Assembly: GCF_011317445.1 (NCBI RefSeq)
Contig: NZ_JAAAPL010000001.1
Span: forward strand, 1,817,001 to 1,881,000
Reading direction: 5' to 3'
DNA length: 64,000 nucleotides
From: Chelativorans multitrophicus
GTDB taxonomy: Bacteria > Pseudomonadota > Alphaproteobacteria > Rhizobiales > Rhizobiaceae
The translations under genes were made by a program, and so were the position numbers. The notes beneath the pieces were generated by a model. That model ran no database searches, was not told the DNA's origin, and saw nothing but the letters and a program-made list of their open reading frames with translations. Positions 1 through 64,000 of this stretch are shown here, one piece after another (positions within the stretch are counted from its first letter, which is position 1; every line of letters starts with the position of its first letter).

Positions 1-918
1 GTCTCGAGTCCCGAACCCGATTTTCCGCAACATTGGGTGGTCACCCGGATCGAAGGCGATCTCATGATCATGAACTGGCTGCAACAGTTCACGTTCATGA
101 GCGATAATGATATCGGTATCGCCTCCTCCTCAGGCGTCACCAGCCGGATCTATTCCGGTAACAACACCGCCTATAACGATATTTCGCTGAATGAGATCGG
201 CTTCGGCTACGACCTCATCATCATCGGCGGCAATGTCTATGACGCCAGCATCATTCAACAGATGAACATCCTCTGCGATAACGATTTGATCGGCGCCGTC
301 GAGGGCTTCGAAACCACCGGCAAAGGTTCGTTATCGACCTCTGATAACCTGCTCTGGAACCAGGCTCACATCTACAATGTGGGCGGCGCAAACCGGTTCG
401 AGCAGATGCCCGAGGCCTATCGCCAGACGGCAGAAAAGCTTGCGGCCGGCGAGGATTACGTGAGCGATGGCATCCTGTCTGACCCCGCCTTTGCAGGTAC
501 CGGCGCGCTCCGTGTGCTCTATATCAGCGGCGATCTGCTTAACCTGCAATACATCAAGCAGACCAACATCCTAGGCGACAGCGATCAGCTCGCCTTAGCG
601 ATGAACGCCATCAAATCGCACCCGGATGCCGAATGGTCCGTCACGACCGGCAAAAACGTCCTGGCGAACAATGCTGCGATTATGGATCTCGACGCCCTCG
701 GCAAAACCTATGTGGGCGCCGGGCAATATTCGACCGATGTCCTGATTCAAGCGGAGATCATTGGCACCGGCTCGGACCTCGGCGGCCAAAACCCGGACAT
801 TCTGGTCAATGAAGCCATCGCCTTTCTGGATGACGAGGTGGCGGGACATTCCGAACACGTTCCGACGCATCACGGCGAGGCAGATTACCTCCACTCCGAC
901 AGCACATTGCTAGGATGA
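1..918 (+). CDS. Probable type I secretion cargo protein (5' partial)
   Basis: The reading frame is open from the first base, so the gene begins before the window; an internal ATG lies at 37. The visible ~300 residues contain at least four imperfect copies of a short motif of the form Q-x-N-[IF]-[LM]-x-D-[NS]-D (QFTFMSDND, QMNILCDND, QTNILGDSD, and a weaker QAEIIGTGSD). Each follows a hydrophobic beta-like stretch such as YDLIIIGGNVYDASII. There is no signal peptide or membrane segment in the visible part. The stop overlaps the start of the ABC exporter gene (ATGA), so the two are translationally coupled. Acidic, repetitive proteins next to PrsD/PrsE-like exporters in rhizobia are often secreted by them; that this one is cargo is inferred. 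No enzyme domain is recognised. Confidence 0.6.
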   Translation, partial: VSSPEPDFPQHWVVTRIEGDLMIMNWLQQFTFMSDNDIGIASSSGVTSRIYSGNNTAYNDISLNEIGFGYDLIIIGGNVYDASIIQQMNILCDNDLIGAVEGFETTGKGSLSTSDNLLWNQAHIYNVGGANRFEQMPEAYRQTAEKLAAGEDYVSDGILSDPAFAGTGALRVLYISGDLLNLQYIKQTNILGDSDQLALAMNAIKSHPDAEWSVTTGKNVLANNAAIMDLDALGKTYVGAGQYSTDVLIQAEIIGTGSDLGGQNPDILVNEAIAFLDDEVAGHSEHVPTHHGEADYLHSDSTLLG

Positions 919-3194
919 CTGGTCGAGAACCCGTAATGTCGGAAATCATCCCTGCATCTACACCCATGTGGCAATGGCAGCAGAGCGATGGTCTCTCCCG
1001 GCCGGCCAATCAAGGCGACGGCTATTCGGCCGGCCGCGACCGGCTTTCGCACCCGGGACGGCTTGCCGTGACCGAGGCGCTGATTGACCAATTGGTGCTG
1101 GAGGTTTTCACCACCGTCGATAACGAAAGGCGGGAACACAGCGTTGTCGAGGCTCAGGAAAGCCCGAACGCGGTAAATGTGAATGCCATCCCAGCGAGCA
1201 CCGAGACAGATCTAAAGCCGGAGGAGGACCAGTTGTCCGGCGCCGATGAGCCCCAAAAACCCTTTGAGAGGCAGGAAGAGGTGCTAATTGAAGAACCGGC
1301 CCGGAAGGAAAGCAACGAAGGATCGCGCCTTAAAGGAATGGTCCCGATGGATGAAGACGGGGTTCCTGTCGAGGCAAGAAAGCGCACTCCCGCCGAACCG
1401 GCGGCTACGGCCGGCGGCGGACCGAGGAGCCAGCCTGCCGGCGGCGGTGACGGCGTCTTTCACAAGCGCCTTGGCCCGATCGATTTCGCCGCCTGCCTGA
1501 AGGCAGGCCTTAACGCGGTCCGCAAGAATCTGGCCATCGTGATGCTTTTCACGGTGGCCACCAACGTCCTTGTTCTGGCCATCCCGATATATCTCTTCCA
1601 GATTTCCGATCGTGTCATGACAAGCCGGTCGCTGGATACGCTTGTGATGCTGACCGTCGTGATCGTCGCCGCCGTAATCCTGCAGGCGGTGTTCGATGCC
1701 ATCAGGCGCTTCATTCTGATGCGAACTGCGGTGGAATTTGCCGCCCAGCTCGGCGCGCCCATCCTGAGCGCCGCGGCACGCGCTTCCCTCTACAGCAATG
1801 GTCGCGAGTACCAGACCCTGGGTGACCTGCAGCAGGTTCGTTCCTTCCTTGTCTCGCGCACGCTGCTGGCCTTTCTTGACGCACCGATCGCGCCGCTCTT
1901 CGTCCTTGCAGTGTTCCTGATCCACCCGCATCTGGGCTTTATTGTCGTTCTGACGGGCCTTCTGCTTCTAGCCTTCACCCTGCTCAATCAGCGCGCGACG
2001 GTAAAGCCCTTCGGCGAAGCCAACGCCTCCCAGGTCAAGGCCAATCTTCATCTGGAGTCCATGTCGCGCAACTCGCAGATCATCAACGCGCTGGCTATGA
2101 TCCCCGAGGCGGTGCAGATTTGGGGCCGCGACACCGCAGGTTCGCTCAAGGCCCAGGTCATCGCGCAGGATCGCAACATTGTATTCGCCGCGCTATCGAA
2201 AGCTTCGCGGCTTCTCACCCAGGTCGGCATGCTCGGCTGGGGTGCGTATCTTGCCATAGAAGGTGAGATCACTGGCGGCATGGTGATCGCGGCTTCCATC
2301 ATCGCCGGCCGTGCGCTTGCGCCGATCGAGGGCGCGATCGAGGGCTGGAGCCAGTACAGCCAGTCACGTTCTGCTTTCGAACGAATTTCGACGCTCCTGA
2401 AGTCGTCGCCCCTTAACCTTGAGCGCCTCAACCTGCCTCGGCCAGAAGGCCGGCTCGATGTTGAGCGGCTTCTATATGTGCCTCAAGGGACAAAGCGCGT
2501 CGTCCTTAACGGCATTTCCTTCGCGCTAGCGCCCGGTGACTCGCTGGCCGTGATCGGCAATTCCGGCGCGGGAAAGACGACGCTCGGCAAAACCTTGGTC
2601 GGCTCCATATTGCCCACATCGGGCAGCGTGCGGCTCGATCTTATGGACCTGCGCAACTGGGACCAGCGGCAGTTCGGCGAGAGTATAGGCTATCTCCCGC
2701 AGGACGTTCAGCTCTTCCCGGGCAGCATCAAGGCCAATATCGCCCGCATGCGCGATGATGCGACCGACGAGCAGATCTACGAAGCGGCAAAACTTGCGGA
2801 CGTGCATGAGATGATCGCGAACCTGCCGCACGGCTACGAAACCGTTGTGGCGGCGGACGGATCGCCGCTCTCCGGCGGGCAAAAGCAGCGCATCGCGCTC
2901 GCCCGCGCCTTCTTCGGCAATCCGCGCCTGGTTGTTCTCGACGAACCCAATTCGAACCTGGACAGCGCTGGAGATGCCGCTCTGCTGCGCGCCCTCCAGC
3001 ACGCGAAGGAAAACAAGATCACCGTAATCACGATCACACAGCGACCTTCCCTTCTCGATATGGTCGACAAGATCCTGCTGCTTGTAAACGGGACCGTAGC
3101 GCTGTTCGGCACGCGCAAGGACGTCCTACAGGCACTTACCTCGCGCGGCGTCACCATCGAGGGCGGAGCCTTCGGTCATCATCAACTTCACTAG
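915..3194 (+). CDS. Type I secretion ABC transporter (permease-ATPase fusion)
   Basis: This is an inner-membrane exporter of the PrsD/HlyB type without a C39 peptidase domain. The first ~175 residues are a hydrophilic, acidic and Pro-rich extension not usual for the family. Residues ~180-480 hold the transmembrane domain (for example VLVLAIPIYLFQISDRVM). The C-terminal ATPase shows Walker A GNSGAGKTT (~residue 547), Q-loop GYLPQDVQLF, signature LSGGQKQR (~651), and Walker B LVVLDEPNSNLD. The last has Asn where most exporters have a second acidic residue or Ala, but the catalytic Glu is present. The start overlaps the upstream stop; ATG at 936 is an alternative start. It forms an operon with the upstream cargo candidate and the downstream HlyD-family adaptor. 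The outer-membrane TolC partner is not in the window. Confidence 0.9.
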   Translation: MTGREPVMSEIIPASTPMWQWQQSDGLSRPANQGDGYSAGRDRLSHPGRLAVTEALIDQLVLEVFTTVDNERREHSVVEAQESPNAVNVNAIPASTETDLKPEEDQLSGADEPQKPFERQEEVLIEEPARKESNEGSRLKGMVPMDEDGVPVEARKRTPAEPAATAGGGPRSQPAGGGDGVFHKRLGPIDFAACLKAGLNAVRKNLAIVMLFTVATNVLVLAIPIYLFQISDRVMTSRSLDTLVMLTVVIVAAVILQAVFDAIRRFILMRTAVEFAAQLGAPILSAAARASLYSNGREYQTLGDLQQVRSFLVSRTLLAFLDAPIAPLFVLAVFLIHPHLGFIVVLTGLLLLAFTLLNQRATVKPFGEANASQVKANLHLESMSRNSQIINALAMIPEAVQIWGRDTAGSLKAQVIAQDRNIVFAALSKASRLLTQVGMLGWGAYLAIEGEITGGMVIAASIIAGRALAPIEGAIEGWSQYSQSRSAFERISTLLKSSPLNLERLNLPRPEGRLDVERLLYVPQGTKRVVLNGISFALAPGDSLAVIGNSGAGKTTLGKTLVGSILPTSGSVRLDLMDLRNWDQRQFGESIGYLPQDVQLFPGSIKANIARMRDDATDEQIYEAAKLADVHEMIANLPHGYETVVAADGSPLSGGQKQRIALARAFFGNPRLVVLDEPNSNLDSAGDAALLRALQHAKENKITVITITQRPSLLDMVDKILLLVNGTVALFGTRKDVLQALTSRGVTIEGGAFGHHQLH

Positions 3195-3202
3195 GGCTCT
3201 TC

Positions 3203-4537
3203 ATGTCCGATATCGCAAAAGTCCATGACATCGAGTGGTTTTCGGAGGTCCCACGCTCCATCAGGAAGCAGACGACCTTCGGCATTATCCTGCTTGGCGT
3301 CACCTTCGGCGGCTTCGGCGGCTGGGCGCTTACCGCCCCACTTGCGGCGGCAGTGATCGCGCAGGGCAGCTTCGTCGCCACTGGGCAGAATAAGATCGTG
3401 CAGCATTTCGAGGGCGGGATCATCAAGGAAATCCTGGTGAACGAAGGGGATCAGGTGAAGTCCGACCAGCCGCTCATCTTGCTCGACGAAACGGCCGCCC
3501 TCGCGAAGGAGCGGGAGCTGTTCCTGCGTCAAGTACGGCTGGAGGCCATATCCGCGCGCCTCTACGCTCAGCTGGGAGGCAAGGATGAAATCGAACTTCC
3601 TGCGATCCTTGCGGACAACAGGATGGATCCCGAAGTAGCCCCCATCCTGGAGGCCCAAAAACTCAATTTCGAAGCATGGAAAACAAAGCTCGGGAGCGAA
3701 GTCGCGCTTGTGGAGCAGAATATCATGGCGCTGGGCTATCGGGCCGAGGGGTACGCGAAGCAGCGGGAAGCGACGATTATTCAACTCGGTCTGTTAAAGG
3801 AGGAAGCTGAGGGGAAAGAGGTTCTGCTAAAGCAGGGGCTTATCCGCAAAACTGAGATGAAGGCCATTCAGCGCGCAATTGCGGAAGCCGAGGGCGAGAT
3901 CGCGCGCCTTGCGGCCGAGGTCTCGGAAACGCATTCCCAGGTGAATAAAGAGGAACAGCAGATCATCCAAACGAAAACGGCCTATCGAGAAGCGGTACTC
4001 GATGAATTGCAGAGGATTCAAGCAGAGCTCGATTCCGTGCGCGAGCAGTCGCGGGCAGCTAAAAACGTTCTCCAGCGGGCAACGATCAACGCGCCAGTCA
4101 CGGGCACCGTGGTGCGCCTCAACTATCATACATCGGGCGGGGTCATCGAAAGCGGCAAGGGAATCATGGAAATCCTGCCCTCGGACGCACCCCTCATTAT
4201 CGAAGCGCATGTGCCCCGAAACGAGATCGATGATGTGAAGGTGGGCCAGGAAGCAACCATACGCCTGATTTCACTCAATCAGCGCACCACGCCCGTCCTC
4301 AATGGCGAGGTTTTCTATATATCCGCTGACGCCCTCAAAGGCGAGCCGAACGCCCCGCAGGACTTCTATCTGGCACGCATCCGCCTTCCTGCAACTGAGA
4401 TTGCACGGGTATCCGGCTTCACCCCGACTCCGGGCATGCCGGCCGAAATCCTTATCCAGACGGCGGAACGGACATTCTTCAGCTATCTGACGAAGCCGAT
4501 CACGGACAGCATGTCGCGCGCCTTCACGGAGCACTAG
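3203..4537 (+). CDS. Type I secretion periplasmic adaptor (HlyD/PrsE family)
   Basis: This is a membrane fusion protein linking the ABC exporter to the outer-membrane channel. It has a short cytoplasmic N terminus, one membrane span near residues 25-48, and a lipoyl-like half-motif (VQHFEGGIIKEILVNEGDQV). A long coiled-coil region with many Glu/Gln/Ala follows at residues ~90-290, then the second lipoyl half (INAPVTGTVVRLNYH) and a beta-barrel/C-terminal domain. The length of 444 aa is normal for the family. It starts 8 bp after the exporter stop, in the same operon. Confidence 0.92.
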   Translation: MSDIAKVHDIEWFSEVPRSIRKQTTFGIILLGVTFGGFGGWALTAPLAAAVIAQGSFVATGQNKIVQHFEGGIIKEILVNEGDQVKSDQPLILLDETAALAKERELFLRQVRLEAISARLYAQLGGKDEIELPAILADNRMDPEVAPILEAQKLNFEAWKTKLGSEVALVEQNIMALGYRAEGYAKQREATIIQLGLLKEEAEGKEVLLKQGLIRKTEMKAIQRAIAEAEGEIARLAAEVSETHSQVNKEEQQIIQTKTAYREAVLDELQRIQAELDSVREQSRAAKNVLQRATINAPVTGTVVRLNYHTSGGVIESGKGIMEILPSDAPLIIEAHVPRNEIDDVKVGQEATIRLISLNQRTTPVLNGEVFYISADALKGEPNAPQDFYLARIRLPATEIARVSGFTPTPGMPAEILIQTAERTFFSYLTKPITDSMSRAFTEH

Positions 4538-4614
4538 ACCATAAAAAAGAAGGGGTCCCGTAGGCATAAACGCCCATCGCGGATCATGCGCCCGGTAAGA
4601 TGTCCCTACAAACC

Positions 4615-5052
4615 TCACGCAAAGCCGCCGAGCGCCATATGATCGAGATAGTCCCAAACAGCGGCAGCCTTGCCCTGTTTACCAGCGCCTCAGCTGTTCG
4701 CCCGCCGAACGCCGGTAAGGGCTGCGCACGATACCAGGCCATCCCTGGCCTTTCCACCGGCCCCATTCCGTCACGCGGCTGATGATCTCCAGCATTTCAC
4801 GGAGGCGGACCTGCGTCCTCGGGGCGCGGCTGCGCTCGGCCCGATAGAGAGTCTCACGCGCAAGCCCTGCTGTTCGGCAAGCTGGGTCTTGGACATACCA
4901 AATCCGTCAGCCAGCTGACCAATCGCAATCTTTCCTGCCCTGTCCATGAACGACAGAACCAAGGAACGTTCTGCATCGGAACCTTGGTAGCCTCGGCCAT
5001 AGTCGCTATTGCCATATCCATCCGCATATTTCCTATGCAGGATATATGGCAC
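4615..5052 (-). pseudogene. Broken Xre/MbcA/ParS-type antitoxin remnant
   Basis: No single frame is intact, but pieces read in order across three minus-strand frames make a recognisable antitoxin with a DUF2384-type C terminus. They are an N-terminal segment GQLADGFGMSKTQLAE, then GLARETLYRAERSRAPRTQV and REMLEIISRVTEW, then MAWYRAQPLPAFGGRTAEAL, then KAAAVWDYLDHMALGGFA followed by a stop at 4615-4617. Frameshifts lie near 4865, 4755 and 4690. This family neutralises RES-domain toxins; a broken RES toxin lies at 18.5-19.0 kb in the same window. The gene is almost certainly non-functional. Confidence 0.8.
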
Positions 5053-5107
5053 GATTTAGCAAGTGGCACCCCTTAGATCCACGAAAAGTAGGCTCGGGAA
5101 AGCAAGA

Positions 5108-5440
5108 TCAACGCACCAGGGAGCGCACAGCGCCGATCTTGCAACGGCTGCGAATGCCTCGCCGGGCGAGGGGCTCAGACACGTAAAGCAGCACGGCGGC
5201 GTAGAGCAGCGTAGAGACAACCGCGATAACCGGGTCGGCCTCCTGCCTGATACTGTCGAGCATTTTTCTGGGTAGCGTTTCGGCATCCCTGCTAGAGATG
5301 AAGATCGCCACCACCGTTTCGCCGAAAGACTGAATGAAGGCAAAGAGCGCACTGATTAGGAGGCCTGGCCTAAGGATGCGCAAGGTCACGTGGATGAAGG
5401 TTGGGACGAGGGCTCCGAACGGACATCGGCATATTTCGAG
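5108..5440 (-). pseudogene. 3' fragment of a PotC/PotI-like ABC permease
   Basis: The minus strand encodes the last ~105 residues of a spermidine/putrescine-type ABC permease: the membrane stretch LRPGLLISALFAFIQSFGET, the segment RDAETLPRKMLDSIRQEADP, and the final helix VVSTLLYAAVLLYVSEPLAR. The N-terminal two thirds, including the EAA loop core, are missing, and the frame upstream of ~5440 bears no resemblance to the family. No start signal is seen. It is a truncated remnant beside the antitoxin debris, marking an old recombination junction. Confidence 0.72.
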
Positions 5441-5520
5441 CAGGCGCCCGTAATTCAGTGGGCTGCCTTTGCCCCCCGGAATTTTCGGGCCGGGGGGCGT
5501 TCTCAAGCGGCGCCGTTCGA

Positions 5521-6516
5521 TCAGTTTCCCAAGGGAACGAAAGCGAGGGCGTTGTTGGGGTTCATCGGGATGACGAGCTGGTTCGCGCCCGCGTCGTGGC
5601 ACATAGATGCTGCGCTCGGGATACCGGTGGCAATGAGTTCCGCTGTGCCATCCGGCGAGATACGGGAAATGCCTCCCTCCCTTACGCTGCTGACGTATTT
5701 CGTCCCGTCCTCCATGATAACAATTCCGTCGCTCCCGGCTTGCGCGGCCTCTTCGGTCTTGAGCAACTCGCCATCGGGCGAGAAGGTCAGCACTTTGTTG
5801 TCCCCGATATTTACAACCACGAGGTTCCCGTCATTGTCGATGGCGATCCCATTTGGCAGGTTTAGCGGATCACCCTCGATCAGAACCGTCGAGGTTCCGT
5901 CCGGGGTAACTTTGAAAACTCGGAATGCGGAAGGATCTGGGTTCGGTCCGCCGGTGGAGGTCTGTGTAGCGTAGACAGTACCGTCGGATGCCACCTCAAT
6001 GTCGTTGAAGCCAGGCGAGTCTTCCGTCTTGATTTCCCCGGCGGGAGCCCCGGTCTCCATGTCGAACATCCGAATCACGGAAACCGTCGGCGTGTTCTCG
6101 TCCGTTCCGCCATCCCGGTCGGCTACATAAAGCTTACCGTCATGAATGTCGCTTCCGAATGGCTGGTTCAACACGAGCCCGTTGCGATTGAGGCCGATCC
6201 AACGCGCGGTGTGAACGGAGCCGTCATGGTTGATCAGCGAGATGAAGCCGTCATTTGGCGCCTCGTCCTGATTCGCCCCTCTATTAACAGCGACGATCAT
6301 GTCTCGTGATTCGTCATATGAGCAGCTCTCGGCATTCACGATTGCGCCGTAGACTTTGACGTTTTCCGATATAGGCGTATGGTTGCCGTCCACCATCACG
6401 CCAAGAGGCTGTCCTGCTTCGAATGGCTGTTCGCTTTGGTTCGCGGCGCTTTGTGCGTGCACGAGCGTTGAACTAGTAAGGATCAGACCAAGTGCGATCG
6501 GAATCAGATATTTCAT
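5521..6516 (-). CDS. Secreted SMP-30/gluconolactonase-like beta-propeller
   Basis: A clear Sec signal peptide (MKYLIPIALGLILTSSTLVHAQ) is followed by ~310 residues of propeller-type repeats. Segments such as SPGFNDIEVASDGTVYATQ and LPNGIAIDNDGNLVVVNI match the NHL/SMP-30 pattern of a blade opening with an Asp-Gly turn. Acidic and Asn residues typical of the SMP-30 metal site are present, but the site cannot be assigned with certainty. A good ribosome site (AGGAGG, about 9 bp upstream) supports the ATG. It probably acts in the periplasm, possibly on lactone or sugar products of the neighbouring quinoprotein dehydrogenases, from which it is transcribed divergently. The function is inferred from fold and context. 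Confidence 0.7.
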   Translation of the reverse strand: MKYLIPIALGLILTSSTLVHAQSAANQSEQPFEAGQPLGVMVDGNHTPISENVKVYGAIVNAESCSYDESRDMIVAVNRGANQDEAPNDGFISLINHDGSVHTARWIGLNRNGLVLNQPFGSDIHDGKLYVADRDGGTDENTPTVSVIRMFDMETGAPAGEIKTEDSPGFNDIEVASDGTVYATQTSTGGPNPDPSAFRVFKVTPDGTSTVLIEGDPLNLPNGIAIDNDGNLVVVNIGDNKVLTFSPDGELLKTEEAAQAGSDGIVIMEDGTKYVSSVREGGISRISPDGTAELIATGIPSAASMCHDAGANQLVIPMNPNNALAFVPLGN

Positions 6517-6823
6517 TATAAATACCTCCTATCGTGAAGTAGGCGGGGAGCAATGGGAACGGAAACCCGTTCACCTCCTGTCATTCACGCAACGATTCGC
6601 TGCAGACACACCATGGTGCCATTTAAAAGGGGGGCATTGATAGACTTATTTGCAACTTTATTACTTGCAGTCACCTTCTCCTCTTTATATCGTAATGACG
6701 TGAGGAGGTCCCCTAGGCCATCCAGGAGGGTCCATCGCCTAGGCGATGTCAAGTTTTCACTGAATCTCCGATGCGGTATTGGATAGGCCAGGTGCCCAGG
6801 AACAAGTTCAGGGACATCATCTG
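6517..6823. promoter_or_regulatory. Divergent intergenic region with a 16-bp perfect palindrome
   Basis: This ~300-bp region separates the minus-strand propeller gene from the plus-strand Rieske gene and must carry promoters for both. It contains a perfect 16-bp palindrome, CATCGCCTAGGCGATG, at 6733-6748, a possible operator. No convincing coding sequence is seen. Confidence 0.4.
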
Positions 6824-7435
6824 TTGAAACATCCATTGAAAAGTGAATCAGAAAACCAGGAGCCGGCAGCGGGATGCTGTCGGGCGAATATAAACCGCCG
6901 CCTTGTCGTTGGCGGCATTGTGGGCATCGCAGCCTCGCCTGCATTGGCCCAGGGCGATAGCCAGAACGCGGACGCAGCTTCCGCTCCTCCCCAGCCGGGC
7001 GACTATCTGGTCCGCGCCAGTGGCGATGACCAGACCACTCCACTTACACCGGAGGACATTGTGCCGAACTCGGCCCCGCTCCAGGCATGGCCGGCAGACT
7101 CGGCAACACAGACGGTCCGCAGTGACAACTGGCAGAATCTGCTTGTGCTGACCCGATGGGATCCTGCGGTTCTCAGCCCCGAGGGGCAGAAGTACGCGGC
7201 AGGTGGCGTTGTCGCACAAAGCGCAATCTGCACGCATGAAGGCTGCGAGGTTACTAGCTGGATACCAGAGAACTTTCTGATGGAATGCCCATGCCATCTG
7301 TCTCGCTTCGATCCCCGGCAAAACGGTGCCGTGATGCAAGGTCCCGCCACCCGTAAGCTGCCGGCTCTTGCCCTCAAGCTCGACGGGGACAGAATTGTCG
7401 TGGCTGCTGGCCTCGACGGGCGCGTCGGAGGGTGA
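6824..7435 (+). CDS. Periplasmic Rieske [2Fe-2S] protein
   Basis: The protein carries both halves of a Rieske cluster motif, CTHEGC and CPCHLSRFDP, spaced 14 residues apart. The extra Cys of each half fits the disulfide-stabilised bc1-type motif. The N terminus has twin Arg followed by a hydrophobic stretch (RRLVVGGIVGIAASPALAQ), consistent with Tat export. TTG at 6824, with AGGGA upstream, is the best start in a frame that has no early ATG; TTG at 6779 would add 15 residues. It lies directly upstream of a PQQ dehydrogenase gene (stop at 7435, next ATG at 7486), so an electron-transfer role with that enzyme is a reasonable inference. No other bc1 complex gene is present. Confidence 0.82.
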   Translation: MKHPLKSESENQEPAAGCCRANINRRLVVGGIVGIAASPALAQGDSQNADAASAPPQPGDYLVRASGDDQTTPLTPEDIVPNSAPLQAWPADSATQTVRSDNWQNLLVLTRWDPAVLSPEGQKYAAGGVVAQSAICTHEGCEVTSWIPENFLMECPCHLSRFDPRQNGAVMQGPATRKLPALALKLDGDRIVVAAGLDGRVGG

Positions 7436-7485
7436 CCTCCGTCGGCCGTCTTCTTACTTTCAATCGCTTCTTTAGGGAGGGAATT

Positions 7486-9366
7486 ATGTCGCGCAAATTA
7501 GCTTCTTCGAGTTTACTCGGCGCAGGGCTGGCTCTGCTCATGGTGTCCACGTCGCTTGCCCAGCAGGCGCCTGCTGGACCGACTACGCCCCCCGCTGGAC
7601 CGACGGCTCCGCCGGCCGGGCCGGGCGCGCCCCCTGCTGCCGCAGGAGCTCCGACAACCCCCGCCGCACCCGTCGTGATTCCGGATTACAAGTCCGTGAC
7701 CCAGGAAATGCTGACAACACCCGCTGATGGTGACTGGCCGAACTATCGGCGCACCTATGACGGCTGGGGCTACAGTCCGCTGAACCAGATTACCACGGAC
7801 AACGTGGCTGACATGGAGCCGGTCTGGATGATCTCCACCGGAGCAGCCGAAGGACATGAATCGCCGCCGATGGTGATCAACGGCATCATGTTCGTCACCC
7901 AGGCCACGACGACGAGCAACCAGGTAATGGCCATCAAGGCTGACACCGGTGAAATCCTCTGGCGCTATCAGCGTGCGCTTCCGGAAGACATGCACAGCTC
8001 GCATCCGACAAATCGCGGTGTGGGTTTCTGGGGCGACAAGATCTTCTTCACCTCACGCGATGCGGTTTTGGTGGCACTCGACGCCAAGAGCGGCGCCGAA
8101 GTGTGGACCGCCCCGATCGACGACTATAAGAATGGCTATTACGCGAACCTCGCTCCGCTTGTGATCGACGGTAAGGTCATCGTTGGCACTTCGGGCGGCG
8201 AGCGTGGTATCCGTGGCTTCGTCGCCGCCTTCAACGCCGACGATGGTAAGGAAGTATGGCGCACCTATACCATCCCCGCTCCGGGCGAGCCCGGTTCGGA
8301 GACGTGGCCGGACAACGAGGCGTGGAAGACGGGTGCCGGCTCAACCTGGATCACCGGTCACTACGATCCTGAGAACAAGCTGATCTATTGGGGCGTCGGT
8401 AATGGTGGCCCCTGGATGGGCGATCAACGTCCAGGCGACAATCTGTATGTCACATCGGTGATTGCCCTCGATCCGGAAAGCGGTGAGATCAAGGGGCACT
8501 TCCAATACCATCCGAACGACTCGTTCGATTGGGACGAAGTGGCGGCACCGATTCTCGTCGATCTGCCGAACAAGGATGGCGAGACCGTGCCGGGCCTGGT
8601 GCATGCCGCCCGTAACGGCGTGCTTTGGGAGCTGGAGCGGAAGCCGGATGGCGAGATCGGCTTCATCAAGGGCACTCCCTACGTGAAGGAAAACTGGATC
8701 AAGAGCATGGATCCGGAGACCGGGCGCGTAGAGTATGCCGAGGGAACCAAGCCGGGTACGGGCATCCTTGGCGATTTCTGCCCCTCGTTCTGGGGCGGTA
8801 AGGATTGGCCTCCCATCGCCTATGACCCGGAGACAAACTATGTCTTCATTCCGGCGAACGAGAATCTCTGCACCAAGATGCAGGGTGGCACGGTGGTCGA
8901 GTACCGTCCGGGCGCCAGCTTCACACGTGGCACGCAGGGTGATCGCTCCGATCTCTATCTTGCCGAAGGCGCTGATCACATCGGCGAGGTTCAGGCTTGG
9001 GATCTGTCGACGGGCGAGAAGGTGTGGACGCATGAGTTCCCCAATTCGGCGAACTGGGGCCCGCTTATGACGACGGCTGGCGGTCTCGTGTTCGGCGGCG
9101 GAACGAATGACAACATGTTCCGTGCATTCGATGCCAAGTCGGGCGACATCGTCTGGGAGATGAAGCTCAACTCGAGCGTCATCGGCGTGCCTTCTTCCTT
9201 CGAGGTAGATGGCAAGCAGTATGTCTCCGTCCAGGCTGGTTGGGGTATCGATGCGGCCTCCATGCAGAGCCGCCTTGCGACTTCCTATCCGGATAAGTTC
9301 AAGCCCGGCCCGACCGTTCCGACGGGCGGCGTGATCTGGGTCTTCGCGCTTCCGGAAGAGAACTGA
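7486..9366 (+). CDS. PQQ-dependent (quinoprotein) alcohol-type dehydrogenase
   Basis: The start is ATG 7486 after GGGAGGGAATT. A signal peptide ending in SLAQ is followed by a low-complexity Pro/Ala/Gly linker of ~40 residues built on PAGPT/PPAGP units, then an eight-bladed PQQ propeller. Typical W-motif segments are present (AIKADTGEILWRYQ, AFDAKSGDIVWEMKL). The catalytic Asp motif is intact as FDWDEVAAP (~residue 347). There is no CXXCH haem motif, so it is a quinoprotein and not a quinohaemoprotein. The substrate is not deducible; alcohols or polyols are usual. The Rieske gene upstream and the PQQ-linked ABC genes downstream support a periplasmic alcohol-oxidation role. A strong terminator follows. 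Confidence 0.88.
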   Translation: MSRKLASSSLLGAGLALLMVSTSLAQQAPAGPTTPPAGPTAPPAGPGAPPAAAGAPTTPAAPVVIPDYKSVTQEMLTTPADGDWPNYRRTYDGWGYSPLNQITTDNVADMEPVWMISTGAAEGHESPPMVINGIMFVTQATTTSNQVMAIKADTGEILWRYQRALPEDMHSSHPTNRGVGFWGDKIFFTSRDAVLVALDAKSGAEVWTAPIDDYKNGYYANLAPLVIDGKVIVGTSGGERGIRGFVAAFNADDGKEVWRTYTIPAPGEPGSETWPDNEAWKTGAGSTWITGHYDPENKLIYWGVGNGGPWMGDQRPGDNLYVTSVIALDPESGEIKGHFQYHPNDSFDWDEVAAPILVDLPNKDGETVPGLVHAARNGVLWELERKPDGEIGFIKGTPYVKENWIKSMDPETGRVEYAEGTKPGTGILGDFCPSFWGGKDWPPIAYDPETNYVFIPANENLCTKMQGGTVVEYRPGASFTRGTQGDRSDLYLAEGADHIGEVQAWDLSTGEKVWTHEFPNSANWGPLMTTAGGLVFGGGTNDNMFRAFDAKSGDIVWEMKLNSSVIGVPSSFEVDGKQYVSVQAGWGIDAASMQSRLATSYPDKFKPGPTVPTGGVIWVFALPEEN

Positions 9367-9371
9367 TCAGC

Positions 9372-9398
9372 AACCCGCCTCGCTTGCCGAGGCGGGTT
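9372..9398 (+). terminator. Rho-independent terminator after the PQQ dehydrogenase
   Basis: An 11-bp perfect stem, AACCCGCCTCG pairing with CGAGGCGGGTT around a CTTGC loop, begins 6 bp after the stop codon. Only a short T run (TTTC) follows. It should end the Rieske/dehydrogenase transcript. Confidence 0.8.
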
Positions 9399-9468
9399 TC
9401 AGGCTCGATGAGCTCCTTCTGACGGCGGTACGGGCATACTCGTATCGCCGTCGCGAATGTTAGGCACC

Positions 9469-11133
9469 ATGAAGTCGATTTTTGTCCCTGCATGCATAAT
9501 GGGGATCGGTTTTGCGCTTTGCAGTGCGGCCGGCACGATCGCGGCTGAGGTGACGCCTCAGCGCCTCCTCAACGCGGCTGAGGAACCCCAGAACTGGCTG
9601 ATGAATCTTGGCGCCTATGATGGTAGCCGTTACTCCAGCCTCGCCGGCATCAATCGCGAGAACGCTTCGAACCTCGTTGTCCGATACAGCGTTCCTCTTG
9701 GAGGGCTGATCGAGGGAAGTGGCAATTTCCGAAACGCGTTGCCGATGAGCCCGCTGGTGGAAGATGGGTTCATCTACATCGTCGATGGCTGGGGGCAGGT
9801 TTCCAAGCTGGATGCGCGAAAAAAGGGCGATGTCGTTTGGCAGAACAGTGATCTGCAAGCGGATCTCGATAGCTGGTTCGTGGCCGGTCGTGGACTGGCC
9901 CTTTATGGAAATTTCGTCATTGCCGCCTCCTCGGACGGTCATATCCATTGGCTCGATAAGGATACCGGAAAAATTGTCCGGTCTGTTCAAGTGGGGGATC
10001 CGAAGCAGGGATATACGATACAAGCGTCTCCGCTGGTGGTTGGAGACCGCATCATCGTTGGTGGAGGAGGTGCGGAGCGGGGCGCCATCGGTCGGATCGA
10101 TGCACTGGACGCAAAGTCAGGCTCTCCGCTATGGCGCGTCGACACCACGACAAATGCTCTAGGGGGTGGAGCGATCTCCCAGACCGGGGTCTTCGACCCG
10201 AAGACTGGTCTGACGATCTGGGGTACAGGTCATCCCAATCCCCGTTATAGGCCCGAGACCCGCCCGGGAGAGAACCTTCACACCAACAGCGTGCTCGCCA
10301 TCGACGCGGAGACCGGCGAGCTGCGGTGGCACTTTCAGTACACGCCGGGAGATATTAACGGCTTCTCGGAAGACGGAACGCATCAGCTGGTGTATCCCGC
10401 GGACGGCACGGGTGAACCGTTCGTCGCCCATTTTGCCAATAACGGGTATTTCTACGGGCTGAGTGGCAAGGAAGGCGAATTCGAAGTGGCCACCCCCCAT
10501 GTTGTGGGGCTCGAATGGACCGCCGGCATCGATGAAACAGGACGTCCGGCAGAGTATAAAACCGGCGCGAACGTTCAGCCTTACAAATCGGGTGCATGGC
10601 AAGACCGCCCGGACTGTCCAAACGTCAAGGGCGCGTCATCATTCGCTTCCGCCTACAGCCCTCGAACCGGGCTTGCCTATGGTTCCGGAGCCGATGGGTG
10701 TCTCACCGAAAATATCCCGGCCATCCATACGGAATCGGCGCTTGGCTGGCTCGGCGCCTATTATTCCGGGGCGGCGGCGGATATGGGCATGCTGACGGCC
10801 ATAGAGCCGCAAACCGGCACTATCAAAGCGCAGCGCCTGTTTGACTTTCCGTTGCATGCGGGTGCCCTAGCGACGGCAGGGGGGCTGATTTTTACGACGA
10901 CCGCCGAAGGCAGGCTCCATGCCCTGAATGATGAAACGCTCGAAACGGTATGGAGCACAAAATTCGGTTCGCTGACGGATGTACCGCCGATCACCTTCGA
11001 GGTTGACGGCGAGCAGTTTATCGCCGTTGTGGTTGGCGGAAACAGCTACACCAGCACTCTATCCTACCGTCCGCCGGAGATGGGGCTTTCGGAGCCGCTT
11101 TTCGTGCTGGCTGTCCTGGGGCTGCGGCCATGA
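9469..11133 (+). CDS. PQQ-dehydrogenase paralogue lacking the catalytic Asp motif
   Basis: This secreted ~554-aa beta-propeller has a signal peptide ending SAAGTIAAE and PQQ-type blade repeats such as AIDAETGELRWHFQ and ALNDETLETVWSTK. Where the neighbouring enzyme has FDWDEV, this one reads PGDINGFSEDG, so the usual catalytic Asp and its surroundings are replaced. It may therefore be inactive, use a different mechanism, or act as a binding or scaffold subunit. ATG 9469 follows TTAGG; ATG 9457 is 12 bp upstream in frame. The stop overlaps the next gene start (ATGA), so it is coupled to the Cys-rich secreted protein. Assignment to the family is firm; activity is unknown. Confidence 0.8.
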   Translation: MKSIFVPACIMGIGFALCSAAGTIAAEVTPQRLLNAAEEPQNWLMNLGAYDGSRYSSLAGINRENASNLVVRYSVPLGGLIEGSGNFRNALPMSPLVEDGFIYIVDGWGQVSKLDARKKGDVVWQNSDLQADLDSWFVAGRGLALYGNFVIAASSDGHIHWLDKDTGKIVRSVQVGDPKQGYTIQASPLVVGDRIIVGGGGAERGAIGRIDALDAKSGSPLWRVDTTTNALGGGAISQTGVFDPKTGLTIWGTGHPNPRYRPETRPGENLHTNSVLAIDAETGELRWHFQYTPGDINGFSEDGTHQLVYPADGTGEPFVAHFANNGYFYGLSGKEGEFEVATPHVVGLEWTAGIDETGRPAEYKTGANVQPYKSGAWQDRPDCPNVKGASSFASAYSPRTGLAYGSGADGCLTENIPAIHTESALGWLGAYYSGAAADMGMLTAIEPQTGTIKAQRLFDFPLHAGALATAGGLIFTTTAEGRLHALNDETLETVWSTKFGSLTDVPPITFEVDGEQFIAVVVGGNSYTSTLSYRPPEMGLSEPLFVLAVLGLRP

Positions 11134-11828
11134 GGCGGTTTCAGCTCACAGGCACGTGCCTTGTGTTTTTGCTTGCAGCTTCGCCAGTGCTTGCTTGTCA
11201 GGGTGGGCCGAGCATTTGGGACATTGAACTGGGTTCGACCGTTGAGGATTTGCCCGGCGGCTTTACCGACCATGCCTGCGGAAGCAATGGCGGCCCTCCC
11301 GGAAAGCTGTTGTCAGGTTTCGAGGCGTTCAACCAATGCAAGCCGGAGGGAGACGGATTTTACGAGGTGGCCTTCCGCTATGATGACGAGCAGGAGTTCA
11401 TAGCTCGCGCCCTTGAACAGTCGCGGGCGATTGCGCTTTGCGAGGGCACGAAGATCTTTGGGTTCCCCGTCATTCCCACGGTGCTTGTGGATGGGGATGG
11501 CGTGGTGAGGGGGCTTCGCGTGGTAACCGATCCGCGCGGCGTGGAGCCAGCGGACCGGAGCAACGCATGGGCGCTGGGCGGGATGCTCAAGCGCCGTTAC
11601 GGTGCAGAAGGCTGGGTGTGCGAGGACCTGCCGGAGGTTCCCGGAGAAAAACCGGCCGCGAGCTTCAAGCTGAGGGAGCGCTGTAACAAATCAGTGGAGG
11701 GGGCTGAGCTTTCTGTCCAAAGCGAATATTATCATCGCGCGGGACAGTCCTTCACGGATGAGTATGGCAATGTGCAGCCCGGCCTCTTTGTTAGCCAGAC
11801 GCGGTTCGAGTTAAAGCAGCAGCCCTAA
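11130..11828 (+). CDS. Secreted Cys-rich protein of unknown function
   Basis: The 232-residue product has a signal peptide (FLLAASPVLA) directly followed by a Cys. The mature part has Cys in CQGG, HACGS, NQCKP, ALCEG, WVCED and ERCNK, suggesting disulfides in the periplasm. There is no CXXCH haem motif and no recognisable enzyme domain. Its start overlaps the stop of the upstream quinoprotein paralogue by 4 bp, so the two are probably made together. It may be a partner subunit of that protein; this is inference from coupling only. Confidence 0.6.
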   Translation: MRRFQLTGTCLVFLLAASPVLACQGGPSIWDIELGSTVEDLPGGFTDHACGSNGGPPGKLLSGFEAFNQCKPEGDGFYEVAFRYDDEQEFIARALEQSRAIALCEGTKIFGFPVIPTVLVDGDGVVRGLRVVTDPRGVEPADRSNAWALGGMLKRRYGAEGWVCEDLPEVPGEKPAASFKLRERCNKSVEGAELSVQSEYYHRAGQSFTDEYGNVQPGLFVSQTRFELKQQP

Positions 11829-11842
11829 GTGGGCTGGAGGGA

Positions 11843-12667
11843 TCAGTTTGCCGTCGCTGGGCCCATAAGTGCGTTTTCAATCCGCACGCAAGCAAATGTG
11901 GCGCCGTCCTGCCGCATACCTCGAAGGTCCGCGTTGACCATCCGGGTATCGGTAAAATTGGCGGACATGAAATCAGCATTGAAAGCGTTGACGAGGCTGA
12001 GGTCAGCTGACGTGAAATTCACCTCGATGAACCCTCCATTCGTCAGCACCGCGCTTCGCATGTCCGTCCGCTGGAGATTGGCACCTTGCAGGTTGGATAG
12101 CTGCAGATCGGCCTTTCGCAGGTCAGCACCGGTGAAATTTGCTTGCATCGCCATGGCGTGGACGAGTTTGGTTTCCTGTAATTGCGCCTGTGTCAGGCGA
12201 GCATGCTGCAGGCGGGCCCAAGTGAGATCCGCGCGCGTGAGGACCGCGCGACTCAGATCGGCACTATAGAGCAGCGCCTGATTGAGGTTTGCTTCAATCA
12301 GCGAGGCGTTCTTGAGATCCGTCAGGTTCAGATTGGCGCCAGAAAGGTTTGCGGCGTCGAGACGTGCTCCCGCGAGCGACGCACGATGCAGCGACGCACC
12401 TGACAGGTCCGCGCCGCGAAGATCCGCGCCTGAGAGTTCGCGTCGTTGCAATTGTGCCCCTTTCAGGTCACAGCCAGGGCAGTCCTTTGTCTCGCCGGCG
12501 AGAAACGCTTGCACATCCCCGACCGGGAGCGGCTTTGAACGGTCTATCGAGGGCAGGGAGGTGAATGGCCGCGATATGACCGGATGGCAGATCCTGCCGC
12601 CACTCTGAGCAAAAGCAGACATGCAAGCGGCGATCAAAGCCAATACGGTGAGGATTAAACGGGTCAA
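11843..12667 (-). CDS. Exported pentapeptide-repeat protein
   Basis: A signal peptide (LALIAACMSAFAQ) precedes ~160 residues of pentapeptide repeats of the A(D/N)LXX form, for example LSGADLRGADLSGASLHRAS and LSGANLNLTDLKNASL. These fold as a right-handed quadrilateral beta-helix. A short N-terminal domain with a CPGC pair precedes the repeats. Pentapeptide proteins have varied roles, and nothing here specifies one. It is convergent with the Cys-rich protein gene, only 14 bp apart, and sits inside the PQQ cluster. Confidence 0.85.
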   Translation of the reverse strand: MTRLILTVLALIAACMSAFAQSGGRICHPVISRPFTSLPSIDRSKPLPVGDVQAFLAGETKDCPGCDLKGAQLQRRELSGADLRGADLSGASLHRASLAGARLDAANLSGANLNLTDLKNASLIEANLNQALLYSADLSRAVLTRADLTWARLQHARLTQAQLQETKLVHAMAMQANFTGADLRKADLQLSNLQGANLQRTDMRSAVLTNGGFIEVNFTSADLSLVNAFNADFMSANFTDTRMVNADLRGMRQDGATFACVRIENALMGPATAN

Positions 12668-12842
12668 AATAGTTTGCGCCTCTCAGTACATCGCATCTTA
12701 TCTGAGTTTCTGGGGCGGTCCAAGCCAGCGGCGACAACTCGCTTTGTGCTTGAAAAGCCTCGGACGATATCAGCAGATCGTTAGAGATCCATCCGCCCAC
12801 CGCCAGATCCCCCATCCACGCACCACCCCCGGTACACCCAGG

Positions 12843-13645
12843 TCAGTTAAATGTGATGGTGCGGGCTCCCGTCAGTTTGAGAAAGGCCTCGCTGACTGTC
12901 TCCGCTTCGCCTTCTTTCCTGAATTGAGCCGGCGAGCCCTGAAAAAGGATGCGGCCGCGGTGAAGCACGACGACGCGATCGGCCTCTTCCACCTCATCCA
13001 CCAGATGGGTCGTCCAAAGGACGCCAAGTTCCCCGTCGTTCTTCATCTGCAGAATGCGATTCAGGATGTCCTTCCGGCTTGCCGGATCGAGTCCGACGGT
13101 CGCTTCGTCCATCAGGAGCAATCTCGGCTCGTGCAGCAGGGAGCGGGCAAGCTCGACACGCCTGCGGTTGCCTCCGCTCAAGGTCCGAGCGCGGTCACGG
13201 CGGCGGTCGAGGAGCTCGAACGCTCCAGCAGCTCCTCTATTCTCTTGCGTGCCGGGCCGCGCGGGAGGCCGTGAAGATCAGCGTGATATCGCAAATTTGC
13301 CTCGACGGTCAGTTCCAGGTCGAGGGTCGGCTGTTGAAACACGACACCAAGCTGTGCCAGGGCGCTTGTCAGGTGAAGGCGGATATCCTGCCCGAGTATC
13401 CGGATCGTGCCTTCATCCGGAGCGAAAAGTCCCGTGAGAAGCTGCAGAAGCGTCGACTTTCCTGCTCCGTTCGGCCCGAGAAGGGCCACGAATTCTCCTT
13501 CGCGGACGTCAAGCGTCACCCGGTCGAGCGCCAAGATGGATCCGTAGGACTTCCGTAGACTATCCACGGCAAGAACAGCTATTCGTTCATCAGATTCCCG
13601 CACATCACCCCCGAGTTTCGGCAGCCGCCCGGTACGCAAGCTCAA
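12843..13645 (-). pseudogene. ABC ATPase of the PQQ alcohol-oxidation system, one frameshift
   Basis: Two minus-strand frames together give a complete ~265-aa ABC ATPase. The first (13645 to ~13220) has Walker A GPNGAGKSTLLQ and Q-loop LGVVFQQPTLD. The second (~13222 to 12843) has signature LSGGNRRRVELARSL, Walker B LLLMDEATVGLDP and H-loop TTHLVDE. The join fits a single missing base near 13219-13222 (GAGCG-TTCGAG for GAGCGCTTCGAG), after which FELLDRRRDRARTL would read through. With its binding protein and permease at 15.2-17.3 kb it corresponds to the ABC system recurrently linked to PQQ alcohol dehydrogenases. It lies on the opposite strand to its partners. All motifs are otherwise preserved, so a recent mutation or a sequencing error is as likely as true decay. 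Confidence 0.8.
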
Positions 13646-13741
13646 GTGAAACCTTGCTACACTCTATGTCGTGCCGGAGACTTGCACGGCATTGGTAATT
13701 CAGCAATGATTTCTCACTGATAAACGAGGAGGTGTTTTGAA

Positions 13742-14170
13742 ATGAGAATTTCAACTGCATTGTTCGTCTGCGCCGCCGCGCTCATGGGCATGACGGCAAG
13801 CGGCAATGCCGAGGGGAATTTGGCCTCAAAACCGGAGCGGCTTGAGCCGCTGGTGCTGGGCGCCGATCTTTCTTTTTCCGTGAAGGAATACACACTCGAA
13901 ACGGGCAAATATTACCGTTGGCAGATCCAGAGCCAGGGCGGCGAGGAGTTTCTGGTCAAGGCGCCGGAACTCTTCCGTAATTCTTGGGTGAACCAAGTGG
14001 TTATCAACGACATAGAAGTCAAGCCGGTCGGTGGAGGGATCTATGGCGTAGAGTTCGATGACGAAGGCACCGCGGATGTCTGGTTCGTCCCGATCGTTCC
14101 CGGGGATTTCGAATTTTACGCCGACGGTTTCGAAGAACGCGGCATGCTGGGAAAATTCGTCGTCCGCTAA
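13742..14170 (+). CDS. Small secreted cupredoxin-like protein without obvious copper ligands
   Basis: The 142-aa product has a signal peptide (ALMGMTASGNAEG) and a predicted beta-sandwich. The C-terminal half (TADVWFVPIVPGDFEFYADG, then GMLGKFVVR) resembles the cupredoxin layout in which a loop carries Cys, His and Met. Here no Cys or His occupies that loop; only the Met survives. It follows a good ribosome site (GAGGAGGTG) and is the first gene of the plus-strand operon leading to the YVTN propeller and ABC genes. Copper binding is unlikely; a structural or binding role in the PQQ system is a guess. Confidence 0.6.
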   Translation: MRISTALFVCAAALMGMTASGNAEGNLASKPERLEPLVLGADLSFSVKEYTLETGKYYRWQIQSQGGEEFLVKAPELFRNSWVNQVVINDIEVKPVGGGIYGVEFDDEGTADVWFVPIVPGDFEFYADGFEERGMLGKFVVR

Positions 14171-14198
14171 TCGCCCATTGTTTTCGGGGAGTGAGATC

Positions 14199-15185
14199 TT
14201 GATTTTCGATTTTCGCCGAGTTGGCGCGGCTCTTCTTTTTGCCGCGCTTTGCCTGCCTGTCCCGGCATTGTCCGCGGGCACTGGACTGGTCTTCGTCAGC
14301 AATGAGAAGACTCATAACATCACCGTTCTCGATCCGAAGGATTACAGCATCGTCAAGTGGATCGAGACGTCGCGCCGGCCGCGTGACATGCGTTTCAATA
14401 ATGACAACACGCTGCTTTATGTTGCCTGTGGCGATGACGATGTGATCGACGTCATCGACGTGGACACTTTGGAGGTGGTCGACCATATTCCGACAGGCCC
14501 GAGCCCCGAGGTGTTCTATTTCAGCCCTGACGACAGCCTCATCTACGTCTCCAACGAAGAGAATTCGACCCTGCAGATCATCGATGTCGCGCAGAGGGTC
14601 ATCATTGATGAAGTCGCCACTGGAGCGGAGCCCGAGGGCGTGGTGGTGAGCGAGGATGGCAAGATAGTCTACGTGACGTCTGAGGTCTCCGACATGGTTC
14701 ACGTGATCGATGCCGAGACGCATACGCTGACGGACAATATCATCGTGGGAACGCGTCCGCGCCGCTTCGTTCTGACTCCCGACGGGAAGGAACTCTGGGT
14801 TTCGGACGAACTGTCGGGAGAGGTCTCGATCATCGACAGGGCCACGAACGAAATATCGCATACCCTTCAATTCCTTCCTCCAGGGTTCCGCCAGGTCGAT
14901 GTCACGCCGGTGGGCATGGAGATCAGCAAGGATGGATCGACCGTCTATGTAACGCTTGGACGGGCAAACCACATTGCCAGCGTGGATGCCGCCACGAAGG
15001 AGATCAAGGAATATGTCCTGGTCGGCAGCCGCGCGTGGGGGATAGCGCTCAGCCCGGATGAAACGACCATATTCGTGACGAATGGTTTGAGCGACGATGT
15101 CTCCATCATCGATGTGGCGTCGATGAAGGTGCTTCAATCGGTGCAGGTGGGGCGTGTGCCGCATACGGTGCGAATAGATGAGTAG
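14199..15185 (+). CDS. YVTN-repeat beta-propeller of the PQQ alcohol-catabolism system
   Basis: The likely start is TTG 14199 after GGGGAGTGAGATC; the longer open frame overlaps the upstream gene and lacks a ribosome site. A signal peptide (LCLPVPALSAG) is followed by about seven YVTN-type blades of ~42 residues, for example LLYVACGDDDVIDVIDVD, LIYVSNEENSTLQIIDV and TIFVTNGLSDDVSIIDV. Propellers of this kind are a recognised companion of PQQ alcohol dehydrogenase ABC systems. Its stop overlaps the binding-protein start by 8 bp. The precise role, periplasmic binding or scaffolding, is unknown. Confidence 0.82.
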   Translation: MIFDFRRVGAALLFAALCLPVPALSAGTGLVFVSNEKTHNITVLDPKDYSIVKWIETSRRPRDMRFNNDNTLLYVACGDDDVIDVIDVDTLEVVDHIPTGPSPEVFYFSPDDSLIYVSNEENSTLQIIDVAQRVIIDEVATGAEPEGVVVSEDGKIVYVTSEVSDMVHVIDAETHTLTDNIIVGTRPRRFVLTPDGKELWVSDELSGEVSIIDRATNEISHTLQFLPPGFRQVDVTPVGMEISKDGSTVYVTLGRANHIASVDAATKEIKEYVLVGSRAWGIALSPDETTIFVTNGLSDDVSIIDVASMKVLQSVQVGRVPHTVRIDE

Positions 15186-16428
15186 AAAAGGCAAACAGGC
15201 GCTTCTCCCCGCCCTTCTCGCCGGCTCGCTTGCCCTGGCCGTTGCGCTACCCTCCTTCTCCCAGGAGGCCGCGCCTTCCGCCGGTCAGAAGTCAGCTTCC
15301 CCGCAGGAACCAGCTCAGGCGACAAAGATGCTGATGGGCTATGTGGAACTCGCCGACGACCCTCGCTATGACGAGGATTATGCCTATGCACAGGTGCCGG
15401 TGAGACCGCTCGGACGTCCGTTCGACGCAACCGCCGTGGGCATTGCAGATGCGGCGCAGATCGGGAAGGTGATCGGCGTCGATTTCGCGGTGGAGCGCAA
15501 GGCGGGCGAAAACGTAGAAGAGTTGGTCACCACGGTCCAGGGCTGGTCCGACCAGGGAATTGGGTTCGTTCTCGCCGACTTGCCGGCTGCTCAGCTCCTT
15601 CAGTTAGCCGATGCGCTGCGCGACAAGGACGTCATGATTTTCAACCTCGCGGCACGCGAAGACGCACTGCGGGGCGAAAACTGCCGGGCGAATCTGGTTC
15701 ACGTCATTCCAAGCTATGCCATGGTGGCAGATGCACTGGTCCAGTATCTGTCGTTCCGGAACTGGCGCAACATTCTCGTGCTGCAGGGCCCCTTGGATGG
15801 CGATGCTCAAATGGTGGCGGTCGTCCAGAGGGCGGCGCAACGATTCGGCGCCCGGATTGTCGAAGTCCGCCCCTTCCAACTCACGAACGATCCGCGCCGG
15901 CGCGAGCAGAGCAATGTGGCGCTCGTAACGGCGAATGCGGATTACGACGTTGTCCTTGTGGCCGACACGGATGGCGAGTTTGCGCGTTATGTTCCCTTTG
16001 CAACGCAGTTCCCACGCCCGGTGGTCGGTGCAGCAGGGCTGGTCCCCTCCGCGTGGCACTGGAGCTGGGAGCGGCATGGCGCCCCGCAGCTCAATAGCCG
16101 CTTCGAAAGGGCCGCCGGAAGGCGCATGGGCAGTGAGGACTGGGCGGCATGGACCGCAATTAAGGCTGTGGTCCAATCCGTTCTGCGCAGCAAGTCGACC
16201 GAATTCCAGCCAGTGAGGGATTACCTCCTCGGCGAGCGGCTAAATCTGGACGGTTTCAAGGGGAACCCCCTCAGCGTACGCAGTTGGGACCACCAGATTC
16301 GCCAGCCCATCCTGCTGAGCACGGGCAATGCCGTCATCGAACGGGCACCGCTGGAAGGGTTCTTGCACCAGACCAACGACCTAGACACGCTCGGAATGGA
16401 TGCCCCGGAGACCGCATGTCAATTCTAG
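15178..16428 (+). CDS. ABC substrate-binding protein, PQQ alcohol-dehydrogenase type
   Basis: This 416-aa periplasmic protein has a Sec signal ending LPSFSQE and a type I (LivJ-like) binding-protein architecture in two lobes. Segments such as NWRNILVLQGPLDGD and ADYDVVLVADTDGEF are typical lobe cores. The WHWSWERHGAPQLNSRFERA stretch and gene context fit the PQQ-dependent alcohol dehydrogenase ABC binding-protein family. It is translationally coupled to the upstream propeller gene and followed 46 bp later by the permease gene. The ligand is not known. Confidence 0.82.
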   Translation: MSRKGKQALLPALLAGSLALAVALPSFSQEAAPSAGQKSASPQEPAQATKMLMGYVELADDPRYDEDYAYAQVPVRPLGRPFDATAVGIADAAQIGKVIGVDFAVERKAGENVEELVTTVQGWSDQGIGFVLADLPAAQLLQLADALRDKDVMIFNLAAREDALRGENCRANLVHVIPSYAMVADALVQYLSFRNWRNILVLQGPLDGDAQMVAVVQRAAQRFGARIVEVRPFQLTNDPRRREQSNVALVTANADYDVVLVADTDGEFARYVPFATQFPRPVVGAAGLVPSAWHWSWERHGAPQLNSRFERAAGRRMGSEDWAAWTAIKAVVQSVLRSKSTEFQPVRDYLLGERLNLDGFKGNPLSVRSWDHQIRQPILLSTGNAVIERAPLEGFLHQTNDLDTLGMDAPETACQF

Positions 16429-16474
16429 CTAAGCGGTCTTGCCGCTTCGGGTCGGACAGTGTGGGTAAGGGCCA

Positions 16475-17287
16475 ATGAAAGGCGCCCACGCCTTTTCTGC
16501 GCTCCGCGCTATCGTGCGGCGGGAGGTCATCAAGTTCACCCATCAATATGCCCGTCTGCTTTCCGCACTGGTTCGTCCCGCTTTGTGGCTGATCGCCTTC
16601 GCTGCGGGCTTTCACAATCTCCTCGGCGTGTCCATCATCCCGCCCTACAGGACTTACATCACCTATCAGGAATACATGATCCCCGGGCTTCTGGGCATGG
16701 TGCTGCTTTTCAACAGCATGCAGTCGTCGCTTTCGCTCGTCTATGACCGGGAAATGGGGACGATGCGGCTGCTTTTGACCGCGCCTCTGCCGCGGTGGTA
16801 CCTGCTTCTGTGCAAGCTGATCGGCGGCGCTGCCCTTTCCACGCTTCAAGCCTATGCGTTTCTGCTCGTTGCCTGGCTGTTCGGCGTTCGACTTCCCGAC
16901 TGGGGATATCTGCTGGCATTTCCCGCGCTTGTCGCGGCGGCCCTGATGCTGGGAGCGATTGGTTTGCTCCTCTCAGTGTACGTAAGACAGCTTGAGAACT
17001 TCGCCGGGACGATGAATTTTGTCATTTTTCCGATGTTCTTTATCTCGTCCGCGCTTTACCCACTCTGGAAACTGCAGGAAAGCGGAGCGGAATATCTTTA
17101 CCAGATCGCTCTCGCCAACCCGTTCACCCATGCAGTGGAACTGATCCGCTTCGCGGCCTATGGCCAGTTAAACGGCATAGCCCTGATCGTAATCTTAGCA
17201 ATAAGCATTGTCTGTTTTCTGTTTGCCGTGGCCGGTTACGATCCGCAACGCGGTTTCATCAGACGACGTGGAGCTGCGGAGGTTTAG
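16475..17287 (+). CDS. ABC-2 type permease, PedC-like
   Basis: This 270-aa inner-membrane protein of the ABC-2 family has about six membrane spans, for example LVRPALWLIAFAAGFHNLL, LLGMVLLFNSMQSSLSLVY and IALIVILAISIVCFLFAVAG, plus the short cytoplasmic motif YDREMGTMRLLLTAPLPRW. It resembles the permease linked to PQQ phenylethanol/alcohol oxidation (PedC). With the upstream binding protein and the divergent, frameshifted ATPase it would form one transporter. The combination of an ABC-2 permease with a periplasmic binding protein makes export or sensing as plausible as import. Confidence 0.85.
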   Translation: MKGAHAFSALRAIVRREVIKFTHQYARLLSALVRPALWLIAFAAGFHNLLGVSIIPPYRTYITYQEYMIPGLLGMVLLFNSMQSSLSLVYDREMGTMRLLLTAPLPRWYLLLCKLIGGAALSTLQAYAFLLVAWLFGVRLPDWGYLLAFPALVAAALMLGAIGLLLSVYVRQLENFAGTMNFVIFPMFFISSALYPLWKLQESGAEYLYQIALANPFTHAVELIRFAAYGQLNGIALIVILAISIVCFLFAVAGYDPQRGFIRRRGAAEV

Positions 17288-17559
17288 ACCTTTTGTGGAT
17301 GATTTCAGGTTGTCTGCACACAAACGCGTTGAGATCCGCGGCCGCTGATGTCACTGCCCATGTTGTCGATTTATGTTTGAAACTGGGACTCAGGCACTGA
17401 GTAATTTCAATGATTTGTGCGGGACTGAAGTGTAACGCCTTGCGGTTCAAATGAGACCCAAAGCGGGCATTCGGTACACTCAAAATGAGATTGATCGACC
17501 GGCCAATCGACCGTAGTGTCGCGCATGATCTCATCCCAAGATTACTCCGACCACGATCA

Positions 17560-18040
17560 GCATGCCGACGATGACAGCCAGGAGGAGTTCCTTCGATGTC
17601 TGCTCCGCCGTACAGGTGGGAAAGTAACCGCTGAGGTCGTCGCGGCAGCGCGTTAAAAATTTGGCATCCCTCGATCAACTGTTTCGGCTTGCTGCACGGT
17701 TTAGAAGACGCATCGTACCACAAGTCTCTGCCCCAGGAAACGCGGCACACAAGTAGGCGCGGTCAGGCTGGACCCGAGAACCGAGCGCGTCATTGCCGAA
17801 CAAGTGGAAGGTTTCTGGCTCAAAAAGGAAAAGCCGGTCTTTGCCGCACTCTTGCGACGTATTCAGGAAGCATGTCTGACAGAAGGCTTATCTGTTCCTC
17901 ACGGTAGCACTGTGCAGCGAAGAGTATCGGAACTGACCGATTTCAGCGGCCCGTAAACGGGGGGAACGCGAGATTGAAGCCGCTTCAACGCCGAGCCCTG
18001 GTCAGTTCACTGTCGCCAAACCGAACGCCTTTTATCTCAG
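17560..18040 (+). pseudogene. TniA/Mu-like transposase N-terminal remnant
   Basis: Broken plus-strand frames read VTAEVVAAA(R)-stop-KFGIPRSTV, then TSLCPRKRGTQVGAVRLD continuing as DPRTERVIAEQVEGFWLKKE, then a helix-turn-helix-like segment ending STVQRRVSELTDF. After a frame change comes EREIEAASTPSPGQFTVAKP. This order matches the N-terminal DNA-binding part of TniA-type transposases. The DDE catalytic core is absent and several stops interrupt the frame. It is a dead fragment. Confidence 0.7.
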
Positions 18041-18173
18041 TAACGAGATCAAAGCCTCGCTCCTCTGCCTTGGCGTGTCTGAAGCGTCTGGATCAATTTG
18101 TGCTGCCGAGATGGAAGGCAGATGAGGAGTTCCAAGAACTTGTGACGGCGATCCTGCGCAGCCTGCCGCATCC

Positions 18174-18350
18174 CATAAAGGCTTGAATAACCGCGCCGAG
18201 AATTGGAATGTGCCGCTGCGAAAACGGAAACGAATGATCGAGCACATAGCCATCCTGATCGACCGCGCGCCACAGCCGGTATTTGTGCCAGCGATGGCGA
18301 CGACGACTTCGCCAGATACCAGACATCATTCAGTAACGGCCATTCCCTGT
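18174..18350. mobile_element. Scrambled IS6-family transposase fragments
   Basis: Two pieces of an IS6-type (IS26-like) transposase are joined head to head. On the plus strand 18174-18245 encodes HKGLNNRAENWNVPLRKRKR, the conserved motif near the C terminus. On the minus strand, roughly 18291 to 18232, lies the catalytic-core segment WHKYRLWRAVDQDGYVLDH. They meet at ATGATCGAGCAC (18234-18246), which reads sensibly on both strands and looks like a microhomology inversion joint. Flanking frames are broken. No terminal inverted repeats are identified. Confidence 0.72.
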
Positions 18351-18526
18351 GCATCGGCCTCGCCTCCTCGGCCGAGGTCGATGAACGCCATGTGCAGAGT
18401 TAGCTCGGTCACGCCAGCGCCGAGATGACGCGAAAAATACCAGCGCCGCCGCGACCGATTCCGCATCAATCTCACAAAGGCGGCAGGCTCTGAAGGCCCC
18501 TCCCCCGCGCGCCTCCTAAGGAGAGG

Positions 18527-18985
18527 TCAGCGCCAGGATAGCTGGTCCTTGGGGAGTCGGCCGCTTGGATCGAACACCGTCACCTTGTGTGGCAGATCTG
18601 CTCCCCATTTCCAAAGCACAAGGTTCCGATCGTCCGTTCAGTGCCCGGCGCGAAACTTGGTACGAGAATGCCTGTGATACCCCTTGGCGTGAGCCGGTCA
18701 TATATCGACCACGAGGCCGGGCGATCACCAATGGCCATGGGCGCCGCCCATGAATAGGCCATCTCTTCACCTACCGCATGTTGTTTTCGTTCCTGCTCAG
18801 TGGTCAGATCAGCGACATCCTCACAGTCGATTTCATAGGAGCACAGAACGCACGGATCAATCCGATGGGCAAAACCCTGGTTGGCTTCCTCGACCGCCGT
18901 CATGATGCCCAAAGCCAAATAGAGTGCCGGGGCTCCCTTTGGGTTGAAGCGCCCCCTCTGATGGCTGCGCCATCGCCCGAAATTG
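18527..18985 (-). pseudogene. Broken RES-domain toxin (NAD+ phosphorylase family)
   Basis: The minus strand carries the RES domain in pieces: GRFNPKGAPALYLALGIMTA, then EEANQGFAHRIDPCVLCSYE, ASWSIYDRLTPRGITGILVP and SFAPG. After a frameshift near 18610 comes LPHKVTVFDPSGRLPKDQ, ending at a stop at 18527. An in-frame stop and a frameshift interrupt the N terminus near 18950. RES toxins deplete NAD+ and pair with Xre/MbcA antitoxins, like the remnant at 4.6-5.05 kb. It is non-functional as it stands. Confidence 0.78.
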
Positions 18986-19017
18986 GCTTAGACCCCTTGC
19001 ATCTACATCCCTTCGGT

Positions 19018-22000
19018 TCAGGCATGCGCTGGTGCCGCGTCCTCAGGCACTTGGCCGCGCACGTGGATATCCCGGCTCGAAATGAAGGTATAGAACATGG
19101 GCACCACGAACAGCGTGAACATGGTGCCTATCAGGATTCCCGAGAAGATGACGAGGCCCATGGAATAACGCGCCGCCGCACCTGCACCCTGCGCCAGGAT
19201 CAACGGCACGACGCCAAGCGCCATTGCTGCCGTGGTCATCAGGATCGGGCGCAGGCGCACCCTGGCGGAGGCGACGATCGCCTCCCGCCGAGAGAGCCCA
19301 TGCACCTCGCGCTGCTGGTTTGCAAACTCCACAAGCAGGATGCCATGCTTCGTGATGAGGCCGATCAGCGTGATAAGCCCCACTTGCGTGTAGATGTTGA
19401 GCGTGCCGAGGCCCAGGTTCAGCGGCACGATCGCGCCGAAGATCGAGAGCGGCACCGACATCATGATGATCAGCGGATCGCGGAAGCTCTCGAATTGGGC
19501 GGCGAGCACCAGGTAAATCACCACCACCGCCAGAATGAAGGCAACAAGGATGGTGTTGCCCTGCTCCTTTTCCAGGCGCGACTGCCCCGAATAATCCAGG
19601 AAGAAGCCTTCCGGCAGCGTCGTCCTGGCGACCTCTTCGATGGTCTGAAGGCCGGTACCTGTGGTGACGTCCGGGCGCGGCAGCGCCGATATGGTGGCCG
19701 AGTTGAGCTGATTGAACTGCTCGATCGCGGCTGGAGATGCATTCGTCTTAATGGACACCACCGCCGAGAGCGGCACCATGCCTCCAGTCGCGCTTCGCAC
19801 GAAGTACCCTCCGAGGCTTTCCGGGTTTGAACGGTAGGCCTCCGGCACTTGCGTGATGATATCGTAACTGTTCGAATCCCGGTCGAACTGCGCCATGGAG
19901 CCGCCGCCGACCAGAGCACCGAGAGTCCGACCAATCTCGCTCGCAGGGATGTTAAGAGCGGCGGCGCGCTCTCGATCTACCGAAACGGTGACCTGGGGCG
20001 CGTCGAACGCCATCGAGTTCTGCACGACGATGAAGCGGCCGCTTTGCTGAGCCTTGTTCTTGATCTCCTCGGCGATCTCATAGACCTGGCTTGGATCGCC
20101 CGTCGTCTGGATCACCACCGAAATCGGCAGGCCACCGCCAGTGCCGGGCAGCGTAGGCGGCGCGAAGACGAACGCCTCCACCCCGGCCACTTTGGAGATG
20201 CGCTGCTGAATGTCCTGTTGGATTTCCTTCTGCGAGCGGTTCCGGTCAGCCCAATCCTTGAACGCCCAAAGGGCGATGGCGCTATTCGTCGAACCGCCGA
20301 AGCCGACGATGGAGAAATCCACCCTAAGCTCGGGCAGGTCTTCCGTCAGATCGCGCATCTGCGTGGTGTAGAGATTGGTGTACTCCGATGTGGCATAGCG
20401 CGGCGCGTTGACGATAGAGAAAAGCGCCCCGACATCCTCCTCCGGCGCCAGCTCGCTCGACGTCTTGAAGAAGAGAAATCCGGTGAGGCTCACAAGCGCT
20501 ATGACGATCATCAGTGTCACAGGCCGGTATTTAAGCGAGCCGGAGACCAGCCTTTCATACCGGTTTTCCAGCCGCGTGAACGTGCGGTCAACAAAGCTTT
20601 GGAACCGGCTGTGGGAACCGGACTTGAGAATGCGCGCGCTCATCATCGGCGTGATGGTGAGCGCCACGATACCGGAGATGACAACCGCACCCGCGAGCGT
20701 GAAGGCGAACTCCCGGAATAGCGAACCAGTCAGGCCGCCGGTGAAGGCGAGAGGCGCGAAAACCGCAGCCAGCGTGATCGTCATCGCGACGACGGCACTG
20801 GAAATCTCCTTCATGCCGGTGAAGGCGGCCTGGAACGGGCTCATGCCCTCTTCCATGTGGCGATGGATGTTCTCCACCACCACGATGGCGTCGTCGACGA
20901 CAAGACCGATGGCCAGCACCATTGCCAGAAGCGACAAAAGGTTGATCGAGAAGCCAGCGAGGAAGAGCAGAAAGCAAACGCCGATGAGCGACAGGGGTAT
21001 TGTGACGATCGGCATCAGCACCGACCGGAAAGACCCGAGGAACAGAAGAATGACGATCACCACAATGGCGACCGCTTCGCCGATCGTCTTGAACACCTCC
21101 TCGATCGAGGCGCTGATCGACTCGGTCGCATCATAGACCACTTCCATGTTCATGCCTTCTGGAAGCGTGGCCTGGATTGCCGGCATTTCCGCGATGACAG
21201 CGTCGGCGGTGTCCAATGGATTGGCGGAGGGCGTCGGAAAGATTCCGATGAAGGTGCCCGGCCGGCCGTTGAAATTCACGATGGTTTCGGTGCTTTCGGC
21301 CGCAAGCTCCACATCGGCCACGTCGCGCAGCCGCACCACCTCGTCACCCTCCGATTTGAGCGGCAGCGCGGCAAAGGCATCCGGCGTTTGCAGCGTTGTC
21401 TCGGTGGTAATCGGATAGGCAACATACTCGTTCTTCGTCTTGCCCGGAGCGGAAAGGAAGTTGGATGCGTTGACGGCGCTGACCACCTCCCCGGCCGTGA
21501 CGCCGCGCGCGGCAAGCCGGATGGGATCGATCCAGATGCGCATCGCGTAGTTCTGCGCGCCGATGATCTGGACTTCGGCCACACCCTGAATGGTCGACAC
21601 ACGCGGCCGGATCACTCTTTCGATATATTCGGTCAGCTGCTCCGGCGTCATGTTCGGGTTCTGCAACGCGATGTACATGATCGCGAATTGCATGCCCGTT
21701 CCCTTGACGATGGTCGGATCGTCCGCGTCTGAGGGAAGCTGCCCGCGCACCTGCTGGACCTTCGACATCACCTCTGTCAGGGCAGCGTCCGAATCGGAGC
21801 CCAGCTGCATCTGCACCGTCACCACGCTCGTTGAAGGGCGGCTCTGCGACGACACGTAATCGATATTCTCCGTGGTCGAGACGGCGGCCGCGATCGGCGA
21901 GGTGATAAAGCCCTGGATGAGATCTGGACTTGCACCGGGATAGGTGGTCGTCACCGTGATGACCGTCTCCTCGACCTCCGGATATTCACGAACCGAGAGA

Positions 22001-22092
22001 TTGAAGAGGCCTTGGATACCCAGGAGCAGAATAAGGAGGGCGAGCACCGTGGAAAGCACGGGCCGCCTTATGAAAAGGGCCGAGACATTCAT
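19018..22092 (-). CDS. RND multidrug efflux permease (HAE1/AcrB family)
   Basis: The 1024-aa inner-membrane proton antiporter has the expected twelve spans: one N-terminal (VLSTVLALLILLLGIQGLF), clusters around residues 335-540 and 855-1010, and two large periplasmic loops. The TM4 proton-relay pair is present in AIGLVVDDAIVVVENIHRHM. Length and layout match the AcrB/MexF group. Its start overlaps the adaptor stop (ATGA), forming an adaptor-pump operon with no outer-membrane gene. The adjacent TetR gene and operator indicate repression. Substrates cannot be predicted. Confidence 0.95.
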   Translation of the reverse strand: MNVSALFIRRPVLSTVLALLILLLGIQGLFNLSVREYPEVEETVITVTTTYPGASPDLIQGFITSPIAAAVSTTENIDYVSSQSRPSTSVVTVQMQLGSDSDAALTEVMSKVQQVRGQLPSDADDPTIVKGTGMQFAIMYIALQNPNMTPEQLTEYIERVIRPRVSTIQGVAEVQIIGAQNYAMRIWIDPIRLAARGVTAGEVVSAVNASNFLSAPGKTKNEYVAYPITTETTLQTPDAFAALPLKSEGDEVVRLRDVADVELAAESTETIVNFNGRPGTFIGIFPTPSANPLDTADAVIAEMPAIQATLPEGMNMEVVYDATESISASIEEVFKTIGEAVAIVVIVILLFLGSFRSVLMPIVTIPLSLIGVCFLLFLAGFSINLLSLLAMVLAIGLVVDDAIVVVENIHRHMEEGMSPFQAAFTGMKEISSAVVAMTITLAAVFAPLAFTGGLTGSLFREFAFTLAGAVVISGIVALTITPMMSARILKSGSHSRFQSFVDRTFTRLENRYERLVSGSLKYRPVTLMIVIALVSLTGFLFFKTSSELAPEEDVGALFSIVNAPRYATSEYTNLYTTQMRDLTEDLPELRVDFSIVGFGGSTNSAIALWAFKDWADRNRSQKEIQQDIQQRISKVAGVEAFVFAPPTLPGTGGGLPISVVIQTTGDPSQVYEIAEEIKNKAQQSGRFIVVQNSMAFDAPQVTVSVDRERAAALNIPASEIGRTLGALVGGGSMAQFDRDSNSYDIITQVPEAYRSNPESLGGYFVRSATGGMVPLSAVVSIKTNASPAAIEQFNQLNSATISALPRPDVTTGTGLQTIEEVARTTLPEGFFLDYSGQSRLEKEQGNTILVAFILAVVVIYLVLAAQFESFRDPLIIMMSVPLSIFGAIVPLNLGLGTLNIYTQVGLITLIGLITKHGILLVEFANQQREVHGLSRREAIVASARVRLRPILMTTAAMALGVVPLILAQGAGAAARYSMGLVIFSGILIGTMFTLFVVPMFYTFISSRDIHVRGQVPEDAAPAHA

Positions 22093-23306
22093 TGGTTGCT
22101 GCTCCCGATCTGCATGGGCTGCACCGTGTTGTCGATCGTGACCCGTGCGCCGTTCGTCAAACGGTTCTGACCTGCATTTACCACTACGTCTCCGGCGTTG
22201 AGACCTTCGGCAATCTCGACGGAGCCGTTGGCGCGGCGCCCGGTTTTGACGAAGACCTGGTCAATAACGAAGATCTCGCTTTCACCGGCTTGGCCGCCCG
22301 CTTCGCCGGAATTTGCACCGGTATTCTCCGCCGCTCCTTCCTGCTGCTGCCCTGCCGCGGGGGTCTGATTGGCAGACCCTTCCGTATTCTGATTTTCCGC
22401 CGGACGAAGCCGGTACACGTAGTCGCCATAAAGGCTTGTCACCAAGGCGGTTTGCGGAACGGCAATGATATTTTCTTCTGCCGGAAGCTCGACCCTCACC
22501 CGCACGAATTGGCCTGGATTGAGCCTGCCCTCAGGGTTTGTGACCTCCGCTCGCACCGAAACAAGGCGCGTGGAGGGATCGATTTTCGGATCGATGCCGA
22601 TGACCTTGCCCGCAAAAGGCATGTCATCCTCGGTCAATCCAAGCCTCACCGGCTGCCCGATCTTAAGTTCTTCGAAGCGCTGCTCGGGAACCGTGAAATC
22701 CACCCGCATCGTTTCCAGATCCTGCAGCGTGGTGACCGTGGTGCCCGGCGTCAGATACTGACCAAGGTCGATCCGAGGAATGCCGATCGTGCCATTGAAA
22801 GGTGCGATCAGCACCTTCTGGTTCAATGCCGCCTGCAGGCTTTGCACGCGCGCGGCGGAAGCTGCGGCGGCCGCTTCTGCCTCGTCGAGGCTTGATTGGG
22901 AGCCAACGCCACGCTGCTGTAGGGCGCGGGCGCGCTCCAATGTCTGCTGATCCAAGGCTGCTTGGGTTTGCGCGGCGGCGAGATCTGCCTTCTGCGCCTC
23001 ATCGTCCAGCCGCATGAGAACGTCGCCGGCATTTACGCGGTCATTCGCCTTGAACAGGATTTCCTCGACGATACCGTTCGTCTCGACGGTGAGATCCACG
23101 CCATTGGCGGCCGCCATCGTACCGATCGCCTCGATACTGGGCCTCCAGGTGGATGGCTCCACCGTTGAGGTGGACACCGTCAATGTCGGCGCCTGCATCG
23201 TCGCGAAAATCTGCTGGATCGCGCGATCGCGAAAGATATTGAAGCCAACAAGTGCTCCTGCAACCAAGGCGACGAGCACGAAAGCGATGATGAAGCGTTT
23301 GACCAT
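22089..23306 (-). CDS. RND efflux periplasmic adaptor (AcrA/MexE family)
   Basis: The likely start is the ATG at 23306 (MVKRFIIAFVLVALVAGALV), giving 405 aa; the frame stays open upstream to 23372 but without a family-like sequence. There is an N-terminal membrane anchor, then lipoyl halves (GIVEEILFKANDRVNAGDVL and NQKVLIAPFNGTIGIPRID), an alpha-helical hairpin rich in Ala/Gln, a beta-barrel, and a C-terminal domain. A Gln/Gly/Glu-rich insertion (near NQTPAAGQQQEG) sits in the C-terminal part and is unusual but looks like a disordered loop. It is cotranscribed with the pump. Confidence 0.92.
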   Translation of the reverse strand: MVKRFIIAFVLVALVAGALVGFNIFRDRAIQQIFATMQAPTLTVSTSTVEPSTWRPSIEAIGTMAAANGVDLTVETNGIVEEILFKANDRVNAGDVLMRLDDEAQKADLAAAQTQAALDQQTLERARALQQRGVGSQSSLDEAEAAAAASAARVQSLQAALNQKVLIAPFNGTIGIPRIDLGQYLTPGTTVTTLQDLETMRVDFTVPEQRFEELKIGQPVRLGLTEDDMPFAGKVIGIDPKIDPSTRLVSVRAEVTNPEGRLNPGQFVRVRVELPAEENIIAVPQTALVTSLYGDYVYRLRPAENQNTEGSANQTPAAGQQQEGAAENTGANSGEAGGQAGESEIFVIDQVFVKTGRRANGSVEIAEGLNAGDVVVNAGQNRLTNGARVTIDNTVQPMQIGSSNQ

Positions 23307-23397
23307 TGGTAGGTTTCCGTCCGCGGAACTCTTGCTTGTTGGGAGACTTGGTTCCCCGCGTCCAAGCGGCAAGTTGTGAAAATCGTTGAGTTACTGT

Positions 23398-23411
23398 ACC
23401 GTCTGGACGGT
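23398..23411. promoter_or_regulatory. TetR-type operator between adaptor and repressor genes
   Basis: The perfect inverted repeat ACCGTC-TG-GACGGT sits in the 133-bp gap between the divergent adaptor (minus) and TetR (plus) genes, 29 bp upstream of the TetR start. Its size and placement fit a TetR-family operator controlling both directions. The binding protein is inferred from position. Confidence 0.72.
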
Positions 23412-23439
23412 TCTGTCAACAGGCCCCTCGGAAATTGGC

Positions 23440-23970
23440 ATGGCACCCGGTAAGAACACCAGGCAGAAGATATTGAATGCGGCGACCGAGCTCGCCAAGA
23501 TGGAAGGCTCGGCGCATCTATCTCTGGATGCAGTTGCCGCCCGCGCGGGCATTTCCAAGGGAGGGTTGCTCTACAACTTCCCCACCAAGTCGGCACTGCT
23601 TAAGGCGCTCGTTCAGCAATATATAGATGATTTCAAAATCGCGCTTGAAGAAAAGTTGAGGGACACAAAGAAGCCACTCGCATTGGAGTATCTTGATCTA
23701 ATCAAGGAAGAGCTACAGCAAACAACACCGCCGCCTTCAGGGCTGCTTGCTGCACTGGCGGAAGATCCTGAACTGATGGCTCCAATCAGGACGTTCAAGC
23801 GCGAGATGCTCGACCGGATGAGTTCGGAATGCGATGGCAAATCCGTCCTGATCGTCTTCTTGGTGTTGGAAGGCCTGCGCTGCGAGAAAATGTTCGGCAC
23901 CGAGATTCTGGAAAAGTCCGAGTACGAAATCGTGCTGAAGAGCCTTCGTGACATGCTGCAACGAGGCTGA
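23440..23970 (+). CDS. TetR-family repressor of the RND pump
   Basis: The 176-aa product begins at ATG 23440. Residues ~8-55 form the TetR helix-turn-helix (TRQKILNAATELAKMEG, then VAARAGISKGGLLYNFPTKS); the rest is an all-helical ligand domain with a TetR_C-like region. The divergent position next to the RND operon and the shared operator indicate it represses the pump and itself. Confidence 0.9.
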   Translation: MAPGKNTRQKILNAATELAKMEGSAHLSLDAVAARAGISKGGLLYNFPTKSALLKALVQQYIDDFKIALEEKLRDTKKPLALEYLDLIKEELQQTTPPPSGLLAALAEDPELMAPIRTFKREMLDRMSSECDGKSVLIVFLVLEGLRCEKMFGTEILEKSEYEIVLKSLRDMLQRG

Positions 23971-24323
23971 CCGGTTCTGGAAATACCGGCCGATTTGTCA
24001 TCGATCCTCACCGCGGTGCCGAACTTGAGCCATCAAAGGCTCTGAGATTCGAGACGAACATGGAATGTGATCCAGGACAGTCCGGGCCGACCTATGCCGG
24101 CTGGCGGATGCCCTGGCGCGTTATGCAGGCAAAGATATGCATTGGGCTGGAGTGAACATGAGCGATGGATCTCGCACCTGAACCACGGACGCCGCAGCGC
24201 TGGGTAGCTAAAACGGGCGAACGGCCCATTCGCGATACGATCACGCCGCTGGTGCTCTACCCACGCGCCAAGCAGACGCCGGATCGACCGTGCCTGCTCC
24301 TCGATACTCGGGCGCGGAACGCT
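23971..24323. other. Intergenic region, no supported gene
   Basis: These ~350 bp between the TetR gene and the DUF427 gene contain no convincing coding sequence. A weak 5-bp hairpin (CCGGT/ACCGG) lies just after the TetR stop. Short minus-strand frames here resemble nothing recognisable. Confidence 0.5.
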
Positions 24324-24701
24324 CTATGATTCGACGGTAATGGAATCGACTCGGTCCGGATAAAAAGCCAGGCGGCCTTTGATTGGTGCCACGGCCTCAT
24401 GAGGCGTCTCATAGCTCCAGATCGCATTGACCGAACGCTCGCCGCCCATTGGAATGCTGTAATAGCTGGCATCGCCCTTATAGGCACAGTAGGTTGTGTG
24501 TGTAGTGCGCTCCAGCAGGTCCATCCTGACATCCTGACGCGGAATATAATGCACCGGGGGGCGGTTGCTTTCGTATAGCGTCACCGCATCACGCGTATCG
24601 GCAATCACCACTCCGCCGAGCATCACCACGACGCGATGCGGGTTGTGTTCGATGTCGATCGGGTGATCTGGCCCTGGGATTTTCACCGGCTTTTCGGTCA
24701 T
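24324..24701 (-). CDS. DUF427 domain protein
   Basis: This 125-aa cytoplasmic protein has the DUF427 pattern: VVIADTRDAVTLYESNRPPV, then RQDVRMDLLERT, then CAYKGDASYYS and FYPDRVDSITVE at the end. The fold is a small beta-barrel found widely in bacteria with no agreed function. A strong ribosome site (AGGAGC) supports the ATG. It follows the first ABC operon on the same strand but behind a terminator, so it is probably transcribed separately. Confidence 0.88.
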   Translation of the reverse strand: MTEKPVKIPGPDHPIDIEHNPHRVVVMLGGVVIADTRDAVTLYESNRPPVHYIPRQDVRMDLLERTTHTTYCAYKGDASYYSIPMGGERSVNAIWSYETPHEAVAPIKGRLAFYPDRVDSITVES

Positions 24702-24742
24702 TTCTTGCTCCTAAATGCGGCGCCTGTTAATGGCAACAAAAT

Positions 24743-24769
24743 GCTCCCGCCGTAGCTGTCGGCGGGAGC
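24743..24769 (-). terminator. Rho-independent terminator after the first ABC operon
   Basis: A perfect 10-bp stem, GCTCCCGCCG with CGGCGGGAGC around a 7-base loop, starts ~15 bp after the binding-protein stop. In the minus direction it is followed by ATTTTGTTG, a T-rich tail. It closes the operon that starts near 30144. Confidence 0.85.
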
Positions 24770-24783
24770 AGGTAGTGGTGCGG

Positions 24784-26337
24784 CTAGACCGCCTTGAAGT
24801 AGTTGAACTGCCAGTTATTGCCGTCGGGCAGGACGGCTGGCTGCACCGATGCCTGATAGCCCAAGGCGAATACGTCATTGGTCAACCAGACCATCGACGC
24901 TGTTTCATCCATAAGCTTTTGCAATTCGATGATCTGCTTGACACGGCTTTCGCGGTCGAGATTACGACCACTTTCTTCCTGGATGCGGGCAAATTCCGGG
25001 CTATCCCAACGCTGCCAGTTCCAGTCGCCGATCTGGTTCGGCAGAAACCAGCGGGCATTGTAAGTGGGGTCCGGATTGGCGTTGAAGCGAAGGATGAACA
25101 GTTCGAGTTGCTCGCCCGATTCCCCTTTGCCCGAAGACCAGAAGGTGCCGGCTTCGCGCTGATCGATTTCGATATTGATACCGACTTCCTGCAGCAGGGC
25201 CTGCGCCACCAGCCCCATGTTCTGGAAGGCAGGCTCATTGAGAATGGTCAGCTTGAGCGTCAGCGGCAGCGCTACGCCGGCCGAGGCCAGCAATTGGCGG
25301 GCCTCATCGACATTACGCTGATAGACCGGCGCATCGGCCCAGTGGCCGAGCAGGCCGGGCGGGATCATGGCGTTGAGACGCTGGGCATTGCCCTGATAGC
25401 CCGCCAGCACCATCTGCTCGACGTCGATAGCGGCGCGGATCGCCTGGCGGACGGCCAGTTTGTCCAACGGCGCCTTCTGCATGTTCATGCCCAGCCAGAT
25501 GAAGCGCTGGCCGGGGCGCTTATCCACCACAACGCCGTCGATGCCGGCCATCTCGTCCGCGGAATCGACCGACAATTCGGTGAACTGGATTTCGCCGGCC
25601 CGTAGCGCCACCTCTGCCGTCTTCTGGTTGGCTATATAGACCAGGTTGCAGGTTTCGAAATCGGGCGTATAGGCCGTGAATTCTGGATTGCGCACCAGGG
25701 TCACGCCGCGATGGTCCTCATAAGCCGACACCATATAGGGGCCCGAGCCGATCGGCTTGCGGCTGTGCTCCTTGCCTAACGCGGCGACGGCCTTGCGCGA
25801 CTGGATCGCACCGGACGAGCCGGTGAAAATGACCCCCCAGATGCTCGGCGAGGGCTTAGACAGGATGATGCTGCCCGAATAGGTGTCGTGCACCTGCACT
25901 TCCACCAGCGCCGACCAGTCCTCTTTGTAGCTCGACACTCTGCCGTCCGCATCGGGGGTGATATATCGCTCGAAGGAGAATTTGACGTCATCGGCTGTCA
26001 TTTCGCCGTAGCCATCGGTGAACATCTGGCCCTTTTTCAGGGTAAAATCGATCTGGAGTGGGGAGACCTGCTCGATGCTCTCGGCCGCGTCCAACTCATA
26101 TTCGTAGGAGTTGGGAATATAGCTCACCAAGCGCTGGAATACGGCGCGGATGATATTGCTGTCGGTGGTGCCCGCCATGAACGGGGGGTCAAGGTTCTGA
26201 ATTTCGCGGCTGATGCGGATGGAAAGGGTCCGCTGATCCTGCGCCCATGCGAAACCAGCGGGCAGCGCTGCCGTGCCGGAGAGGCCAGCAATGCCAGCGA
26301 GAATGGATCGGCGGGTAAAGTTCGTACTTGTTAACAT
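24784..26337 (-). CDS. ABC substrate-binding protein, peptide/Opp family (system 1)
   Basis: This is a 517-aa family-5 solute-binding protein. The N terminus has twin Arg and a hydrophobic core (FTRRSILAGIAGLSGTAALP), so Tat export is possible. Family landmarks are LKKGQMFTDGYGEMTADDVK, IGSGPYMVSAYEDHRGVTLV and AIRAAIDVEQMVLAGYQGN. Family-5 proteins bind peptides, opines, nickel chelates and other zwitterions, so the ligand is not fixed by sequence. It is the last gene of a permease-permease-ATPase-ATPase-SBP operon. A paralogue with the same gene order lies at 39.2-44.5 kb. In context the ligand may be a betaine or thio-amino-acid such as ergothioneine (inference). Confidence 0.9.
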   Translation of the reverse strand: MLTSTNFTRRSILAGIAGLSGTAALPAGFAWAQDQRTLSIRISREIQNLDPPFMAGTTDSNIIRAVFQRLVSYIPNSYEYELDAAESIEQVSPLQIDFTLKKGQMFTDGYGEMTADDVKFSFERYITPDADGRVSSYKEDWSALVEVQVHDTYSGSIILSKPSPSIWGVIFTGSSGAIQSRKAVAALGKEHSRKPIGSGPYMVSAYEDHRGVTLVRNPEFTAYTPDFETCNLVYIANQKTAEVALRAGEIQFTELSVDSADEMAGIDGVVVDKRPGQRFIWLGMNMQKAPLDKLAVRQAIRAAIDVEQMVLAGYQGNAQRLNAMIPPGLLGHWADAPVYQRNVDEARQLLASAGVALPLTLKLTILNEPAFQNMGLVAQALLQEVGINIEIDQREAGTFWSSGKGESGEQLELFILRFNANPDPTYNARWFLPNQIGDWNWQRWDSPEFARIQEESGRNLDRESRVKQIIELQKLMDETASMVWLTNDVFALGYQASVQPAVLPDGNNWQFNYFKAV

Positions 26338-26372
26338 GTCCTACGCCTCGGTGATCTGTTTGATATCGTGGT

Positions 26373-27359
26373 CTACTCGGCAGGAACTTCGGCTTTCCGG
26401 TGCGCACCAGAAAGCTCCAGGGAATAGGGAAAAAGGCACCGCACCAGCGAGCCGGTTTCCGTTCTGGTCAGCTCCGGTACGGTTTGGGCGCAGGCAGGTT
26501 GCGCCACCGGGCAGCGGGTATGGAAGCGGCAGCCCGATGGCGGCCTGGCATTGCTGGGCATCTCGCCCTGCAGGATAATCGCATTGGCGGCCCCGCCTGC
26601 CGACAGCAGCGGATTGGTCGATAGTAGCGTGGTGGAATAGGGGTGGGCCGGCCGCTCGAACAGCGTCTCCGTTGGCGCATCCTCGACGATCTGGCCGAGA
26701 TACATCACGATGGTGCGCTGCGTCACTCGCTTGATCACATGCAGATTATGGCTGACCATGATGAAGGTCAGATTCATCTCGCGCTGGAATTCCAGAAGCA
26801 GGTTGAGCAGTTCGCCCTGCACTGACACGTCGAGGCCGGCGGTCGGCTCATCGGCCACCAGGACCGAGGGGCGCAACAGCAGTGCGCGGATCACACCAAC
26901 GCGGCGCGCCTGACCGCCGGAAATCTCGTGCGGATAGCGTTCGAGGATCGATGCCGGCAGGCGCAGCCGCTCCAGCAAGGTGTGAATGCGCGCCTCGGTT
27001 TCCCGCCGGTCGAGACCATGAATGGCGACCGCTTCCCGCATCAGCCCGCCGATTGTCATACGCGGCGAGAGCGTCGCGACCGCATCCTGCATCAGCATCT
27101 GGATCTGGCGGCGGAATGCCCAGGAGTCGGCTTTCAGTGCTTGCTGCACCGACTGGCCGACCACTTGAACATCGCCGTAGGTGGCCCGTATCAGCCCGAC
27201 CAGCAGGCGGCAAAGCGTGCTCTTACCGGAGCCGGATTCGCCGACGATGCCAACGGTCTCGCCGTCATCGATCTCCAGCGACACCCCATCGAGCGCCCGT
27301 ATGGAGTTGAGATAGATTACGCTTGTCCTGTCCAGGCGGACGGAGGTGCCGGTCGTCAT
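26373..27359 (-). CDS. OppF/DppF-like ABC ATPase (system 1)
   Basis: The 328-aa cytoplasmic ATPase shows Walker [15 protein letters not shown], signature ISGGQARRVGVIRALLL, Walker B VLVADEPTAGLD and H-loop VSHNLHV. It also has the Opp/Dpp C-terminal domain with the CRFHTRCPVAQPACAQ cluster motif that binds an Fe-S centre in some homologues. The start overlaps the stop of the preceding ATPase gene (ATGA). Confidence 0.93.
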   Translation of the reverse strand: MTTGTSVRLDRTSVIYLNSIRALDGVSLEIDDGETVGIVGESGSGKSTLCRLLVGLIRATYGDVQVVGQSVQQALKADSWAFRRQIQMLMQDAVATLSPRMTIGGLMREAVAIHGLDRRETEARIHTLLERLRLPASILERYPHEISGGQARRVGVIRALLLRPSVLVADEPTAGLDVSVQGELLNLLLEFQREMNLTFIMVSHNLHVIKRVTQRTIVMYLGQIVEDAPTETLFERPAHPYSTTLLSTNPLLSAGGAANAIILQGEMPSNARPPSGCRFHTRCPVAQPACAQTVPELTRTETGSLVRCLFPYSLELSGAHRKAEVPAE

Positions 27360-28326
27360 GTGATATCCTCAAGCCGGGCGCAGGCGGCCAATTGCCCCTT
27401 GAACGGCCGCAGAGCCGGCATGGCGCGCTCGCACTTCTCGACGGCGTAGCTGCAACGTGGCGCAAAGATGCAGCCGGGGGGCGTGTCCACCGGCTCGGGC
27501 ACCTTTCCGGGAATAAAGGCCAGTGGCACGTTCCGCGGTTGGTCGTCGATTTCGCAGCCGATCAGCGCACGGGAATAAGGGTGCAGCGGCTTTGCCAGCA
27601 CATCGCGCACGGCGCCAAGCTCGACGAGATGGCCGCCATACATCACCGCGACCTCGTCGCAGAGCTGCAGCACGGTGCCCAGGTTGTGCGAGATGAAGAT
27701 GATCGATCCCGAAAACTCATTGCGCAGGCGCCGCAGCAAATCGATAATCTGGGCCTCGATAGTGGCATCTAGCGCCGTGGTCGGCTCATCGGCGATCAGA
27801 TATCGGGCTGGCACAACAGCGCCATGGCGATCATGACTCGCTGGCGCATGCCGCCGGACAGCTGTCCGGGATAGTCCTTCATACGGCGCTCGGCATCAGT
27901 AAGGCCAACCTTGGCCAAGGCCGCACTCGCCCGCTTGACAGCGTCTTCCTGTGAGGTGCCGGGGTAGCGGTTCTGCACCACATCGACCAATTGCGTGCCG
28001 ACGCGGAATACCGGGTTCAGCGCCGTCATCGGGTCCTGGAAGATCATGGCGAGCTTGTTGCCGCGGACGCTCTGCATATTGGCGCTGCTCAGCGTGAGCA
28101 AATCGACGCCATCGAGCATGACGCTTCCCTCGGCATTCAGCCCGGGAGCCAGAAGACCCATGATGGTGCTGACAAGGCTGGACTTGCCCGAACCCGATTC
28201 TCCCACAATGCCCAGAATCCGGCCGCGCTCGACCGAGAGATTGATGCCGCGCAGGATTGAAGCAGTGCCCCTATCGGTCTTGGCCGTCAGGCGCAGATCG
28301 GTAATGGACAAAAACGGCTCAGTCAT
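27356..28326 (-). pseudogene. OppD/DppD-like ABC ATPase (system 1), one frameshift
   Basis: The first frame, from ATG 28326, has Walker [15 protein letters not shown]-loop MIFQDPMTALNP and signature [18 protein letters not shown], and breaks after QPDI. The second frame resumes with [19 protein letters not shown]-loop ISHNLG and the C-terminal CIFAPRCSYAVEKCER motif. One missing base at about 27801 (GATATCTGATC in place of GATATCCTGATC) explains the break. The start overlaps the upstream permease stop. Without correction the transporter would lack an ATPase, although the intact system 2 OppD could substitute. It could be a sequencing error or recent inactivation. Confidence 0.85.
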
Positions 28327-29191
28327 TCTTGCCTCCACGCTGCGAACGTGGGTCGATGGCATGGCGCAGGGCTTCCCCGAACATGGTGAAGGCCAGGGTG
28401 GCGATCGCCAGGGCCGTGCTGGAGATCAGCACCGGCAGCACCGACTTGGAGATATTTTGATAGCCGTCCTGCAGCAGCCCGCCCCAGCTCGCCAGCGGCG
28501 GACGCAGGCCCAGGCCCAGAAAGGACAGGCTGGCTTCGATGGCGATGACGATCGGGATATCGAGGGAAGCGATGACGATCAGCGGCGCCAGGATATTGGG
28601 CACGATATGAAAGAACAGGATGCGCAGCTCGGAGGCGCCGAACACCGTTTCGGCTTCAATATAGGGCTCGTTTTTGACCGAGAGCACCTGCGCCCGCGCA
28701 ACGCGCCCATAATGGGGCACAAGGCTGGTGGCTATGACGATGATCAGCATTGGCATCGATGAACCGAGCACGGCGACGGCGGCCATGGCCAGGATCACGC
28801 TGGGAAAGGACGACACCGAATCGAAGGAGATCAGGATGAAGCGCTCGATGGGGCCTGGTACATAGGCCGACAGAATGCCGAGCGTCATACCAATGGCCAG
28901 GGCGATCGCGATCACCGAAAGCGCCACCACGACGGCTACCTGCGTGCCATAGATGTGGCGGCTCAGCAGGTCGCGTCCAAGCTGGTCGGTTCCCAACCAA
29001 TGCTCGGCCGACACACCGGACAGACGATTGACGAGGTCAAGCTTGTTCGGATCGTAGGGCGCCAGCAACGGCGCGAAGAGCGCCACCAAAAGGATTGTCG
29101 TCACTAGCGCCAGGCCGATGGCGCCGCTTGGATACTGCGCCGTCCGGCGCAGCGTATTGAGAAGAATGGAGATGTTTCTCGTCATACTCAC
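28319..29191 (-). CDS. DppC-like ABC permease (system 1)
   Basis: The 290-aa inner-membrane permease has about six spans, an N-terminal OppC-type region ending in HWLGTDQLGRDLLSR, and the EAA-type loop around RARVLSVKNEPYIEAE-like sequence (AQVLSVKNEPYIEAETVFGA). It is coupled to the DppB-like gene by a 4-bp overlap and to the OppD-like gene by 8 bp. Confidence 0.93.
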   Translation of the reverse strand: MSMTRNISILLNTLRRTAQYPSGAIGLALVTTILLVALFAPLLAPYDPNKLDLVNRLSGVSAEHWLGTDQLGRDLLSRHIYGTQVAVVVALSVIAIALAIGMTLGILSAYVPGPIERFILISFDSVSSFPSVILAMAAVAVLGSSMPMLIIVIATSLVPHYGRVARAQVLSVKNEPYIEAETVFGASELRILFFHIVPNILAPLIVIASLDIPIVIAIEASLSFLGLGLRPPLASWGGLLQDGYQNISKSVLPVLISSTALAIATLAFTMFGEALRHAIDPRSQRGGKND

Positions 29192-30144
29192 CGCCGGTTG
29201 TATCGGATACGAGGGTCGAAGAACGAATAGCTGAGTTCAGTCAGCAGATTGATGGCGACGAAAATGACAACGACGATGAAAACCGAGCCCTGCAGCACGG
29301 AAAAGTTGCGCGCCTGCAAGGCAGCGTAAAGCACGCTTCCCAGTCCCTGGCGCGCGAAGATGATTTCGATCAGCACCGCGCCGCCCAGCAGCCGCCCGAT
29401 GCCCATGCCGATAATTGCCAGCGTGGGAATAATGGCGTTCTTGAGGGCGTATTTATAGTGGATCATGTTTTCGCGCAGGCCATAGGCCCGGGCGGTGCGG
29501 ACATAGTTCTGCCCCAGCGCTTCCAGCATCGAGGTGCGCACGAGCCGGGCGATCAGCCCGATCCACCCCAGCGCCAGCGCGACCGTCGGCAGGACCATCC
29601 GGGCCAGTTGATCGCCCAGATCCGCAGAATCGGAGACGCCCAGCACGGGCAGCCAGTTAAGCCAGATCGAAAAGACGATGAGCAGGAAAATGCCTAGAAT
29701 GAAGCTGGGAACCGACACAACGACGACTGAAATCATGGCCATCAGCGTGTCGGCGACCGAACCTTTGTGCACCGCGCCATAAACGCCCGCCGGAATGCCG
29801 ATCAGGCAGGCCAACGCCATCGAGCCGAGGGCCAGCGCGAAGGTGTGCGGCAGTGCAGCCCAGACGATGGCATTAACACTGCGTCCGGAAATCACGTCGG
29901 TACCGAGATTGCCCGCGGCAACCTGGGTGAAAAAGCGCCACAGGCGCACATAGATTGGCTGGTCGAGCCCCATTTCAGCGATAAACTGGCGGGCATATTC
30001 CGGCGTGGCCATAGGTCCAAGCAGCGCGGTGGCGGGATCGCCCGGCACCACGTTGAGCAGCATGACAATGACCAACATTGCGCCGAAAACCGACATTACG
30101 GCGGTCAGAACGCGATTGAAGACGTAACTTTCAAATAGCCGCAA
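29188..30144 (-). CDS. DppB-like ABC permease (system 1)
   Basis: The 318-aa permease has the family opening (VLTAVMSVFGAMLVIVMLLN, then VVPGDPATALLG) and the cytoplasmic EAA region ALGQNYVRTARAYGLRENMI. TTG 30144 is preceded by GAGGGG at good spacing; an in-frame ATG at 30171 lacks a ribosome site and would add nine non-homologous residues. This is the first gene of the system 1 operon, with the shared dyad motif ~115 bp upstream. Confidence 0.9.
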   Translation of the reverse strand: MRLFESYVFNRVLTAVMSVFGAMLVIVMLLNVVPGDPATALLGPMATPEYARQFIAEMGLDQPIYVRLWRFFTQVAAGNLGTDVISGRSVNAIVWAALPHTFALALGSMALACLIGIPAGVYGAVHKGSVADTLMAMISVVVVSVPSFILGIFLLIVFSIWLNWLPVLGVSDSADLGDQLARMVLPTVALALGWIGLIARLVRTSMLEALGQNYVRTARAYGLRENMIHYKYALKNAIIPTLAIIGMGIGRLLGGAVLIEIIFARQGLGSVLYAALQARNFSVLQGSVFIVVVIFVAINLLTELSYSFFDPRIRYNRR

Positions 30145-30259
30145 GCAATTCCCCTCACGTTTGCAGCGCATGATGCGAGAAACAGAGCGCGCATTTTTCC
30201 ACCCGCCATCTCAGCGTGGCGGCTTGAGGGGGATGATATCGTGACACTCGCATCACATA

Positions 30260-30277
30260 ATATCCCAAATTCGGAAC
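30260..30277 (-). promoter_or_regulatory. Shared dyad motif upstream of ABC system 1
   Basis: ATATCCCAAATTCGGAAC contains the dyad CCNAANTTNGG. Near-identical copies lie at 33319-33336 and 44651-44668, each in a gap upstream of a minus-strand operon. It is a candidate operator for the tandem-HTH LysR regulator in the island (inference). The 30145-30420 gap holds nothing else identifiable. Confidence 0.6.
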
Positions 30278-30420
30278 ACTCTATCTTACCCACCCTGAAT
30301 TGTCTGACGATATCCAGCAATATCAATGGTTTATGATGACAACCACAAAGCATGCCGGGGATTACGCCCTTCATAGGACAGCACTCAGGGAGCCGGCGGA
30401 AGCATCGGCATGCGGCTGAA

Positions 30421-31653
30421 CTAGCCTCGGGCCGTGCAAGGCCGCAGGGCAAGCACTATGCCGACCGTAGAACAGAGTGCCCCACCGGCAATAAAAGTGC
30501 CGGGCATGCCGAGCCAGTCGCCTGTCGCACCCACAATAAGCGAGCCGAGCGGCACGATGCCAAGCAGCATCATGGAATACATCGCCATGATCCTGCCGCG
30601 CAGGGCCGGTGGCGCAAAATGCTGCAGCAGCGTATTGGACGACAGATTCTGGGATAGGATCGACAGGCCGAGCGGTAGTGCCAGCAGCGCGGTTACCCAG
30701 TAAAGGCCCGAAAAGCCCATGCCGATCAGCACCAGCCCCAGCGCCACGGTCGACCAGGCAGGAAAGACATTGAGCTGCTCGATGCGATCACGGACGGTCA
30801 GGGCAAGCACCGCGAGCATGGCCCCCACCCCAGTCAGGCTCATCAGCATTCCTGCCGCATCGGCATCCCGCCCCAGCATGTCGCGGACCAGCACGGGCAG
30901 GAAGTAGAAATAGGGCACCGAACAGAAGCTGCAGGTTGCAACCAGCACCAGCAGCCGCCCGATTTCCGGGCGTGCCCGCACAAAGGCAAAGCCCTCGGAC
31001 ATATCCCCAAAGAAGCCCTTACGCGCGACGGGAATGCGTTGCGGCGGGCGTATTCGGCTCAGCACGAAGATCATGGGTAGATAGGCCAGCCCCTTGAGTA
31101 CGAAGCACCAGCCCTCGCCGGCCATGGCCACCACTGCGCCCCCGACCGCCGGACCGATCAGTCGCGCCATGTTGAACAGCATGGAATTGAGCACAATGGC
31201 ATTGCGCAGGTCGTCAATTCCGACCAGTTCCGCTACGAATACCTGCCGCGCGGGATTGTCGAAGGCGGCCAGGATGCCCAGCCCCAGCGTCGTCACCACC
31301 AGCAGGTGAACGGTGACTGTCCCGGTCAGAGTTGCAATGGTCAGGATCGTGACCAGCACGACATAGCCGGCCTGCAGCAGGATCAGCAATTTGCGAAGGT
31401 TCATCCGGTCGATGATCGTCCCGGCGACCGGACTCAGCAGGAAGGTCGGACCCATGTCGCACACGGCCAATACGCCGAGCATCCAGGGCGAACCGCTCAG
31501 CCGCCACATCAGCCAACCCATTGCGATGGAATGTATCCAAGTGCCGATCAGCAGCGGAATCTGAGCGAGGAAATAGCGCTTATAATCGGGATTGCGCAAC
31601 GCGCGGCTGATTCGTGCCCAACGGGCGCCCTGGCTCTCCACGTCGTCCGGCAC
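30421..31653 (-). CDS. MFS exporter (EntS/MFS_3-like)
   Basis: The start is GTG 31653, because GGGAGG lies 6 bp upstream; an ATG 27 bp further up lacks a ribosome site. The 410-aa product has twelve predicted spans, the MFS_3-type opening (LRNPDYKRYFLAQIPLLIGT), and the loop signature GTIIDRMNLRKLLILLQAGY. Close family members export siderophores and other small molecules. It is 56 bp downstream of the lyase gene at 31.7-33.3 kb, suggesting cotranscription and export of a pathway product or of trimethylamine-type waste (inference). Confidence 0.9.
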   Translation of the reverse strand: MPDDVESQGARWARISRALRNPDYKRYFLAQIPLLIGTWIHSIAMGWLMWRLSGSPWMLGVLAVCDMGPTFLLSPVAGTIIDRMNLRKLLILLQAGYVVLVTILTIATLTGTVTVHLLVVTTLGLGILAAFDNPARQVFVAELVGIDDLRNAIVLNSMLFNMARLIGPAVGGAVVAMAGEGWCFVLKGLAYLPMIFVLSRIRPPQRIPVARKGFFGDMSEGFAFVRARPEIGRLLVLVATCSFCSVPYFYFLPVLVRDMLGRDADAAGMLMSLTGVGAMLAVLALTVRDRIEQLNVFPAWSTVALGLVLIGMGFSGLYWVTALLALPLGLSILSQNLSSNTLLQHFAPPALRGRIMAMYSMMLLGIVPLGSLIVGATGDWLGMPGTFIAGGALCSTVGIVLALRPCTARG

Positions 31654-31709
31654 CCAATTCCTCCCAGTTGCGGGTCCCAACCCAGGGTCGGTTTCCCGCG
31701 GCTCGCTCC

Positions 31710-33260
31710 TTACGACGACAGACTAGGATCGAGAGCGAAGAAGCCGTCGATCTCCGGGAGGCTCGCAAGGCTCAGCAATCCCGCCATGCTCGCCTCCGCA
31801 GCCAGACCGCTCTCGATGGCCTCGATTTCCTGCGATAGCGGCCGGTCCGCGCGCTGGAAGCCAGCGCGGGTGCGCACCAGGTCATAGATCAGCTTGGCAA
31901 CACCCTTTGGCGCGTCCCCGGTAATGTCGATGGCCTGCGCGGTGAGCACGCCTTCGAGCGCCGCAAGTTGGCGCAAGGCCGACACCTGCTGTTCGAGGCG
32001 CTCCACCACCAGCGGCAGGAATGTCGCTTCGTCCTCCTGCCCGTCCGCCAGCACCATGATCTGGGCGGAAACTGGCGAGGCCAGCGACAGAACTCGCGCG
32101 AACAATGCGCCCGCCAACTTGATGACCGGTCCCATGCCGGTGGCAATCTCGCCATGTGGCACCAGATTGACCGGCAGGCCGCGCCGCCCGCCATTGCCCA
32201 GCAGCACGCAACGGTTGAAGCCGTTGCGCGCCACATGAGCGATAGCCAGTTGCGCCGTTTGCAGGAAAAGCGTGACATCGAGCGGCAGCGATCCGCCCGA
32301 AGTCAGAACCCGGCCATTGACCACTACCGGATTGTCGTCGGTACGGCCGGTTGCCGCCAAGATGGTGCGCCCGGCCGCAACGAGCCCATCAAAAGCCGCC
32401 CCGAACACCTGCGCCATCATGCGCAGGCTCAACGGGTCCTGCACATGGGTGGCTTCGGACCATCCCCAAACTTCCGCATTGTCGTAGAGCCAGGCTCCCA
32501 CAATTGCCTTGCACGCCCCATCCAGCTGGCTAGCGGCCAGCCAGGGGTCGCGTGAGGCGCCCAGAGCCCCCGCCGAGGTCAGCCCGACAGCCAGCGCCAT
32601 GCGGAACACGCCGGCCGCCTCGCGTATGGCATGAGCGGCTGCGGCATAGGCGATAGCATTGGTGGAAATGGAGGCGAGGCTGTCGCGTGGCGCAAAGATC
32701 ATGGGTACGATGCCCGCCTGGGACAGCGCCAGCTCTGCCGGCATGCGATGGCCGCGGGCATACACCTCCCCTGCCCCGGTCAGCACTGCGCCAATCTGGC
32801 CCATAAGCCCGATATCGGCGCAGCCGATCGAACCGGTGCGCCGCACCACGGGCACCAGATCGGCACGCATCATGGCCAGATAGATATCGACCAATTCGCC
32901 GGAGACACCGACATGCCCGTTCAGGGCCATATTGATGCGGATCGCCATAGCGCTGCGGATAACCGCTGGCGAAAAGGTCTCGCCGGTCCCGAAACTATGC
33001 GCGTGGACAAGGCTGAAATTGAACAGGTCCTGATCGGCAGCGGTCCAGGACACATCCTTCATCGCGCCGACGCCTGTTGTCGCACCATAAACCGGGTGGC
33101 CGGCCGCGATATGGTCTTCGAGGACCCGTCGCGCCGCGCGCACTCGCCGCATCGCCTCGTCATCGGCGGTCAGCTCGACCTTGCCGGCTGCTATGCTCGC
33201 CAATTGGGCAAAGCTGAACGGCTTGCCCTTTAGTTCGAGAACGGTGCGCGACGCCAGCAT
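31710..33260 (-). CDS. MIO-less histidine-ammonia-lyase-family lyase A (ergothionase candidate)
   Basis: The 516-aa product is a HAL/PAL-family member across its length: the active-site Tyr loop YGATTGVG (Tyr58), the inner helices, and NDNPV-type motif TDDNPVVV. The site that normally holds the MIO-forming Ala-Ser-Gly in GSVGASGDL reads GSIGCADIG (143-151): the Ser is absent and the segment is one residue shorter. The YSLRCxPQ motif is also changed, to LSLRMMAQ. It therefore cannot make MIO and should not be a histidine ammonia-lyase. Ergothionase, which eliminates trimethylamine from ergothioneine, is a HAL-fold enzyme that works without MIO. With a thiourocanate-pathway set nearby, lyase A or B is proposed as ergothionase or a hercynine/betaine lyase. 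The dyad motif lies ~60 bp upstream. Confidence 0.8.
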   Translation of the reverse strand: MLASRTVLELKGKPFSFAQLASIAAGKVELTADDEAMRRVRAARRVLEDHIAAGHPVYGATTGVGAMKDVSWTAADQDLFNFSLVHAHSFGTGETFSPAVIRSAMAIRINMALNGHVGVSGELVDIYLAMMRADLVPVVRRTGSIGCADIGLMGQIGAVLTGAGEVYARGHRMPAELALSQAGIVPMIFAPRDSLASISTNAIAYAAAAHAIREAAGVFRMALAVGLTSAGALGASRDPWLAASQLDGACKAIVGAWLYDNAEVWGWSEATHVQDPLSLRMMAQVFGAAFDGLVAAGRTILAATGRTDDNPVVVNGRVLTSGGSLPLDVTLFLQTAQLAIAHVARNGFNRCVLLGNGGRRGLPVNLVPHGEIATGMGPVIKLAGALFARVLSLASPVSAQIMVLADGQEDEATFLPLVVERLEQQVSALRQLAALEGVLTAQAIDITGDAPKGVAKLIYDLVRTRAGFQRADRPLSQEIEAIESGLAAEASMAGLLSLASLPEIDGFFALDPSLSS

Positions 33261-33318
33261 TGCCCAGAAGCCATCCCCAATGATGACCCAGCACTACTGG
33301 ATTGGCCTCACACCGGTG

Positions 33319-33336
33319 ATATCCTAAATTCGGAAC
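33319..33336 (-). promoter_or_regulatory. Shared dyad motif upstream of lyase A and MFS operon
   Basis: ATATCCTAAATTCGGAAC lies in the 320-bp gap (33261-33581) between the ASL-like gene and lyase A. It differs by one base from the copy at 30260 and keeps the dyad CCNAANTTNGG. It sits ~60 bp upstream of the lyase A start, suitable for activator or repressor control. The rest of the gap shows no gene. Confidence 0.6.
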
Positions 33337-33581
33337 GGGAGATGTTGCTAGCGGAACCGGGCCGACAGGACAGGGGCCGACGCTCTTTGTTCAGCGGCGG
33401 CACGGCAAGTCCTGCATCAATCCCACGATGTCTACCACAAGGCCGGCGCCAGATCCTTTCTGCAGCGTGTTAAGAGGCTGGCTGAGCGACATCCAAGCTG
33501 GCCCCCTCTCCACATCAGGGATTGATGATGGCCACTTCTCCGGGGGAAGTTCGCTCAACCTTTCCCCTTCTTTATATCCAT

Positions 33582-35081
33582 TTAGTCATTCACGATCGAA
33601 TCGATGGCGCTTTCGAGCGCTTTCGACGCCTCGGCAACGGTGCGCTCCGCAGCTTCCACCTTTGCCTGCTGCGCAGTCGTGATGCCCAGGAGACAGGCGG
33701 CGCTGCTCGTCACGGCGGAGGGAGCAGGACTTCCTTCGTTCGTCCTGCGCTCCACAAAGGCGCGCACATCGACAGCATCGGCAATGTCAAAGCCGTCGAG
33801 GTCCTCGGCGGCAATTTGCGCTTCTGCCAGCGCTGTTCGCAACAAAGCGAGATCCACTTGGTCGGGCGGCAGGCGCCGCTCGGTCGCAAGTCGAACGAGG
33901 ATCGAAACGACATGGTGGGCTTCACGCCAGTTCAGCCCGAGATGCCGCACCAAGGCACTCGCGACATCGGTCGCCTGGCTCCAGCTGTTTTCCGTAAGGC
34001 GCATGGCGCGTTGTGGATCGATTTCGGTGCTGGCGATGAGATCGGCCATCTGTGGCAAGCGCTTGATGATTTTGCCGACGAGTGCCCAGACGGCGTTTTC
34101 TGCCGTCTTTCGCGCGTGCACTGACTGCCCGGTGGTTCCGAACTCTGTTCCGCTTACCAACAGCAAAGTGGAGGCCGCTTCAGCGCCCATGGCGCGCAAT
34201 TCATGCAGAAAGCTCGGATTCCTCTTCTGTGACATGATCGAACTGGTGTCGCAGAAGCGGTCTGGAATAACGGCTATGCCTGCTTCCTGGGTGGACCAGA
34301 ACAGCAAATCCTCCGCCAAGCGGCCCATATTCGCGCAGAGCAAGGAAAAGATCGACACATATTCGGCAAACACGTCGTTGCTCAATGTGGCATCCATCGT
34401 ATTGACGAGGATGCCGTCAAATCCGAGCAATGTCGCGACACGGCTCCGATCGATGGCAAAGTCAGTGCCGGTCGCCACAGCGGCGCCGGCAGGCGACAAG
34501 TTAAGCCGGTCGAGACCGCCCAGCAGCCGCTGCGTATCCCGGTGAAACACGTTTGCCCACATCATCAGCCAATGTGCATAGGTGGTGGGCTGCGCGGGCT
34601 GTCCATGGGTGTAAGCAGGTATGATGCAATCGAGATGGTCGGGCGCTGTATTGAGAATGGTCAACTGCACGTCAATCAGTTGCCTTGCCATGGAAAGTAC
34701 AGCCGTTCTGAGAACTATTCTCCTGCTCACACCGGCAAGATCGGCCGAACTCCTGCCAAGATGGATAGTGCCACCCAGTTTGGGGCCCAGCCGCTCAGTC
34801 AGGTAATATTCGCCCGAATGCAGCGCCCCACCCACGCGCATCCTGGTGGCGACGGCACCTTCCTTTTCCATATGACGGAGCGCGCTCAGCATAAGTGCGC
34901 CGTCCTGCCGCCCCACAAGCCCTTGCTCGACCAGCATGACGAGATGGGCCTTGTCGAATGCGTGAACCGCCTCCAGCTTGGTCTCGACCGTCCGTGAATC
35001 ATACCGGTCCAATCCGCCGACCATGGGCTCGGTCAGCCGGCCGTTAGCGGTGCGTATGAGGGTGGCTGTATTCTCAGTCAT
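33582..35081 (-). CDS. Argininosuccinate-lyase/fumarase-superfamily enzyme
   Basis: This 499-aa protein starts at ATG 35081 behind AGGTAGGA. It has the three conserved regions of the superfamily: TIHLGRSSADL (in place of argininosuccinate lyase IHTGRSRNDQ), AYTHGQPAQP with the catalytic-loop His, and the mobile signature loop SSIMSQKRNPS (canonical SSIMPQKKNP) at ~280-290. The altered RSRND motif, which contacts argininosuccinate, argues against ASL itself, and no arginine genes are near. It should eliminate an amine or carboxylate by beta-elimination giving an alkene product. Within this island it may act on a betaine, an N-substituted aspartate or another imidazole intermediate; this is inference. 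Confidence 0.8.
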   Translation of the reverse strand: MTENTATLIRTANGRLTEPMVGGLDRYDSRTVETKLEAVHAFDKAHLVMLVEQGLVGRQDGALMLSALRHMEKEGAVATRMRVGGALHSGEYYLTERLGPKLGGTIHLGRSSADLAGVSRRIVLRTAVLSMARQLIDVQLTILNTAPDHLDCIIPAYTHGQPAQPTTYAHWLMMWANVFHRDTQRLLGGLDRLNLSPAGAAVATGTDFAIDRSRVATLLGFDGILVNTMDATLSNDVFAEYVSIFSLLCANMGRLAEDLLFWSTQEAGIAVIPDRFCDTSSIMSQKRNPSFLHELRAMGAEAASTLLLVSGTEFGTTGQSVHARKTAENAVWALVGKIIKRLPQMADLIASTEIDPQRAMRLTENSWSQATDVASALVRHLGLNWREAHHVVSILVRLATERRLPPDQVDLALLRTALAEAQIAAEDLDGFDIADAVDVRAFVERRTNEGSPAPSAVTSSAACLLGITTAQQAKVEAAERTVAEASKALESAIDSIVND

Positions 35082-35129
35082 GATCCTACCTGTGGGGCGA
35101 GTTGGAATGGGTAACGGCACGCCATGGGG

Positions 35130-36290
35130 TCACCTGCCCCGCAAATGCCTTATCAGCGACGTCCGCACCTGCTCGGGAAGCGCGTTTTTTCGCCACGCCA
35201 GGAGCAGAGCCTGGGTGTATTCGTCCGGTATCGGCATTTGCCACAAATCATACGGCAGATGGCCGACAACCGACCTTTGCAGCACCGTGATATAGCCGTA
35301 GTCCGAAACCAGCCGGACGATCACCGGTATGGAATCGGACTCGAGGATGTCGAGGCTGTAGAACTCGTCCTTGCTGACGACGTCCGACATGAACCTGTCG
35401 CAGACCTGCCTGAGGCCGCTCTTCTTGCTGAGCAAAGCTATTTTCCGGCTGCGGAACAGGGCTTTGAAATCCGGCAGCGGCGGCGCAGCCGCATTGCTGC
35501 CGACGACGCAAAGCCTGGATTCGGAAAGAACCTCTTTCTCATATTCCAGCGGAATATTGAGATGATCGAGCAGCACCGCGTCGAAGCGGCGCGATTTGAG
35601 GCCGAGCATCAGCTCATCAGCGGTAAGGCCGATTATCGAAAGAGGCTGACGCGGCCGTTCGTCCGCCCATCGCGCCGAGAGCCGCGCGAGCATTTCCGCC
35701 ACGAAGCTCTCGTGGCCGAGTGGCATGATGGTGCCCAGGCTCCACGTGGATACGGCCCGCCGAAAATGCTCGGCGGCAGCGAATGAAAGCCTGTCCCAAG
35801 CATCAAGAATTCGACCGGCGATAGCCAATACAATGGCTCCATTTTCGGTGCACACCACGCCATGCCGGCTTCGCTTGAATATCTCGAGCCCCAGATGGCG
35901 CTCGACATCACCGATTTGCCGCGTGAGCTGGGGCTGCCCCATTGCGATGACCTTGGCCGCCTTTCGGATGCTGCCGCGGTGCGCCACGATGGTTATCCGG
36001 CGTAGGGCCTCGATACCGATCGGCGGGATGACCCCATCTTGCGAGGCCAGACTGCACAGCCGGCGCACCTCGGCATCGATCAGCGCCAAGGCCGGCGCCC
36101 GGCGCTCCGCCTCCAACGTGAGGGAAAGAGCCCGGCCTTCTCGGCGCACCATGGGTATGCCGACAGCGTTCTCAAACCGCACAAGCGCGCCGCTGACCGT
36201 GGATGGCGACTTGTCTATCAGCCGACCGGCATGGCGTATGGACCCTGTTTCGAAGACGGCGTGCACCATAGTGAGTGTGGGTAGGTCCAT
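35130..36290 (-). CDS. LysR-type regulator with two tandem HTH domains
   Basis: The 386-aa protein opens with a LysR-like winged HTH (residues ~5-60, including HAVFETGSIRHAGRLIDKSP and VRFENAVGIPMVRREGR). A second complete one follows (residues ~95-155: RRITIVAHRGSIRKAAKVIA, QIGDVERHLGLEIFKRSRHG). The rest (~175-375) is the usual ligand-binding domain. Ordinary LysR proteins are ~300 aa with one HTH; the extra length equals one HTH unit. It lies in the middle of the catabolic island on the same strand as its neighbours, 24 bp after the flavoenzyme gene. It is the obvious candidate to bind the dyad motif found upstream of several operons here. Confidence 0.85.
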   Translation of the reverse strand: MDLPTLTMVHAVFETGSIRHAGRLIDKSPSTVSGALVRFENAVGIPMVRREGRALSLTLEAERRAPALALIDAEVRRLCSLASQDGVIPPIGIEALRRITIVAHRGSIRKAAKVIAMGQPQLTRQIGDVERHLGLEIFKRSRHGVVCTENGAIVLAIAGRILDAWDRLSFAAAEHFRRAVSTWSLGTIMPLGHESFVAEMLARLSARWADERPRQPLSIIGLTADELMLGLKSRRFDAVLLDHLNIPLEYEKEVLSESRLCVVGSNAAAPPLPDFKALFRSRKIALLSKKSGLRQVCDRFMSDVVSKDEFYSLDILESDSIPVIVRLVSDYGYITVLQRSVVGHLPYDLWQMPIPDEYTQALLLAWRKNALPEQVRTSLIRHLRGR

Positions 36291-36314
36291 CTTGCGGCGT
36301 GTCCGAGCTGCCAG

Positions 36315-37571
36315 TTATTCCCTGACCGGTGGCCAGTATTCTCCACGTTCCGGCCAGGAATAGGGAATGCTGCGGTCCGGGGAGAGCGGAATGTCTACCT
36401 TTGTGCCATAGGGATAGCTATCGCGGTGGCTGTCCCGATCGCGCAATCTGAACGCCATATCGCCGGGCAAGACCGCATATGGCTCATGCTTGCCCAGCTC
36501 GGCCGCAGCATGTGCCGGCCAATTCGGGTCCCATATGGCGCCGCGAGCGATGGCAATGAGATCGGCTTCGCCGGCCTGCAAAATGGCCTCGGCACGGCGG
36601 GGGCTGGTGATCAGGCCAACGGCAAGGGTCGGCATTCTGGCGCCGTGCCGCAGGGCTTTGGAATATTCGACCTGGAATTCGGGGACGCGCGGCACGGGTG
36701 GAAAGACGCCATCGCCATTCATACCGCCGGACGAGCAGTCTATAAGGTCCACGCCGATTTCGCGGAGCTCGGCTGCAAGCGCAATGCTGTCCTCCACAAA
36801 CCATTGGCCGCCACGCCCATCGACCACCGACATGCGGAAAAACAACGGCTTGTCCGCCGGCCACGCCGAGCGGACGGCCTCCGTGACCTCCAGCACGAAC
36901 CGCATGCGCCCGGAGCGATCGCCGCCATAGGCGTCGGTTCTCTTATTGGCCAGCGGGGACAGGAACTGGTGCAGCAAATAGCCATGGCCACCATGGATTT
37001 CACAGATGTCGAAACCCGAATCCACGGCCCTGAGGGTGGACTCCTTCCATATGGCCAACATGTCCTTGATATCGGCATGCGACAGTTCATGGGGAACGGA
37101 GGCATCGGGGCACCAGGCGAAAGGGCTCGGCGCCACCCCCTGCCAAGGGGGCAGTCCCGCCCGGGCATCCTCCTCGGTGAGAGGCTTCCATCCCAACTCT
37201 GCCCCGTGACACGATGCCTGGCGGCCGGCATGGCCCAGTTGGACGGCCGGTACGGCACCTTGAGATCTGATGAAGTCGGTGATTCTGCGATAGGATTTCA
37301 CATGGTCGTCATTGTAGAGTCCGGCACAGGCGTAGGTCTTCCGTCCGCGTTCCTCGACGGCCGTTTCCTCCGTGAAGACGATGCCGGCTCCGCCCACCGC
37401 GAACTTTCCCAAATGGACGAGGTGCCAATCGGTGGGCCCGCCCGCTACCGATCGGTACTGGCACATTGGCGCGACAACGATACGGTTCTTAAGATGAACC
37501 GAACGAAGGCTCAGGGGAGAAAACAGAAGGGGCGTGGCAGGATCGATGCTTGCCTGGCTAGTGTTGCGCAT
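36315..37571 (-). CDS. Old Yellow Enzyme-family FMN oxidoreductase (YqjM-like)
   Basis: The likely start is ATG 37571 (MRNTSQ), overlapping the lyase B stop; length 418 aa. It is a TIM-barrel OYE: LKNRIVVAPMCQYRS at the N terminus with the YqjM-type Cys, HLGHAGR-like VQLGHAGRQASCHG, the substrate-binding pair in GFDICEIHGGHGYLLHQFLS, and the FMN-binding C-terminal section LGLI-TSP region. There is no Fe-S extension, so it is not trimethylamine dehydrogenase. OYEs reduce activated C=C bonds with NAD(P)H. An unsaturated acid from the adjacent lyase, such as a thiourocanate-like compound, is a plausible substrate but unproven. Confidence 0.85.
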   Translation of the reverse strand: MRNTSQASIDPATPLLFSPLSLRSVHLKNRIVVAPMCQYRSVAGGPTDWHLVHLGKFAVGGAGIVFTEETAVEERGRKTYACAGLYNDDHVKSYRRITDFIRSQGAVPAVQLGHAGRQASCHGAELGWKPLTEEDARAGLPPWQGVAPSPFAWCPDASVPHELSHADIKDMLAIWKESTLRAVDSGFDICEIHGGHGYLLHQFLSPLANKRTDAYGGDRSGRMRFVLEVTEAVRSAWPADKPLFFRMSVVDGRGGQWFVEDSIALAAELREIGVDLIDCSSGGMNGDGVFPPVPRVPEFQVEYSKALRHGARMPTLAVGLITSPRRAEAILQAGEADLIAIARGAIWDPNWPAHAAAELGKHEPYAVLPGDMAFRLRDRDSHRDSYPYGTKVDIPLSPDRSIPYSWPERGEYWPPVRE

Positions 37572-39165
37572 TATCCAACTTCCCGGCTTTAAGGGCATCA
37601 TAGATGCGATCGATGGCGGTCCCGGGCCTCGGATCGGGTGATTTTGAAAGAAGATCTCGTATCGATTGGTGGAGCTCTGCCGAGCCGCGGCCGAGTGAGA
37701 GCCCCGGCTGGTCGTCGCGCCTTGCGGTTATCAGGCTGTCGGCCACGACCAGTTCGACCGACAGCATTCGCAGAACGTCGTCCATGGCCTGGGCCGCGCG
37801 GCGGACAATGGTGGGCGCATGGTTGCCGACGTCTTCGATATCGCCGGCGGATGGCTGAACAAGGGTGGATAGCGGCTGAAGGGAAGCCGCGATCTGAGCC
37901 TGCAGGACATTGCAGATTTTGGCGAAGCCGAAGGCGCTTGCCGTCGGCTGCCGCGCCAGCATGTCAATCTTGGTGAAATGCGTGTTGATCAGGCGACCGG
38001 CGCGCTGCATGGACGCATTGGAGAGATGGGCAAAGGCGACGGCCATAGACTGTATGTCGAGCACCCAAGGCAACGGATCGAAATAAGCGGTGGGTATCGC
38101 GCCACCGAACAGATGATCGTCACCCCCGCCGAAATAGGGGCGCAGATGCTCGGAAACATCGTCAGCCCGGCATGTCACAATGCTGGGATTGTCTTCGATG
38201 CTATTGATCTGCACCGACAGATTTTTTCCTAGCCGATCGATGCTTTCGGCACATACTGCATGCATCAGCGGTGCTGTGCGAAAGCTCAGGGGATCCTGAA
38301 GATATCGCTCCGGGGATGGACGCCACAAATAGCTGCCATCGAGAATGTCGCGAAGCTGCGCCAGGATGTCGGTATAATGCATGAACGGCCGGGTAATGCC
38401 TGCGATTTCAAGCAGCGGAGCCACATTGCCATTCAGCGCCTCAAGGCTCATGGCATAGGTAATGTTGCCCGCTGCCAATACTGTCCGGGCTGCCTCCAGC
38501 AGCAGGCACCCCTGGCCAGCAGACAAAGCGTTGGACGACATGAGCGCCATGGCATCTCGACCAACTGGACGCAGAATGGGAAGACTGGCCCTGCGCAGCG
38601 CCTCATCTGCGGGAAGAACAGTGCCGTCCTCTATTTGGATGTGCCCCACGCCCATCATCGCGGCGCCGATATAGGAAAGGCTGGAGAGGTCGCCGACGCC
38701 CACCGACCCCGTTCCGGGGACAATGGGCGAAAGGCTCCTATTGACCATCGCCAGCAAGAGCTGGATCGCCTCGGCGCTAATGCCCGAACCACCAGCAAGC
38801 AGCGTGTTGAGCCGCACGATCATGGCCGCCCGGACTTCCACACGATCAATGGGCTGGCCGATCGCCCGACAATGGGAGAGCAGCAGATTGCGATTGAACT
38901 GCCGGCTGCGCTCCTCTTCGTCAAGAGCGGCGAATTCCCGATAGTCATCTATCCTGACCTGGCGTGCCATGCCCACGCCGCGGTTCACACCATAGATCGG
39001 AATGTCGGCGCGTGCCGCCCATGCCAGGGCACTTCTGGAGAGGTCTGCCCTTTCCATGCCCTGCGGGCTTGGCAGTACCTTGCAGGACGTTGCCGCCGCC
39101 GCGGCAACGTCCTCGGGCTTCAGCGCGCCTGTGCCCAGAACTAGGTCTTTGTCAGAACTCGACAT
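37558..39165 (-). CDS. MIO-less histidine-ammonia-lyase-family lyase B (ergothionase candidate)
   Basis: The 535-aa HAL-family protein keeps the Tyr loop (YGVNRGVG, Tyr58) and an NDNP-like segment (IEDNPSIV). At the MIO site it has GSVGVGDL (153-160) in place of GSVGASGDL: one residue short and without the Ser. SFRTAPL replaces SLRCxPQ. It is not a close duplicate of lyase A (different lengths and diverged active-site loops), so the two probably differ in substrate or assemble together. It sits between the system 2 binding protein (66 bp upstream) and the flavoenzyme (overlapping). Elimination of trimethylamine from a histidine betaine is the favoured reaction, by analogy with ergothionase. 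Confidence 0.8.
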   Translation of the reverse strand: MSSSDKDLVLGTGALKPEDVAAAAATSCKVLPSPQGMERADLSRSALAWAARADIPIYGVNRGVGMARQVRIDDYREFAALDEEERSRQFNRNLLLSHCRAIGQPIDRVEVRAAMIVRLNTLLAGGSGISAEAIQLLLAMVNRSLSPIVPGTGSVGVGDLSSLSYIGAAMMGVGHIQIEDGTVLPADEALRRASLPILRPVGRDAMALMSSNALSAGQGCLLLEAARTVLAAGNITYAMSLEALNGNVAPLLEIAGITRPFMHYTDILAQLRDILDGSYLWRPSPERYLQDPLSFRTAPLMHAVCAESIDRLGKNLSVQINSIEDNPSIVTCRADDVSEHLRPYFGGGDDHLFGGAIPTAYFDPLPWVLDIQSMAVAFAHLSNASMQRAGRLINTHFTKIDMLARQPTASAFGFAKICNVLQAQIAASLQPLSTLVQPSAGDIEDVGNHAPTIVRRAAQAMDDVLRMLSVELVVADSLITARRDDQPGLSLGRGSAELHQSIRDLLSKSPDPRPGTAIDRIYDALKAGKLDNAQH

Positions 39166-39230
39166 ATTGATCCGGTTCTTGGCCGGTGCTCTTCAGACGT
39201 GAAGCCCCGGCAGCTTGGTGGCAGTGATTG

Positions 39231-40778
39231 TTAGGCGCGCCTGAAATAGGCGTATTGGCAGTCGACGCCATTGGGAAGAATCATGGGTACGAGCCAGGTC
39301 TGATGCGCATAGGCCACGACATCGCTGGTCAGCCAGATAAAGGCAGCCGACTCGTCCATCAGCCGCTGCATTTCGATCAACTTCGCGGAGCGGGAATCGA
39401 TATCGAAATCCACGCTGATGCTGTCGTAGAGTTCTTCGAATTCGGGGCTGTTCCAGCGGCTCCAGTTCCAGTCGCCGATCTGGTTGGGCAGGAACCAGCG
39501 CGTATTGGCGACCGGGGCAACCGAGGTATTGAAGCTCGTGATGTAGAGCTCCATGTTCTCGCCCGATTCGTCCTTGCCCGCCGACCAGAAGCTACCGCCT
39601 TCCCGCTGATCGATTTCCACCTCTATGCCCGCGGCAGCAAGCTGCGCCTGGACGATGAGAGCTATGGTATTGAACACCGGCTCGTTCAAAACCGTCAGCT
39701 TGACCTTCAAGGGACCGGACACATTGGCTTCGGCGAGCAATGCCTGTGCTTGCTGGAGATCCTGAGTGTAGACGGGCGCCTCAGCCCAGTGGCCGGCAAG
39801 GCCAGCGGGAAGCAGAGTGTTGAGACGCGGCGCCTTACCCTGATAGGCTCCCAGCAGCACCTCGTCGATATTCACTGCCGCGCGAATGGCTTGCCGGACC
39901 TTGATATCGGCCAGCTTGGGCGACTCCGTATTAAGACCGAGCCAGATGAACTTCTGCGTGGGGATGACGCTTACCGCAACCCGACCCGAGCGCTCGAGCT
40001 CCGGCACGGTGGTCAGGGGAACCTGAGTGAAGTCAATTTCACCGGCCTCGACGGCAAGCTGGGCCGTCTTGACGTTCGATATGAACCTGACGGTAAAGCT
40101 CTCGAATTCGCCCGGCGTATCCAGGAAAAGCGGATTGCGCTTGAGGACCACGCCGTCCTGGGCGCTGAACGAAACGACCTCATAACGTCCCGAGCCCACT
40201 GGGTTGCGGCCGAACTGGGCACCGAATTTTTCCACCGCCTTGCGCGATACGATTGCGCCAGACGCATGCGGCAAGGCCGATTGCCAGATGTTGGGGGCAG
40301 GCCTTTCGAAAATGATGCTGCCGGAATATTTATCGTGGACCACCACCTCTTTGAGATCGGCCCAATCCTGGCGGTAGCTCGAAACGCGCCCCTCGGCGTC
40401 AGGGAAAGCAAAGCGCTCCAAGGAGAACTTCACGTCGTCGGCGGTCATTTCACCATAGCCGCCGGTGAACATGATGCCCTGCTTGAGCCTAAAGGTGATT
40501 TCCAGATCAGACTTTTGCTCGATCGCTTCGGCAGCGTCCAGCTGCCAGCCATAGGCGCCCACGTTGTAGTCGATGAGGCGCTGATAGACCACCCTGATGA
40601 CATTGGAGTCGGTTAGGCTGGTGCGGAATGCCGGATCGAGATTTTCAACGTCACGATCGACGCGCGCGATGAACGACTGATGCTCCTGCGAAAAGGCCGG
40701 CACGATGCCAAGCGGAGCAAGCGCGGAAAGTGCGGCCGCTCCTCCTACGAAATGCCTGCGTGAAAGCTTTGGTCCCAT
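39231..40778 (-). CDS. ABC substrate-binding protein, peptide/Opp family (system 2)
   Basis: The start is ATG 40778 after GGACAGGAG (515 aa); the longer frame to 40988 is an overlap artefact. The signal region has twin Arg, SRRHFVGGAAALSALAPLG. It is clearly paralogous to the system 1 protein (KQGIMFTGGYGEMTADDVKF versus KKGQMFTDGYGEMTADDVKF; AVNIDEVLLGAYQGKAPRLN versus AIDVEQMVLAGYQGNAQRLN). It is the last gene of the second five-gene transporter operon and is followed closely by lyase B, tying uptake to the lyase step. Confidence 0.9.
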   Translation of the reverse strand: MGPKLSRRHFVGGAAALSALAPLGIVPAFSQEHQSFIARVDRDVENLDPAFRTSLTDSNVIRVVYQRLIDYNVGAYGWQLDAAEAIEQKSDLEITFRLKQGIMFTGGYGEMTADDVKFSLERFAFPDAEGRVSSYRQDWADLKEVVVHDKYSGSIIFERPAPNIWQSALPHASGAIVSRKAVEKFGAQFGRNPVGSGRYEVVSFSAQDGVVLKRNPLFLDTPGEFESFTVRFISNVKTAQLAVEAGEIDFTQVPLTTVPELERSGRVAVSVIPTQKFIWLGLNTESPKLADIKVRQAIRAAVNIDEVLLGAYQGKAPRLNTLLPAGLAGHWAEAPVYTQDLQQAQALLAEANVSGPLKVKLTVLNEPVFNTIALIVQAQLAAAGIEVEIDQREGGSFWSAGKDESGENMELYITSFNTSVAPVANTRWFLPNQIGDWNWSRWNSPEFEELYDSISVDFDIDSRSAKLIEMQRLMDESAAFIWLTSDVVAYAHQTWLVPMILPNGVDCQYAYFRRA

Positions 40779-40827
40779 TAGTTTCTCCTGTCCCTCGCTT
40801 TGGCTGTCCGCTGGCGTTGTCCCAGAC

Positions 40828-41772
40828 CTATTGGGCGGACAGCGAAAATGGAAAATGGCATCGAACCGCGTGCTCCTGGTCGATCGCCCCCAGCTGGGGC
40901 GGTCGCTCGGAACAGACAGGCTGGGCGACCGGGCAACGCGACGCGAAGCGGCACCCCTTCGGCACGTTGACATTGCTCGGTATTTCACCGGCCAACAGTA
41001 TTGGCGGCGAGGTCACGTCCGGGCTCAGCATCGGATTCGCGGAGAACAGCGCGGCGGTATAGGGATGGGCCGGGCGGGAGAACAGCCGACGGGTAGGAGC
41101 GTCCTCTACCACCTGGCCCAGATACATGATGACGGTGCGGTTGGTGACGCGCCGGACCACATGCAGGTTGTGACTGACCATCATGAAGGTCAGGTTCAGC
41201 GACGCGCGCAGTTCCTGGAGCAGATTGAGCATTTCGCCCTGCACCGAGACATCCAGGCCCGCAGTCGGCTCGTCCGCAATCAGAAGTTCGGGTTCCAGCA
41301 GCAGCGCGCGGGCAACACCCACGCGCCTGGCTTGGCCGCCCGAAAGCTGGTGCGGATATCGGTCGAGGAGCGCCGGCGTGAGCTTCAACCGCTCAAGCAG
41401 CAGGTCCAGCCGCGTATCGAACTCGCCACGGTCCATGCGGAATATCTTGGCGGGCTCGGTCAAAAGGGCCGCGACGGTCTTGCGTGGCGACAGCGCGGCG
41501 ACGGCATCCTGCATCAGGAATTGCGCCCGCTTGCGGAATTCGCGTGGAATCCTGCTTGAACTCAGGTCCTGACCTAGCACGCTCACCCGACCGGATGTCG
41601 GCCTGGTCAAGCCGATGACGAGCCGGCTGAGCGTGGTCTTACCCGATCCGGACTCTCCGACGACCCCCACATTGTCACCCTGCTTGAGCCGCAACGAAAC
41701 GTCGTCAAGCGCATGCACCCGCCTGTTAAACAAGACGGACGCGCCTTCGATGCTCACGACATCATCAGCCAT
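40828..41772 (-). CDS. OppF/DppF-like ABC ATPase (system 2)
   Basis: The start is ATG 41772 after GGAGGAG; upstream frame extension is spurious. The 314-aa ATPase has Walker A GESGSGKTTLSRLV, signature LSGGQARRVGVARALLL, Walker [14 protein letters not shown]-loop VSHNLHV and the Opp C-terminal motif CRFASRCPVAQPVC. It overlaps the OppD-like stop by 8 bp. Confidence 0.93.
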   Translation of the reverse strand: MADDVVSIEGASVLFNRRVHALDDVSLRLKQGDNVGVVGESGSGKTTLSRLVIGLTRPTSGRVSVLGQDLSSSRIPREFRKRAQFLMQDAVAALSPRKTVAALLTEPAKIFRMDRGEFDTRLDLLLERLKLTPALLDRYPHQLSGGQARRVGVARALLLEPELLIADEPTAGLDVSVQGEMLNLLQELRASLNLTFMMVSHNLHVVRRVTNRTVIMYLGQVVEDAPTRRLFSRPAHPYTAALFSANPMLSPDVTSPPILLAGEIPSNVNVPKGCRFASRCPVAQPVCSERPPQLGAIDQEHAVRCHFPFSLSAQ

Positions 41773-42742
41773 TGCGAATCTCCTCCGCCCGGATGCAGCG
41801 CGTGAAATGGCCCGGGGCGACTTCCAGCAATGGCGGCAGGGCCGTACGGCAGGCCTCGACACAAAAACTGCATCGCGGCGCAAAGCGGCAGCCCTCCTTG
41901 GCATCGTCGATACGCGGGGCCGCACCCGGAATGAATTTCAGCGGAGTCCCCTCGGGCGCGTCATCGACCTCGCAAGCGATCAGCGCCTGGGTATAGGGAT
42001 GGGTGGAATTAAACAGCACGTCGCGCTTGGGGCCATATTCGACGATGCTCCCGGCATACATCACGCAAACATCGTCACAGAGCTGTGACACAACGCCCAA
42101 ATGATGAGAGATGAAAATGATGGACCCGGTAAACTCGGATCTCAAATCGGCGAGAAGCTGGACGACCTGAGCTTCAATCGTCGCGTCCAGCGCCGTGGTG
42201 GGCTCGTCCGCGATCAGCAGGCTGGGCTTGACCAGTAAGGCCATCGCGATGACGACTCGCTGCCTCATGCCCCCTGAAAACTGGCCGGGATAGGCCGTCA
42301 GCTTCTGGACCGGATCGGGCAGCCCGACCTTGGACAAAGCCTCGACGATCATGTCGGTGATCGCCTTCTCCGGCATGTCAGGATATCGCCGCCGCGCCAC
42401 ATCGCGAAGCTGTACGCCGATCGTAAGGACGGGATTAAGGCTGGTCAGCGGGTCCTGAAAGATCATGGCGATCTGGTCGCCAAGCATCAAGCGCATACGC
42501 TCTTCATCTATTGGCAGCAGTTCAACGCCATCGACCTTGATGCTGCCCTCGATTGCCAAAGTGTCGGCAACAAGGCCGGTGATGCAGTTGGCCAGGCTGG
42601 ATTTGCCGGAACCGGATTCCCCTACAAGTCCCAGGATTTTCCCCCTGGGGAGATTCAGATCCACGCCGCAGAGAATCTCGTGCTCCCCGTTCCCGCGTAC
42701 GCTGAGGCGCACGTCCTTTATCGACAGCAACGGATTATGCAT
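41765..42742 (-). CDS. OppD/DppD-like ABC ATPase (system 2)
   Basis: This intact ATPase of ~325 aa has Walker [15 protein letters not shown]-loop [12 protein letters not shown], signature [17 protein letters not shown], Walker [14 protein letters not shown] and C-terminal [14 protein letters not shown]. It is the working counterpart of the frameshifted system 1 gene. The start may be ATG 42742 or GTG 42751; neither has a strong ribosome site, consistent with coupling to the upstream permease stop at 42735. Confidence 0.92.
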
Positions 42743-43586
42743 ATCGGGCACTATTACTTACTGCGCGCGGGTCTCCCAGCTTACGCAAGGTCTCGCCCAA
42801 CAAGGTGAATGCCAGGGTGGCGACGGCCAGCACTCCACACGAGATCAGAACCGGAGACATGGACTCCGACAGGTTTTGATAGCCGTCCTGGAGCAGCACG
42901 CCCCAACTGGCGCTTGGCGGGCGGATGCCCAGGCCCAGGAAGGACATGCCGGCCTCGATCGCGATGATGATAGGAATATCCAAGGAAGCGAGCACGATCA
43001 GCGGGCCTGCAATATTGGGCAGGATGTGGTGCATCAGGATCCGCGCCTCCGATGCGCCGACCACGATCTCCGCCTCGACAAAAGGCACGCGGCGTATCGC
43101 TAGGGTTTGGGCGCGGGCAACGCGCCCGAAGTGTGGGATCAGCGCAAAGCCAATCACAGCCGAGATCGTAACCATCGAGGAGCCCAGAACGGCCACGGCG
43201 GCGAGGGCGAGGATGACGCTGGGATAGGAGGCGATGGCATCGAAGGCGATCAATATCGCCCGCTCGACATAGCCGGACATATAGGCGGCCAGGAGCCCGA
43301 GAATGGTTCCTCCGGTCAAGGCGATGAACGCCGCTCCCAGTGCCACCGCCATCGCCACGGAAGTCCCTACCATGTGGCGGCTCAAAAGGTCGCGACCCAG
43401 ATGATCGGTGCCGAACCAATGCTCCCAGGATGGGAGCGCCATGCGGTGGAGCACATCGATCGCATTCGGATCGTGGGGCGTGAAGGCCGGCGATATGATA
43501 GCCGTCAGAAGCAGGATCGCTACTCCGGCGAAGCCGAAGGTGCCCGAAGTCCCGATCTTCCCAGCGAACCTGGTCAGACGCTGCAT
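42735..43586 (-). CDS. DppC-like ABC permease (system 2)
   Basis: The 283-aa permease with about six spans has the family segment HWFGTDHLGRDLLSRHMVGT and the EAA-type region RAQTLAIRRVPFVEAEIVVG. The start shares a base with the DppB-like stop (TGATG). It is a close paralogue of the system 1 gene. Confidence 0.93.
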   Translation of the reverse strand: MQRLTRFAGKIGTSGTFGFAGVAILLLTAIISPAFTPHDPNAIDVLHRMALPSWEHWFGTDHLGRDLLSRHMVGTSVAMAVALGAAFIALTGGTILGLLAAYMSGYVERAILIAFDAIASYPSVILALAAVAVLGSSMVTISAVIGFALIPHFGRVARAQTLAIRRVPFVEAEIVVGASEARILMHHILPNIAGPLIVLASLDIPIIIAIEAGMSFLGLGIRPPSASWGVLLQDGYQNLSESMSPVLISCGVLAVATLAFTLLGETLRKLGDPRAVSNSARYA

Positions 43587-44530
43587 CAGGCGGCATCCTT
43601 GCTGAACCGGGGATCGGCGATCCGGAAGACATATTCGGTTATGAAGTTGATGAAGACGAACAGGACCACGACGACAAAAATGCTCCCTTGAAGAACCGAA
43701 AAGTTTCTCGATATCAACGCGTCGTAGATGACGGTGCCCAGGCCCTGGCGGGCAAATAGCACTTCAACCAGAACCGCACCGCCGATCAGCCGGGCAAAGC
43801 CCATGCCGACGACGGTTATTGTGGGGATGATCGCGTTTCGAAGCGCGTATTTGTAGAATACCAGCGACTTTCTCAGACCGTAGGCGCGGGCGGTCCGGAC
43901 ATAGTTCTGGGACAGCGCCTCCAGCATCGAACTGCGTACCAGCCGGCCGATAATGCCGATCCAGCCTATGGCCAAGGCGGTCGTCGGCAGGATCATGGCA
44001 CGGAACTTGTCCAGCAAACTTGCATCGGCGGATGCGCCTAGAACTGGCAGCCAGTTCAGCCAACTGGAGAAGATGACCAGCAGCGCGATGCCCACGATGA
44101 AACTCGGCATGGAGACAAAAACGATCGACAGCGAGGTAATCACCGCATCGATCGTGGGGGATTTGGTCATCACGCCAAAAACGCCCAGGGGAATGCCGAT
44201 GATACAAGCCAATGCCATAGAGGACACGGCCAGCAACATCGTATTAGGTACCGCTTCAACGATGATGTCCCATACGGGCCTGCCCGAGACGACATCCGTT
44301 CCGAGATTTCCGGTTAGAAGATTCTCAAAAAAGCGGATGAGACGAACATGGACGGGCTGATCGAGCCCCATCTGCTGGATATACTGCCGAACGAACTCTG
44401 GAGATGCCTGAGGACCAAGTAACGTTGAAGCAGGATCGCCAGGGACAACACTCATCAATAGGAAAATCAGCAGCATTGCTGCCAGCACAGCGGCAATCGC
44501 TGTGACTATTTTGCCCAAGAAATCTCTCAT
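43586..44530 (-). CDS. DppB-like ABC permease (system 2)
   Basis: This permease of ~314 aa has VVPGDPASTLLGPQASPEFV at the start and the EAA-region ALSQNYVRTARAYGLRKSLV. ATG 44530 (MRDFLGK) is preferred; ATG 44533 and 44545 are close alternatives. It is the first gene of the second transporter operon, with the shared dyad motif ~120 bp upstream. Confidence 0.92.
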   Translation of the reverse strand: MRDFLGKIVTAIAAVLAAMLLIFLLMSVVPGDPASTLLGPQASPEFVRQYIQQMGLDQPVHVRLIRFFENLLTGNLGTDVVSGRPVWDIIVEAVPNTMLLAVSSMALACIIGIPLGVFGVMTKSPTIDAVITSLSIVFVSMPSFIVGIALLVIFSSWLNWLPVLGASADASLLDKFRAMILPTTALAIGWIGIIGRLVRSSMLEALSQNYVRTARAYGLRKSLVFYKYALRNAIIPTITVVGMGFARLIGGAVLVEVLFARQGLGTVIYDALISRNFSVLQGSIFVVVVLFVFINFITEYVFRIADPRFSKDAA

Positions 44531-44650
44531 CATCGCGTCCCGCATTCTCCGCAAGCGGAAATTGCTTCTTTGCGGCCGTACAACAGTTGTGGGAGAGCTT
44601 GAGCGGCCATGCTCTCGAAATGATGCTATTCCGCCGCCAAATGGGTTCCC

Positions 44651-44668
44651 ATATCCCAAGTTCCGTAC
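44651..44668 (-). promoter_or_regulatory. Shared dyad motif upstream of ABC system 2
   Basis: ATATCCCAAGTTCCGTAC matches the 30260 copy at 15 of 18 positions. It lies in the 284-bp gap (44531-44814) between the urocanase-like gene and the system 2 transporter. The right half of the dyad is weaker (TTCCG for TTCGG). The gap contains no supported gene. Confidence 0.55.
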
Positions 44669-44814
44669 ATGATATATTGGCTAACGTGCAATCCGGGCGC
44701 GTTGGCACAAATTTGCACCCGACCGCGCCCGCCGATTTCCACAGTGCTCTCGAAATTGCCGGATTGAGGAAAATAATCCGGGCGCGGCGTCCGCCTGCGG
44801 CTATATGCCGTCAG

Positions 44815-46479
44815 CTATTCCGATAGGGCGATATGGTGGATTCCTTTGGCCACTATTTCTTCGTGGCTTTCGTCATATCCCGCATCGGCATACCGCATCA
44901 CGCCCAATGCGGTATCGTTGGTCAACGCATGCTCCAGCCGTTCATCGGCCTCCGGCGTTCCATCAGCGACGATCGTCACGCCGGCCGAGGTCATGTAACC
45001 GGCATAGCCGCCCCCGCCCGAATGGACGACGACCAGATCCGCCATGGAGGAACAGAGCAGCATGGCATTCAGCAGCGGCCAATCGGCGACGGCGTCGGAG
45101 CCATCCTTCATCCGCTCGGTCATAATATTGGGATGGGCCATGGCGCCGGCATCGAGGTGATCGCGACTGAAGGCCACCGGCCCAGCGAGCACACCCTCAG
45201 CCACCATGGCATTGACGGCCCGTCCCAGCGCGGTGCGCTCGCCATGGCCAAGCCAGGCGATGCGCGCCGGCAGCCCTTCAAAGGGCACATACCGGCGCGC
45301 CAGGCCGATCCAGTTGGTGATGATCTTGTTATCCGCAAACATCTCCAGCAATTTGTCGTCGATCTTGCGGATGTCCTCAGGATCGCCCGACAGCGCCACC
45401 CAGCGAAACGGACCAATTCCCCGTGCGAAAAGCGGCCGCAGATAGGCCTCGGTGAAGATTTTGATGTCGAACGCGTTTTCCACGCCGCCATCCCTGGCAT
45501 GGGTGCGGATGAGATTGCCGTTATCGAATACTTCGGCGCCGGCTTTCTGGAAATCGAGCATGGCCCGCACCTGATCGACCATGGATGCGCGGCTTGCGGC
45601 CATCAGTTGGGCTTGTCCGTCCACGCGCAAGCGCTTTACGTCGTCAAGCGACATACCCCTGGGTACGTATCCATAGACAAGATCATGGGCGGCCGTCTGG
45701 TCGGTGACGATGTCCGGCACGATAGCACGGCGCGCGATCTCCGGATAAATTTCGGCCGCGTTGCCGACAAGCCCGATGGAGGTAGCGCGCCGCTCCTTCA
45801 CCGCCCGGTCGATCATGGACAAAGCCGTATCCAGGTCAGGAGCAATCTCTTCGAGATAGCCGATTTGCTGGCGCTTCCTGCAGCGCTCGGCATCTACATC
45901 GACGCAGAGAATAGCGGCACCGGCCATGCGCCCCGCCAGAGGCTGGGCGCCACCCATACCACCAAGGCCCGCGGTGAGAATAAAGCGTCCGGCGAGCGAA
46001 CCGCCAAAACGGCTTTCGGCAATCCGCATGAAGATTTCGTAGGTGCCCTGAATCACCCCCTGCGAGCCGATATATTGCCAGGCGCCGGCCGTAAGTCCTC
46101 CCCAGCAGATCAGCCCCTTTCGCTCCAGTTCATAAAAGACTTCCGACTTGGCCCACTGGCCGACGAGGTTACAATTGGCCATTATCACCAGCGGCGCCCT
46201 GGAGTGGGTTTTCAGGAGGCCGATGGGCTTGCCGGACTGGATGACAAGGGTCTGGTCCTCATCCATGCTCAGCAGGGATTGCACGATGCCCTTATGTGCG
46301 GCCCAGTTGCGGGCGGCCTTGCCCAGAGCGGCATAGACGACCAAGTCATCGGGATTCTCGCCAACGCTCAGCACATTTTCGAGGAGGCGCAACAAAGCTT
46401 CTTGGCGCCATCCCTTGGCGCGCAACTCCGGCCCACCGGGGATGGGAAAATTCGGGTGACGGGCGTTTGGCGTCGACAT
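44815..46479 (-). CDS. Urocanase-family hydratase lacking the active-site Cys (thiourocanate hydratase candidate)
   Basis: The 554-aa protein has full urocanase length and architecture, including the NAD-binding region (GLGGMGGAQPLAGRMAGAAI) and GIGPFRWVALSGDPEDI. The LPARICW motif that carries the essential Cys of classical urocanase reads GLPARIAWLG here (Ala408). The Cys of RPLFC is also Ala (RPLFARG, 352), and the second His of VHHGGG is Ser487. It is thus a diverged subgroup, unlikely to be ordinary HutU. In ergothioneine-degrading bacteria a urocanase homologue hydrates thiourocanate to 3-(5-oxo-2-thioxoimidazolidin-4-yl)propionate, and the neighbouring desulfurase and hydantoinase genes fit the next steps. 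It is the last gene of the operon starting at 50372. Confidence 0.82.
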   Translation of the reverse strand: MSTPNARHPNFPIPGGPELRAKGWRQEALLRLLENVLSVGENPDDLVVYAALGKAARNWAAHKGIVQSLLSMDEDQTLVIQSGKPIGLLKTHSRAPLVIMANCNLVGQWAKSEVFYELERKGLICWGGLTAGAWQYIGSQGVIQGTYEIFMRIAESRFGGSLAGRFILTAGLGGMGGAQPLAGRMAGAAILCVDVDAERCRKRQQIGYLEEIAPDLDTALSMIDRAVKERRATSIGLVGNAAEIYPEIARRAIVPDIVTDQTAAHDLVYGYVPRGMSLDDVKRLRVDGQAQLMAASRASMVDQVRAMLDFQKAGAEVFDNGNLIRTHARDGGVENAFDIKIFTEAYLRPLFARGIGPFRWVALSGDPEDIRKIDDKLLEMFADNKIITNWIGLARRYVPFEGLPARIAWLGHGERTALGRAVNAMVAEGVLAGPVAFSRDHLDAGAMAHPNIMTERMKDGSDAVADWPLLNAMLLCSSMADLVVVHSGGGGYAGYMTSAGVTIVADGTPEADERLEHALTNDTALGVMRYADAGYDESHEEIVAKGIHHIALSE

Positions 46480-46598
46480 GATGGAAAATCTCCATAGACC
46501 TCGTTCTCATACTGCCGAGGGATGAGGCCTCGTCCCTGCGCAGATGACCGTTGGCGCGGCTGGGCGCCTAGGCCTGCAAAGCTGTTGCGGAACTGGGG

Positions 46599-47684
46599 CT
46601 ATTGCCCGTCCAGGGCATATCTGGCGAGTTCGATGCCCATCTGCGCCTCGACATAGGGATAGACGGTGGGGTCAAGAACCGAGGCGCTGAGCGGTATGAC
46701 TGACTTAGGCACGTGCAGTACGAAGATCTGCATGCCTTCGTGCAATTGGCCGACACTCAACGGCTCCGCATCTTCCGACAAGGTGGTTATGACATCCGGG
46801 AAGGTGGCGGTGCGTACGCCATCACGGCCATCCACGGCCATATATTCATTCATGACGTGCAGAACTTCGCCCCCGGCGAGCGTAACGGTGCCGATGTCAA
46901 AGGCGTCCTTCGTATAGACGACGTCCTTCTTGGCGATCCTGCCTTCGCACAAAATGGTCCCCTTGGTCGTTCGAGCGATGGTCTCGATTACGGCCGTACC
47001 GCCTTTGCCTTCCGCGGCGATGATCGCCTCGCCCAGTTCGAGCGCAAGGGAGATGCCCCCAAGCGCCGCGTGCCGCTTGACATAGGAGGCCCGCAACGGG
47101 TTGCGGCAGGAGGCGATGAAGCCGCCCGATTGGTCAGCAGCCGTGCGCAGAATGGGTGACACCTTAGCCGTAGCGCCGCGCGTCACAAGCTCGATGTAGC
47201 GATCTTCGGCCCGGTTGCCACCCACGGCCGTCTGGATCATCTGCTCCGGCGAACCCGCCATGCCGATCGATCCCATGTCTCCGGTCGGATGGGCACGGAT
47301 ATCGCCGACGGCATCGACGACCTTGGTGCCGAGCACCGCGGAAGGCAGCCAGCCATTGAGGGTCGATGACTTGCCATTCTGGCCCACGATGAGCCCGCTG
47401 AGCTTTTCGCCTAATGCCTCCTGAAGCAATTGCACGGCCCTGATATAGTCGACGCCGCGCATTTCCCAGGGCGTGGTGGAGGCCGGAGCGCCGATGGCTG
47501 CTGCGGTGGCGATCCACTCGTCAGGCCCGAGTTCCTCCACGCTGACCAGCTCCGGCCTGCCGACACTGACGGCTGCATAACCGAGCTGGCGCCCATGGTC
47601 GGCCCAACCGCCCCCGCCTGCGGCGTAAACGGAGCCGCCCTTGACGGCCGCTTCGACGTCTTTTTCGGTTAGGATGCGTCCCAT
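46599..47684 (-). CDS. S-methyl-thiohydantoin desulfurase domain (DUF917) protein, thiohydantoin desulfhydrase candidate
   Basis: The start is ATG 47684 (MGRILTEKDVEAAVKGGSVY); the longer frame upstream overlaps the amidase gene. The 361-aa protein has the DUF917/S-Me-THD pattern: YAAGGGGWADHGRQLGYAAV, then VDAVGDIRAHPTGDMGSIGM, and the C-terminal IFVLHVPKSVIPLSASVLDP. This family is associated with removal of sulfur from thiohydantoins. In the proposed ergothioneine route a desulfhydrase converts the 2-thiohydantoin propionate to hydantoin-5-propionate and H2S, exactly the step between the neighbouring hydratase and hydantoinase. The overlap with the amidase gene indicates an operon. Confidence 0.8.
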   Translation of the reverse strand: MGRILTEKDVEAAVKGGSVYAAGGGGWADHGRQLGYAAVSVGRPELVSVEELGPDEWIATAAAIGAPASTTPWEMRGVDYIRAVQLLQEALGEKLSGLIVGQNGKSSTLNGWLPSAVLGTKVVDAVGDIRAHPTGDMGSIGMAGSPEQMIQTAVGGNRAEDRYIELVTRGATAKVSPILRTAADQSGGFIASCRNPLRASYVKRHAALGGISLALELGEAIIAAEGKGGTAVIETIARTTKGTILCEGRIAKKDVVYTKDAFDIGTVTLAGGEVLHVMNEYMAVDGRDGVRTATFPDVITTLSEDAEPLSVGQLHEGMQIFVLHVPKSVIPLSASVLDPTVYPYVEAQMGIELARYALDGQ

Positions 47685-48937
47685 TGGTCTTCCTCTTGTA
47701 GGGCCTTGTCGAGGGCTATCACGGCGTCCAGCAGGACCGCTGCGCCCAACGCGATTTCTTCGGCTGTCGTGGCTTCGTCCGGCGCGTGGCTGCGGCCATC
47801 GCGACACGGGATGAAGAGCATTGCCGCCCTGGTGACGCGGGCCATCCAGGCTGTATCGTGGCCTGCCCCCGATGCCATGCGCCTACGCGCTGCGCCGACG
47901 CGTTCACAGGCCGCGTCGAGCACATTCTGCAGCCAGCGATCGCAGGGCGTCGGCAAGTTGTCGGATACGACGCTCAAAGGCTCCACCGGCACGCCGGTGC
48001 GCTTGGAAATGATATCAACGTCCCGCTGCAATTCGGTGAGGAAGCGCTCCATGTCTTCCCGCCGTTCGGCCCGGGCATCAACCAGCATTCGTACGCGGGA
48101 CGGCACGACATTTCCGGCATTCGGCTCCATGTCGAATTCCCCGACGGTCGCCGCAAAATGGGCATCGCCGGCAGCCAAGGCCCTGGCAAGTTCCTCCACC
48201 TTGAGGGTGATCAGAGCGGAAGTGTTCAGCGCATCCTTCCGTAAGGACATCGGCGTGGTGCCGGCATGGTCGGCGCGGCCTTTGACGATGATCTCGATCC
48301 GCGTGATGCCGGCTATGGCCGTTACGATGCCAATATCAAGTTGCTGGGCCTCAAGCACCGGGCCCTGCTCGATATGGAGTTCAAGGAAGGCCTTGATGTC
48401 GGTCCGCACCGCCTCTTGGTCCGCGCAGCCCCCTACCTGGCCGATGCCTTCGCGAAGGGAAAGGCCCTCGCTTTGGCGGTCCAGCCATTCTTGCGGCCGC
48501 GTGCCGCTCATGCCGCGGCTGCCAATGCAGGAAACGCCGAAAATGGAGACTTCCTCGGCGAGAAAGTCCACCACCTGCAGCGTATGGTCGATTCCTATGC
48601 CCTGATCAGCCAGGGCACGCGCCACTTCCATTGCGGCGACCACGCCGGCGATGCCGTCGTAGCGTCCGCCTTCGGGCACAGTGTCGGAGTGGCTTCCCAG
48701 CATGATTGTGCCAAGCTCCGGGCGGCGGCCGGGAATGGTGCCGACAAGGTTACCTGCAGCATCGATCGCCGTCACCGCACCGGCGGCTTGCATAGCTCGT
48801 TCGAGCCAGGCGCGGCCTTCCAAAAACATTGGGGTAAAGGCACGCCGCGTCCAGGGACGGCCGGGCTCCGTGATGGCCGCAAGCGCGTCAATGTCGGCGC
48901 TGATCCGACCGGGGCGAATGGGGGAATTCGGGATCAT
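47669..48937 (-). CDS. N-carbamoyl-amino-acid amidohydrolase (M20 family, AllC/HyuC-like)
   Basis: Start ATG 48937 (MIPNSPIRPGRISADIDALA) gives 422 aa; upstream sequence in this frame is not family-like. The di-metal ligands are all in place: His and Asp in GSHSDTVPEGGRYDG, Glu in FLAEEVSIFG, His in ELHIEQGPVLE, and the C-terminal His in RSHAPDE. Family members hydrolyse N-carbamoyl amino acids or allantoate. After hydantoinase action on hydantoin-5-propionate, N-carbamoyl-L-glutamate would be its substrate, yielding glutamate, CO2 and ammonia. The desulfurase gene overlaps its 3' end. Confidence 0.86.
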   Translation of the reverse strand: MIPNSPIRPGRISADIDALAAITEPGRPWTRRAFTPMFLEGRAWLERAMQAAGAVTAIDAAGNLVGTIPGRRPELGTIMLGSHSDTVPEGGRYDGIAGVVAAMEVARALADQGIGIDHTLQVVDFLAEEVSIFGVSCIGSRGMSGTRPQEWLDRQSEGLSLREGIGQVGGCADQEAVRTDIKAFLELHIEQGPVLEAQQLDIGIVTAIAGITRIEIIVKGRADHAGTTPMSLRKDALNTSALITLKVEELARALAAGDAHFAATVGEFDMEPNAGNVVPSRVRMLVDARAERREDMERFLTELQRDVDIISKRTGVPVEPLSVVSDNLPTPCDRWLQNVLDAACERVGAARRRMASGAGHDTAWMARVTRAAMLFIPCRDGRSHAPDEATTAEEIALGAAVLLDAVIALDKALQEEDQWDAS

Positions 48938-49013
48938 GCCGGCATGCCCTCCGGCCCCGTTACGAAGAGCGAGAGGCCAGGAGCGCGAGCAAAGGCAGGC
49001 GCGAAACGCGGCA

Positions 49014-50372
49014 TCAGTGGCGCGCCTCGGGGCGCACGAACCGGCCAGTACCGGGGGCCGCCGTTTCGGTGCCGTCGAAGACCTGCCGCCCACGCAGATA
49101 GGTCAGACCAACGGTCCAGGGCAGTTCGATGCCGTTATAGGGAGACCAGCCGACGACGTTGTGGCCGCTTTCGGCAGCGTCATAGATCTTGGGTCTCGGG
49201 AACAGCACGGTAATATCGGCATCGCGCCCGGCGGTCAGCGCTCCCTTGGCATGATCGATCCGGAAGTGCCTCGCCGGGCTCTCGGCCATGAGCTTCGCGG
49301 CCCAGGTCAGGGGAATGTCGCGCGCCAGCGCGCCCTTGACGAAAAGCGGCACCATAACTTCGAGGCCGGGAACACCCGATGAATTGGCCAGCATGTCCGA
49401 ATTGTTCTTGCGGTTTTCCGACCAGCTCACATGATCGGTGGAGACGAGGGTGACGTTGCCCCGGCGCACATGTTCCCAGAGCTTTTCGACCTCGGCGCGG
49501 GGCCGGAGCGGCGGATTGATCTTGGCCTTGCCGCCAAGACGCTTGACGTCATTGTCCTCGTCCAGCGTCAGATAATGGATGCAGGCCTCAATGGTGGCGG
49601 CGTAGCCCTGATCGCGATAGCTGCGGGCGATCTCGTATCCACGGGACAGCGAACAATGGACCACATGAGCGGGGCATCCCGTCTGCGCGCCGATCTCGTA
49701 GATCTGAAGGGTGGCAAGAAGCTCGGTTAACGGCGGCCGGCTCATTGCATGGGCGCGATAATCGGAAATGCCCGCAGCCTTCACCCTGGCCATGGCGTGG
49801 TGCACCATCTCGTCGTCTTCGTTGTGGACGCCGGCGGTCAGACCGGTCTTGGCGACCGCAACAAAACACTCCTCAAGCAAGGCGGGGGAAATGCGCGGAA
49901 AGCGCACTGGATCGGTGCCGAAGGTGGAAAACTTGAATGCGGCCACACCAGCTTCGGCCTGTTCGGCGATGCGTGCCGGGCCCTCCATCGGATCGATCGT
50001 GCCGTATAGGGCGAAGTCCACGCGCGCCTGCGAGCTCGCATGATCGACCTTCTTGCGAACGGCCGCGGCGGAACAGACCAGATTGCCCTCATCATATGGC
50101 ATATCGACAATGGTGGTGACGCCGCCCGCGGCTGCGGAGCGGGTGGACCAGATGAAATCCTCCTGATGCTTCTGGCTCAGGGAATGCACCTGAGCGTCGA
50201 TCGCACCGGGCAGGATCAGGGCATTACCAAGAACGTGTCGCTCCCGCGCCGATGGCGCATCGCCTTTACCGACATGCTCCACCCTACCGTCGCGAACCGC
50301 TACGTAACCGTTCTCAACAACCACATCAGGCAATACGACCCTGCCGGACAGCACGAGATCAAAGTCGGACAT
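49014..50372 (-). CDS. Hydantoinase/dihydroorotase-type cyclic amidohydrolase
   Basis: The 452-aa amidohydrolase has the metal motif GAIDAQVHS (Gln in place of the first His, as in many dihydroorotase-like proteins), a candidate carbamylated Lys in AAFKFSTFG, His in VHNEDD and VVHCSLSRG, and the Asp/His of VSTDHVSW. It opens cyclic amide rings. In this operon hydantoin-5-propionate is the expected substrate. It is the first gene of the operon hydantoinase, amidohydrolase, desulfurase, hydratase. Confidence 0.84.
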   Translation of the reverse strand: MSDFDLVLSGRVVLPDVVVENGYVAVRDGRVEHVGKGDAPSARERHVLGNALILPGAIDAQVHSLSQKHQEDFIWSTRSAAAGGVTTIVDMPYDEGNLVCSAAAVRKKVDHASSQARVDFALYGTIDPMEGPARIAEQAEAGVAAFKFSTFGTDPVRFPRISPALLEECFVAVAKTGLTAGVHNEDDEMVHHAMARVKAAGISDYRAHAMSRPPLTELLATLQIYEIGAQTGCPAHVVHCSLSRGYEIARSYRDQGYAATIEACIHYLTLDEDNDVKRLGGKAKINPPLRPRAEVEKLWEHVRRGNVTLVSTDHVSWSENRKNNSDMLANSSGVPGLEVMVPLFVKGALARDIPLTWAAKLMAESPARHFRIDHAKGALTAGRDADITVLFPRPKIYDAAESGHNVVGWSPYNGIELPWTVGLTYLRGRQVFDGTETAAPGTGRFVRPEARH

Positions 50373-50752
50373 TTATGGCTTTCGCTCCCAGATCGGCAGG
50401 CATGGGTGGAAGGTTGATTTCCGGCCACCCTAGGCCGACAGATATCGCGGAGGGAAATCCCAATAGCCGAACACGTGCTGTCCGTTCCAATGGGTGAGAT
50501 GTGCCTGTTCTACTTGGCAGGGACTAAAGATTGGCGTGTCCGTACTGCCTCTGTCTCAGGACCGGGCCGAGACCACAAAATGATCCGGCGCGACGACACA
50601 GCTGAAATCGTCAATTACAATTCTCGAATGCGCGTCGTAAGTCGGCAATGCTCCGCTGAAGCCGAAAGCGGAATGGCTGCTTCCGGCCCCGTATTGCCGC
50701 ACTCAGTTGCTGCACAAACGGCAGCTTTCGGCAAACCGCCAATGACCGTACG
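50373..50752. promoter_or_regulatory. Upstream region of the hydantoinase operon, possible fourth dyad copy
   Basis: This 380-bp gap holds the promoter of the hydantoinase-to-hydratase operon and the end of the sulfurtransferase transcript. At 50455-50472 is AAATCCCAATAGCCGAAC, matching the 30260 motif at 13 of 18 positions but without the clean dyad. No gene or strong terminator is seen. Confidence 0.4.
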
Positions 50753-51613
50753 TCAGTTTATCTCGACGGGTAAATCAGGCCTGCTGCCCCATTCCTCCCA
50801 CGAACCGTCATATACCGGAATAGGTTCTCCCCGAATGATTTCCATAGCCAGGGACAAAACGCAGGCGGTGACGCCCGATCCACAGCTTGCCACCATCGGC
50901 CCGTCGGGATCGACGCCTGCCGCAGCAATGATGGCACTCATGTCCTGGATACTCCGGAATTTTCCGTTCTCGAACCGGAGATCGCGCTGCGAGACATTGA
51001 CGGAGCCAGGTATATGCCCGCTTCGCACACCGGGATAGATGGCGGAGGTATCTCCGTTGAACATCTCTGCCGGCCGGACATCGACAACGGTTTCCTGCCG
51101 GCTATCGATATTGTCGAGGATCTGGCGCCAGTCGCGAACCAAGCCGCCGCGAGGACGCACCGGCCACTGGGTCGGCGGAAGGCGTTTCGGCTCGCCGGAT
51201 TCGGTCGCGCCGCCCGCGGCAGTCCAGGCCGGCAGGCCGCCGTCCAAGACGGAGATGCGTTCGTGTCCGTATATGCGCAACATCCACCAGATCCGGGCAG
51301 CGCTATAAAGTCCATGGACGTCATAGGCCACCAGATGCGCGTCATCCCGCAGGCCGAGTTCGCCCATGAAACTTGCGAAAAGTTCGGGGCCGGGAAGCAT
51401 CCTTTTCGGAGGTCCGGGCCGCGGATCGCAGATCCGGTCTATGTCGAAGAAGATCGCCCCCGGAATCCGTCTCTCCCGATGGGCGGTGGGCGCGTCCTGT
51501 CCCGTTCCCGGCGTGAACGTCGTCCCGTCGATGACCTGCACATCGGCGTCGTTAAGATGGGCGAGCAGCCACTCTGCCGAAACGACCGGCGGCGCTTTCT
51601 GATTTGTTGACAT
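50753..51613 (-). CDS. sseA: 3-mercaptopyruvate sulfurtransferase (SseA-like, two rhodanese domains)
   Basis: Start ATG 51613 follows GGGAGGCTGGA, giving 286 aa; the open frame upstream overlaps the next gene. It has two rhodanese domains (1-145 and 150-286), the second with the active-site Cys244 loop CGSGVTA, diagnostic of the mercaptopyruvate rather than the thiosulfate branch. It moves sulfur from 3-mercaptopyruvate to an acceptor. The neighbouring C-S lyase and S-oxide reductase point to handling of organosulfur amino acids. Confidence 0.88.
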   Translation of the reverse strand: MSTNQKAPPVVSAEWLLAHLNDADVQVIDGTTFTPGTGQDAPTAHRERRIPGAIFFDIDRICDPRPGPPKRMLPGPELFASFMGELGLRDDAHLVAYDVHGLYSAARIWWMLRIYGHERISVLDGGLPAWTAAGGATESGEPKRLPPTQWPVRPRGGLVRDWRQILDNIDSRQETVVDVRPAEMFNGDTSAIYPGVRSGHIPGSVNVSQRDLRFENGKFRSIQDMSAIIAAAGVDPDGPMVASCGSGVTACVLSLAMEIIRGEPIPVYDGSWEEWGSRPDLPVEIN

Positions 51614-51642
51614 TCCAGCCTCCCTGTTTTGCTCCGGCTGCC

Positions 51643-53196
51643 TTATCCGAGCTTTGCGGCGGCGCCGGCCATGCGACCCAAAATGTCCCGCAGCACCGGC
51701 TCCGACGCGGCGAAGTTCAGCCGGACGAACTGGTGCGCCTCGGGGTCGAAGGTCTCTCCCGCGCTTAGTCCCACCTTCGCATGCTCCGCGAAGAAGGCTG
51801 CGGCAGGCTTGTTCAAGCCGAGTGCCGAGCAGTCGAGCCAGGCAAGATAGGTGGCTTCCGGCTTTATGAATTTTATCTTTGGCATCGTCTCGGCGATCTG
51901 CCGCGCGCAGAGATCGCGCATCCTCTTCAGGTGTGCCACGGTCTTCTCGAGCCAAGCGTCGCCGTCCCGCCATGCGGCCACCGCGGCCTCGATGCCGATA
52001 ACGCTGACCTGGCCCAATGTCTTCTTCGGCACACGCCGGAGGAAACGGTCGCGAAGCTCGGAAGAGCCGAAATGCATGACGGCGCAGCGCAGTCCCGGAA
52101 TGTTGAAAGCTTTGGTGGGCGAGTTGATCGTCACGGTCCGCGCTGCGATCTGCGGGCTGATGGAGGCGATCGGCGTATGGCTTTCGCCGTCGTAGATCAG
52201 TTCGGAATGAATCTCGTCGGAAACGATGACAAGATTATGGGCGATCGCGATGCGCCCTATCTCCGTAAGCTCTTCCCGGGTCAAAACCCGCCCCACGGGA
52301 TTGTGGGGATTGCAGAGGGCAATCATCCGCGCTTTGCCCGCCTGTGCCTCGAGGCTGGCAAAATCGAATTCGAAACGCGTTCCCGTGCTGACCATCGGAA
52401 CGGAAAGCAAGACGCGTCTCGTATCCTTGATGGCTTCATAAAACGGCGGATAGGCCGGAGTCTGGAGCAGAACCCCATCACCTTCGTCGGAAAACGCCTG
52501 AATGGTCGCATAGGTCGCCTGTACGAGATCCGCGAGCGGCTGCACGTCGTCTCGGTTTATCTTCCAGCCATACAGCCGCGCCATTCGATCCGCGAAGGCC
52601 TGCGAGATCGAGTGTTCGGGGCGGTCGAAGCCCTTTCTCTTCGGGTAACCGTAGTCCTCGTTTTCCACGATCCGCTTGATGGCGGCCTGGATGGGCGGCG
52701 CAATCGCGAAATCCATTTCGGCCACGAAAGCCGGAAGCACATCTTGCCCATACTGCGTCCACTTGACGTTTCCGCGGCTGCGCAGAAAATCTGGCGCCAG
52801 GAAGAAATGCTCTTCGGCGTTGTGCGCCCCAGCAGGGCTGGCCAGTTTGGACCTGATCCATGCTGCCGCCTCCGGAACGCTCATGGGCGATGCGTTACGG
52901 GCGATCTCCACTCCGTCGACTAAAAGCGCCGTTGTCGGCAGCGAGCGGAGACGCAGCCTCTTGGTCAGATCGGGGTTTTCGTCGGTGTCGACCGCGGCAA
53001 TCCTGACCGAGTTTCCCAAAGCGTCCGCAACCTCTCCTAGCCGTTGACGCATCTCGCGGAACGACGACGACCATGCCGCACCGAATAACACCGCAACGGG
53101 TTTACCGGCTTGCCTTAGGATGGCGTTGAAATCTGCCTCACTGAGGAGGGCGATCTTTTCGACTATCCCGATTTTGCTATCCGGCATATCCATCAT
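51643..53196 (-). CDS. Thioredoxin-like domain fused to a PatB/MalY C-S beta-lyase
   Basis: Residues ~1-115 form a thioredoxin fold: ADFNAILRQAGKPVAVLFGA, then DTDENPDLTKRLRLRSLPTT with the cis-Pro at 87. The WCGPC redox motif is replaced by WSSSF (42-46), so it is redox-dead. Residues ~125-517 are a complete class I/II PLP enzyme of the PatB type: EMDFAIAPPI, the ALCNPHNPVGR motif, VSDEIHSELIYDG, the Schiff-base Lys362 in SPTKAFNIPG, and the phosphate-binding R near the C terminus. PatB enzymes cleave cystathionine and cysteine S-conjugates to a thiol, pyruvate and ammonia. The fusion is unusual. It overlaps the FAD oxidase gene by 4 bp. Confidence 0.87.
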   Translation of the reverse strand: MMDMPDSKIGIVEKIALLSEADFNAILRQAGKPVAVLFGAAWSSSFREMRQRLGEVADALGNSVRIAAVDTDENPDLTKRLRLRSLPTTALLVDGVEIARNASPMSVPEAAAWIRSKLASPAGAHNAEEHFFLAPDFLRSRGNVKWTQYGQDVLPAFVAEMDFAIAPPIQAAIKRIVENEDYGYPKRKGFDRPEHSISQAFADRMARLYGWKINRDDVQPLADLVQATYATIQAFSDEGDGVLLQTPAYPPFYEAIKDTRRVLLSVPMVSTGTRFEFDFASLEAQAGKARMIALCNPHNPVGRVLTREELTEIGRIAIAHNLVIVSDEIHSELIYDGESHTPIASISPQIAARTVTINSPTKAFNIPGLRCAVMHFGSSELRDRFLRRVPKKTLGQVSVIGIEAAVAAWRDGDAWLEKTVAHLKRMRDLCARQIAETMPKIKFIKPEATYLAWLDCSALGLNKPAAAFFAEHAKVGLSAGETFDPEAHQFVRLNFAASEPVLRDILGRMAGAAAKLG

Positions 53197-54383
53197 CCCA
53201 CTTCCTGCAGCTGGTGATTAATGAGGTCCCAGGGGCTGTTGCCTTTGGTGAAGCGCTCGAAGGCAAAGGGCGAAAGGTCGATCGTCGTATGGCCGTTCAC
53301 AATCCATTCGGCCATCTCCCTGCCGATCAGCGGACCAAGGCAAAAACCGTGTCCGCTGAAGCCGGTCGCCACATAGAAGCCGTCCGCTCCACCCTGCTTC
53401 TCATCTATCAGGTCGACGATCGGCATCTTGTCAGGCGTGTTTTCCGTAATTCCCGCCCAGCGCCCCGCAATCGGGGCGGCCCGGACGGCCGGAAACATCT
53501 CGTCCGCCTTGGCCGGCCGAGGCGTCTCGCCGGGCGCAAGCCCGTGATAATCCTTGCGATAGGTAAAGGCGGTCTTGCCCTCCGGCTGACCGGCGCCGGA
53601 TGCGAGCATGACGGTTCCATCCGGCATCTGGCGGATCGCCATGTTGAGCGAAGCGCTTTGGGTAAAGACCGTCGTCTGCAGCGGCAACGGTACCGTGAAC
53701 GACATGTTGTTGCGGCGGGGATAGACTGGGAGATAGAGATCGATGGTCTGGGCGATCACCGGGGACCAGGTTCCGGCGGCTAGCACGACGGCCGGCGCCT
53801 CCACGATGCTCGCCTCCGTTTCCACATGGGTCACTCGGCGGTTCCGGGTGCCGATGGCAAGAACCCGCTCATTGTCGAGGATAATGCCCCCCAGCTTTTC
53901 ATAGGCGCGGGCAAATGCAAGCGTCGCCTGGGAGGGGTCGGCAGCACCATCGGTGGGGCAGAATTTCGCGCCGAAATACCCATGTTCCAGGCCGGGAGCA
54001 AGCTCCAGCAGCCGGTCCGGGCCGATCATCTCGGACTTCAAGCCGACCGCCATTTCGCGATCGCGCTTGCGGTTCAGCATGTCGAGATCTGCCTGGCTTT
54101 CCGCGATGTAGACATGTCCTGTCTGCCCATAACCGGTAGGATGGCCGAGACGCACATGCAGATCCTGCCACATTTCGATCGCCTTCATGGCCACGGGGAT
54201 CTCCGGCAGAAGGCGGCCTTGCGCCCGAACGCCACCGCCGTTCCGGCTGGAAGCCTCCGCTCCTATGATGCCCCGTTCAAGAACGACCGGCGAACAGCCT
54301 CTCATCTTGAGCTCGTAAGCGATGGCCAGGCCGATGATACCTCCGCCGATAATAGCTACGTCGGCCTTATGTCTCGTTTTCAT
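53193..54383 (-). CDS. FAD-dependent amine/amino-acid oxidase (DAO family)
   Basis: Start ATG 54383 (MKTRHKADVAIIGGGIIGLA) gives 396 aa. It has the GxGxxG dinucleotide motif at the N terminus, RNGGGVRAQGRL, a central VVLAAGTWSP, and the C-terminal FAD contact YVATGFSGHGFCLGP. This is the glycine oxidase/D-amino-acid oxidase/sarcosine oxidase-beta type. It lacks a signal peptide, so it acts in the cytoplasm. The substrate is probably an N-methyl, D- or S-containing amino acid. It overlaps the molybdoenzyme gene by 17 bp, so it is cotranscribed. Confidence 0.86.
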   Translation of the reverse strand: MKTRHKADVAIIGGGIIGLAIAYELKMRGCSPVVLERGIIGAEASSRNGGGVRAQGRLLPEIPVAMKAIEMWQDLHVRLGHPTGYGQTGHVYIAESQADLDMLNRKRDREMAVGLKSEMIGPDRLLELAPGLEHGYFGAKFCPTDGAADPSQATLAFARAYEKLGGIILDNERVLAIGTRNRRVTHVETEASIVEAPAVVLAAGTWSPVIAQTIDLYLPVYPRRNNMSFTVPLPLQTTVFTQSASLNMAIRQMPDGTVMLASGAGQPEGKTAFTYRKDYHGLAPGETPRPAKADEMFPAVRAAPIAGRWAGITENTPDKMPIVDLIDEKQGGADGFYVATGFSGHGFCLGPLIGREMAEWIVNGHTTIDLSPFAFERFTKGNSPWDLINHQLQEVG

Positions 54384-56682
54384 GCTTCGACCCCCTTTGG
54401 CCCGTTTCGAGCCCTGAATGTTCAGGCGCCTTCCAGCGCTCCACCCAAACGCGGCAGCTTTGGGCGGCACAGCCCTGGCTGAAGCTGGAGGCGGGTATGT
54501 CCGCCGTCAGCACGTTGGGATTGCCCGAAATTTCCAGATCCGAACCGTCGGCGGCGAATTGAAGCCGCGATCCCGTGGGCAGGCACACCACACCCGGCAT
54601 GACGTCGTCGGACACATCGGCCGCGGCCAGACAGCGGCCGCGATCGTTTCTGATCAGGACAGTCACGCCACTCTCGATCCCCAGCGCGCGCGCATCGGTG
54701 GTATTGATGCGCAGCCGCTCCAGGCCGTCCGTCTTTTCCGCAAGGCTCGCAACGCCGCCGTCGAGCTGGCTATGGAGCCGCCCCTGGGGCTGAGGTGTCA
54801 GAAGGTACAAAGGTCCTTGGCCCACTTCAGGCCGAGGCGGGATCCAGGCCGGATACGGCAGGAAGTCATCATAACCATGAGTTTCGAGAGTTTCGCTCGA
54901 AAGGATAATGCGTCCGGTACCGGTGCCCAGCGGATGCTTTTCGGGATCCTGGCGAAAATCCGCGAGATAGACCTGCTTGGAAAGCATCGGAACCTGAACC
55001 CATCCCCGCGTCCAGAACTCGTCGAAAGCGGGCATGTCCCAATTAAGCCGCTCAGCTGCATCCGTCCTGCTGTTCTCGTAGAGATGGCGCAGCCAGCCCA
55101 TTTCGTCCCGGCCTTCGGTGAACTGTGCTTCGACGCCGAGCGCGCGCGCGATCTCCGAGACGATCGCATAGTCCGAACGTGCCTCGCCGATCGGATCGAC
55201 CACCTTCTTCATGGCCACGATATAGTCGGACCTGCGGCTGGCGCCGATATCACATCGCTCCAGCGTCGTGCAGGCTGGCAGCACGATATCGGCCCGGTCC
55301 ACCGTCGCCGTTCGCACCGGATCCTGTACGATGACGGTTTCTGGAATCGCCCACGCCCGATCGAGCCTGTTCAGATCCTGATGGTGGTGGAACGGATTTC
55401 CGCCTGCCCAATAAATCAGGCGTGCATCGGGATAGGTGTAGCTTGCGCCCGAGTAATCGAAAGGCTGGCCCGGGTTGAGAAGCATGTCGGCGATCCGCGC
55501 GACAGGAATGAAGCTCCTGATCGGATTCTTCAACTGAGGCAGCGCCGGTGCCTGAATGACCCCATAGGGAGAACCGTTCCCGGAAACCGATCCAAAACCG
55601 AAACCGAAACCACCGCCTGGCAGGCCGATCTGCCCCGCTGCCGCGGCAAGAGCAATGGCCGCCCAATAAGGCTGCTCACCATGGTCGGCACGCTGCAGGG
55701 CCCAGCTGAGGGTAATCATCGTCCGGGTGTCGGCAATCGTAGGGGCCAAGCCGCGAATGGCCGCGCCGGGAATGCCGGTGATCGCTTCGGCCCATTCGGC
55801 CGTCTTCTCCTGTCCGTCGGTTTCGCCGGCCAGATAGGACAGGAACCGCTCCGAGCCGCTGCAATAACGGTTGAGGAAGTCGAGATCGGCACGGCCGGAG
55901 CGAACCAACTCCCGCGTCAGCGCCAGCAGAAGTGCCGCATCGGTCCCAGGCCGGATCGGCCACCACTCGGCGTTCAGGAATTCCGGCACGTCGTCGCGGC
56001 AAGGGGAAATCAGGATCACCCGTATTCCCCGATCCGCGATCTGGCGCAGATAGCCTTCCAGCTTATGCTTGGCAACGCCACCCGCCTCGTTCTGCGCAGT
56101 GCGCGGAGAGAGCGCACCGAACACCAGTAGGGTTTGGGTATTCTCCACGACGGTATCGAGAGTCGTGCCGCGTCCGCCCGAGGCAAAATCGTTGCCGAGT
56201 ACGAAGCGCAGCAGGACGGGCCCTGCAGCAATGCTGTAGGTGTCCACGTGGCCGGTATAACCGCCGACGAGATTCAGCAGCCGCTTGATCTGGGAGGCCG
56301 CGTGGTGGAACCGCCCGGCACTCGTCCAACCGTAAGAGCCGGCAAAAATCGAGGAATTTCCGAGTTCCGTCCTCACACGGTTGATCTCGGATGCGATCAA
56401 TTCAATGGCTTGGGGCCATGACACCTCGATGAATTCGTCCTTGCCGCGCCGGTCGCGGTTGTCCTGCGGCCGCCCGGCGTCGTGGGCGCGCAGCCAGCCC
56501 TCGCGAACCATGGGCCGGAGAACCCGGGTTTCGGCATTCGTCCACTCCGGGATCGAAGCCAGCAATGGAGACGGCGCAGGATCGCCTTTGAAGGGTTCGA
56601 TATCCACGATCCGGCCGTTCTCGACGACCGCGAAGAATATCCCCCAGTGACTGCTGTGCAGAATCTTCTGCGCCTGACCCAT
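54367..56682 (-). CDS. Molybdenum S-/N-oxide reductase (BisC/DMSO reductase family)
   Basis: The 771-aa protein has a BisC-like start (SHWGIFFAVVENGRIVDIEP) and no Tat signal or N-terminal Fe-S Cys motif. It is therefore a soluble cytoplasmic enzyme of the biotin/methionine sulfoxide reductase type. The Mo ligand is the Ser in GSYGWTSAGRFHHA (Ser121). Molybdopterin-binding blocks such as IYWAGGNPFHHHQDLNRLD and the C-terminal VLIRNDRGRC are in place. It reduces an S-oxide or N-oxide to sulfide or amine; next to a C-S lyase, a cysteine- or thio-S-oxide is a natural guess. Confidence 0.85.
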   Translation of the reverse strand: MGQAQKILHSSHWGIFFAVVENGRIVDIEPFKGDPAPSPLLASIPEWTNAETRVLRPMVREGWLRAHDAGRPQDNRDRRGKDEFIEVSWPQAIELIASEINRVRTELGNSSIFAGSYGWTSAGRFHHAASQIKRLLNLVGGYTGHVDTYSIAAGPVLLRFVLGNDFASGGRGTTLDTVVENTQTLLVFGALSPRTAQNEAGGVAKHKLEGYLRQIADRGIRVILISPCRDDVPEFLNAEWWPIRPGTDAALLLALTRELVRSGRADLDFLNRYCSGSERFLSYLAGETDGQEKTAEWAEAITGIPGAAIRGLAPTIADTRTMITLSWALQRADHGEQPYWAAIALAAAAGQIGLPGGGFGFGFGSVSGNGSPYGVIQAPALPQLKNPIRSFIPVARIADMLLNPGQPFDYSGASYTYPDARLIYWAGGNPFHHHQDLNRLDRAWAIPETVIVQDPVRTATVDRADIVLPACTTLERCDIGASRRSDYIVAMKKVVDPIGEARSDYAIVSEIARALGVEAQFTEGRDEMGWLRHLYENSRTDAAERLNWDMPAFDEFWTRGWVQVPMLSKQVYLADFRQDPEKHPLGTGTGRIILSSETLETHGYDDFLPYPAWIPPRPEVGQGPLYLLTPQPQGRLHSQLDGGVASLAEKTDGLERLRINTTDARALGIESGVTVLIRNDRGRCLAAADVSDDVMPGVVCLPTGSRLQFAADGSDLEISGNPNVLTADIPASSFSQGCAAQSCRVWVERWKAPEHSGLETGQRGSKHENET

Positions 56683-56705
56683 GGTAATACCCCGGCTATA
56701 GGCAA

Positions 56706-56737
56706 TTTTGGCTCCGCCTCGTCAGACGGAGCCAAAA
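56706..56737. other. Intercistronic hairpin between hyuB and the molybdoenzyme gene
   Basis: TTTTGGCTCCG pairs perfectly with CGGAGCCAAAA over 11 bp around a 10-base loop. No T tract follows on the minus strand, so a canonical terminator is doubtful; an mRNA processing or stabilising hairpin is possible. Confidence 0.55.
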
Positions 56738-56740
56738 AGC

Positions 56741-58684
56741 TCAAGCGGCGACGCTGTTCACAAGCGCGGCCGTAATCGGCTGACCCAAGGCCTCCACCTT
56801 CTTGGCGAGATCGGTCTTGGCCTTGTGACGCAATGTTGCCGGAACATGGGAAACCGCGTTGGCAAGGGCGATCCGGGCCTTGGAGTCCCATACCTTTTCG
56901 ATTTCAACGCGTTTCGTTCCATAAGCATACGTGTCGTCGCGCAGACCCTTCTTCATCTGCAAGCGCAAGCTCTCCGTCGCCGCCAGGTTGACAGCTCCGC
57001 CTTCCACGACGACGCCGTAATCGCTGCGAGCCCGTTCCGCCGAGACGAATTCCTGCTGCACGTCTTTGAGGACCATGGCCACGTCACGATCGAGCGGGTC
57101 GCCGAAGCCGCCGCCGGTCGGCGTGACCATGTGAAGAATGTCACCGGGAACCAGCTCAAGGACGGTGACCTTTCCGATATCCTTTTCCGCAGCCGTCTTC
57201 GGATTCAGGATGACGGAGCCGCTCTGGCCGCACTTTCCGCCGCCGAAGCCCCAGGGCTGGAATTCGAAGCGGTCCAAACCGCGAACCGTAACCATGGTGG
57301 AAGGCCCCCGGTTCTCGATCGTCAGGACCGCCGCGCCTCCGCCTCTATACTTGCCGGCACCCTGCGTATCGTTCTCAACGCCGAACCGGCGAATGACGAA
57401 GGGCTGCTCGATCTCGACCGTTTCGATCGGCGCGCTTCGCAAAGCGCCACGCGGCACGTCGACGGCATCCATGCCGTCGCCATTGCAGCGACCGCCACCC
57501 CCACCCATGAATGGCTCGACCGTGCTGACATGTCGCTTACCCGTCTTCGGATCGAGCGAAGAGGCGACGATGATACCCGCGATACCATAGCCCGCCGAGA
57601 CCAGGCCGCCTGGAACCGCCTGGTTCATGCATCCGAGAAGCACATCGTAGAAGCGGCTGACCGACACCATGCGGTTTCCGCCCGCTGCCGGGAATTCGGC
57701 ATTGCAAAGCGTGCCCTTAGGCGCCTTGATGGTCACGGACCGCAGCATGGCGCCCGTGCGTGGAATGTCGTCCGCCGCAGTGATGATGTAGTTGACGAGC
57801 GGATGGCAGAGGAAGGGGTGCGCCTTGGCATCGCCCGCAACGAGATTCATCGCCAGCGGCAATTGCGGATCGCTTCCCTCGTAGTCTATTTCGAGTTCGT
57901 CGCCCTTCACCGTCATCTTGATGTTTACGAAGATGACTTCGTTGGGGAAATAGGATTCCAGATAGTCGTGAAACTCATAGACGCCGTCGGTCATGGCGCC
58001 GATGATTTCGCGCGCCCTGATCTCCGACAGCTTTAGGACGTCGTTGATTCCTTGATTGAGCTTTTCCAGACCGAGGCGATTGCAAAGCTCGGTGACGCGC
58101 TGCTCCAGCTGCAGATGGCCCGCCACCATGGCCTCGATATCGCCCCAGATGAGGTCCGGGATACGCGTGTTGTCCTCGAAAATCCTCCACAGCTCCTTGT
58201 TTAGTTTGCCCTCCCGGTAGAGGAAGGTTGGAGCGATGCGCAGGCCCTCCTGGAAGATCTCGGAGTTCGTTGGAGAGATACTGCCCGGCACGGATCCGCC
58301 GACGTCGGACGCGTGGATGAACGACCAGGAAAAGCAGACGAGCTTGTCCTTGTAGAAGATCGGCCGGATCAGATGGATATCCATCATGTGGGTGACGAGG
58401 CCGTTCCCGGTAAAGGGATCGTTGGTGAAGATCACGTCGCCCGGTTTGAGATTTTCGATGCCGAACATGTCGATGACCGGCCGAATGTTGTGGCAGAGGT
58501 TCGACATCATTCCCGATTGAACGGGAAAGGCGAAGAATTCGCCTTCAATTGCCGCAAGCGCGATTTGGTAATCCTGCGTTTGCTTGACGAAGGTCGTGAA
58601 CGCCGTGCGATAGACCGTATTGCTCGCTTCGTCGGCGATCGCTGCAAAACGGTGTTTCATCACTTCGGTGAAAACGGGATCCAT
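56741..58684 (-). CDS. hyuB: Hydantoinase B / oxoprolinase beta-type subunit
   Basis: The 647-aa HyuB-family protein has the opening DPVFTEVMKHRFAAIADEAS, the metal/active-site segment LKPGDVIFTNDPFTGNGLVT, the DIHLIRPIF and FIHASDVGGSVPGSISPTN motifs, and the C-terminal glycine-rich TPTGGGFGDP. With HyuA it forms an ATP-dependent cyclic-amide hydrolase or related carboxylase. It starts 2 bp after the HyuA stop region, so the two are one operon. Substrate specificity cannot be read from sequence. Confidence 0.9.
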   Translation of the reverse strand: MDPVFTEVMKHRFAAIADEASNTVYRTAFTTFVKQTQDYQIALAAIEGEFFAFPVQSGMMSNLCHNIRPVIDMFGIENLKPGDVIFTNDPFTGNGLVTHMMDIHLIRPIFYKDKLVCFSWSFIHASDVGGSVPGSISPTNSEIFQEGLRIAPTFLYREGKLNKELWRIFEDNTRIPDLIWGDIEAMVAGHLQLEQRVTELCNRLGLEKLNQGINDVLKLSEIRAREIIGAMTDGVYEFHDYLESYFPNEVIFVNIKMTVKGDELEIDYEGSDPQLPLAMNLVAGDAKAHPFLCHPLVNYIITAADDIPRTGAMLRSVTIKAPKGTLCNAEFPAAGGNRMVSVSRFYDVLLGCMNQAVPGGLVSAGYGIAGIIVASSLDPKTGKRHVSTVEPFMGGGGGRCNGDGMDAVDVPRGALRSAPIETVEIEQPFVIRRFGVENDTQGAGKYRGGGAAVLTIENRGPSTMVTVRGLDRFEFQPWGFGGGKCGQSGSVILNPKTAAEKDIGKVTVLELVPGDILHMVTPTGGGFGDPLDRDVAMVLKDVQQEFVSAERARSDYGVVVEGGAVNLAATESLRLQMKKGLRDDTYAYGTKRVEIEKVWDSKARIALANAVSHVPATLRHKAKTDLAKKVEALGQPITAALVNSVAA

Positions 58685-58686
58685 TG

Positions 58687-60723
58687 TTATGCCCTTCTTT
58701 CAAGAATGACGTCGTCGTATCGACCGATCGTCACGTCGAACGCGGGAGGAACGAGAACGGTGATGGTTTCCTGCTCGATGATGGCCGGGCCGGAGGTGCG
58801 GAAACCGATCGGCATCGCCGCCTTGTCGAAAATGGCCGCGTCGTAGCTCTTTCCGCCATACCGGATCTTCCGTCGGGTCTTCGGCTCGATCTTCGCAGGC
58901 GAAAGCGGCAGAGGCGCGCCGCGCGGGCGTTCCAGCGCGCCGCGGATCTGCAGACGCAGCGTCAGGATCTCGATCGGAAGCTGCGGACTGGAGTGGCCGT
59001 AGAGCCGCTCGTGCTCGACATGGAAAGCCGCATTGATCGCAGCAAGCGGATCGCCTTCAAGGCTGAATTCCGTCGCCACGTCGAAAGCCTGCCCCTTGTA
59101 GCGGACATCGGCTATGTAAGTGAGGGTGACGGTCGGAAGGAAGTTTCCGCCGACCTGCTCGTCGAGCCAGGCCCGGGCGTCCTTTTCCAACCCTTTGTAG
59201 ACCTGGAAGACCACTTCATTGTCGAGCGCACGTCCCTGCACGCTTTCCACGACGTCGAAGAGAAGATCGGAGACGAGGCATCCATAGGCGCAGAAGACCG
59301 ACGACATGCGCGGCAGGACCACCCGGCCGATGTCGATCTCATCTGCGAGCAGCGCGCCATGGATGGCACCGGCGCCCCCGAACGACATCAGTGTAAGTTC
59401 GGACGGGGGAACCCCGAGACGTGAAATGAAGGGCAAGGCGCTGGCGAGCATATTGGCGGTCGCAACCGTGATGCAGGCTTCGGCGGCAGCGACCACATCC
59501 ATGCCGAGCGCATCCGCGATCGGTTGCATGGCCTTGGCGGCAAGATCGACGCTCAAGCTGAGGCGGCCTGCGAGCGGGCGTTCGGGCGAAAGATAGCCGC
59601 AGAGCAGGTAGGCGTCGGAAATCGTCGGCTGGGTGCCGCCGAGCCCGTAACAGGCTGGCCCGGGAAATGCACCGGCTGAACGGGGACCGACATGCAGTAC
59701 CTTCCCGTCGACCCAGGCGATAGATCCGCCACCGGCGCCGATGGCTTCGACCGCGGTCACCGGCATCATCAGCGGGAAATCGCCCACCTTGCCCTGAAGG
59801 GACGTGACGGCCTGTCCCTTGTTGACGACGGAGATGTCCGTGCTCGTACCGCCCATGTCCATGGTCAGCAGCTGCGGTTCCTCGATCAGGTTGCCGAGGG
59901 CGCATGCTGCGGTGACGCCGGCCGCCGGTCCGGACAGCAGCGTGTGGATCGGCATCCTCCCCGCTTCGTTGGAGGCCATCACGCCGCCGTTCGATTTGGA
60001 AATGAACAGACGCGCATTCTTCAGATTTTGCCGAAGAAAGCCTTCCAGTTCGGCCAGATAACCTTTCATCGAAAGACTGGCATAGGCATTCAGAACCGCG
60101 GCGCTGGCCCGTTCGTATTCAGAAGGCTGGGACCATATTTCGTGCGAGAGGGTTACCTCGACGTCTTCGAATTTCTTCACGAGAATATCGCGGGCGGCCA
60201 GCTCGTGCGCCGGGTTGCGGTAGGAGTGCAGGAAGCAGACGGCCAGCGCCCGCGCTCCGGCCTCCAGTGCGGCCCGCGCTGAGCGGATCAGCTGTACGGG
60301 ATTGAGCTCGATATCCACCTCGCCGGTCTGCAGCATGCGTTCTTCGATCTCGAAGACCATGTTGCGCGGGATGAGCGGTTCTGCGCGCCGGTCGAACAGG
60401 TTGATCGGATCGTTCATCCTCAGGCGGCCCATGCCGAGAATATCCCGGAACCCGCTGGTGACGAGCAGCGCAACGGGCGGGCTGCTCCGTTCGATGACGG
60501 CATTGGTGCTGACCGTCGTGCCGTGAACGATCATGATGGATTGGTCGGCCGTGATGCGGCCGCGTTCGAGCAGCAGCTTCAGCCCTTCGATGACACCGAG
60601 GTGGAAGTTGCCCGGCGTGGAAGGGACTTTGAATATTTCGACGCCGGTATAACCGGAAGCATGGCCGTCCCAAATTGCAAAGTCCGTGAACGTTCCACCA
60701 ATATCAATTCCAATTCTGAGCAT
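58687..60723 (-). CDS. hyuA: Hydantoinase A / oxoprolinase alpha-type subunit
   Basis: The 678-aa HyuA protein has the ASKHA-type ATP motifs: LRIGIDIGGTFTDFAIWDG at the N terminus, VHGTTVSTNAVIERS, LSGPAAGVTAAC and MDMGGTSTDISVV. The C terminus matches the hydantoinase A fold (TSGPAIIEQETITVLVPP). Together with HyuB it would hydrolyse hydantoin-, oxoproline- or thiohydantoin-like rings. It is the first gene of the minus-strand operon running to the sulfurtransferase. Confidence 0.92.
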   Translation of the reverse strand: MLRIGIDIGGTFTDFAIWDGHASGYTGVEIFKVPSTPGNFHLGVIEGLKLLLERGRITADQSIMIVHGTTVSTNAVIERSSPPVALLVTSGFRDILGMGRLRMNDPINLFDRRAEPLIPRNMVFEIEERMLQTGEVDIELNPVQLIRSARAALEAGARALAVCFLHSYRNPAHELAARDILVKKFEDVEVTLSHEIWSQPSEYERASAAVLNAYASLSMKGYLAELEGFLRQNLKNARLFISKSNGGVMASNEAGRMPIHTLLSGPAAGVTAACALGNLIEEPQLLTMDMGGTSTDISVVNKGQAVTSLQGKVGDFPLMMPVTAVEAIGAGGGSIAWVDGKVLHVGPRSAGAFPGPACYGLGGTQPTISDAYLLCGYLSPERPLAGRLSLSVDLAAKAMQPIADALGMDVVAAAEACITVATANMLASALPFISRLGVPPSELTLMSFGGAGAIHGALLADEIDIGRVVLPRMSSVFCAYGCLVSDLLFDVVESVQGRALDNEVVFQVYKGLEKDARAWLDEQVGGNFLPTVTLTYIADVRYKGQAFDVATEFSLEGDPLAAINAAFHVEHERLYGHSSPQLPIEILTLRLQIRGALERPRGAPLPLSPAKIEPKTRRKIRYGGKSYDAAIFDKAAMPIGFRTSGPAIIEQETITVLVPPAFDVTIGRYDDVILERRA

Positions 60724-61183
60724 CCGGAGAATCCTGAACTATTCGAGAGGACGGACAGCCGGAGGGATCCGACAGACCTTCAAGAAGCAGGCCTTACGTT
60801 AGCCAACCTTTTTTCAGGGATCATTCGTCCGGCAGGCAAAAGATTGATGCTTCCAGTTCACGAATAAACGGAGCCAACTTTCTTCTTCGGCACGCCAACT
60901 ACTTTATTTCGGCGGGAAAAAAAGCTCGGGAGCGGGCCCGAGACGGCAGTGTTCCCAAGCCTTCGCATTGCGGAGTAACACGCAAGAAGCACGAGGCTTT
61001 TGGCAACCTCCGATATCAAAGCGTCTAATTACTGCCTGAAGTGCAATAGTGTAGGCCAGCAAGATGGATTGATGCTGCGGCGTCCCTCATGAACTCTGGC
61101 AACCGCGGAGAAAGCAGCTCCTAATAAAGAACACTAAGCCGCTTCCTCCTGCTTCGATCGAGAATAAGACAAAGGGGAAGGCA
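60724..61183. promoter_or_regulatory. Divergent promoter region between hyuA and the third ABC operon
   Basis: These 460 bp separate the minus-strand hyu operon from the plus-strand transporter and must carry promoters for both. No gene, clear operator or copy of the island dyad motif is seen. The plus-strand gene has a strong ribosome site (AAGGGGAAGG) at the right edge. Confidence 0.5.
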
Positions 61184-62758
61184 ATGGCATTTTCCAGACA
61201 GCGGCTGAGCGCTCTTTTGCTGGCGACGGCTTTGCTGGCGGCTCCCGCCGCTTTCGCACAAGAGGCCAAGACGTTCCGGGCGGTAATTTCCCTGCCGATC
61301 CAGACACTGGATCCGCAGAAGAGCATCGCCGGACTCGCCGGCGATGCCCTCCGGACAGTTTTCCAAACGCTGACTTTCGTGCAGTCGGACGGTTCGGTTG
61401 CACCGATGCTGGCGCAGAGCTGGGAAATCGATCCGAATTCGGAGGGCCTGCAATGGATCGTGAAACTCAAGCCCGACGTCGTATTTCATGACGGAGAGCC
61501 GTTCAACGCAGCGGCGGTGGCGGCCAACTGGAAAAGACTGCTCGATCCTAAGGTCCCGATTCAGGCCCGTTCCAACATCAACATGATCACCGAAGTGGAA
61601 GCGATCGACGACCTCACCGTCCGCTTTACCACGAACCGGCCATTCAGCGGCTTCCCCATGGCGATCGGCCATGCCGTCAGCAGCATTGTCAGCCCGAAAT
61701 CCATTGCCGCCGGTCTGCTCGACGATCCCAACGCCTCTCCTGCGGGAACCGGGCCCTACCGGATTGCCCGGTTTACCTTGCCGGACGAACTGGAAGTCGA
61801 GAAGTTCGACAACTATTGGGGAAAGACAGGCAATGCCGAAAAGCTGGTCTTCATCAGCCGGCCCGACGAACAGGCGCGAATGGCCGCCTTCCTTGCCGGT
61901 GAGGCCGATGCCAATTTTTACGTCGGAGCCGAAAGCCGGGGTCGCGTGGAGGGCTCGCAAGACCTTCGCACCGAAGCGATCGCTTCCATTCGCGAATTCA
62001 TCGTGCATCTGCCGATGAAGGTGGACGCCTTGCAGGATATTCGCGTAAGGCGGGCCCTGAACCACGCGATCGACCGCGACCAGATCGTCAAATCCGTCTT
62101 CGGCGGCGTGGCGGAGCCGGCCTTATCGGCCATCCAGCCCGGCGTGGCAGGATATGAGAAGCTGCCGATCTATACCTATGATGTCGACAAGGCTGCCGCC
62201 CTCCTCAAGGAGGCGGGCTGGACGAAGAATGCGAACGGGGTGCTCGAAAAGGACGGGAAACCCTTTCCGACACTGGTCTTCATGTCGGGACGAGGACGTG
62301 TGCCCAACGATGCCCGTCTCGCGCAGGTCACGGCCGCCTATCTGAACCAGATCGGCATTCCGACCACTTTGCAGATCGATGAGTTTGCAACCTTTTATCC
62401 CGCCGCCATGGCGCCGGATGGGCGTGGTACCCGCTTCGTTCATATGAGTTGGGGCTTCGGCCAGATGGACGGCGCCGCATTCCTTTGCACGGTGTATGGA
62501 GAGGGACGGCCTCAGAATTTCGGAGGCTACGAGAACCCGAAAGTGGGAGAGGCGTGCGGCAAGATCGACAATACCTTCGATGCGGCTGAACGCGCCAGAT
62601 TGATCGCCGAGGCGACGAAGATGGTCTACGAGGATGCACCCGCCATCTTCCTGGTCGTTCCGTCCCTGCTCGCGGGCTTCAATTCCACCGTCAAGAATCT
62701 CAAACTGGATGCGGGTGAGAACCACCTCCTCTGGGAAGTCGAACTCGGTGCGAACTGA
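61184..62758 (+). CDS. ABC substrate-binding protein, peptide/Opp family (system 3)
   Basis: This 524-aa family-5 binding protein has a Sec signal (LLATALLAAPAAFAQE) and the landmarks LKPDVVFHDGEPFNAAAVAA, PAGTGPYRIARFTLPDELEV, and VRRALNHAIDRDQIVKSVFG. It is unlike the island's two other systems in its signal type and core motifs, so it is an independent transporter. Its gene heads a plus-strand operon with two permeases (the second cut by the window end). Its likely ligand is the substrate of the divergent hyu/BisC/PatB operon (inference). Confidence 0.9.
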   Translation: MAFSRQRLSALLLATALLAAPAAFAQEAKTFRAVISLPIQTLDPQKSIAGLAGDALRTVFQTLTFVQSDGSVAPMLAQSWEIDPNSEGLQWIVKLKPDVVFHDGEPFNAAAVAANWKRLLDPKVPIQARSNINMITEVEAIDDLTVRFTTNRPFSGFPMAIGHAVSSIVSPKSIAAGLLDDPNASPAGTGPYRIARFTLPDELEVEKFDNYWGKTGNAEKLVFISRPDEQARMAAFLAGEADANFYVGAESRGRVEGSQDLRTEAIASIREFIVHLPMKVDALQDIRVRRALNHAIDRDQIVKSVFGGVAEPALSAIQPGVAGYEKLPIYTYDVDKAAALLKEAGWTKNANGVLEKDGKPFPTLVFMSGRGRVPNDARLAQVTAAYLNQIGIPTTLQIDEFATFYPAAMAPDGRGTRFVHMSWGFGQMDGAAFLCTVYGEGRPQNFGGYENPKVGEACGKIDNTFDAAERARLIAEATKMVYEDAPAIFLVVPSLLAGFNSTVKNLKLDAGENHLLWEVELGAN

Positions 62759-62772
62759 CACGTGACATCAAC

Positions 62773-62794
62773 GGGCCGGAAGAGCATCCGGCCC
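62773..62794 (+). other. Intercistronic hairpin after the system 3 binding-protein gene
   Basis: GGGCCGGA and TCCGGCCC form a perfect 8-bp stem with loop AGAGCA, without a T tract. Such hairpins between binding-protein and permease genes often raise the ratio of binding protein by partial termination or mRNA protection. Confidence 0.6.
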
Positions 62795-62830
62795 TCCTCG
62801 ACACCCGTATAATGGCATCACCGTCGAGCT

Positions 62831-63751
62831 ATGCTGACCCAGGTTCTAAAAACCCTCGCCCATAGTGTGATCAGCCTTTTTCTGCTGTTCACCTTCGTCT
62901 TCTTCATGATCCGGATCATGCCCGGCGATCCCGCCCGTCTGCTCGGCGGCGCCGGCGCCTCGGATTATGACGTGCAGACGCTGCGCGAAAGCCTCGGTCT
63001 CGATCGTTCGGTGATGGAACAGTTCCTGATCTTCGTCAGGAACGTCGCCCAGGGGGATTTCGGCAGGTCTATCCAGACGGGTCAGCCAGTCGGGGCAGAA
63101 ATCCTCACCGCCCTCGCCTGGTCGTTCTCCCTGGTCACTGCCGCCATGCTGCTCGCCATAGCCTTTGCCGTGCCGGCCGGCGTCGTGGCAGCGGTGAAGA
63201 GAAACCGGCTTCCGGACATATCGCTTACCTCGATCGCCGTGGCATCGACGTCCCTGCCCGCGTTCTGGCTGGCGCTGATCCTGATCGAAGTCTTTTCAGT
63301 CAACCTGCGGCTCCTGCCCTCCGGCGGCACCGGCGACCTGCGCAATTACATCCTTCCGACCGTCGTGCTTGCGGCAACGCAGGTTGGATTGATCACCCGT
63401 ATGACACGGGCGAGCGTGGTCGAGGTGCTAACCGCGGATTACGTGCGCACGGCCCGGGCCAAGGGCGTCCACCCCTATCGCATTCTGCTGCGGCACGTGC
63501 TGGTCAATGCCGCCGCCCCGACCGTGACCGTCGTCGGATTGCAGACCGGCCTGGTGCTAGCCGGCTCGATCGTAACGGAAACGATATTCAATTGGCCCGG
63601 CGTCGGGCGACTACTCATACGGGCGGTACAGGCGCGCGATTATCCGATGATCCAGGCGCTTATCCTCGTCTTCGGCGTCGCCATGGTCACCTTCAATCTC
63701 CTCGCCGATCTCCTCAACATGCTCATCGACCCGAGGCTGCGCAAGAAATGA
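62831..63751 (+). CDS. DppB-like ABC permease (system 3)
   Basis: The 306-aa permease has about six spans, the family motif RIMPGDPARLLGG near the N terminus and the EAA-region VLTADYVRTARAKGVHPYRI. The stop overlaps the next start (ATGA). The start ATG follows a weak ribosome site. Confidence 0.93.
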   Translation: MLTQVLKTLAHSVISLFLLFTFVFFMIRIMPGDPARLLGGAGASDYDVQTLRESLGLDRSVMEQFLIFVRNVAQGDFGRSIQTGQPVGAEILTALAWSFSLVTAAMLLAIAFAVPAGVVAAVKRNRLPDISLTSIAVASTSLPAFWLALILIEVFSVNLRLLPSGGTGDLRNYILPTVVLAATQVGLITRMTRASVVEVLTADYVRTARAKGVHPYRILLRHVLVNAAAPTVTVVGLQTGLVLAGSIVTETIFNWPGVGRLLIRAVQARDYPMIQALILVFGVAMVTFNLLADLLNMLIDPRLRKK

Positions 63752-64000
63752 CCGATGCAGCGACCCATCCAACCGCAGGGAGCACCTGGTCTCGTATTGT
63801 CGGTCCTTTCGGCAAGTCCATCTCCGGCACTGTCGGCGCGATCCTCGTCCTGATCGTGCTCGTTTTCGTCTTCATCGGCCCTCTCGTCTGGACCGTGGAC
63901 CCCAATGCACAGAACCTCATCGACTCCTTCCTGGCGTTCAGCTCCGCCCACCCGCTCGGCACCGACGATCAGGGCCGCGACACCCTGGCCCGCATGATGG
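63748..64000 (+). CDS. DppC-like ABC permease (system 3), 3' partial
   Basis: The open frame from ATG 63748 runs off the window end. It has one membrane span (ILVLIVLVFVFIGPLVW) and then the family motif HPLGTDDQGRDTLARMM, as in DppC. It is coupled to the previous gene by a 4-bp overlap. ATPase genes are expected beyond the window. Confidence 0.9.
   Translation, partial: MTDAATHPTAGSTWSRIVGPFGKSISGTVGAILVLIVLVFVFIGPLVWTVDPNAQNLIDSFLAFSSAHPLGTDDQGRDTLARMM

Follow-up and report, generated by a model that had tools for sequence, protein, structure and literature searches.

The window analysed here is a 64,000-nucleotide stretch of the Chelativorans multitrophicus genome, and the genes considered below are open reading frames on its minus strand within positions 24784-50372, in agreement with the single-strand arrangement given in the initial annotation. 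In order of coordinates, these are:

24784..26337, minus strand: SBP1, family 5 solute-binding protein (Pfam)
26373..27359, minus strand: OppF1 ATPase (Pfam)
27356..28362, minus strand: OppD1 ATPase, broken (ORFs 27796-28362 and 27356-27814, in different frames)
28319..29191, minus strand: OppC1 permease (Pfam)
29188..30171, minus strand: OppB1 permease (Pfam)
30421..31680, minus strand: MFS_3 exporter-type protein (MFS_3, 188 bits)
31710..33260, minus strand: lyase B, MIO-less HAL-fold lyase, proposed ErtA (ergothionase, step 1)
33582..35120, minus strand: ASL-like lyase (Lyase_1, 139 bits; loop TSSIMSQKRNP)
35130..36290, minus strand: LysR-type regulator (two HTH_1 stretches and LysR_substrate)
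36315..37601, minus strand: OYE-family flavoenzyme with APMCQ and IHGGHGYL motifs (Oxidored_FMN, 231 bits)
37558..39165, minus strand: lyase A, MIO-less HAL-fold-family lyase (Pfam; best PDB match 6s7j)
39231..40988, likely start 40778, minus strand: SBP2, family 5 solute-binding protein (Pfam SBP_bac_5)
40828..41925, likely start ~41772, minus strand: OppF2 ATPase (Pfam ABC_tran and oligo_HPY)
41765..42751, minus strand: OppD2 ATPase (Pfam ABC_tran and oligo_HPY)
42735..43586, minus strand: OppC2 permease (Pfam BPD_transp_1)
43586..44659, minus strand: OppB2 permease (Pfam BPD_transp_1)
44815..46479, minus strand: predicted thiourocanate hydratase, step 2 (NF058530, 1047 bits, cut-off 930)
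46599..47807, likely start ~47684, minus strand: predicted thiohydantoin desulfurase, DUF917, step 3 (NF058529, 584 bits, cut-off 440)
47669..49093, minus strand: predicted ErtE, N-carbamyl-L-glutamate amidohydrolase, step 5 (NF058540, 591 bits, cut-off 520)
49014..50372, minus strand: predicted ErtD, hydantoin-5-propionate amidohydrolase, step 4 (NF058538, 772 bits, cut-off 600)

Several of the listed reading frames begin upstream of the likely start, namely those of the desulfurase, OppF2, SBP2, and ErtE, the last of which probably starts downstream of the first codon of its ORF. The Pfam matches agree with the families originally named for the enzymes (two Lyase_aromatic proteins, Urocanase, S-Me-THD or DUF917, an M20 amidohydrolase, and a cyclic amidohydrolase) and for the embedded genes (two Opp sets, MFS_3, LysR, OYE, and Lyase_1/ASL_C2). 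The two Opp-type transporters are indeed paralogous, with identities of 50% between SBP1 and SBP2 and of 61% for both OppB1/OppB2 and OppC1/OppC2; however, ATPase D of transporter 1 is interrupted by a frameshift, either genuine or due to an error in sequencing: one ORF encodes Walker A together with the ABC signature, the other Walker B. The island lies within a variable region of roughly 58 kb, and neither the window nor four neighbouring stretches contain a tRNA that could mark an integration site. Terminator-like sites were more numerous than expected (24 found, 11.1 expected), and a scan for sigma-70 promoters was uninformative (5 found, 4.6 expected). Elsewhere, the same genome carries an S-methyl-ergothioneine module, a candidate hercynine module, and a canonical hut cluster, and besides lyases A and B it encodes two further lyases that lack MIO.

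Four consecutive genes, assigned to thiourocanate hydratase, thiohydantoin desulfurase, ErtE, and ErtD, exceed the curated cut-offs of NCBIfam, although for ErtE a generic model (PRK12893) scores above the specific one (629 bits, cut-off 486). The hydratase passes the thiourocanate model by 117 bits and scores ~360 bits higher there than with HutU, whose cut-off it also exceeds (688 bits, cut-off 375). Its nearest solved chain is 7ned_A at 812 bits, compared with at most 628 bits for other urocanases, and the motifs AHPNIMTE and HSGGGGYAGYMT replace ASPNRETE and HHGGGVGMGFS. The S-methyl-ergothioneine enzymes (NF058531, NF058532) belong to the same families, but the window proteins fall below those cut-offs: the hydratase reaches 746 bits with the S-methyl thiourocanate hydratase model (cut-off 880), and the DUF917 protein 275.5 bits with the S-methyl type (cut-off 450). 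The latter had been proposed as an S-methyl-thiohydantoin desulfurase, of which the desulfurase part stands and the S-methyl part does not. An S-methyl-ergothioneine set in the window is thus ruled out by the cut-offs, and the genome holds such a set elsewhere.

A five-step bacterial pathway for ergothioneine catabolism was reportedly described by Beliaeva, Leisinger, and Seebeck in 2021 (cited in PMC9732360); the names ErtD and ErtE used here follow NCBIfam. The island resembles this pathway in that steps 2-5 match curated models and a MIO-less lyase is available for step 1, and it adds a second lyase, two Opp sets, the OYE, the ASL-like enzyme, and the MFS protein. In the proposed flow, an Opp-type transporter would import ergothioneine, and lyase B, judged by its fold, lost MIO, and gene linkage, would eliminate trimethylamine to yield thiourocanate. 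The equivalog models predict the subsequent steps, that is, addition of water by thiourocanate hydratase, release of H2S by thiohydantoin desulfurase to give hydantoin-5-propionate, ring opening by ErtD, and hydrolysis of N-carbamyl-L-glutamate to glutamate, CO2, and NH3 by ErtE. LysR probably controls the gene set, and lyase A would most likely extend the range of substrates to ergothioneine or a closely related compound, such as ergothioneine sulfonate or hercynine. We consider it very likely, on the basis of sequence, that positions 24784-50372 form an ergothioneine-utilisation (ert) island leading from ergothioneine to glutamate, with enzyme activities that are predicted. Chance origin is unlikely because the curated cut-offs are passed and lyase B co-occurs with thiourocanate hydratase, and the earlier proposal of a complete catabolic island is supported by steps 2-5 exceeding their NCBIfam cut-offs together with a co-travelling MIO-less lyase for step 1. 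The pathway itself is already known; what appears to be new is the extended gene set around it, for which the lyase substrates and the chemistry of the extra genes are our inference.

Neither lyase matches an ergothionase model in NCBIfam. Both lack the MIO triad in the alignment (GSVG-VGDLSSL and GSIG-CADIGLM, versus GSVGASGDLAPL in the genome's own HutH), through the same one-residue deletion found in the crystallised Treponema denticola ergothionase (TdErg; PDB 6s7j, 6s7q), and they have in common with this enzyme the QDPL change and a Glu in the E411 column. The K383 column of TdErg holds Lys in lyase B, in all 14 aligned lyase-B relatives, and, less surely as it lies beside a gap, in lyase A, compared with V in the one HutH readable there; Lys also occurs in several lyases of other context and hence is no ergothionase-specific mark. 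Both proteins are distant from TdErg (188 bits for lyase A and 175 bits for lyase B, over ~500 residues). For lyase A, TdErg is the best PDB match by some distance (next at 118 bits) and the motifs NRNLL.SHC and NRGVG are common to the two; its predicted structure is poor (mean pLDDT 54), so that the fold assignment rests on Pfam. The predicted structure of lyase B has 6s7j as its best Foldseek match (E 6.2e-23), followed by HAL (4.1e-22). In a first tree, lyase A groups with TdErg at 85/85; in a second, this clade receives 62/81, and the AU test does not reject a grouping of the two window lyases (p-AU 0.217). Lyase B occupies a separate long branch from TdErg in both trees, and the branch of lyase A is long as well (2.6-2.9). 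Five duplicate loci were excluded from the lyase alignment, and the second tree omits two long-branched sequences, L014 and L002, so that L002, the lyase of the S-methyl module, appears in the first tree only. By these comparisons, lyase A appears weakly closer to the Treponema/Burkholderia type than lyase B, which falls outside the clade of the characterised enzyme. On clade placement alone, lyase B would thus not pass the refutation test proposed in the initial annotation, to which the weakly placed lyase A gives no firm answer.

The two lyases had been treated as equals, and while both are MIO-less, this parity does not hold since only lyase B is linked to the pathway. Lyase B occurs in five genomes of a phylum sample of 398 and the hydratase in six (this genome included in both counts), and all five lyase-B genomes also possess thiourocanate hydratase. 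Relatives of lyase B adjoin the core in all seven loci found via lyase B and in 7 of the 14 found via the hydratase; in four of these 14, the flanks that were retrieved contain no aromatic lyase, and one has only another lyase type, ~13 kb from the core. Lyase A is rare: at 1e-60, relatives were found in none of 296 other genomes of the same order, and at 1e-45 the phylum sample contained one other genome with a relative, 29% identical. For this clade, lyase A was therefore rejected as the linked pathway lyase, and the candidate ergothionase is lyase B, which forms a separate clade distant from the characterised enzyme. We know of no characterised member of this clade. In 13 of the 21 comparison loci, the surroundings of the core include a LysR relative with 30-45% identity; LysR and lyase B are separated from the core here, in contrast to many relatives, in which they are close to it.

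What lyase A contributes is less clear-cut, and it seems plausible to us, if somewhat short of probable, that lyase A and Opp2, perhaps with the OYE and the ASL-like enzyme, serve another trimethylammonium substrate, which would make this a double-substrate locus. Candidates are ergothioneine sulfonate, hercynine, or another aromatic betaine. Yan, Huang, and Zhang reportedly published a catabolic pathway for ergothioneine sulfonate in 2022, and that pathway presumably also begins with a trimethylamine lyase. In an excerpt of a later source, the same work is cited for the ergothionase of Agrobacterium radiobacter (PMC13405746). In Paracoccus saliphilus and Paraburkholderia PGU19, relatives of lyase A (33-34%) adjoin a canonical hutU, whose products score 944 and 947 bits with the HutU model and fall below the cut-off of the thiourocanate model; in Burkholderia arboris and P. 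denitrificans HAMBI_2443, such relatives adjoin thiourocanate hydratase. In Polaromonas JS666 and P. saliphilus, the surroundings of such a lyase include an exporter, of the YeiH family or putatively for sulfate, together with genes of the ornithine cyclodeaminase family and of PhnD type. Two Opp sets diverged to 50-61% identity would suit two substrates. However, the window contains one of the three hydratases of the genome and thus no second one, no sulfonate-linked neighbour was recognised in it, which leaves the link to the sulfonate pathway a conjecture, the S-methyl-ergothioneine and candidate hercynine modules are separate, and the tree position of lyase A is weak.

The extended layout emphasised in the initial annotation is real insofar as the extra genes are present, but pathway membership finds no support for the ASL-like enzyme and the OYE (0/21 comparison loci each) or for the MFS protein (1/21). 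It is possible, though we hold it with some doubt, that the ASL-like gene, the MFS gene, and Opp1 constitute a separate small unit for aminopolycarboxylate or metallophore handling that was inserted by chance. The ASL-like protein is nearest to the solved chain 6g3d (201 bits), deposited as argininosuccinate lyase, which we take to be EDDS lyase, and it stays below the argH model (268 bits, cut-off 279.5); the location of the island in a variable region also fits an insertion. Against this, 9 bp separate the ASL-like ORF from LysR, and relatives of the latter accompany most of the cores. A search of 387 other genomes gave no relative of the ASL-like protein at E<=1e-95, three plasmid records (Variovorax, Bradyrhizobium, Thioclava) gave no core-gene match that would link the ASL-like gene to ert elsewhere, and an anti-phage role was discarded as PADLOC returned no match. 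On the Thioclava plasmid stretch, an Opp-type set is accompanied by an MFS gene and by a long member of the OYE family, 23% identical to the OYE of the window. The nearest structures to the OYE itself are 7o0t and 3hf3. Distant Opp-type sets occur in 4 of the 21 comparison loci, and the core-adjacent transporter, where annotated (L041, L042), is of the amino-acid ABC type rather than Opp.

It appears unlikely that lyase A just duplicates the role of lyase B as another ergothionase, one of the Treponema/Burkholderia type: its PDB match, the two motifs in common with TdErg, and the first tree speak for it, but both lyase types occur together in none of the 21 comparison loci, and the long branch is what a changed function might give. 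Finally, a diverged histidine-utilisation set is rejected as extremely improbable, for while the folds, the Lyase_aromatic and Urocanase matches, and the HutU score agree with it, the lyases have lost the MIO, the hydratase fits the thiourocanate model far better, the desulfurase is foreign to hut, and a canonical hut cluster, with HutU at 960 bits, is present elsewhere in the genome.

Ergothioneine, an antioxidant of mushrooms, is produced by fungi and certain bacteria, and animals take it up. To our knowledge, the organisms that degrade it and their lyases are poorly mapped. Lyase B points to a different clade for many of the ergothionases of Alphaproteobacteria, which may escape surveys that take only the Burkholderia or the Treponema enzyme as query. 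One study notes that ammonia-lyase annotations were all that came up when homologues of the Burkholderia ergothionase were sought (PMC13405746). In a bolder version, which we consider rather improbable, lyase B would found a second, separately derived ergothionase family in a genome with three or four parallel trimethyl-histidine pathways, the ergothioneine route lying in the window and the S-methyl-ergothioneine and hercynine routes elsewhere, joined by an as yet undescribed route for oxidised or conjugated ergothioneine through lyase A, the OYE, and the ASL-like enzyme. As for the ert island itself, the presence of lyases A and B side by side offers a pair for studying how MIO-less lyases choose among trimethyl-histidines, and the extra genes might widen the diet of the bacterium to ergothioneine-related compounds.

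As the initial annotation had proposed, all family-matched genes between positions 24784 and 50372 of the window (G000:C1:1817001-1881000), which belongs to a genome of 4.82 Mb in 15 contigs, are encoded on one strand, the minus strand. The features discussed are:

24784-50372, minus strand: candidate ergothioneine catabolic island
37558-39165, minus strand: lyase A, of the HAL-fold family
31710-33260, minus strand: lyase B, of the same family
27356-28362, minus strand: OppD1, two overlapping ORFs in different frames, with the break between ABC signature and Walker B

The order of transcription is ErtD, ErtE, thiohydantoin desulfurase, thiourocanate hydratase, OppB2-C2-D2-F2-SBP2, lyase A, OYE, LysR, an ASL-like gene, lyase B, MFS and OppB1-C1-D1-F1-SBP1. 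Measured between longest ORFs, gaps of 119-321 bases precede the hydratase, OppB2, lyase B and OppB1, and the remaining junctions span at most 65 bases or overlap. ErtD lies 380 bases from the nearest upstream gene.

The four core proteins exceed their NCBIfam pathway cut-offs, namely thiourocanate hydratase (1047 bits, cut-off 930), thiohydantoin desulfurase (584 bits, 440), ErtD (772 bits, 600) and ErtE (591 bits, 520), in support of the ergothioneine breakdown route proposed initially. ErtE scores higher still with a generic model (629, cut-off 486), and the hydratase clears the cut-off of the broad HutU model as well (688 vs 375); its closest solved chain is 7ned_A (812 bits; runner-up 628). 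The canonical HutU segments ASPNRETE and HHGGGVGMGFS read AHPNIMTE and HSGGGGYAGYMT in this protein, and the altered segments are, with one A/S exchange, common to all 15 thiourocanate-type relatives compared. RETE is retained in both canonical HutU proteins compared and in the S-methyl type.

Both lyases have lost the MIO triad of canonical HutH through a one-residue deletion that is identical, in the alignment, to that of Treponema denticola ergothionase (TdErg, 6s7j). ASG is kept in the two HutH rows of this alignment, and the Tyr of QDPY is gone from every MIO-less row. The column of TdErg K383, a possibly catalytic lysine, holds Lys in lyase A (adjacent to a gap), lyase B and the 14 relatives of lyase B. 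Lys is also found there in lyases from other contexts, e.g. those of P. saliphilus and loci L003, L043 and L048, and is missing from the Sinorhizobium meliloti relative, the lyase of the S-methyl module in the same genome (L002), the lyase of L014 and the one HutH reaching that column. Lyases A and B share only ~25% identity. A first tree of 30 rows set the lyase-B clade apart (100/100, branch 3.6) and grouped lyase A with TdErg and lyases from Burkholderia, Sinorhizobium and Paracoccus (85/85). With two long rows removed, the lyase A-TdErg clade received support of only 62/81, and a grouping of lyases A and B was not rejected (p-AU 0.217). Given the two trees and this p-AU value, it is well supported by sequence that lyase B is distinct from characterised ergothionase, whereas assignment of lyase A to the characterised type is not well supported. 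Initially read alike, the two differ: lyase B, the proposed ergothionase of the island, sits on a separate branch, and lyase A perhaps lies nearer TdErg. The predicted structure of lyase B (pLDDT 75) matched 6s7j best, barely above HAL; that of lyase A (pLDDT 54) was a failed model.

Searching genome contigs with lyase B recovered seven loci (five Devosia, one Pelagibacterium, one Salinarimonas). All seven continue into the core genes, in a set picked by lyase B itself. Thiourocanate hydratase, present in 6/398 genomes of the phylum (the window's genome counted), provided a set assembled independently of lyase B: 14 other loci, from five genomes and nine plasmid records with 70-82% identity. 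A lyase-B relative is found at the core in 7 of these 14, and a lyase-A-like lyase <2 kb from the hydratase in two (Burkholderia arboris and P. denitrificans HAMBI_2443). In P. aminophilus, also among the 14, another MIO-less lyase lies ~13 kb off the core, and the fetched flanks of four of the loci contain no aromatic lyase. Lyase-A-like and lyase-B-like genes occur together in none of the 21 comparison loci. Lyase B is present in five of the 398 sampled genomes, all within the six carrying the hydratase; these five are not independent, because three belong to one genus. The cores of Paracoccus aminophilus (L043) and Thalassospira marina (L045) have no lyase at the core; their flanks carry TRAP transporters together with either CoA enzymes or a UbiD-type gene, and imported thiourocanate perhaps feeds them.

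Relatives of lyase A adjoin thiourocanate hydratase in two records and canonical hutU in two; these neighbourhoods suggest that enzymes of the lyase-A type change between ergothioneine and, probably, hercynine. The neighbours of a 36% relative in S. meliloti are an Opp set and a gene with a DMSP lyase annotation. The MIO-less relative of Polaromonas JS666 and Paracoccus saliphilus (L049, L050) lies near a YeiH-family or putative sulfate exporter, an ornithine cyclodeaminase-family gene and a PhnD-type gene, a setting which a sulfonate substrate would, by conjecture, fit.

The whole genome encodes three urocanases; four of its five aromatic lyases lack MIO. Near C1:1.654-1.672 Mb (L082, G000:C1:1653000-1671000, plus L091), a module judged from its sequence to be a complete S-methyl-ergothioneine type combines S-methyl thiourocanate hydratase (980, cut-off 880), S-methyl thiohydantoin desulfurase (539, 450), ErtD (774, 600) and ErtE (607, 520) with a MIO-less lyase, a betaine-type ABC transporter, a BisC-family reductase, a rhodanese-domain protein, a sulfur dioxygenase-like gene and a TauE exporter. 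Canonical hut genes lie near 2.25-2.26 Mb, and ~3 kb away a MIO-less lyase, a candidate hercynine lyase, adjoins an OsmF-like betaine-binding protein (173 bits, under its cut-off of 400; the pair at L083:4473-7076), together a candidate hercynine module.

The layout, initially described as extended, proved to be so: at E up to 1e-5 and within unequal flanks of ~10-20 kb, beyond which more distant genes are missed, the ASL-like gene and the OYE matched in 0/21 comparison loci, the MFS gene in one (P. denitrificans, 31%) and an Opp-type permease pair in four (27-37%; one truncated by the stretch end), among them Devosia ureilytica, where the pair directly follows the hydratase. LysR matches >100 bits occurred in 13 of the 21. 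Other contexts hold Opp sets nearer to those of the island (41-59%, gene by gene), for example in Azospirillum B510, where such a set and a MIO-less lyase are divergently oriented. If the OppD1 frameshift is real, transporter 1 would be disabled. A Thioclava plasmid (L022) carries together an ASL-like gene (36%), an MFS gene, an Opp-type set and a long OYE-family gene, the family mix of the unexplained part of the window.

Similarity to three genus relatives stops at the end of a TetR gene (23910-23964). It returns in the first at C1:1898743, ~58 kb on, with 15.7 kb of other content instead, in the second near C1:1900379, and in the third not within the 60 kb examined. Counting the window's genome, the hydratase is present in 1/16 genus genomes and the flanking RND gene in 13/16. 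Directly upstream of the island, an operon-like row (50753-56682) encodes a BisC-family S/N-oxide reductase, an FAD oxidoreductase, a thioredoxin-PatB C-S lyase fusion and a mercaptopyruvate sulfurtransferase-like protein. At 1e-60 the other 15 genus genomes yielded nothing like the fusion, and the 21 comparison loci held no match to it; the row could feed in ergothioneine S-conjugates or sulfoxides. A HyuA/HyuB-type hydantoinase/oxoprolinase pair (56741-60723) and a third family-5 solute-binding protein (61184-62758) follow.

PMC9732360 and PMC13405746 cite the work that describes the five-step pathway and T. denticola ergothionase. Among open-access titles and abstract starts on ergothioneine catabolism and lyases, we found no paper on such an island or on the lyase-B clade, which is weak evidence for their absence from the literature, since only open-access papers were covered. 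We conclude that this is probably a complete ergothioneine island of an already known kind in a new layout, and that its one strong lead is the separate lyase clade.
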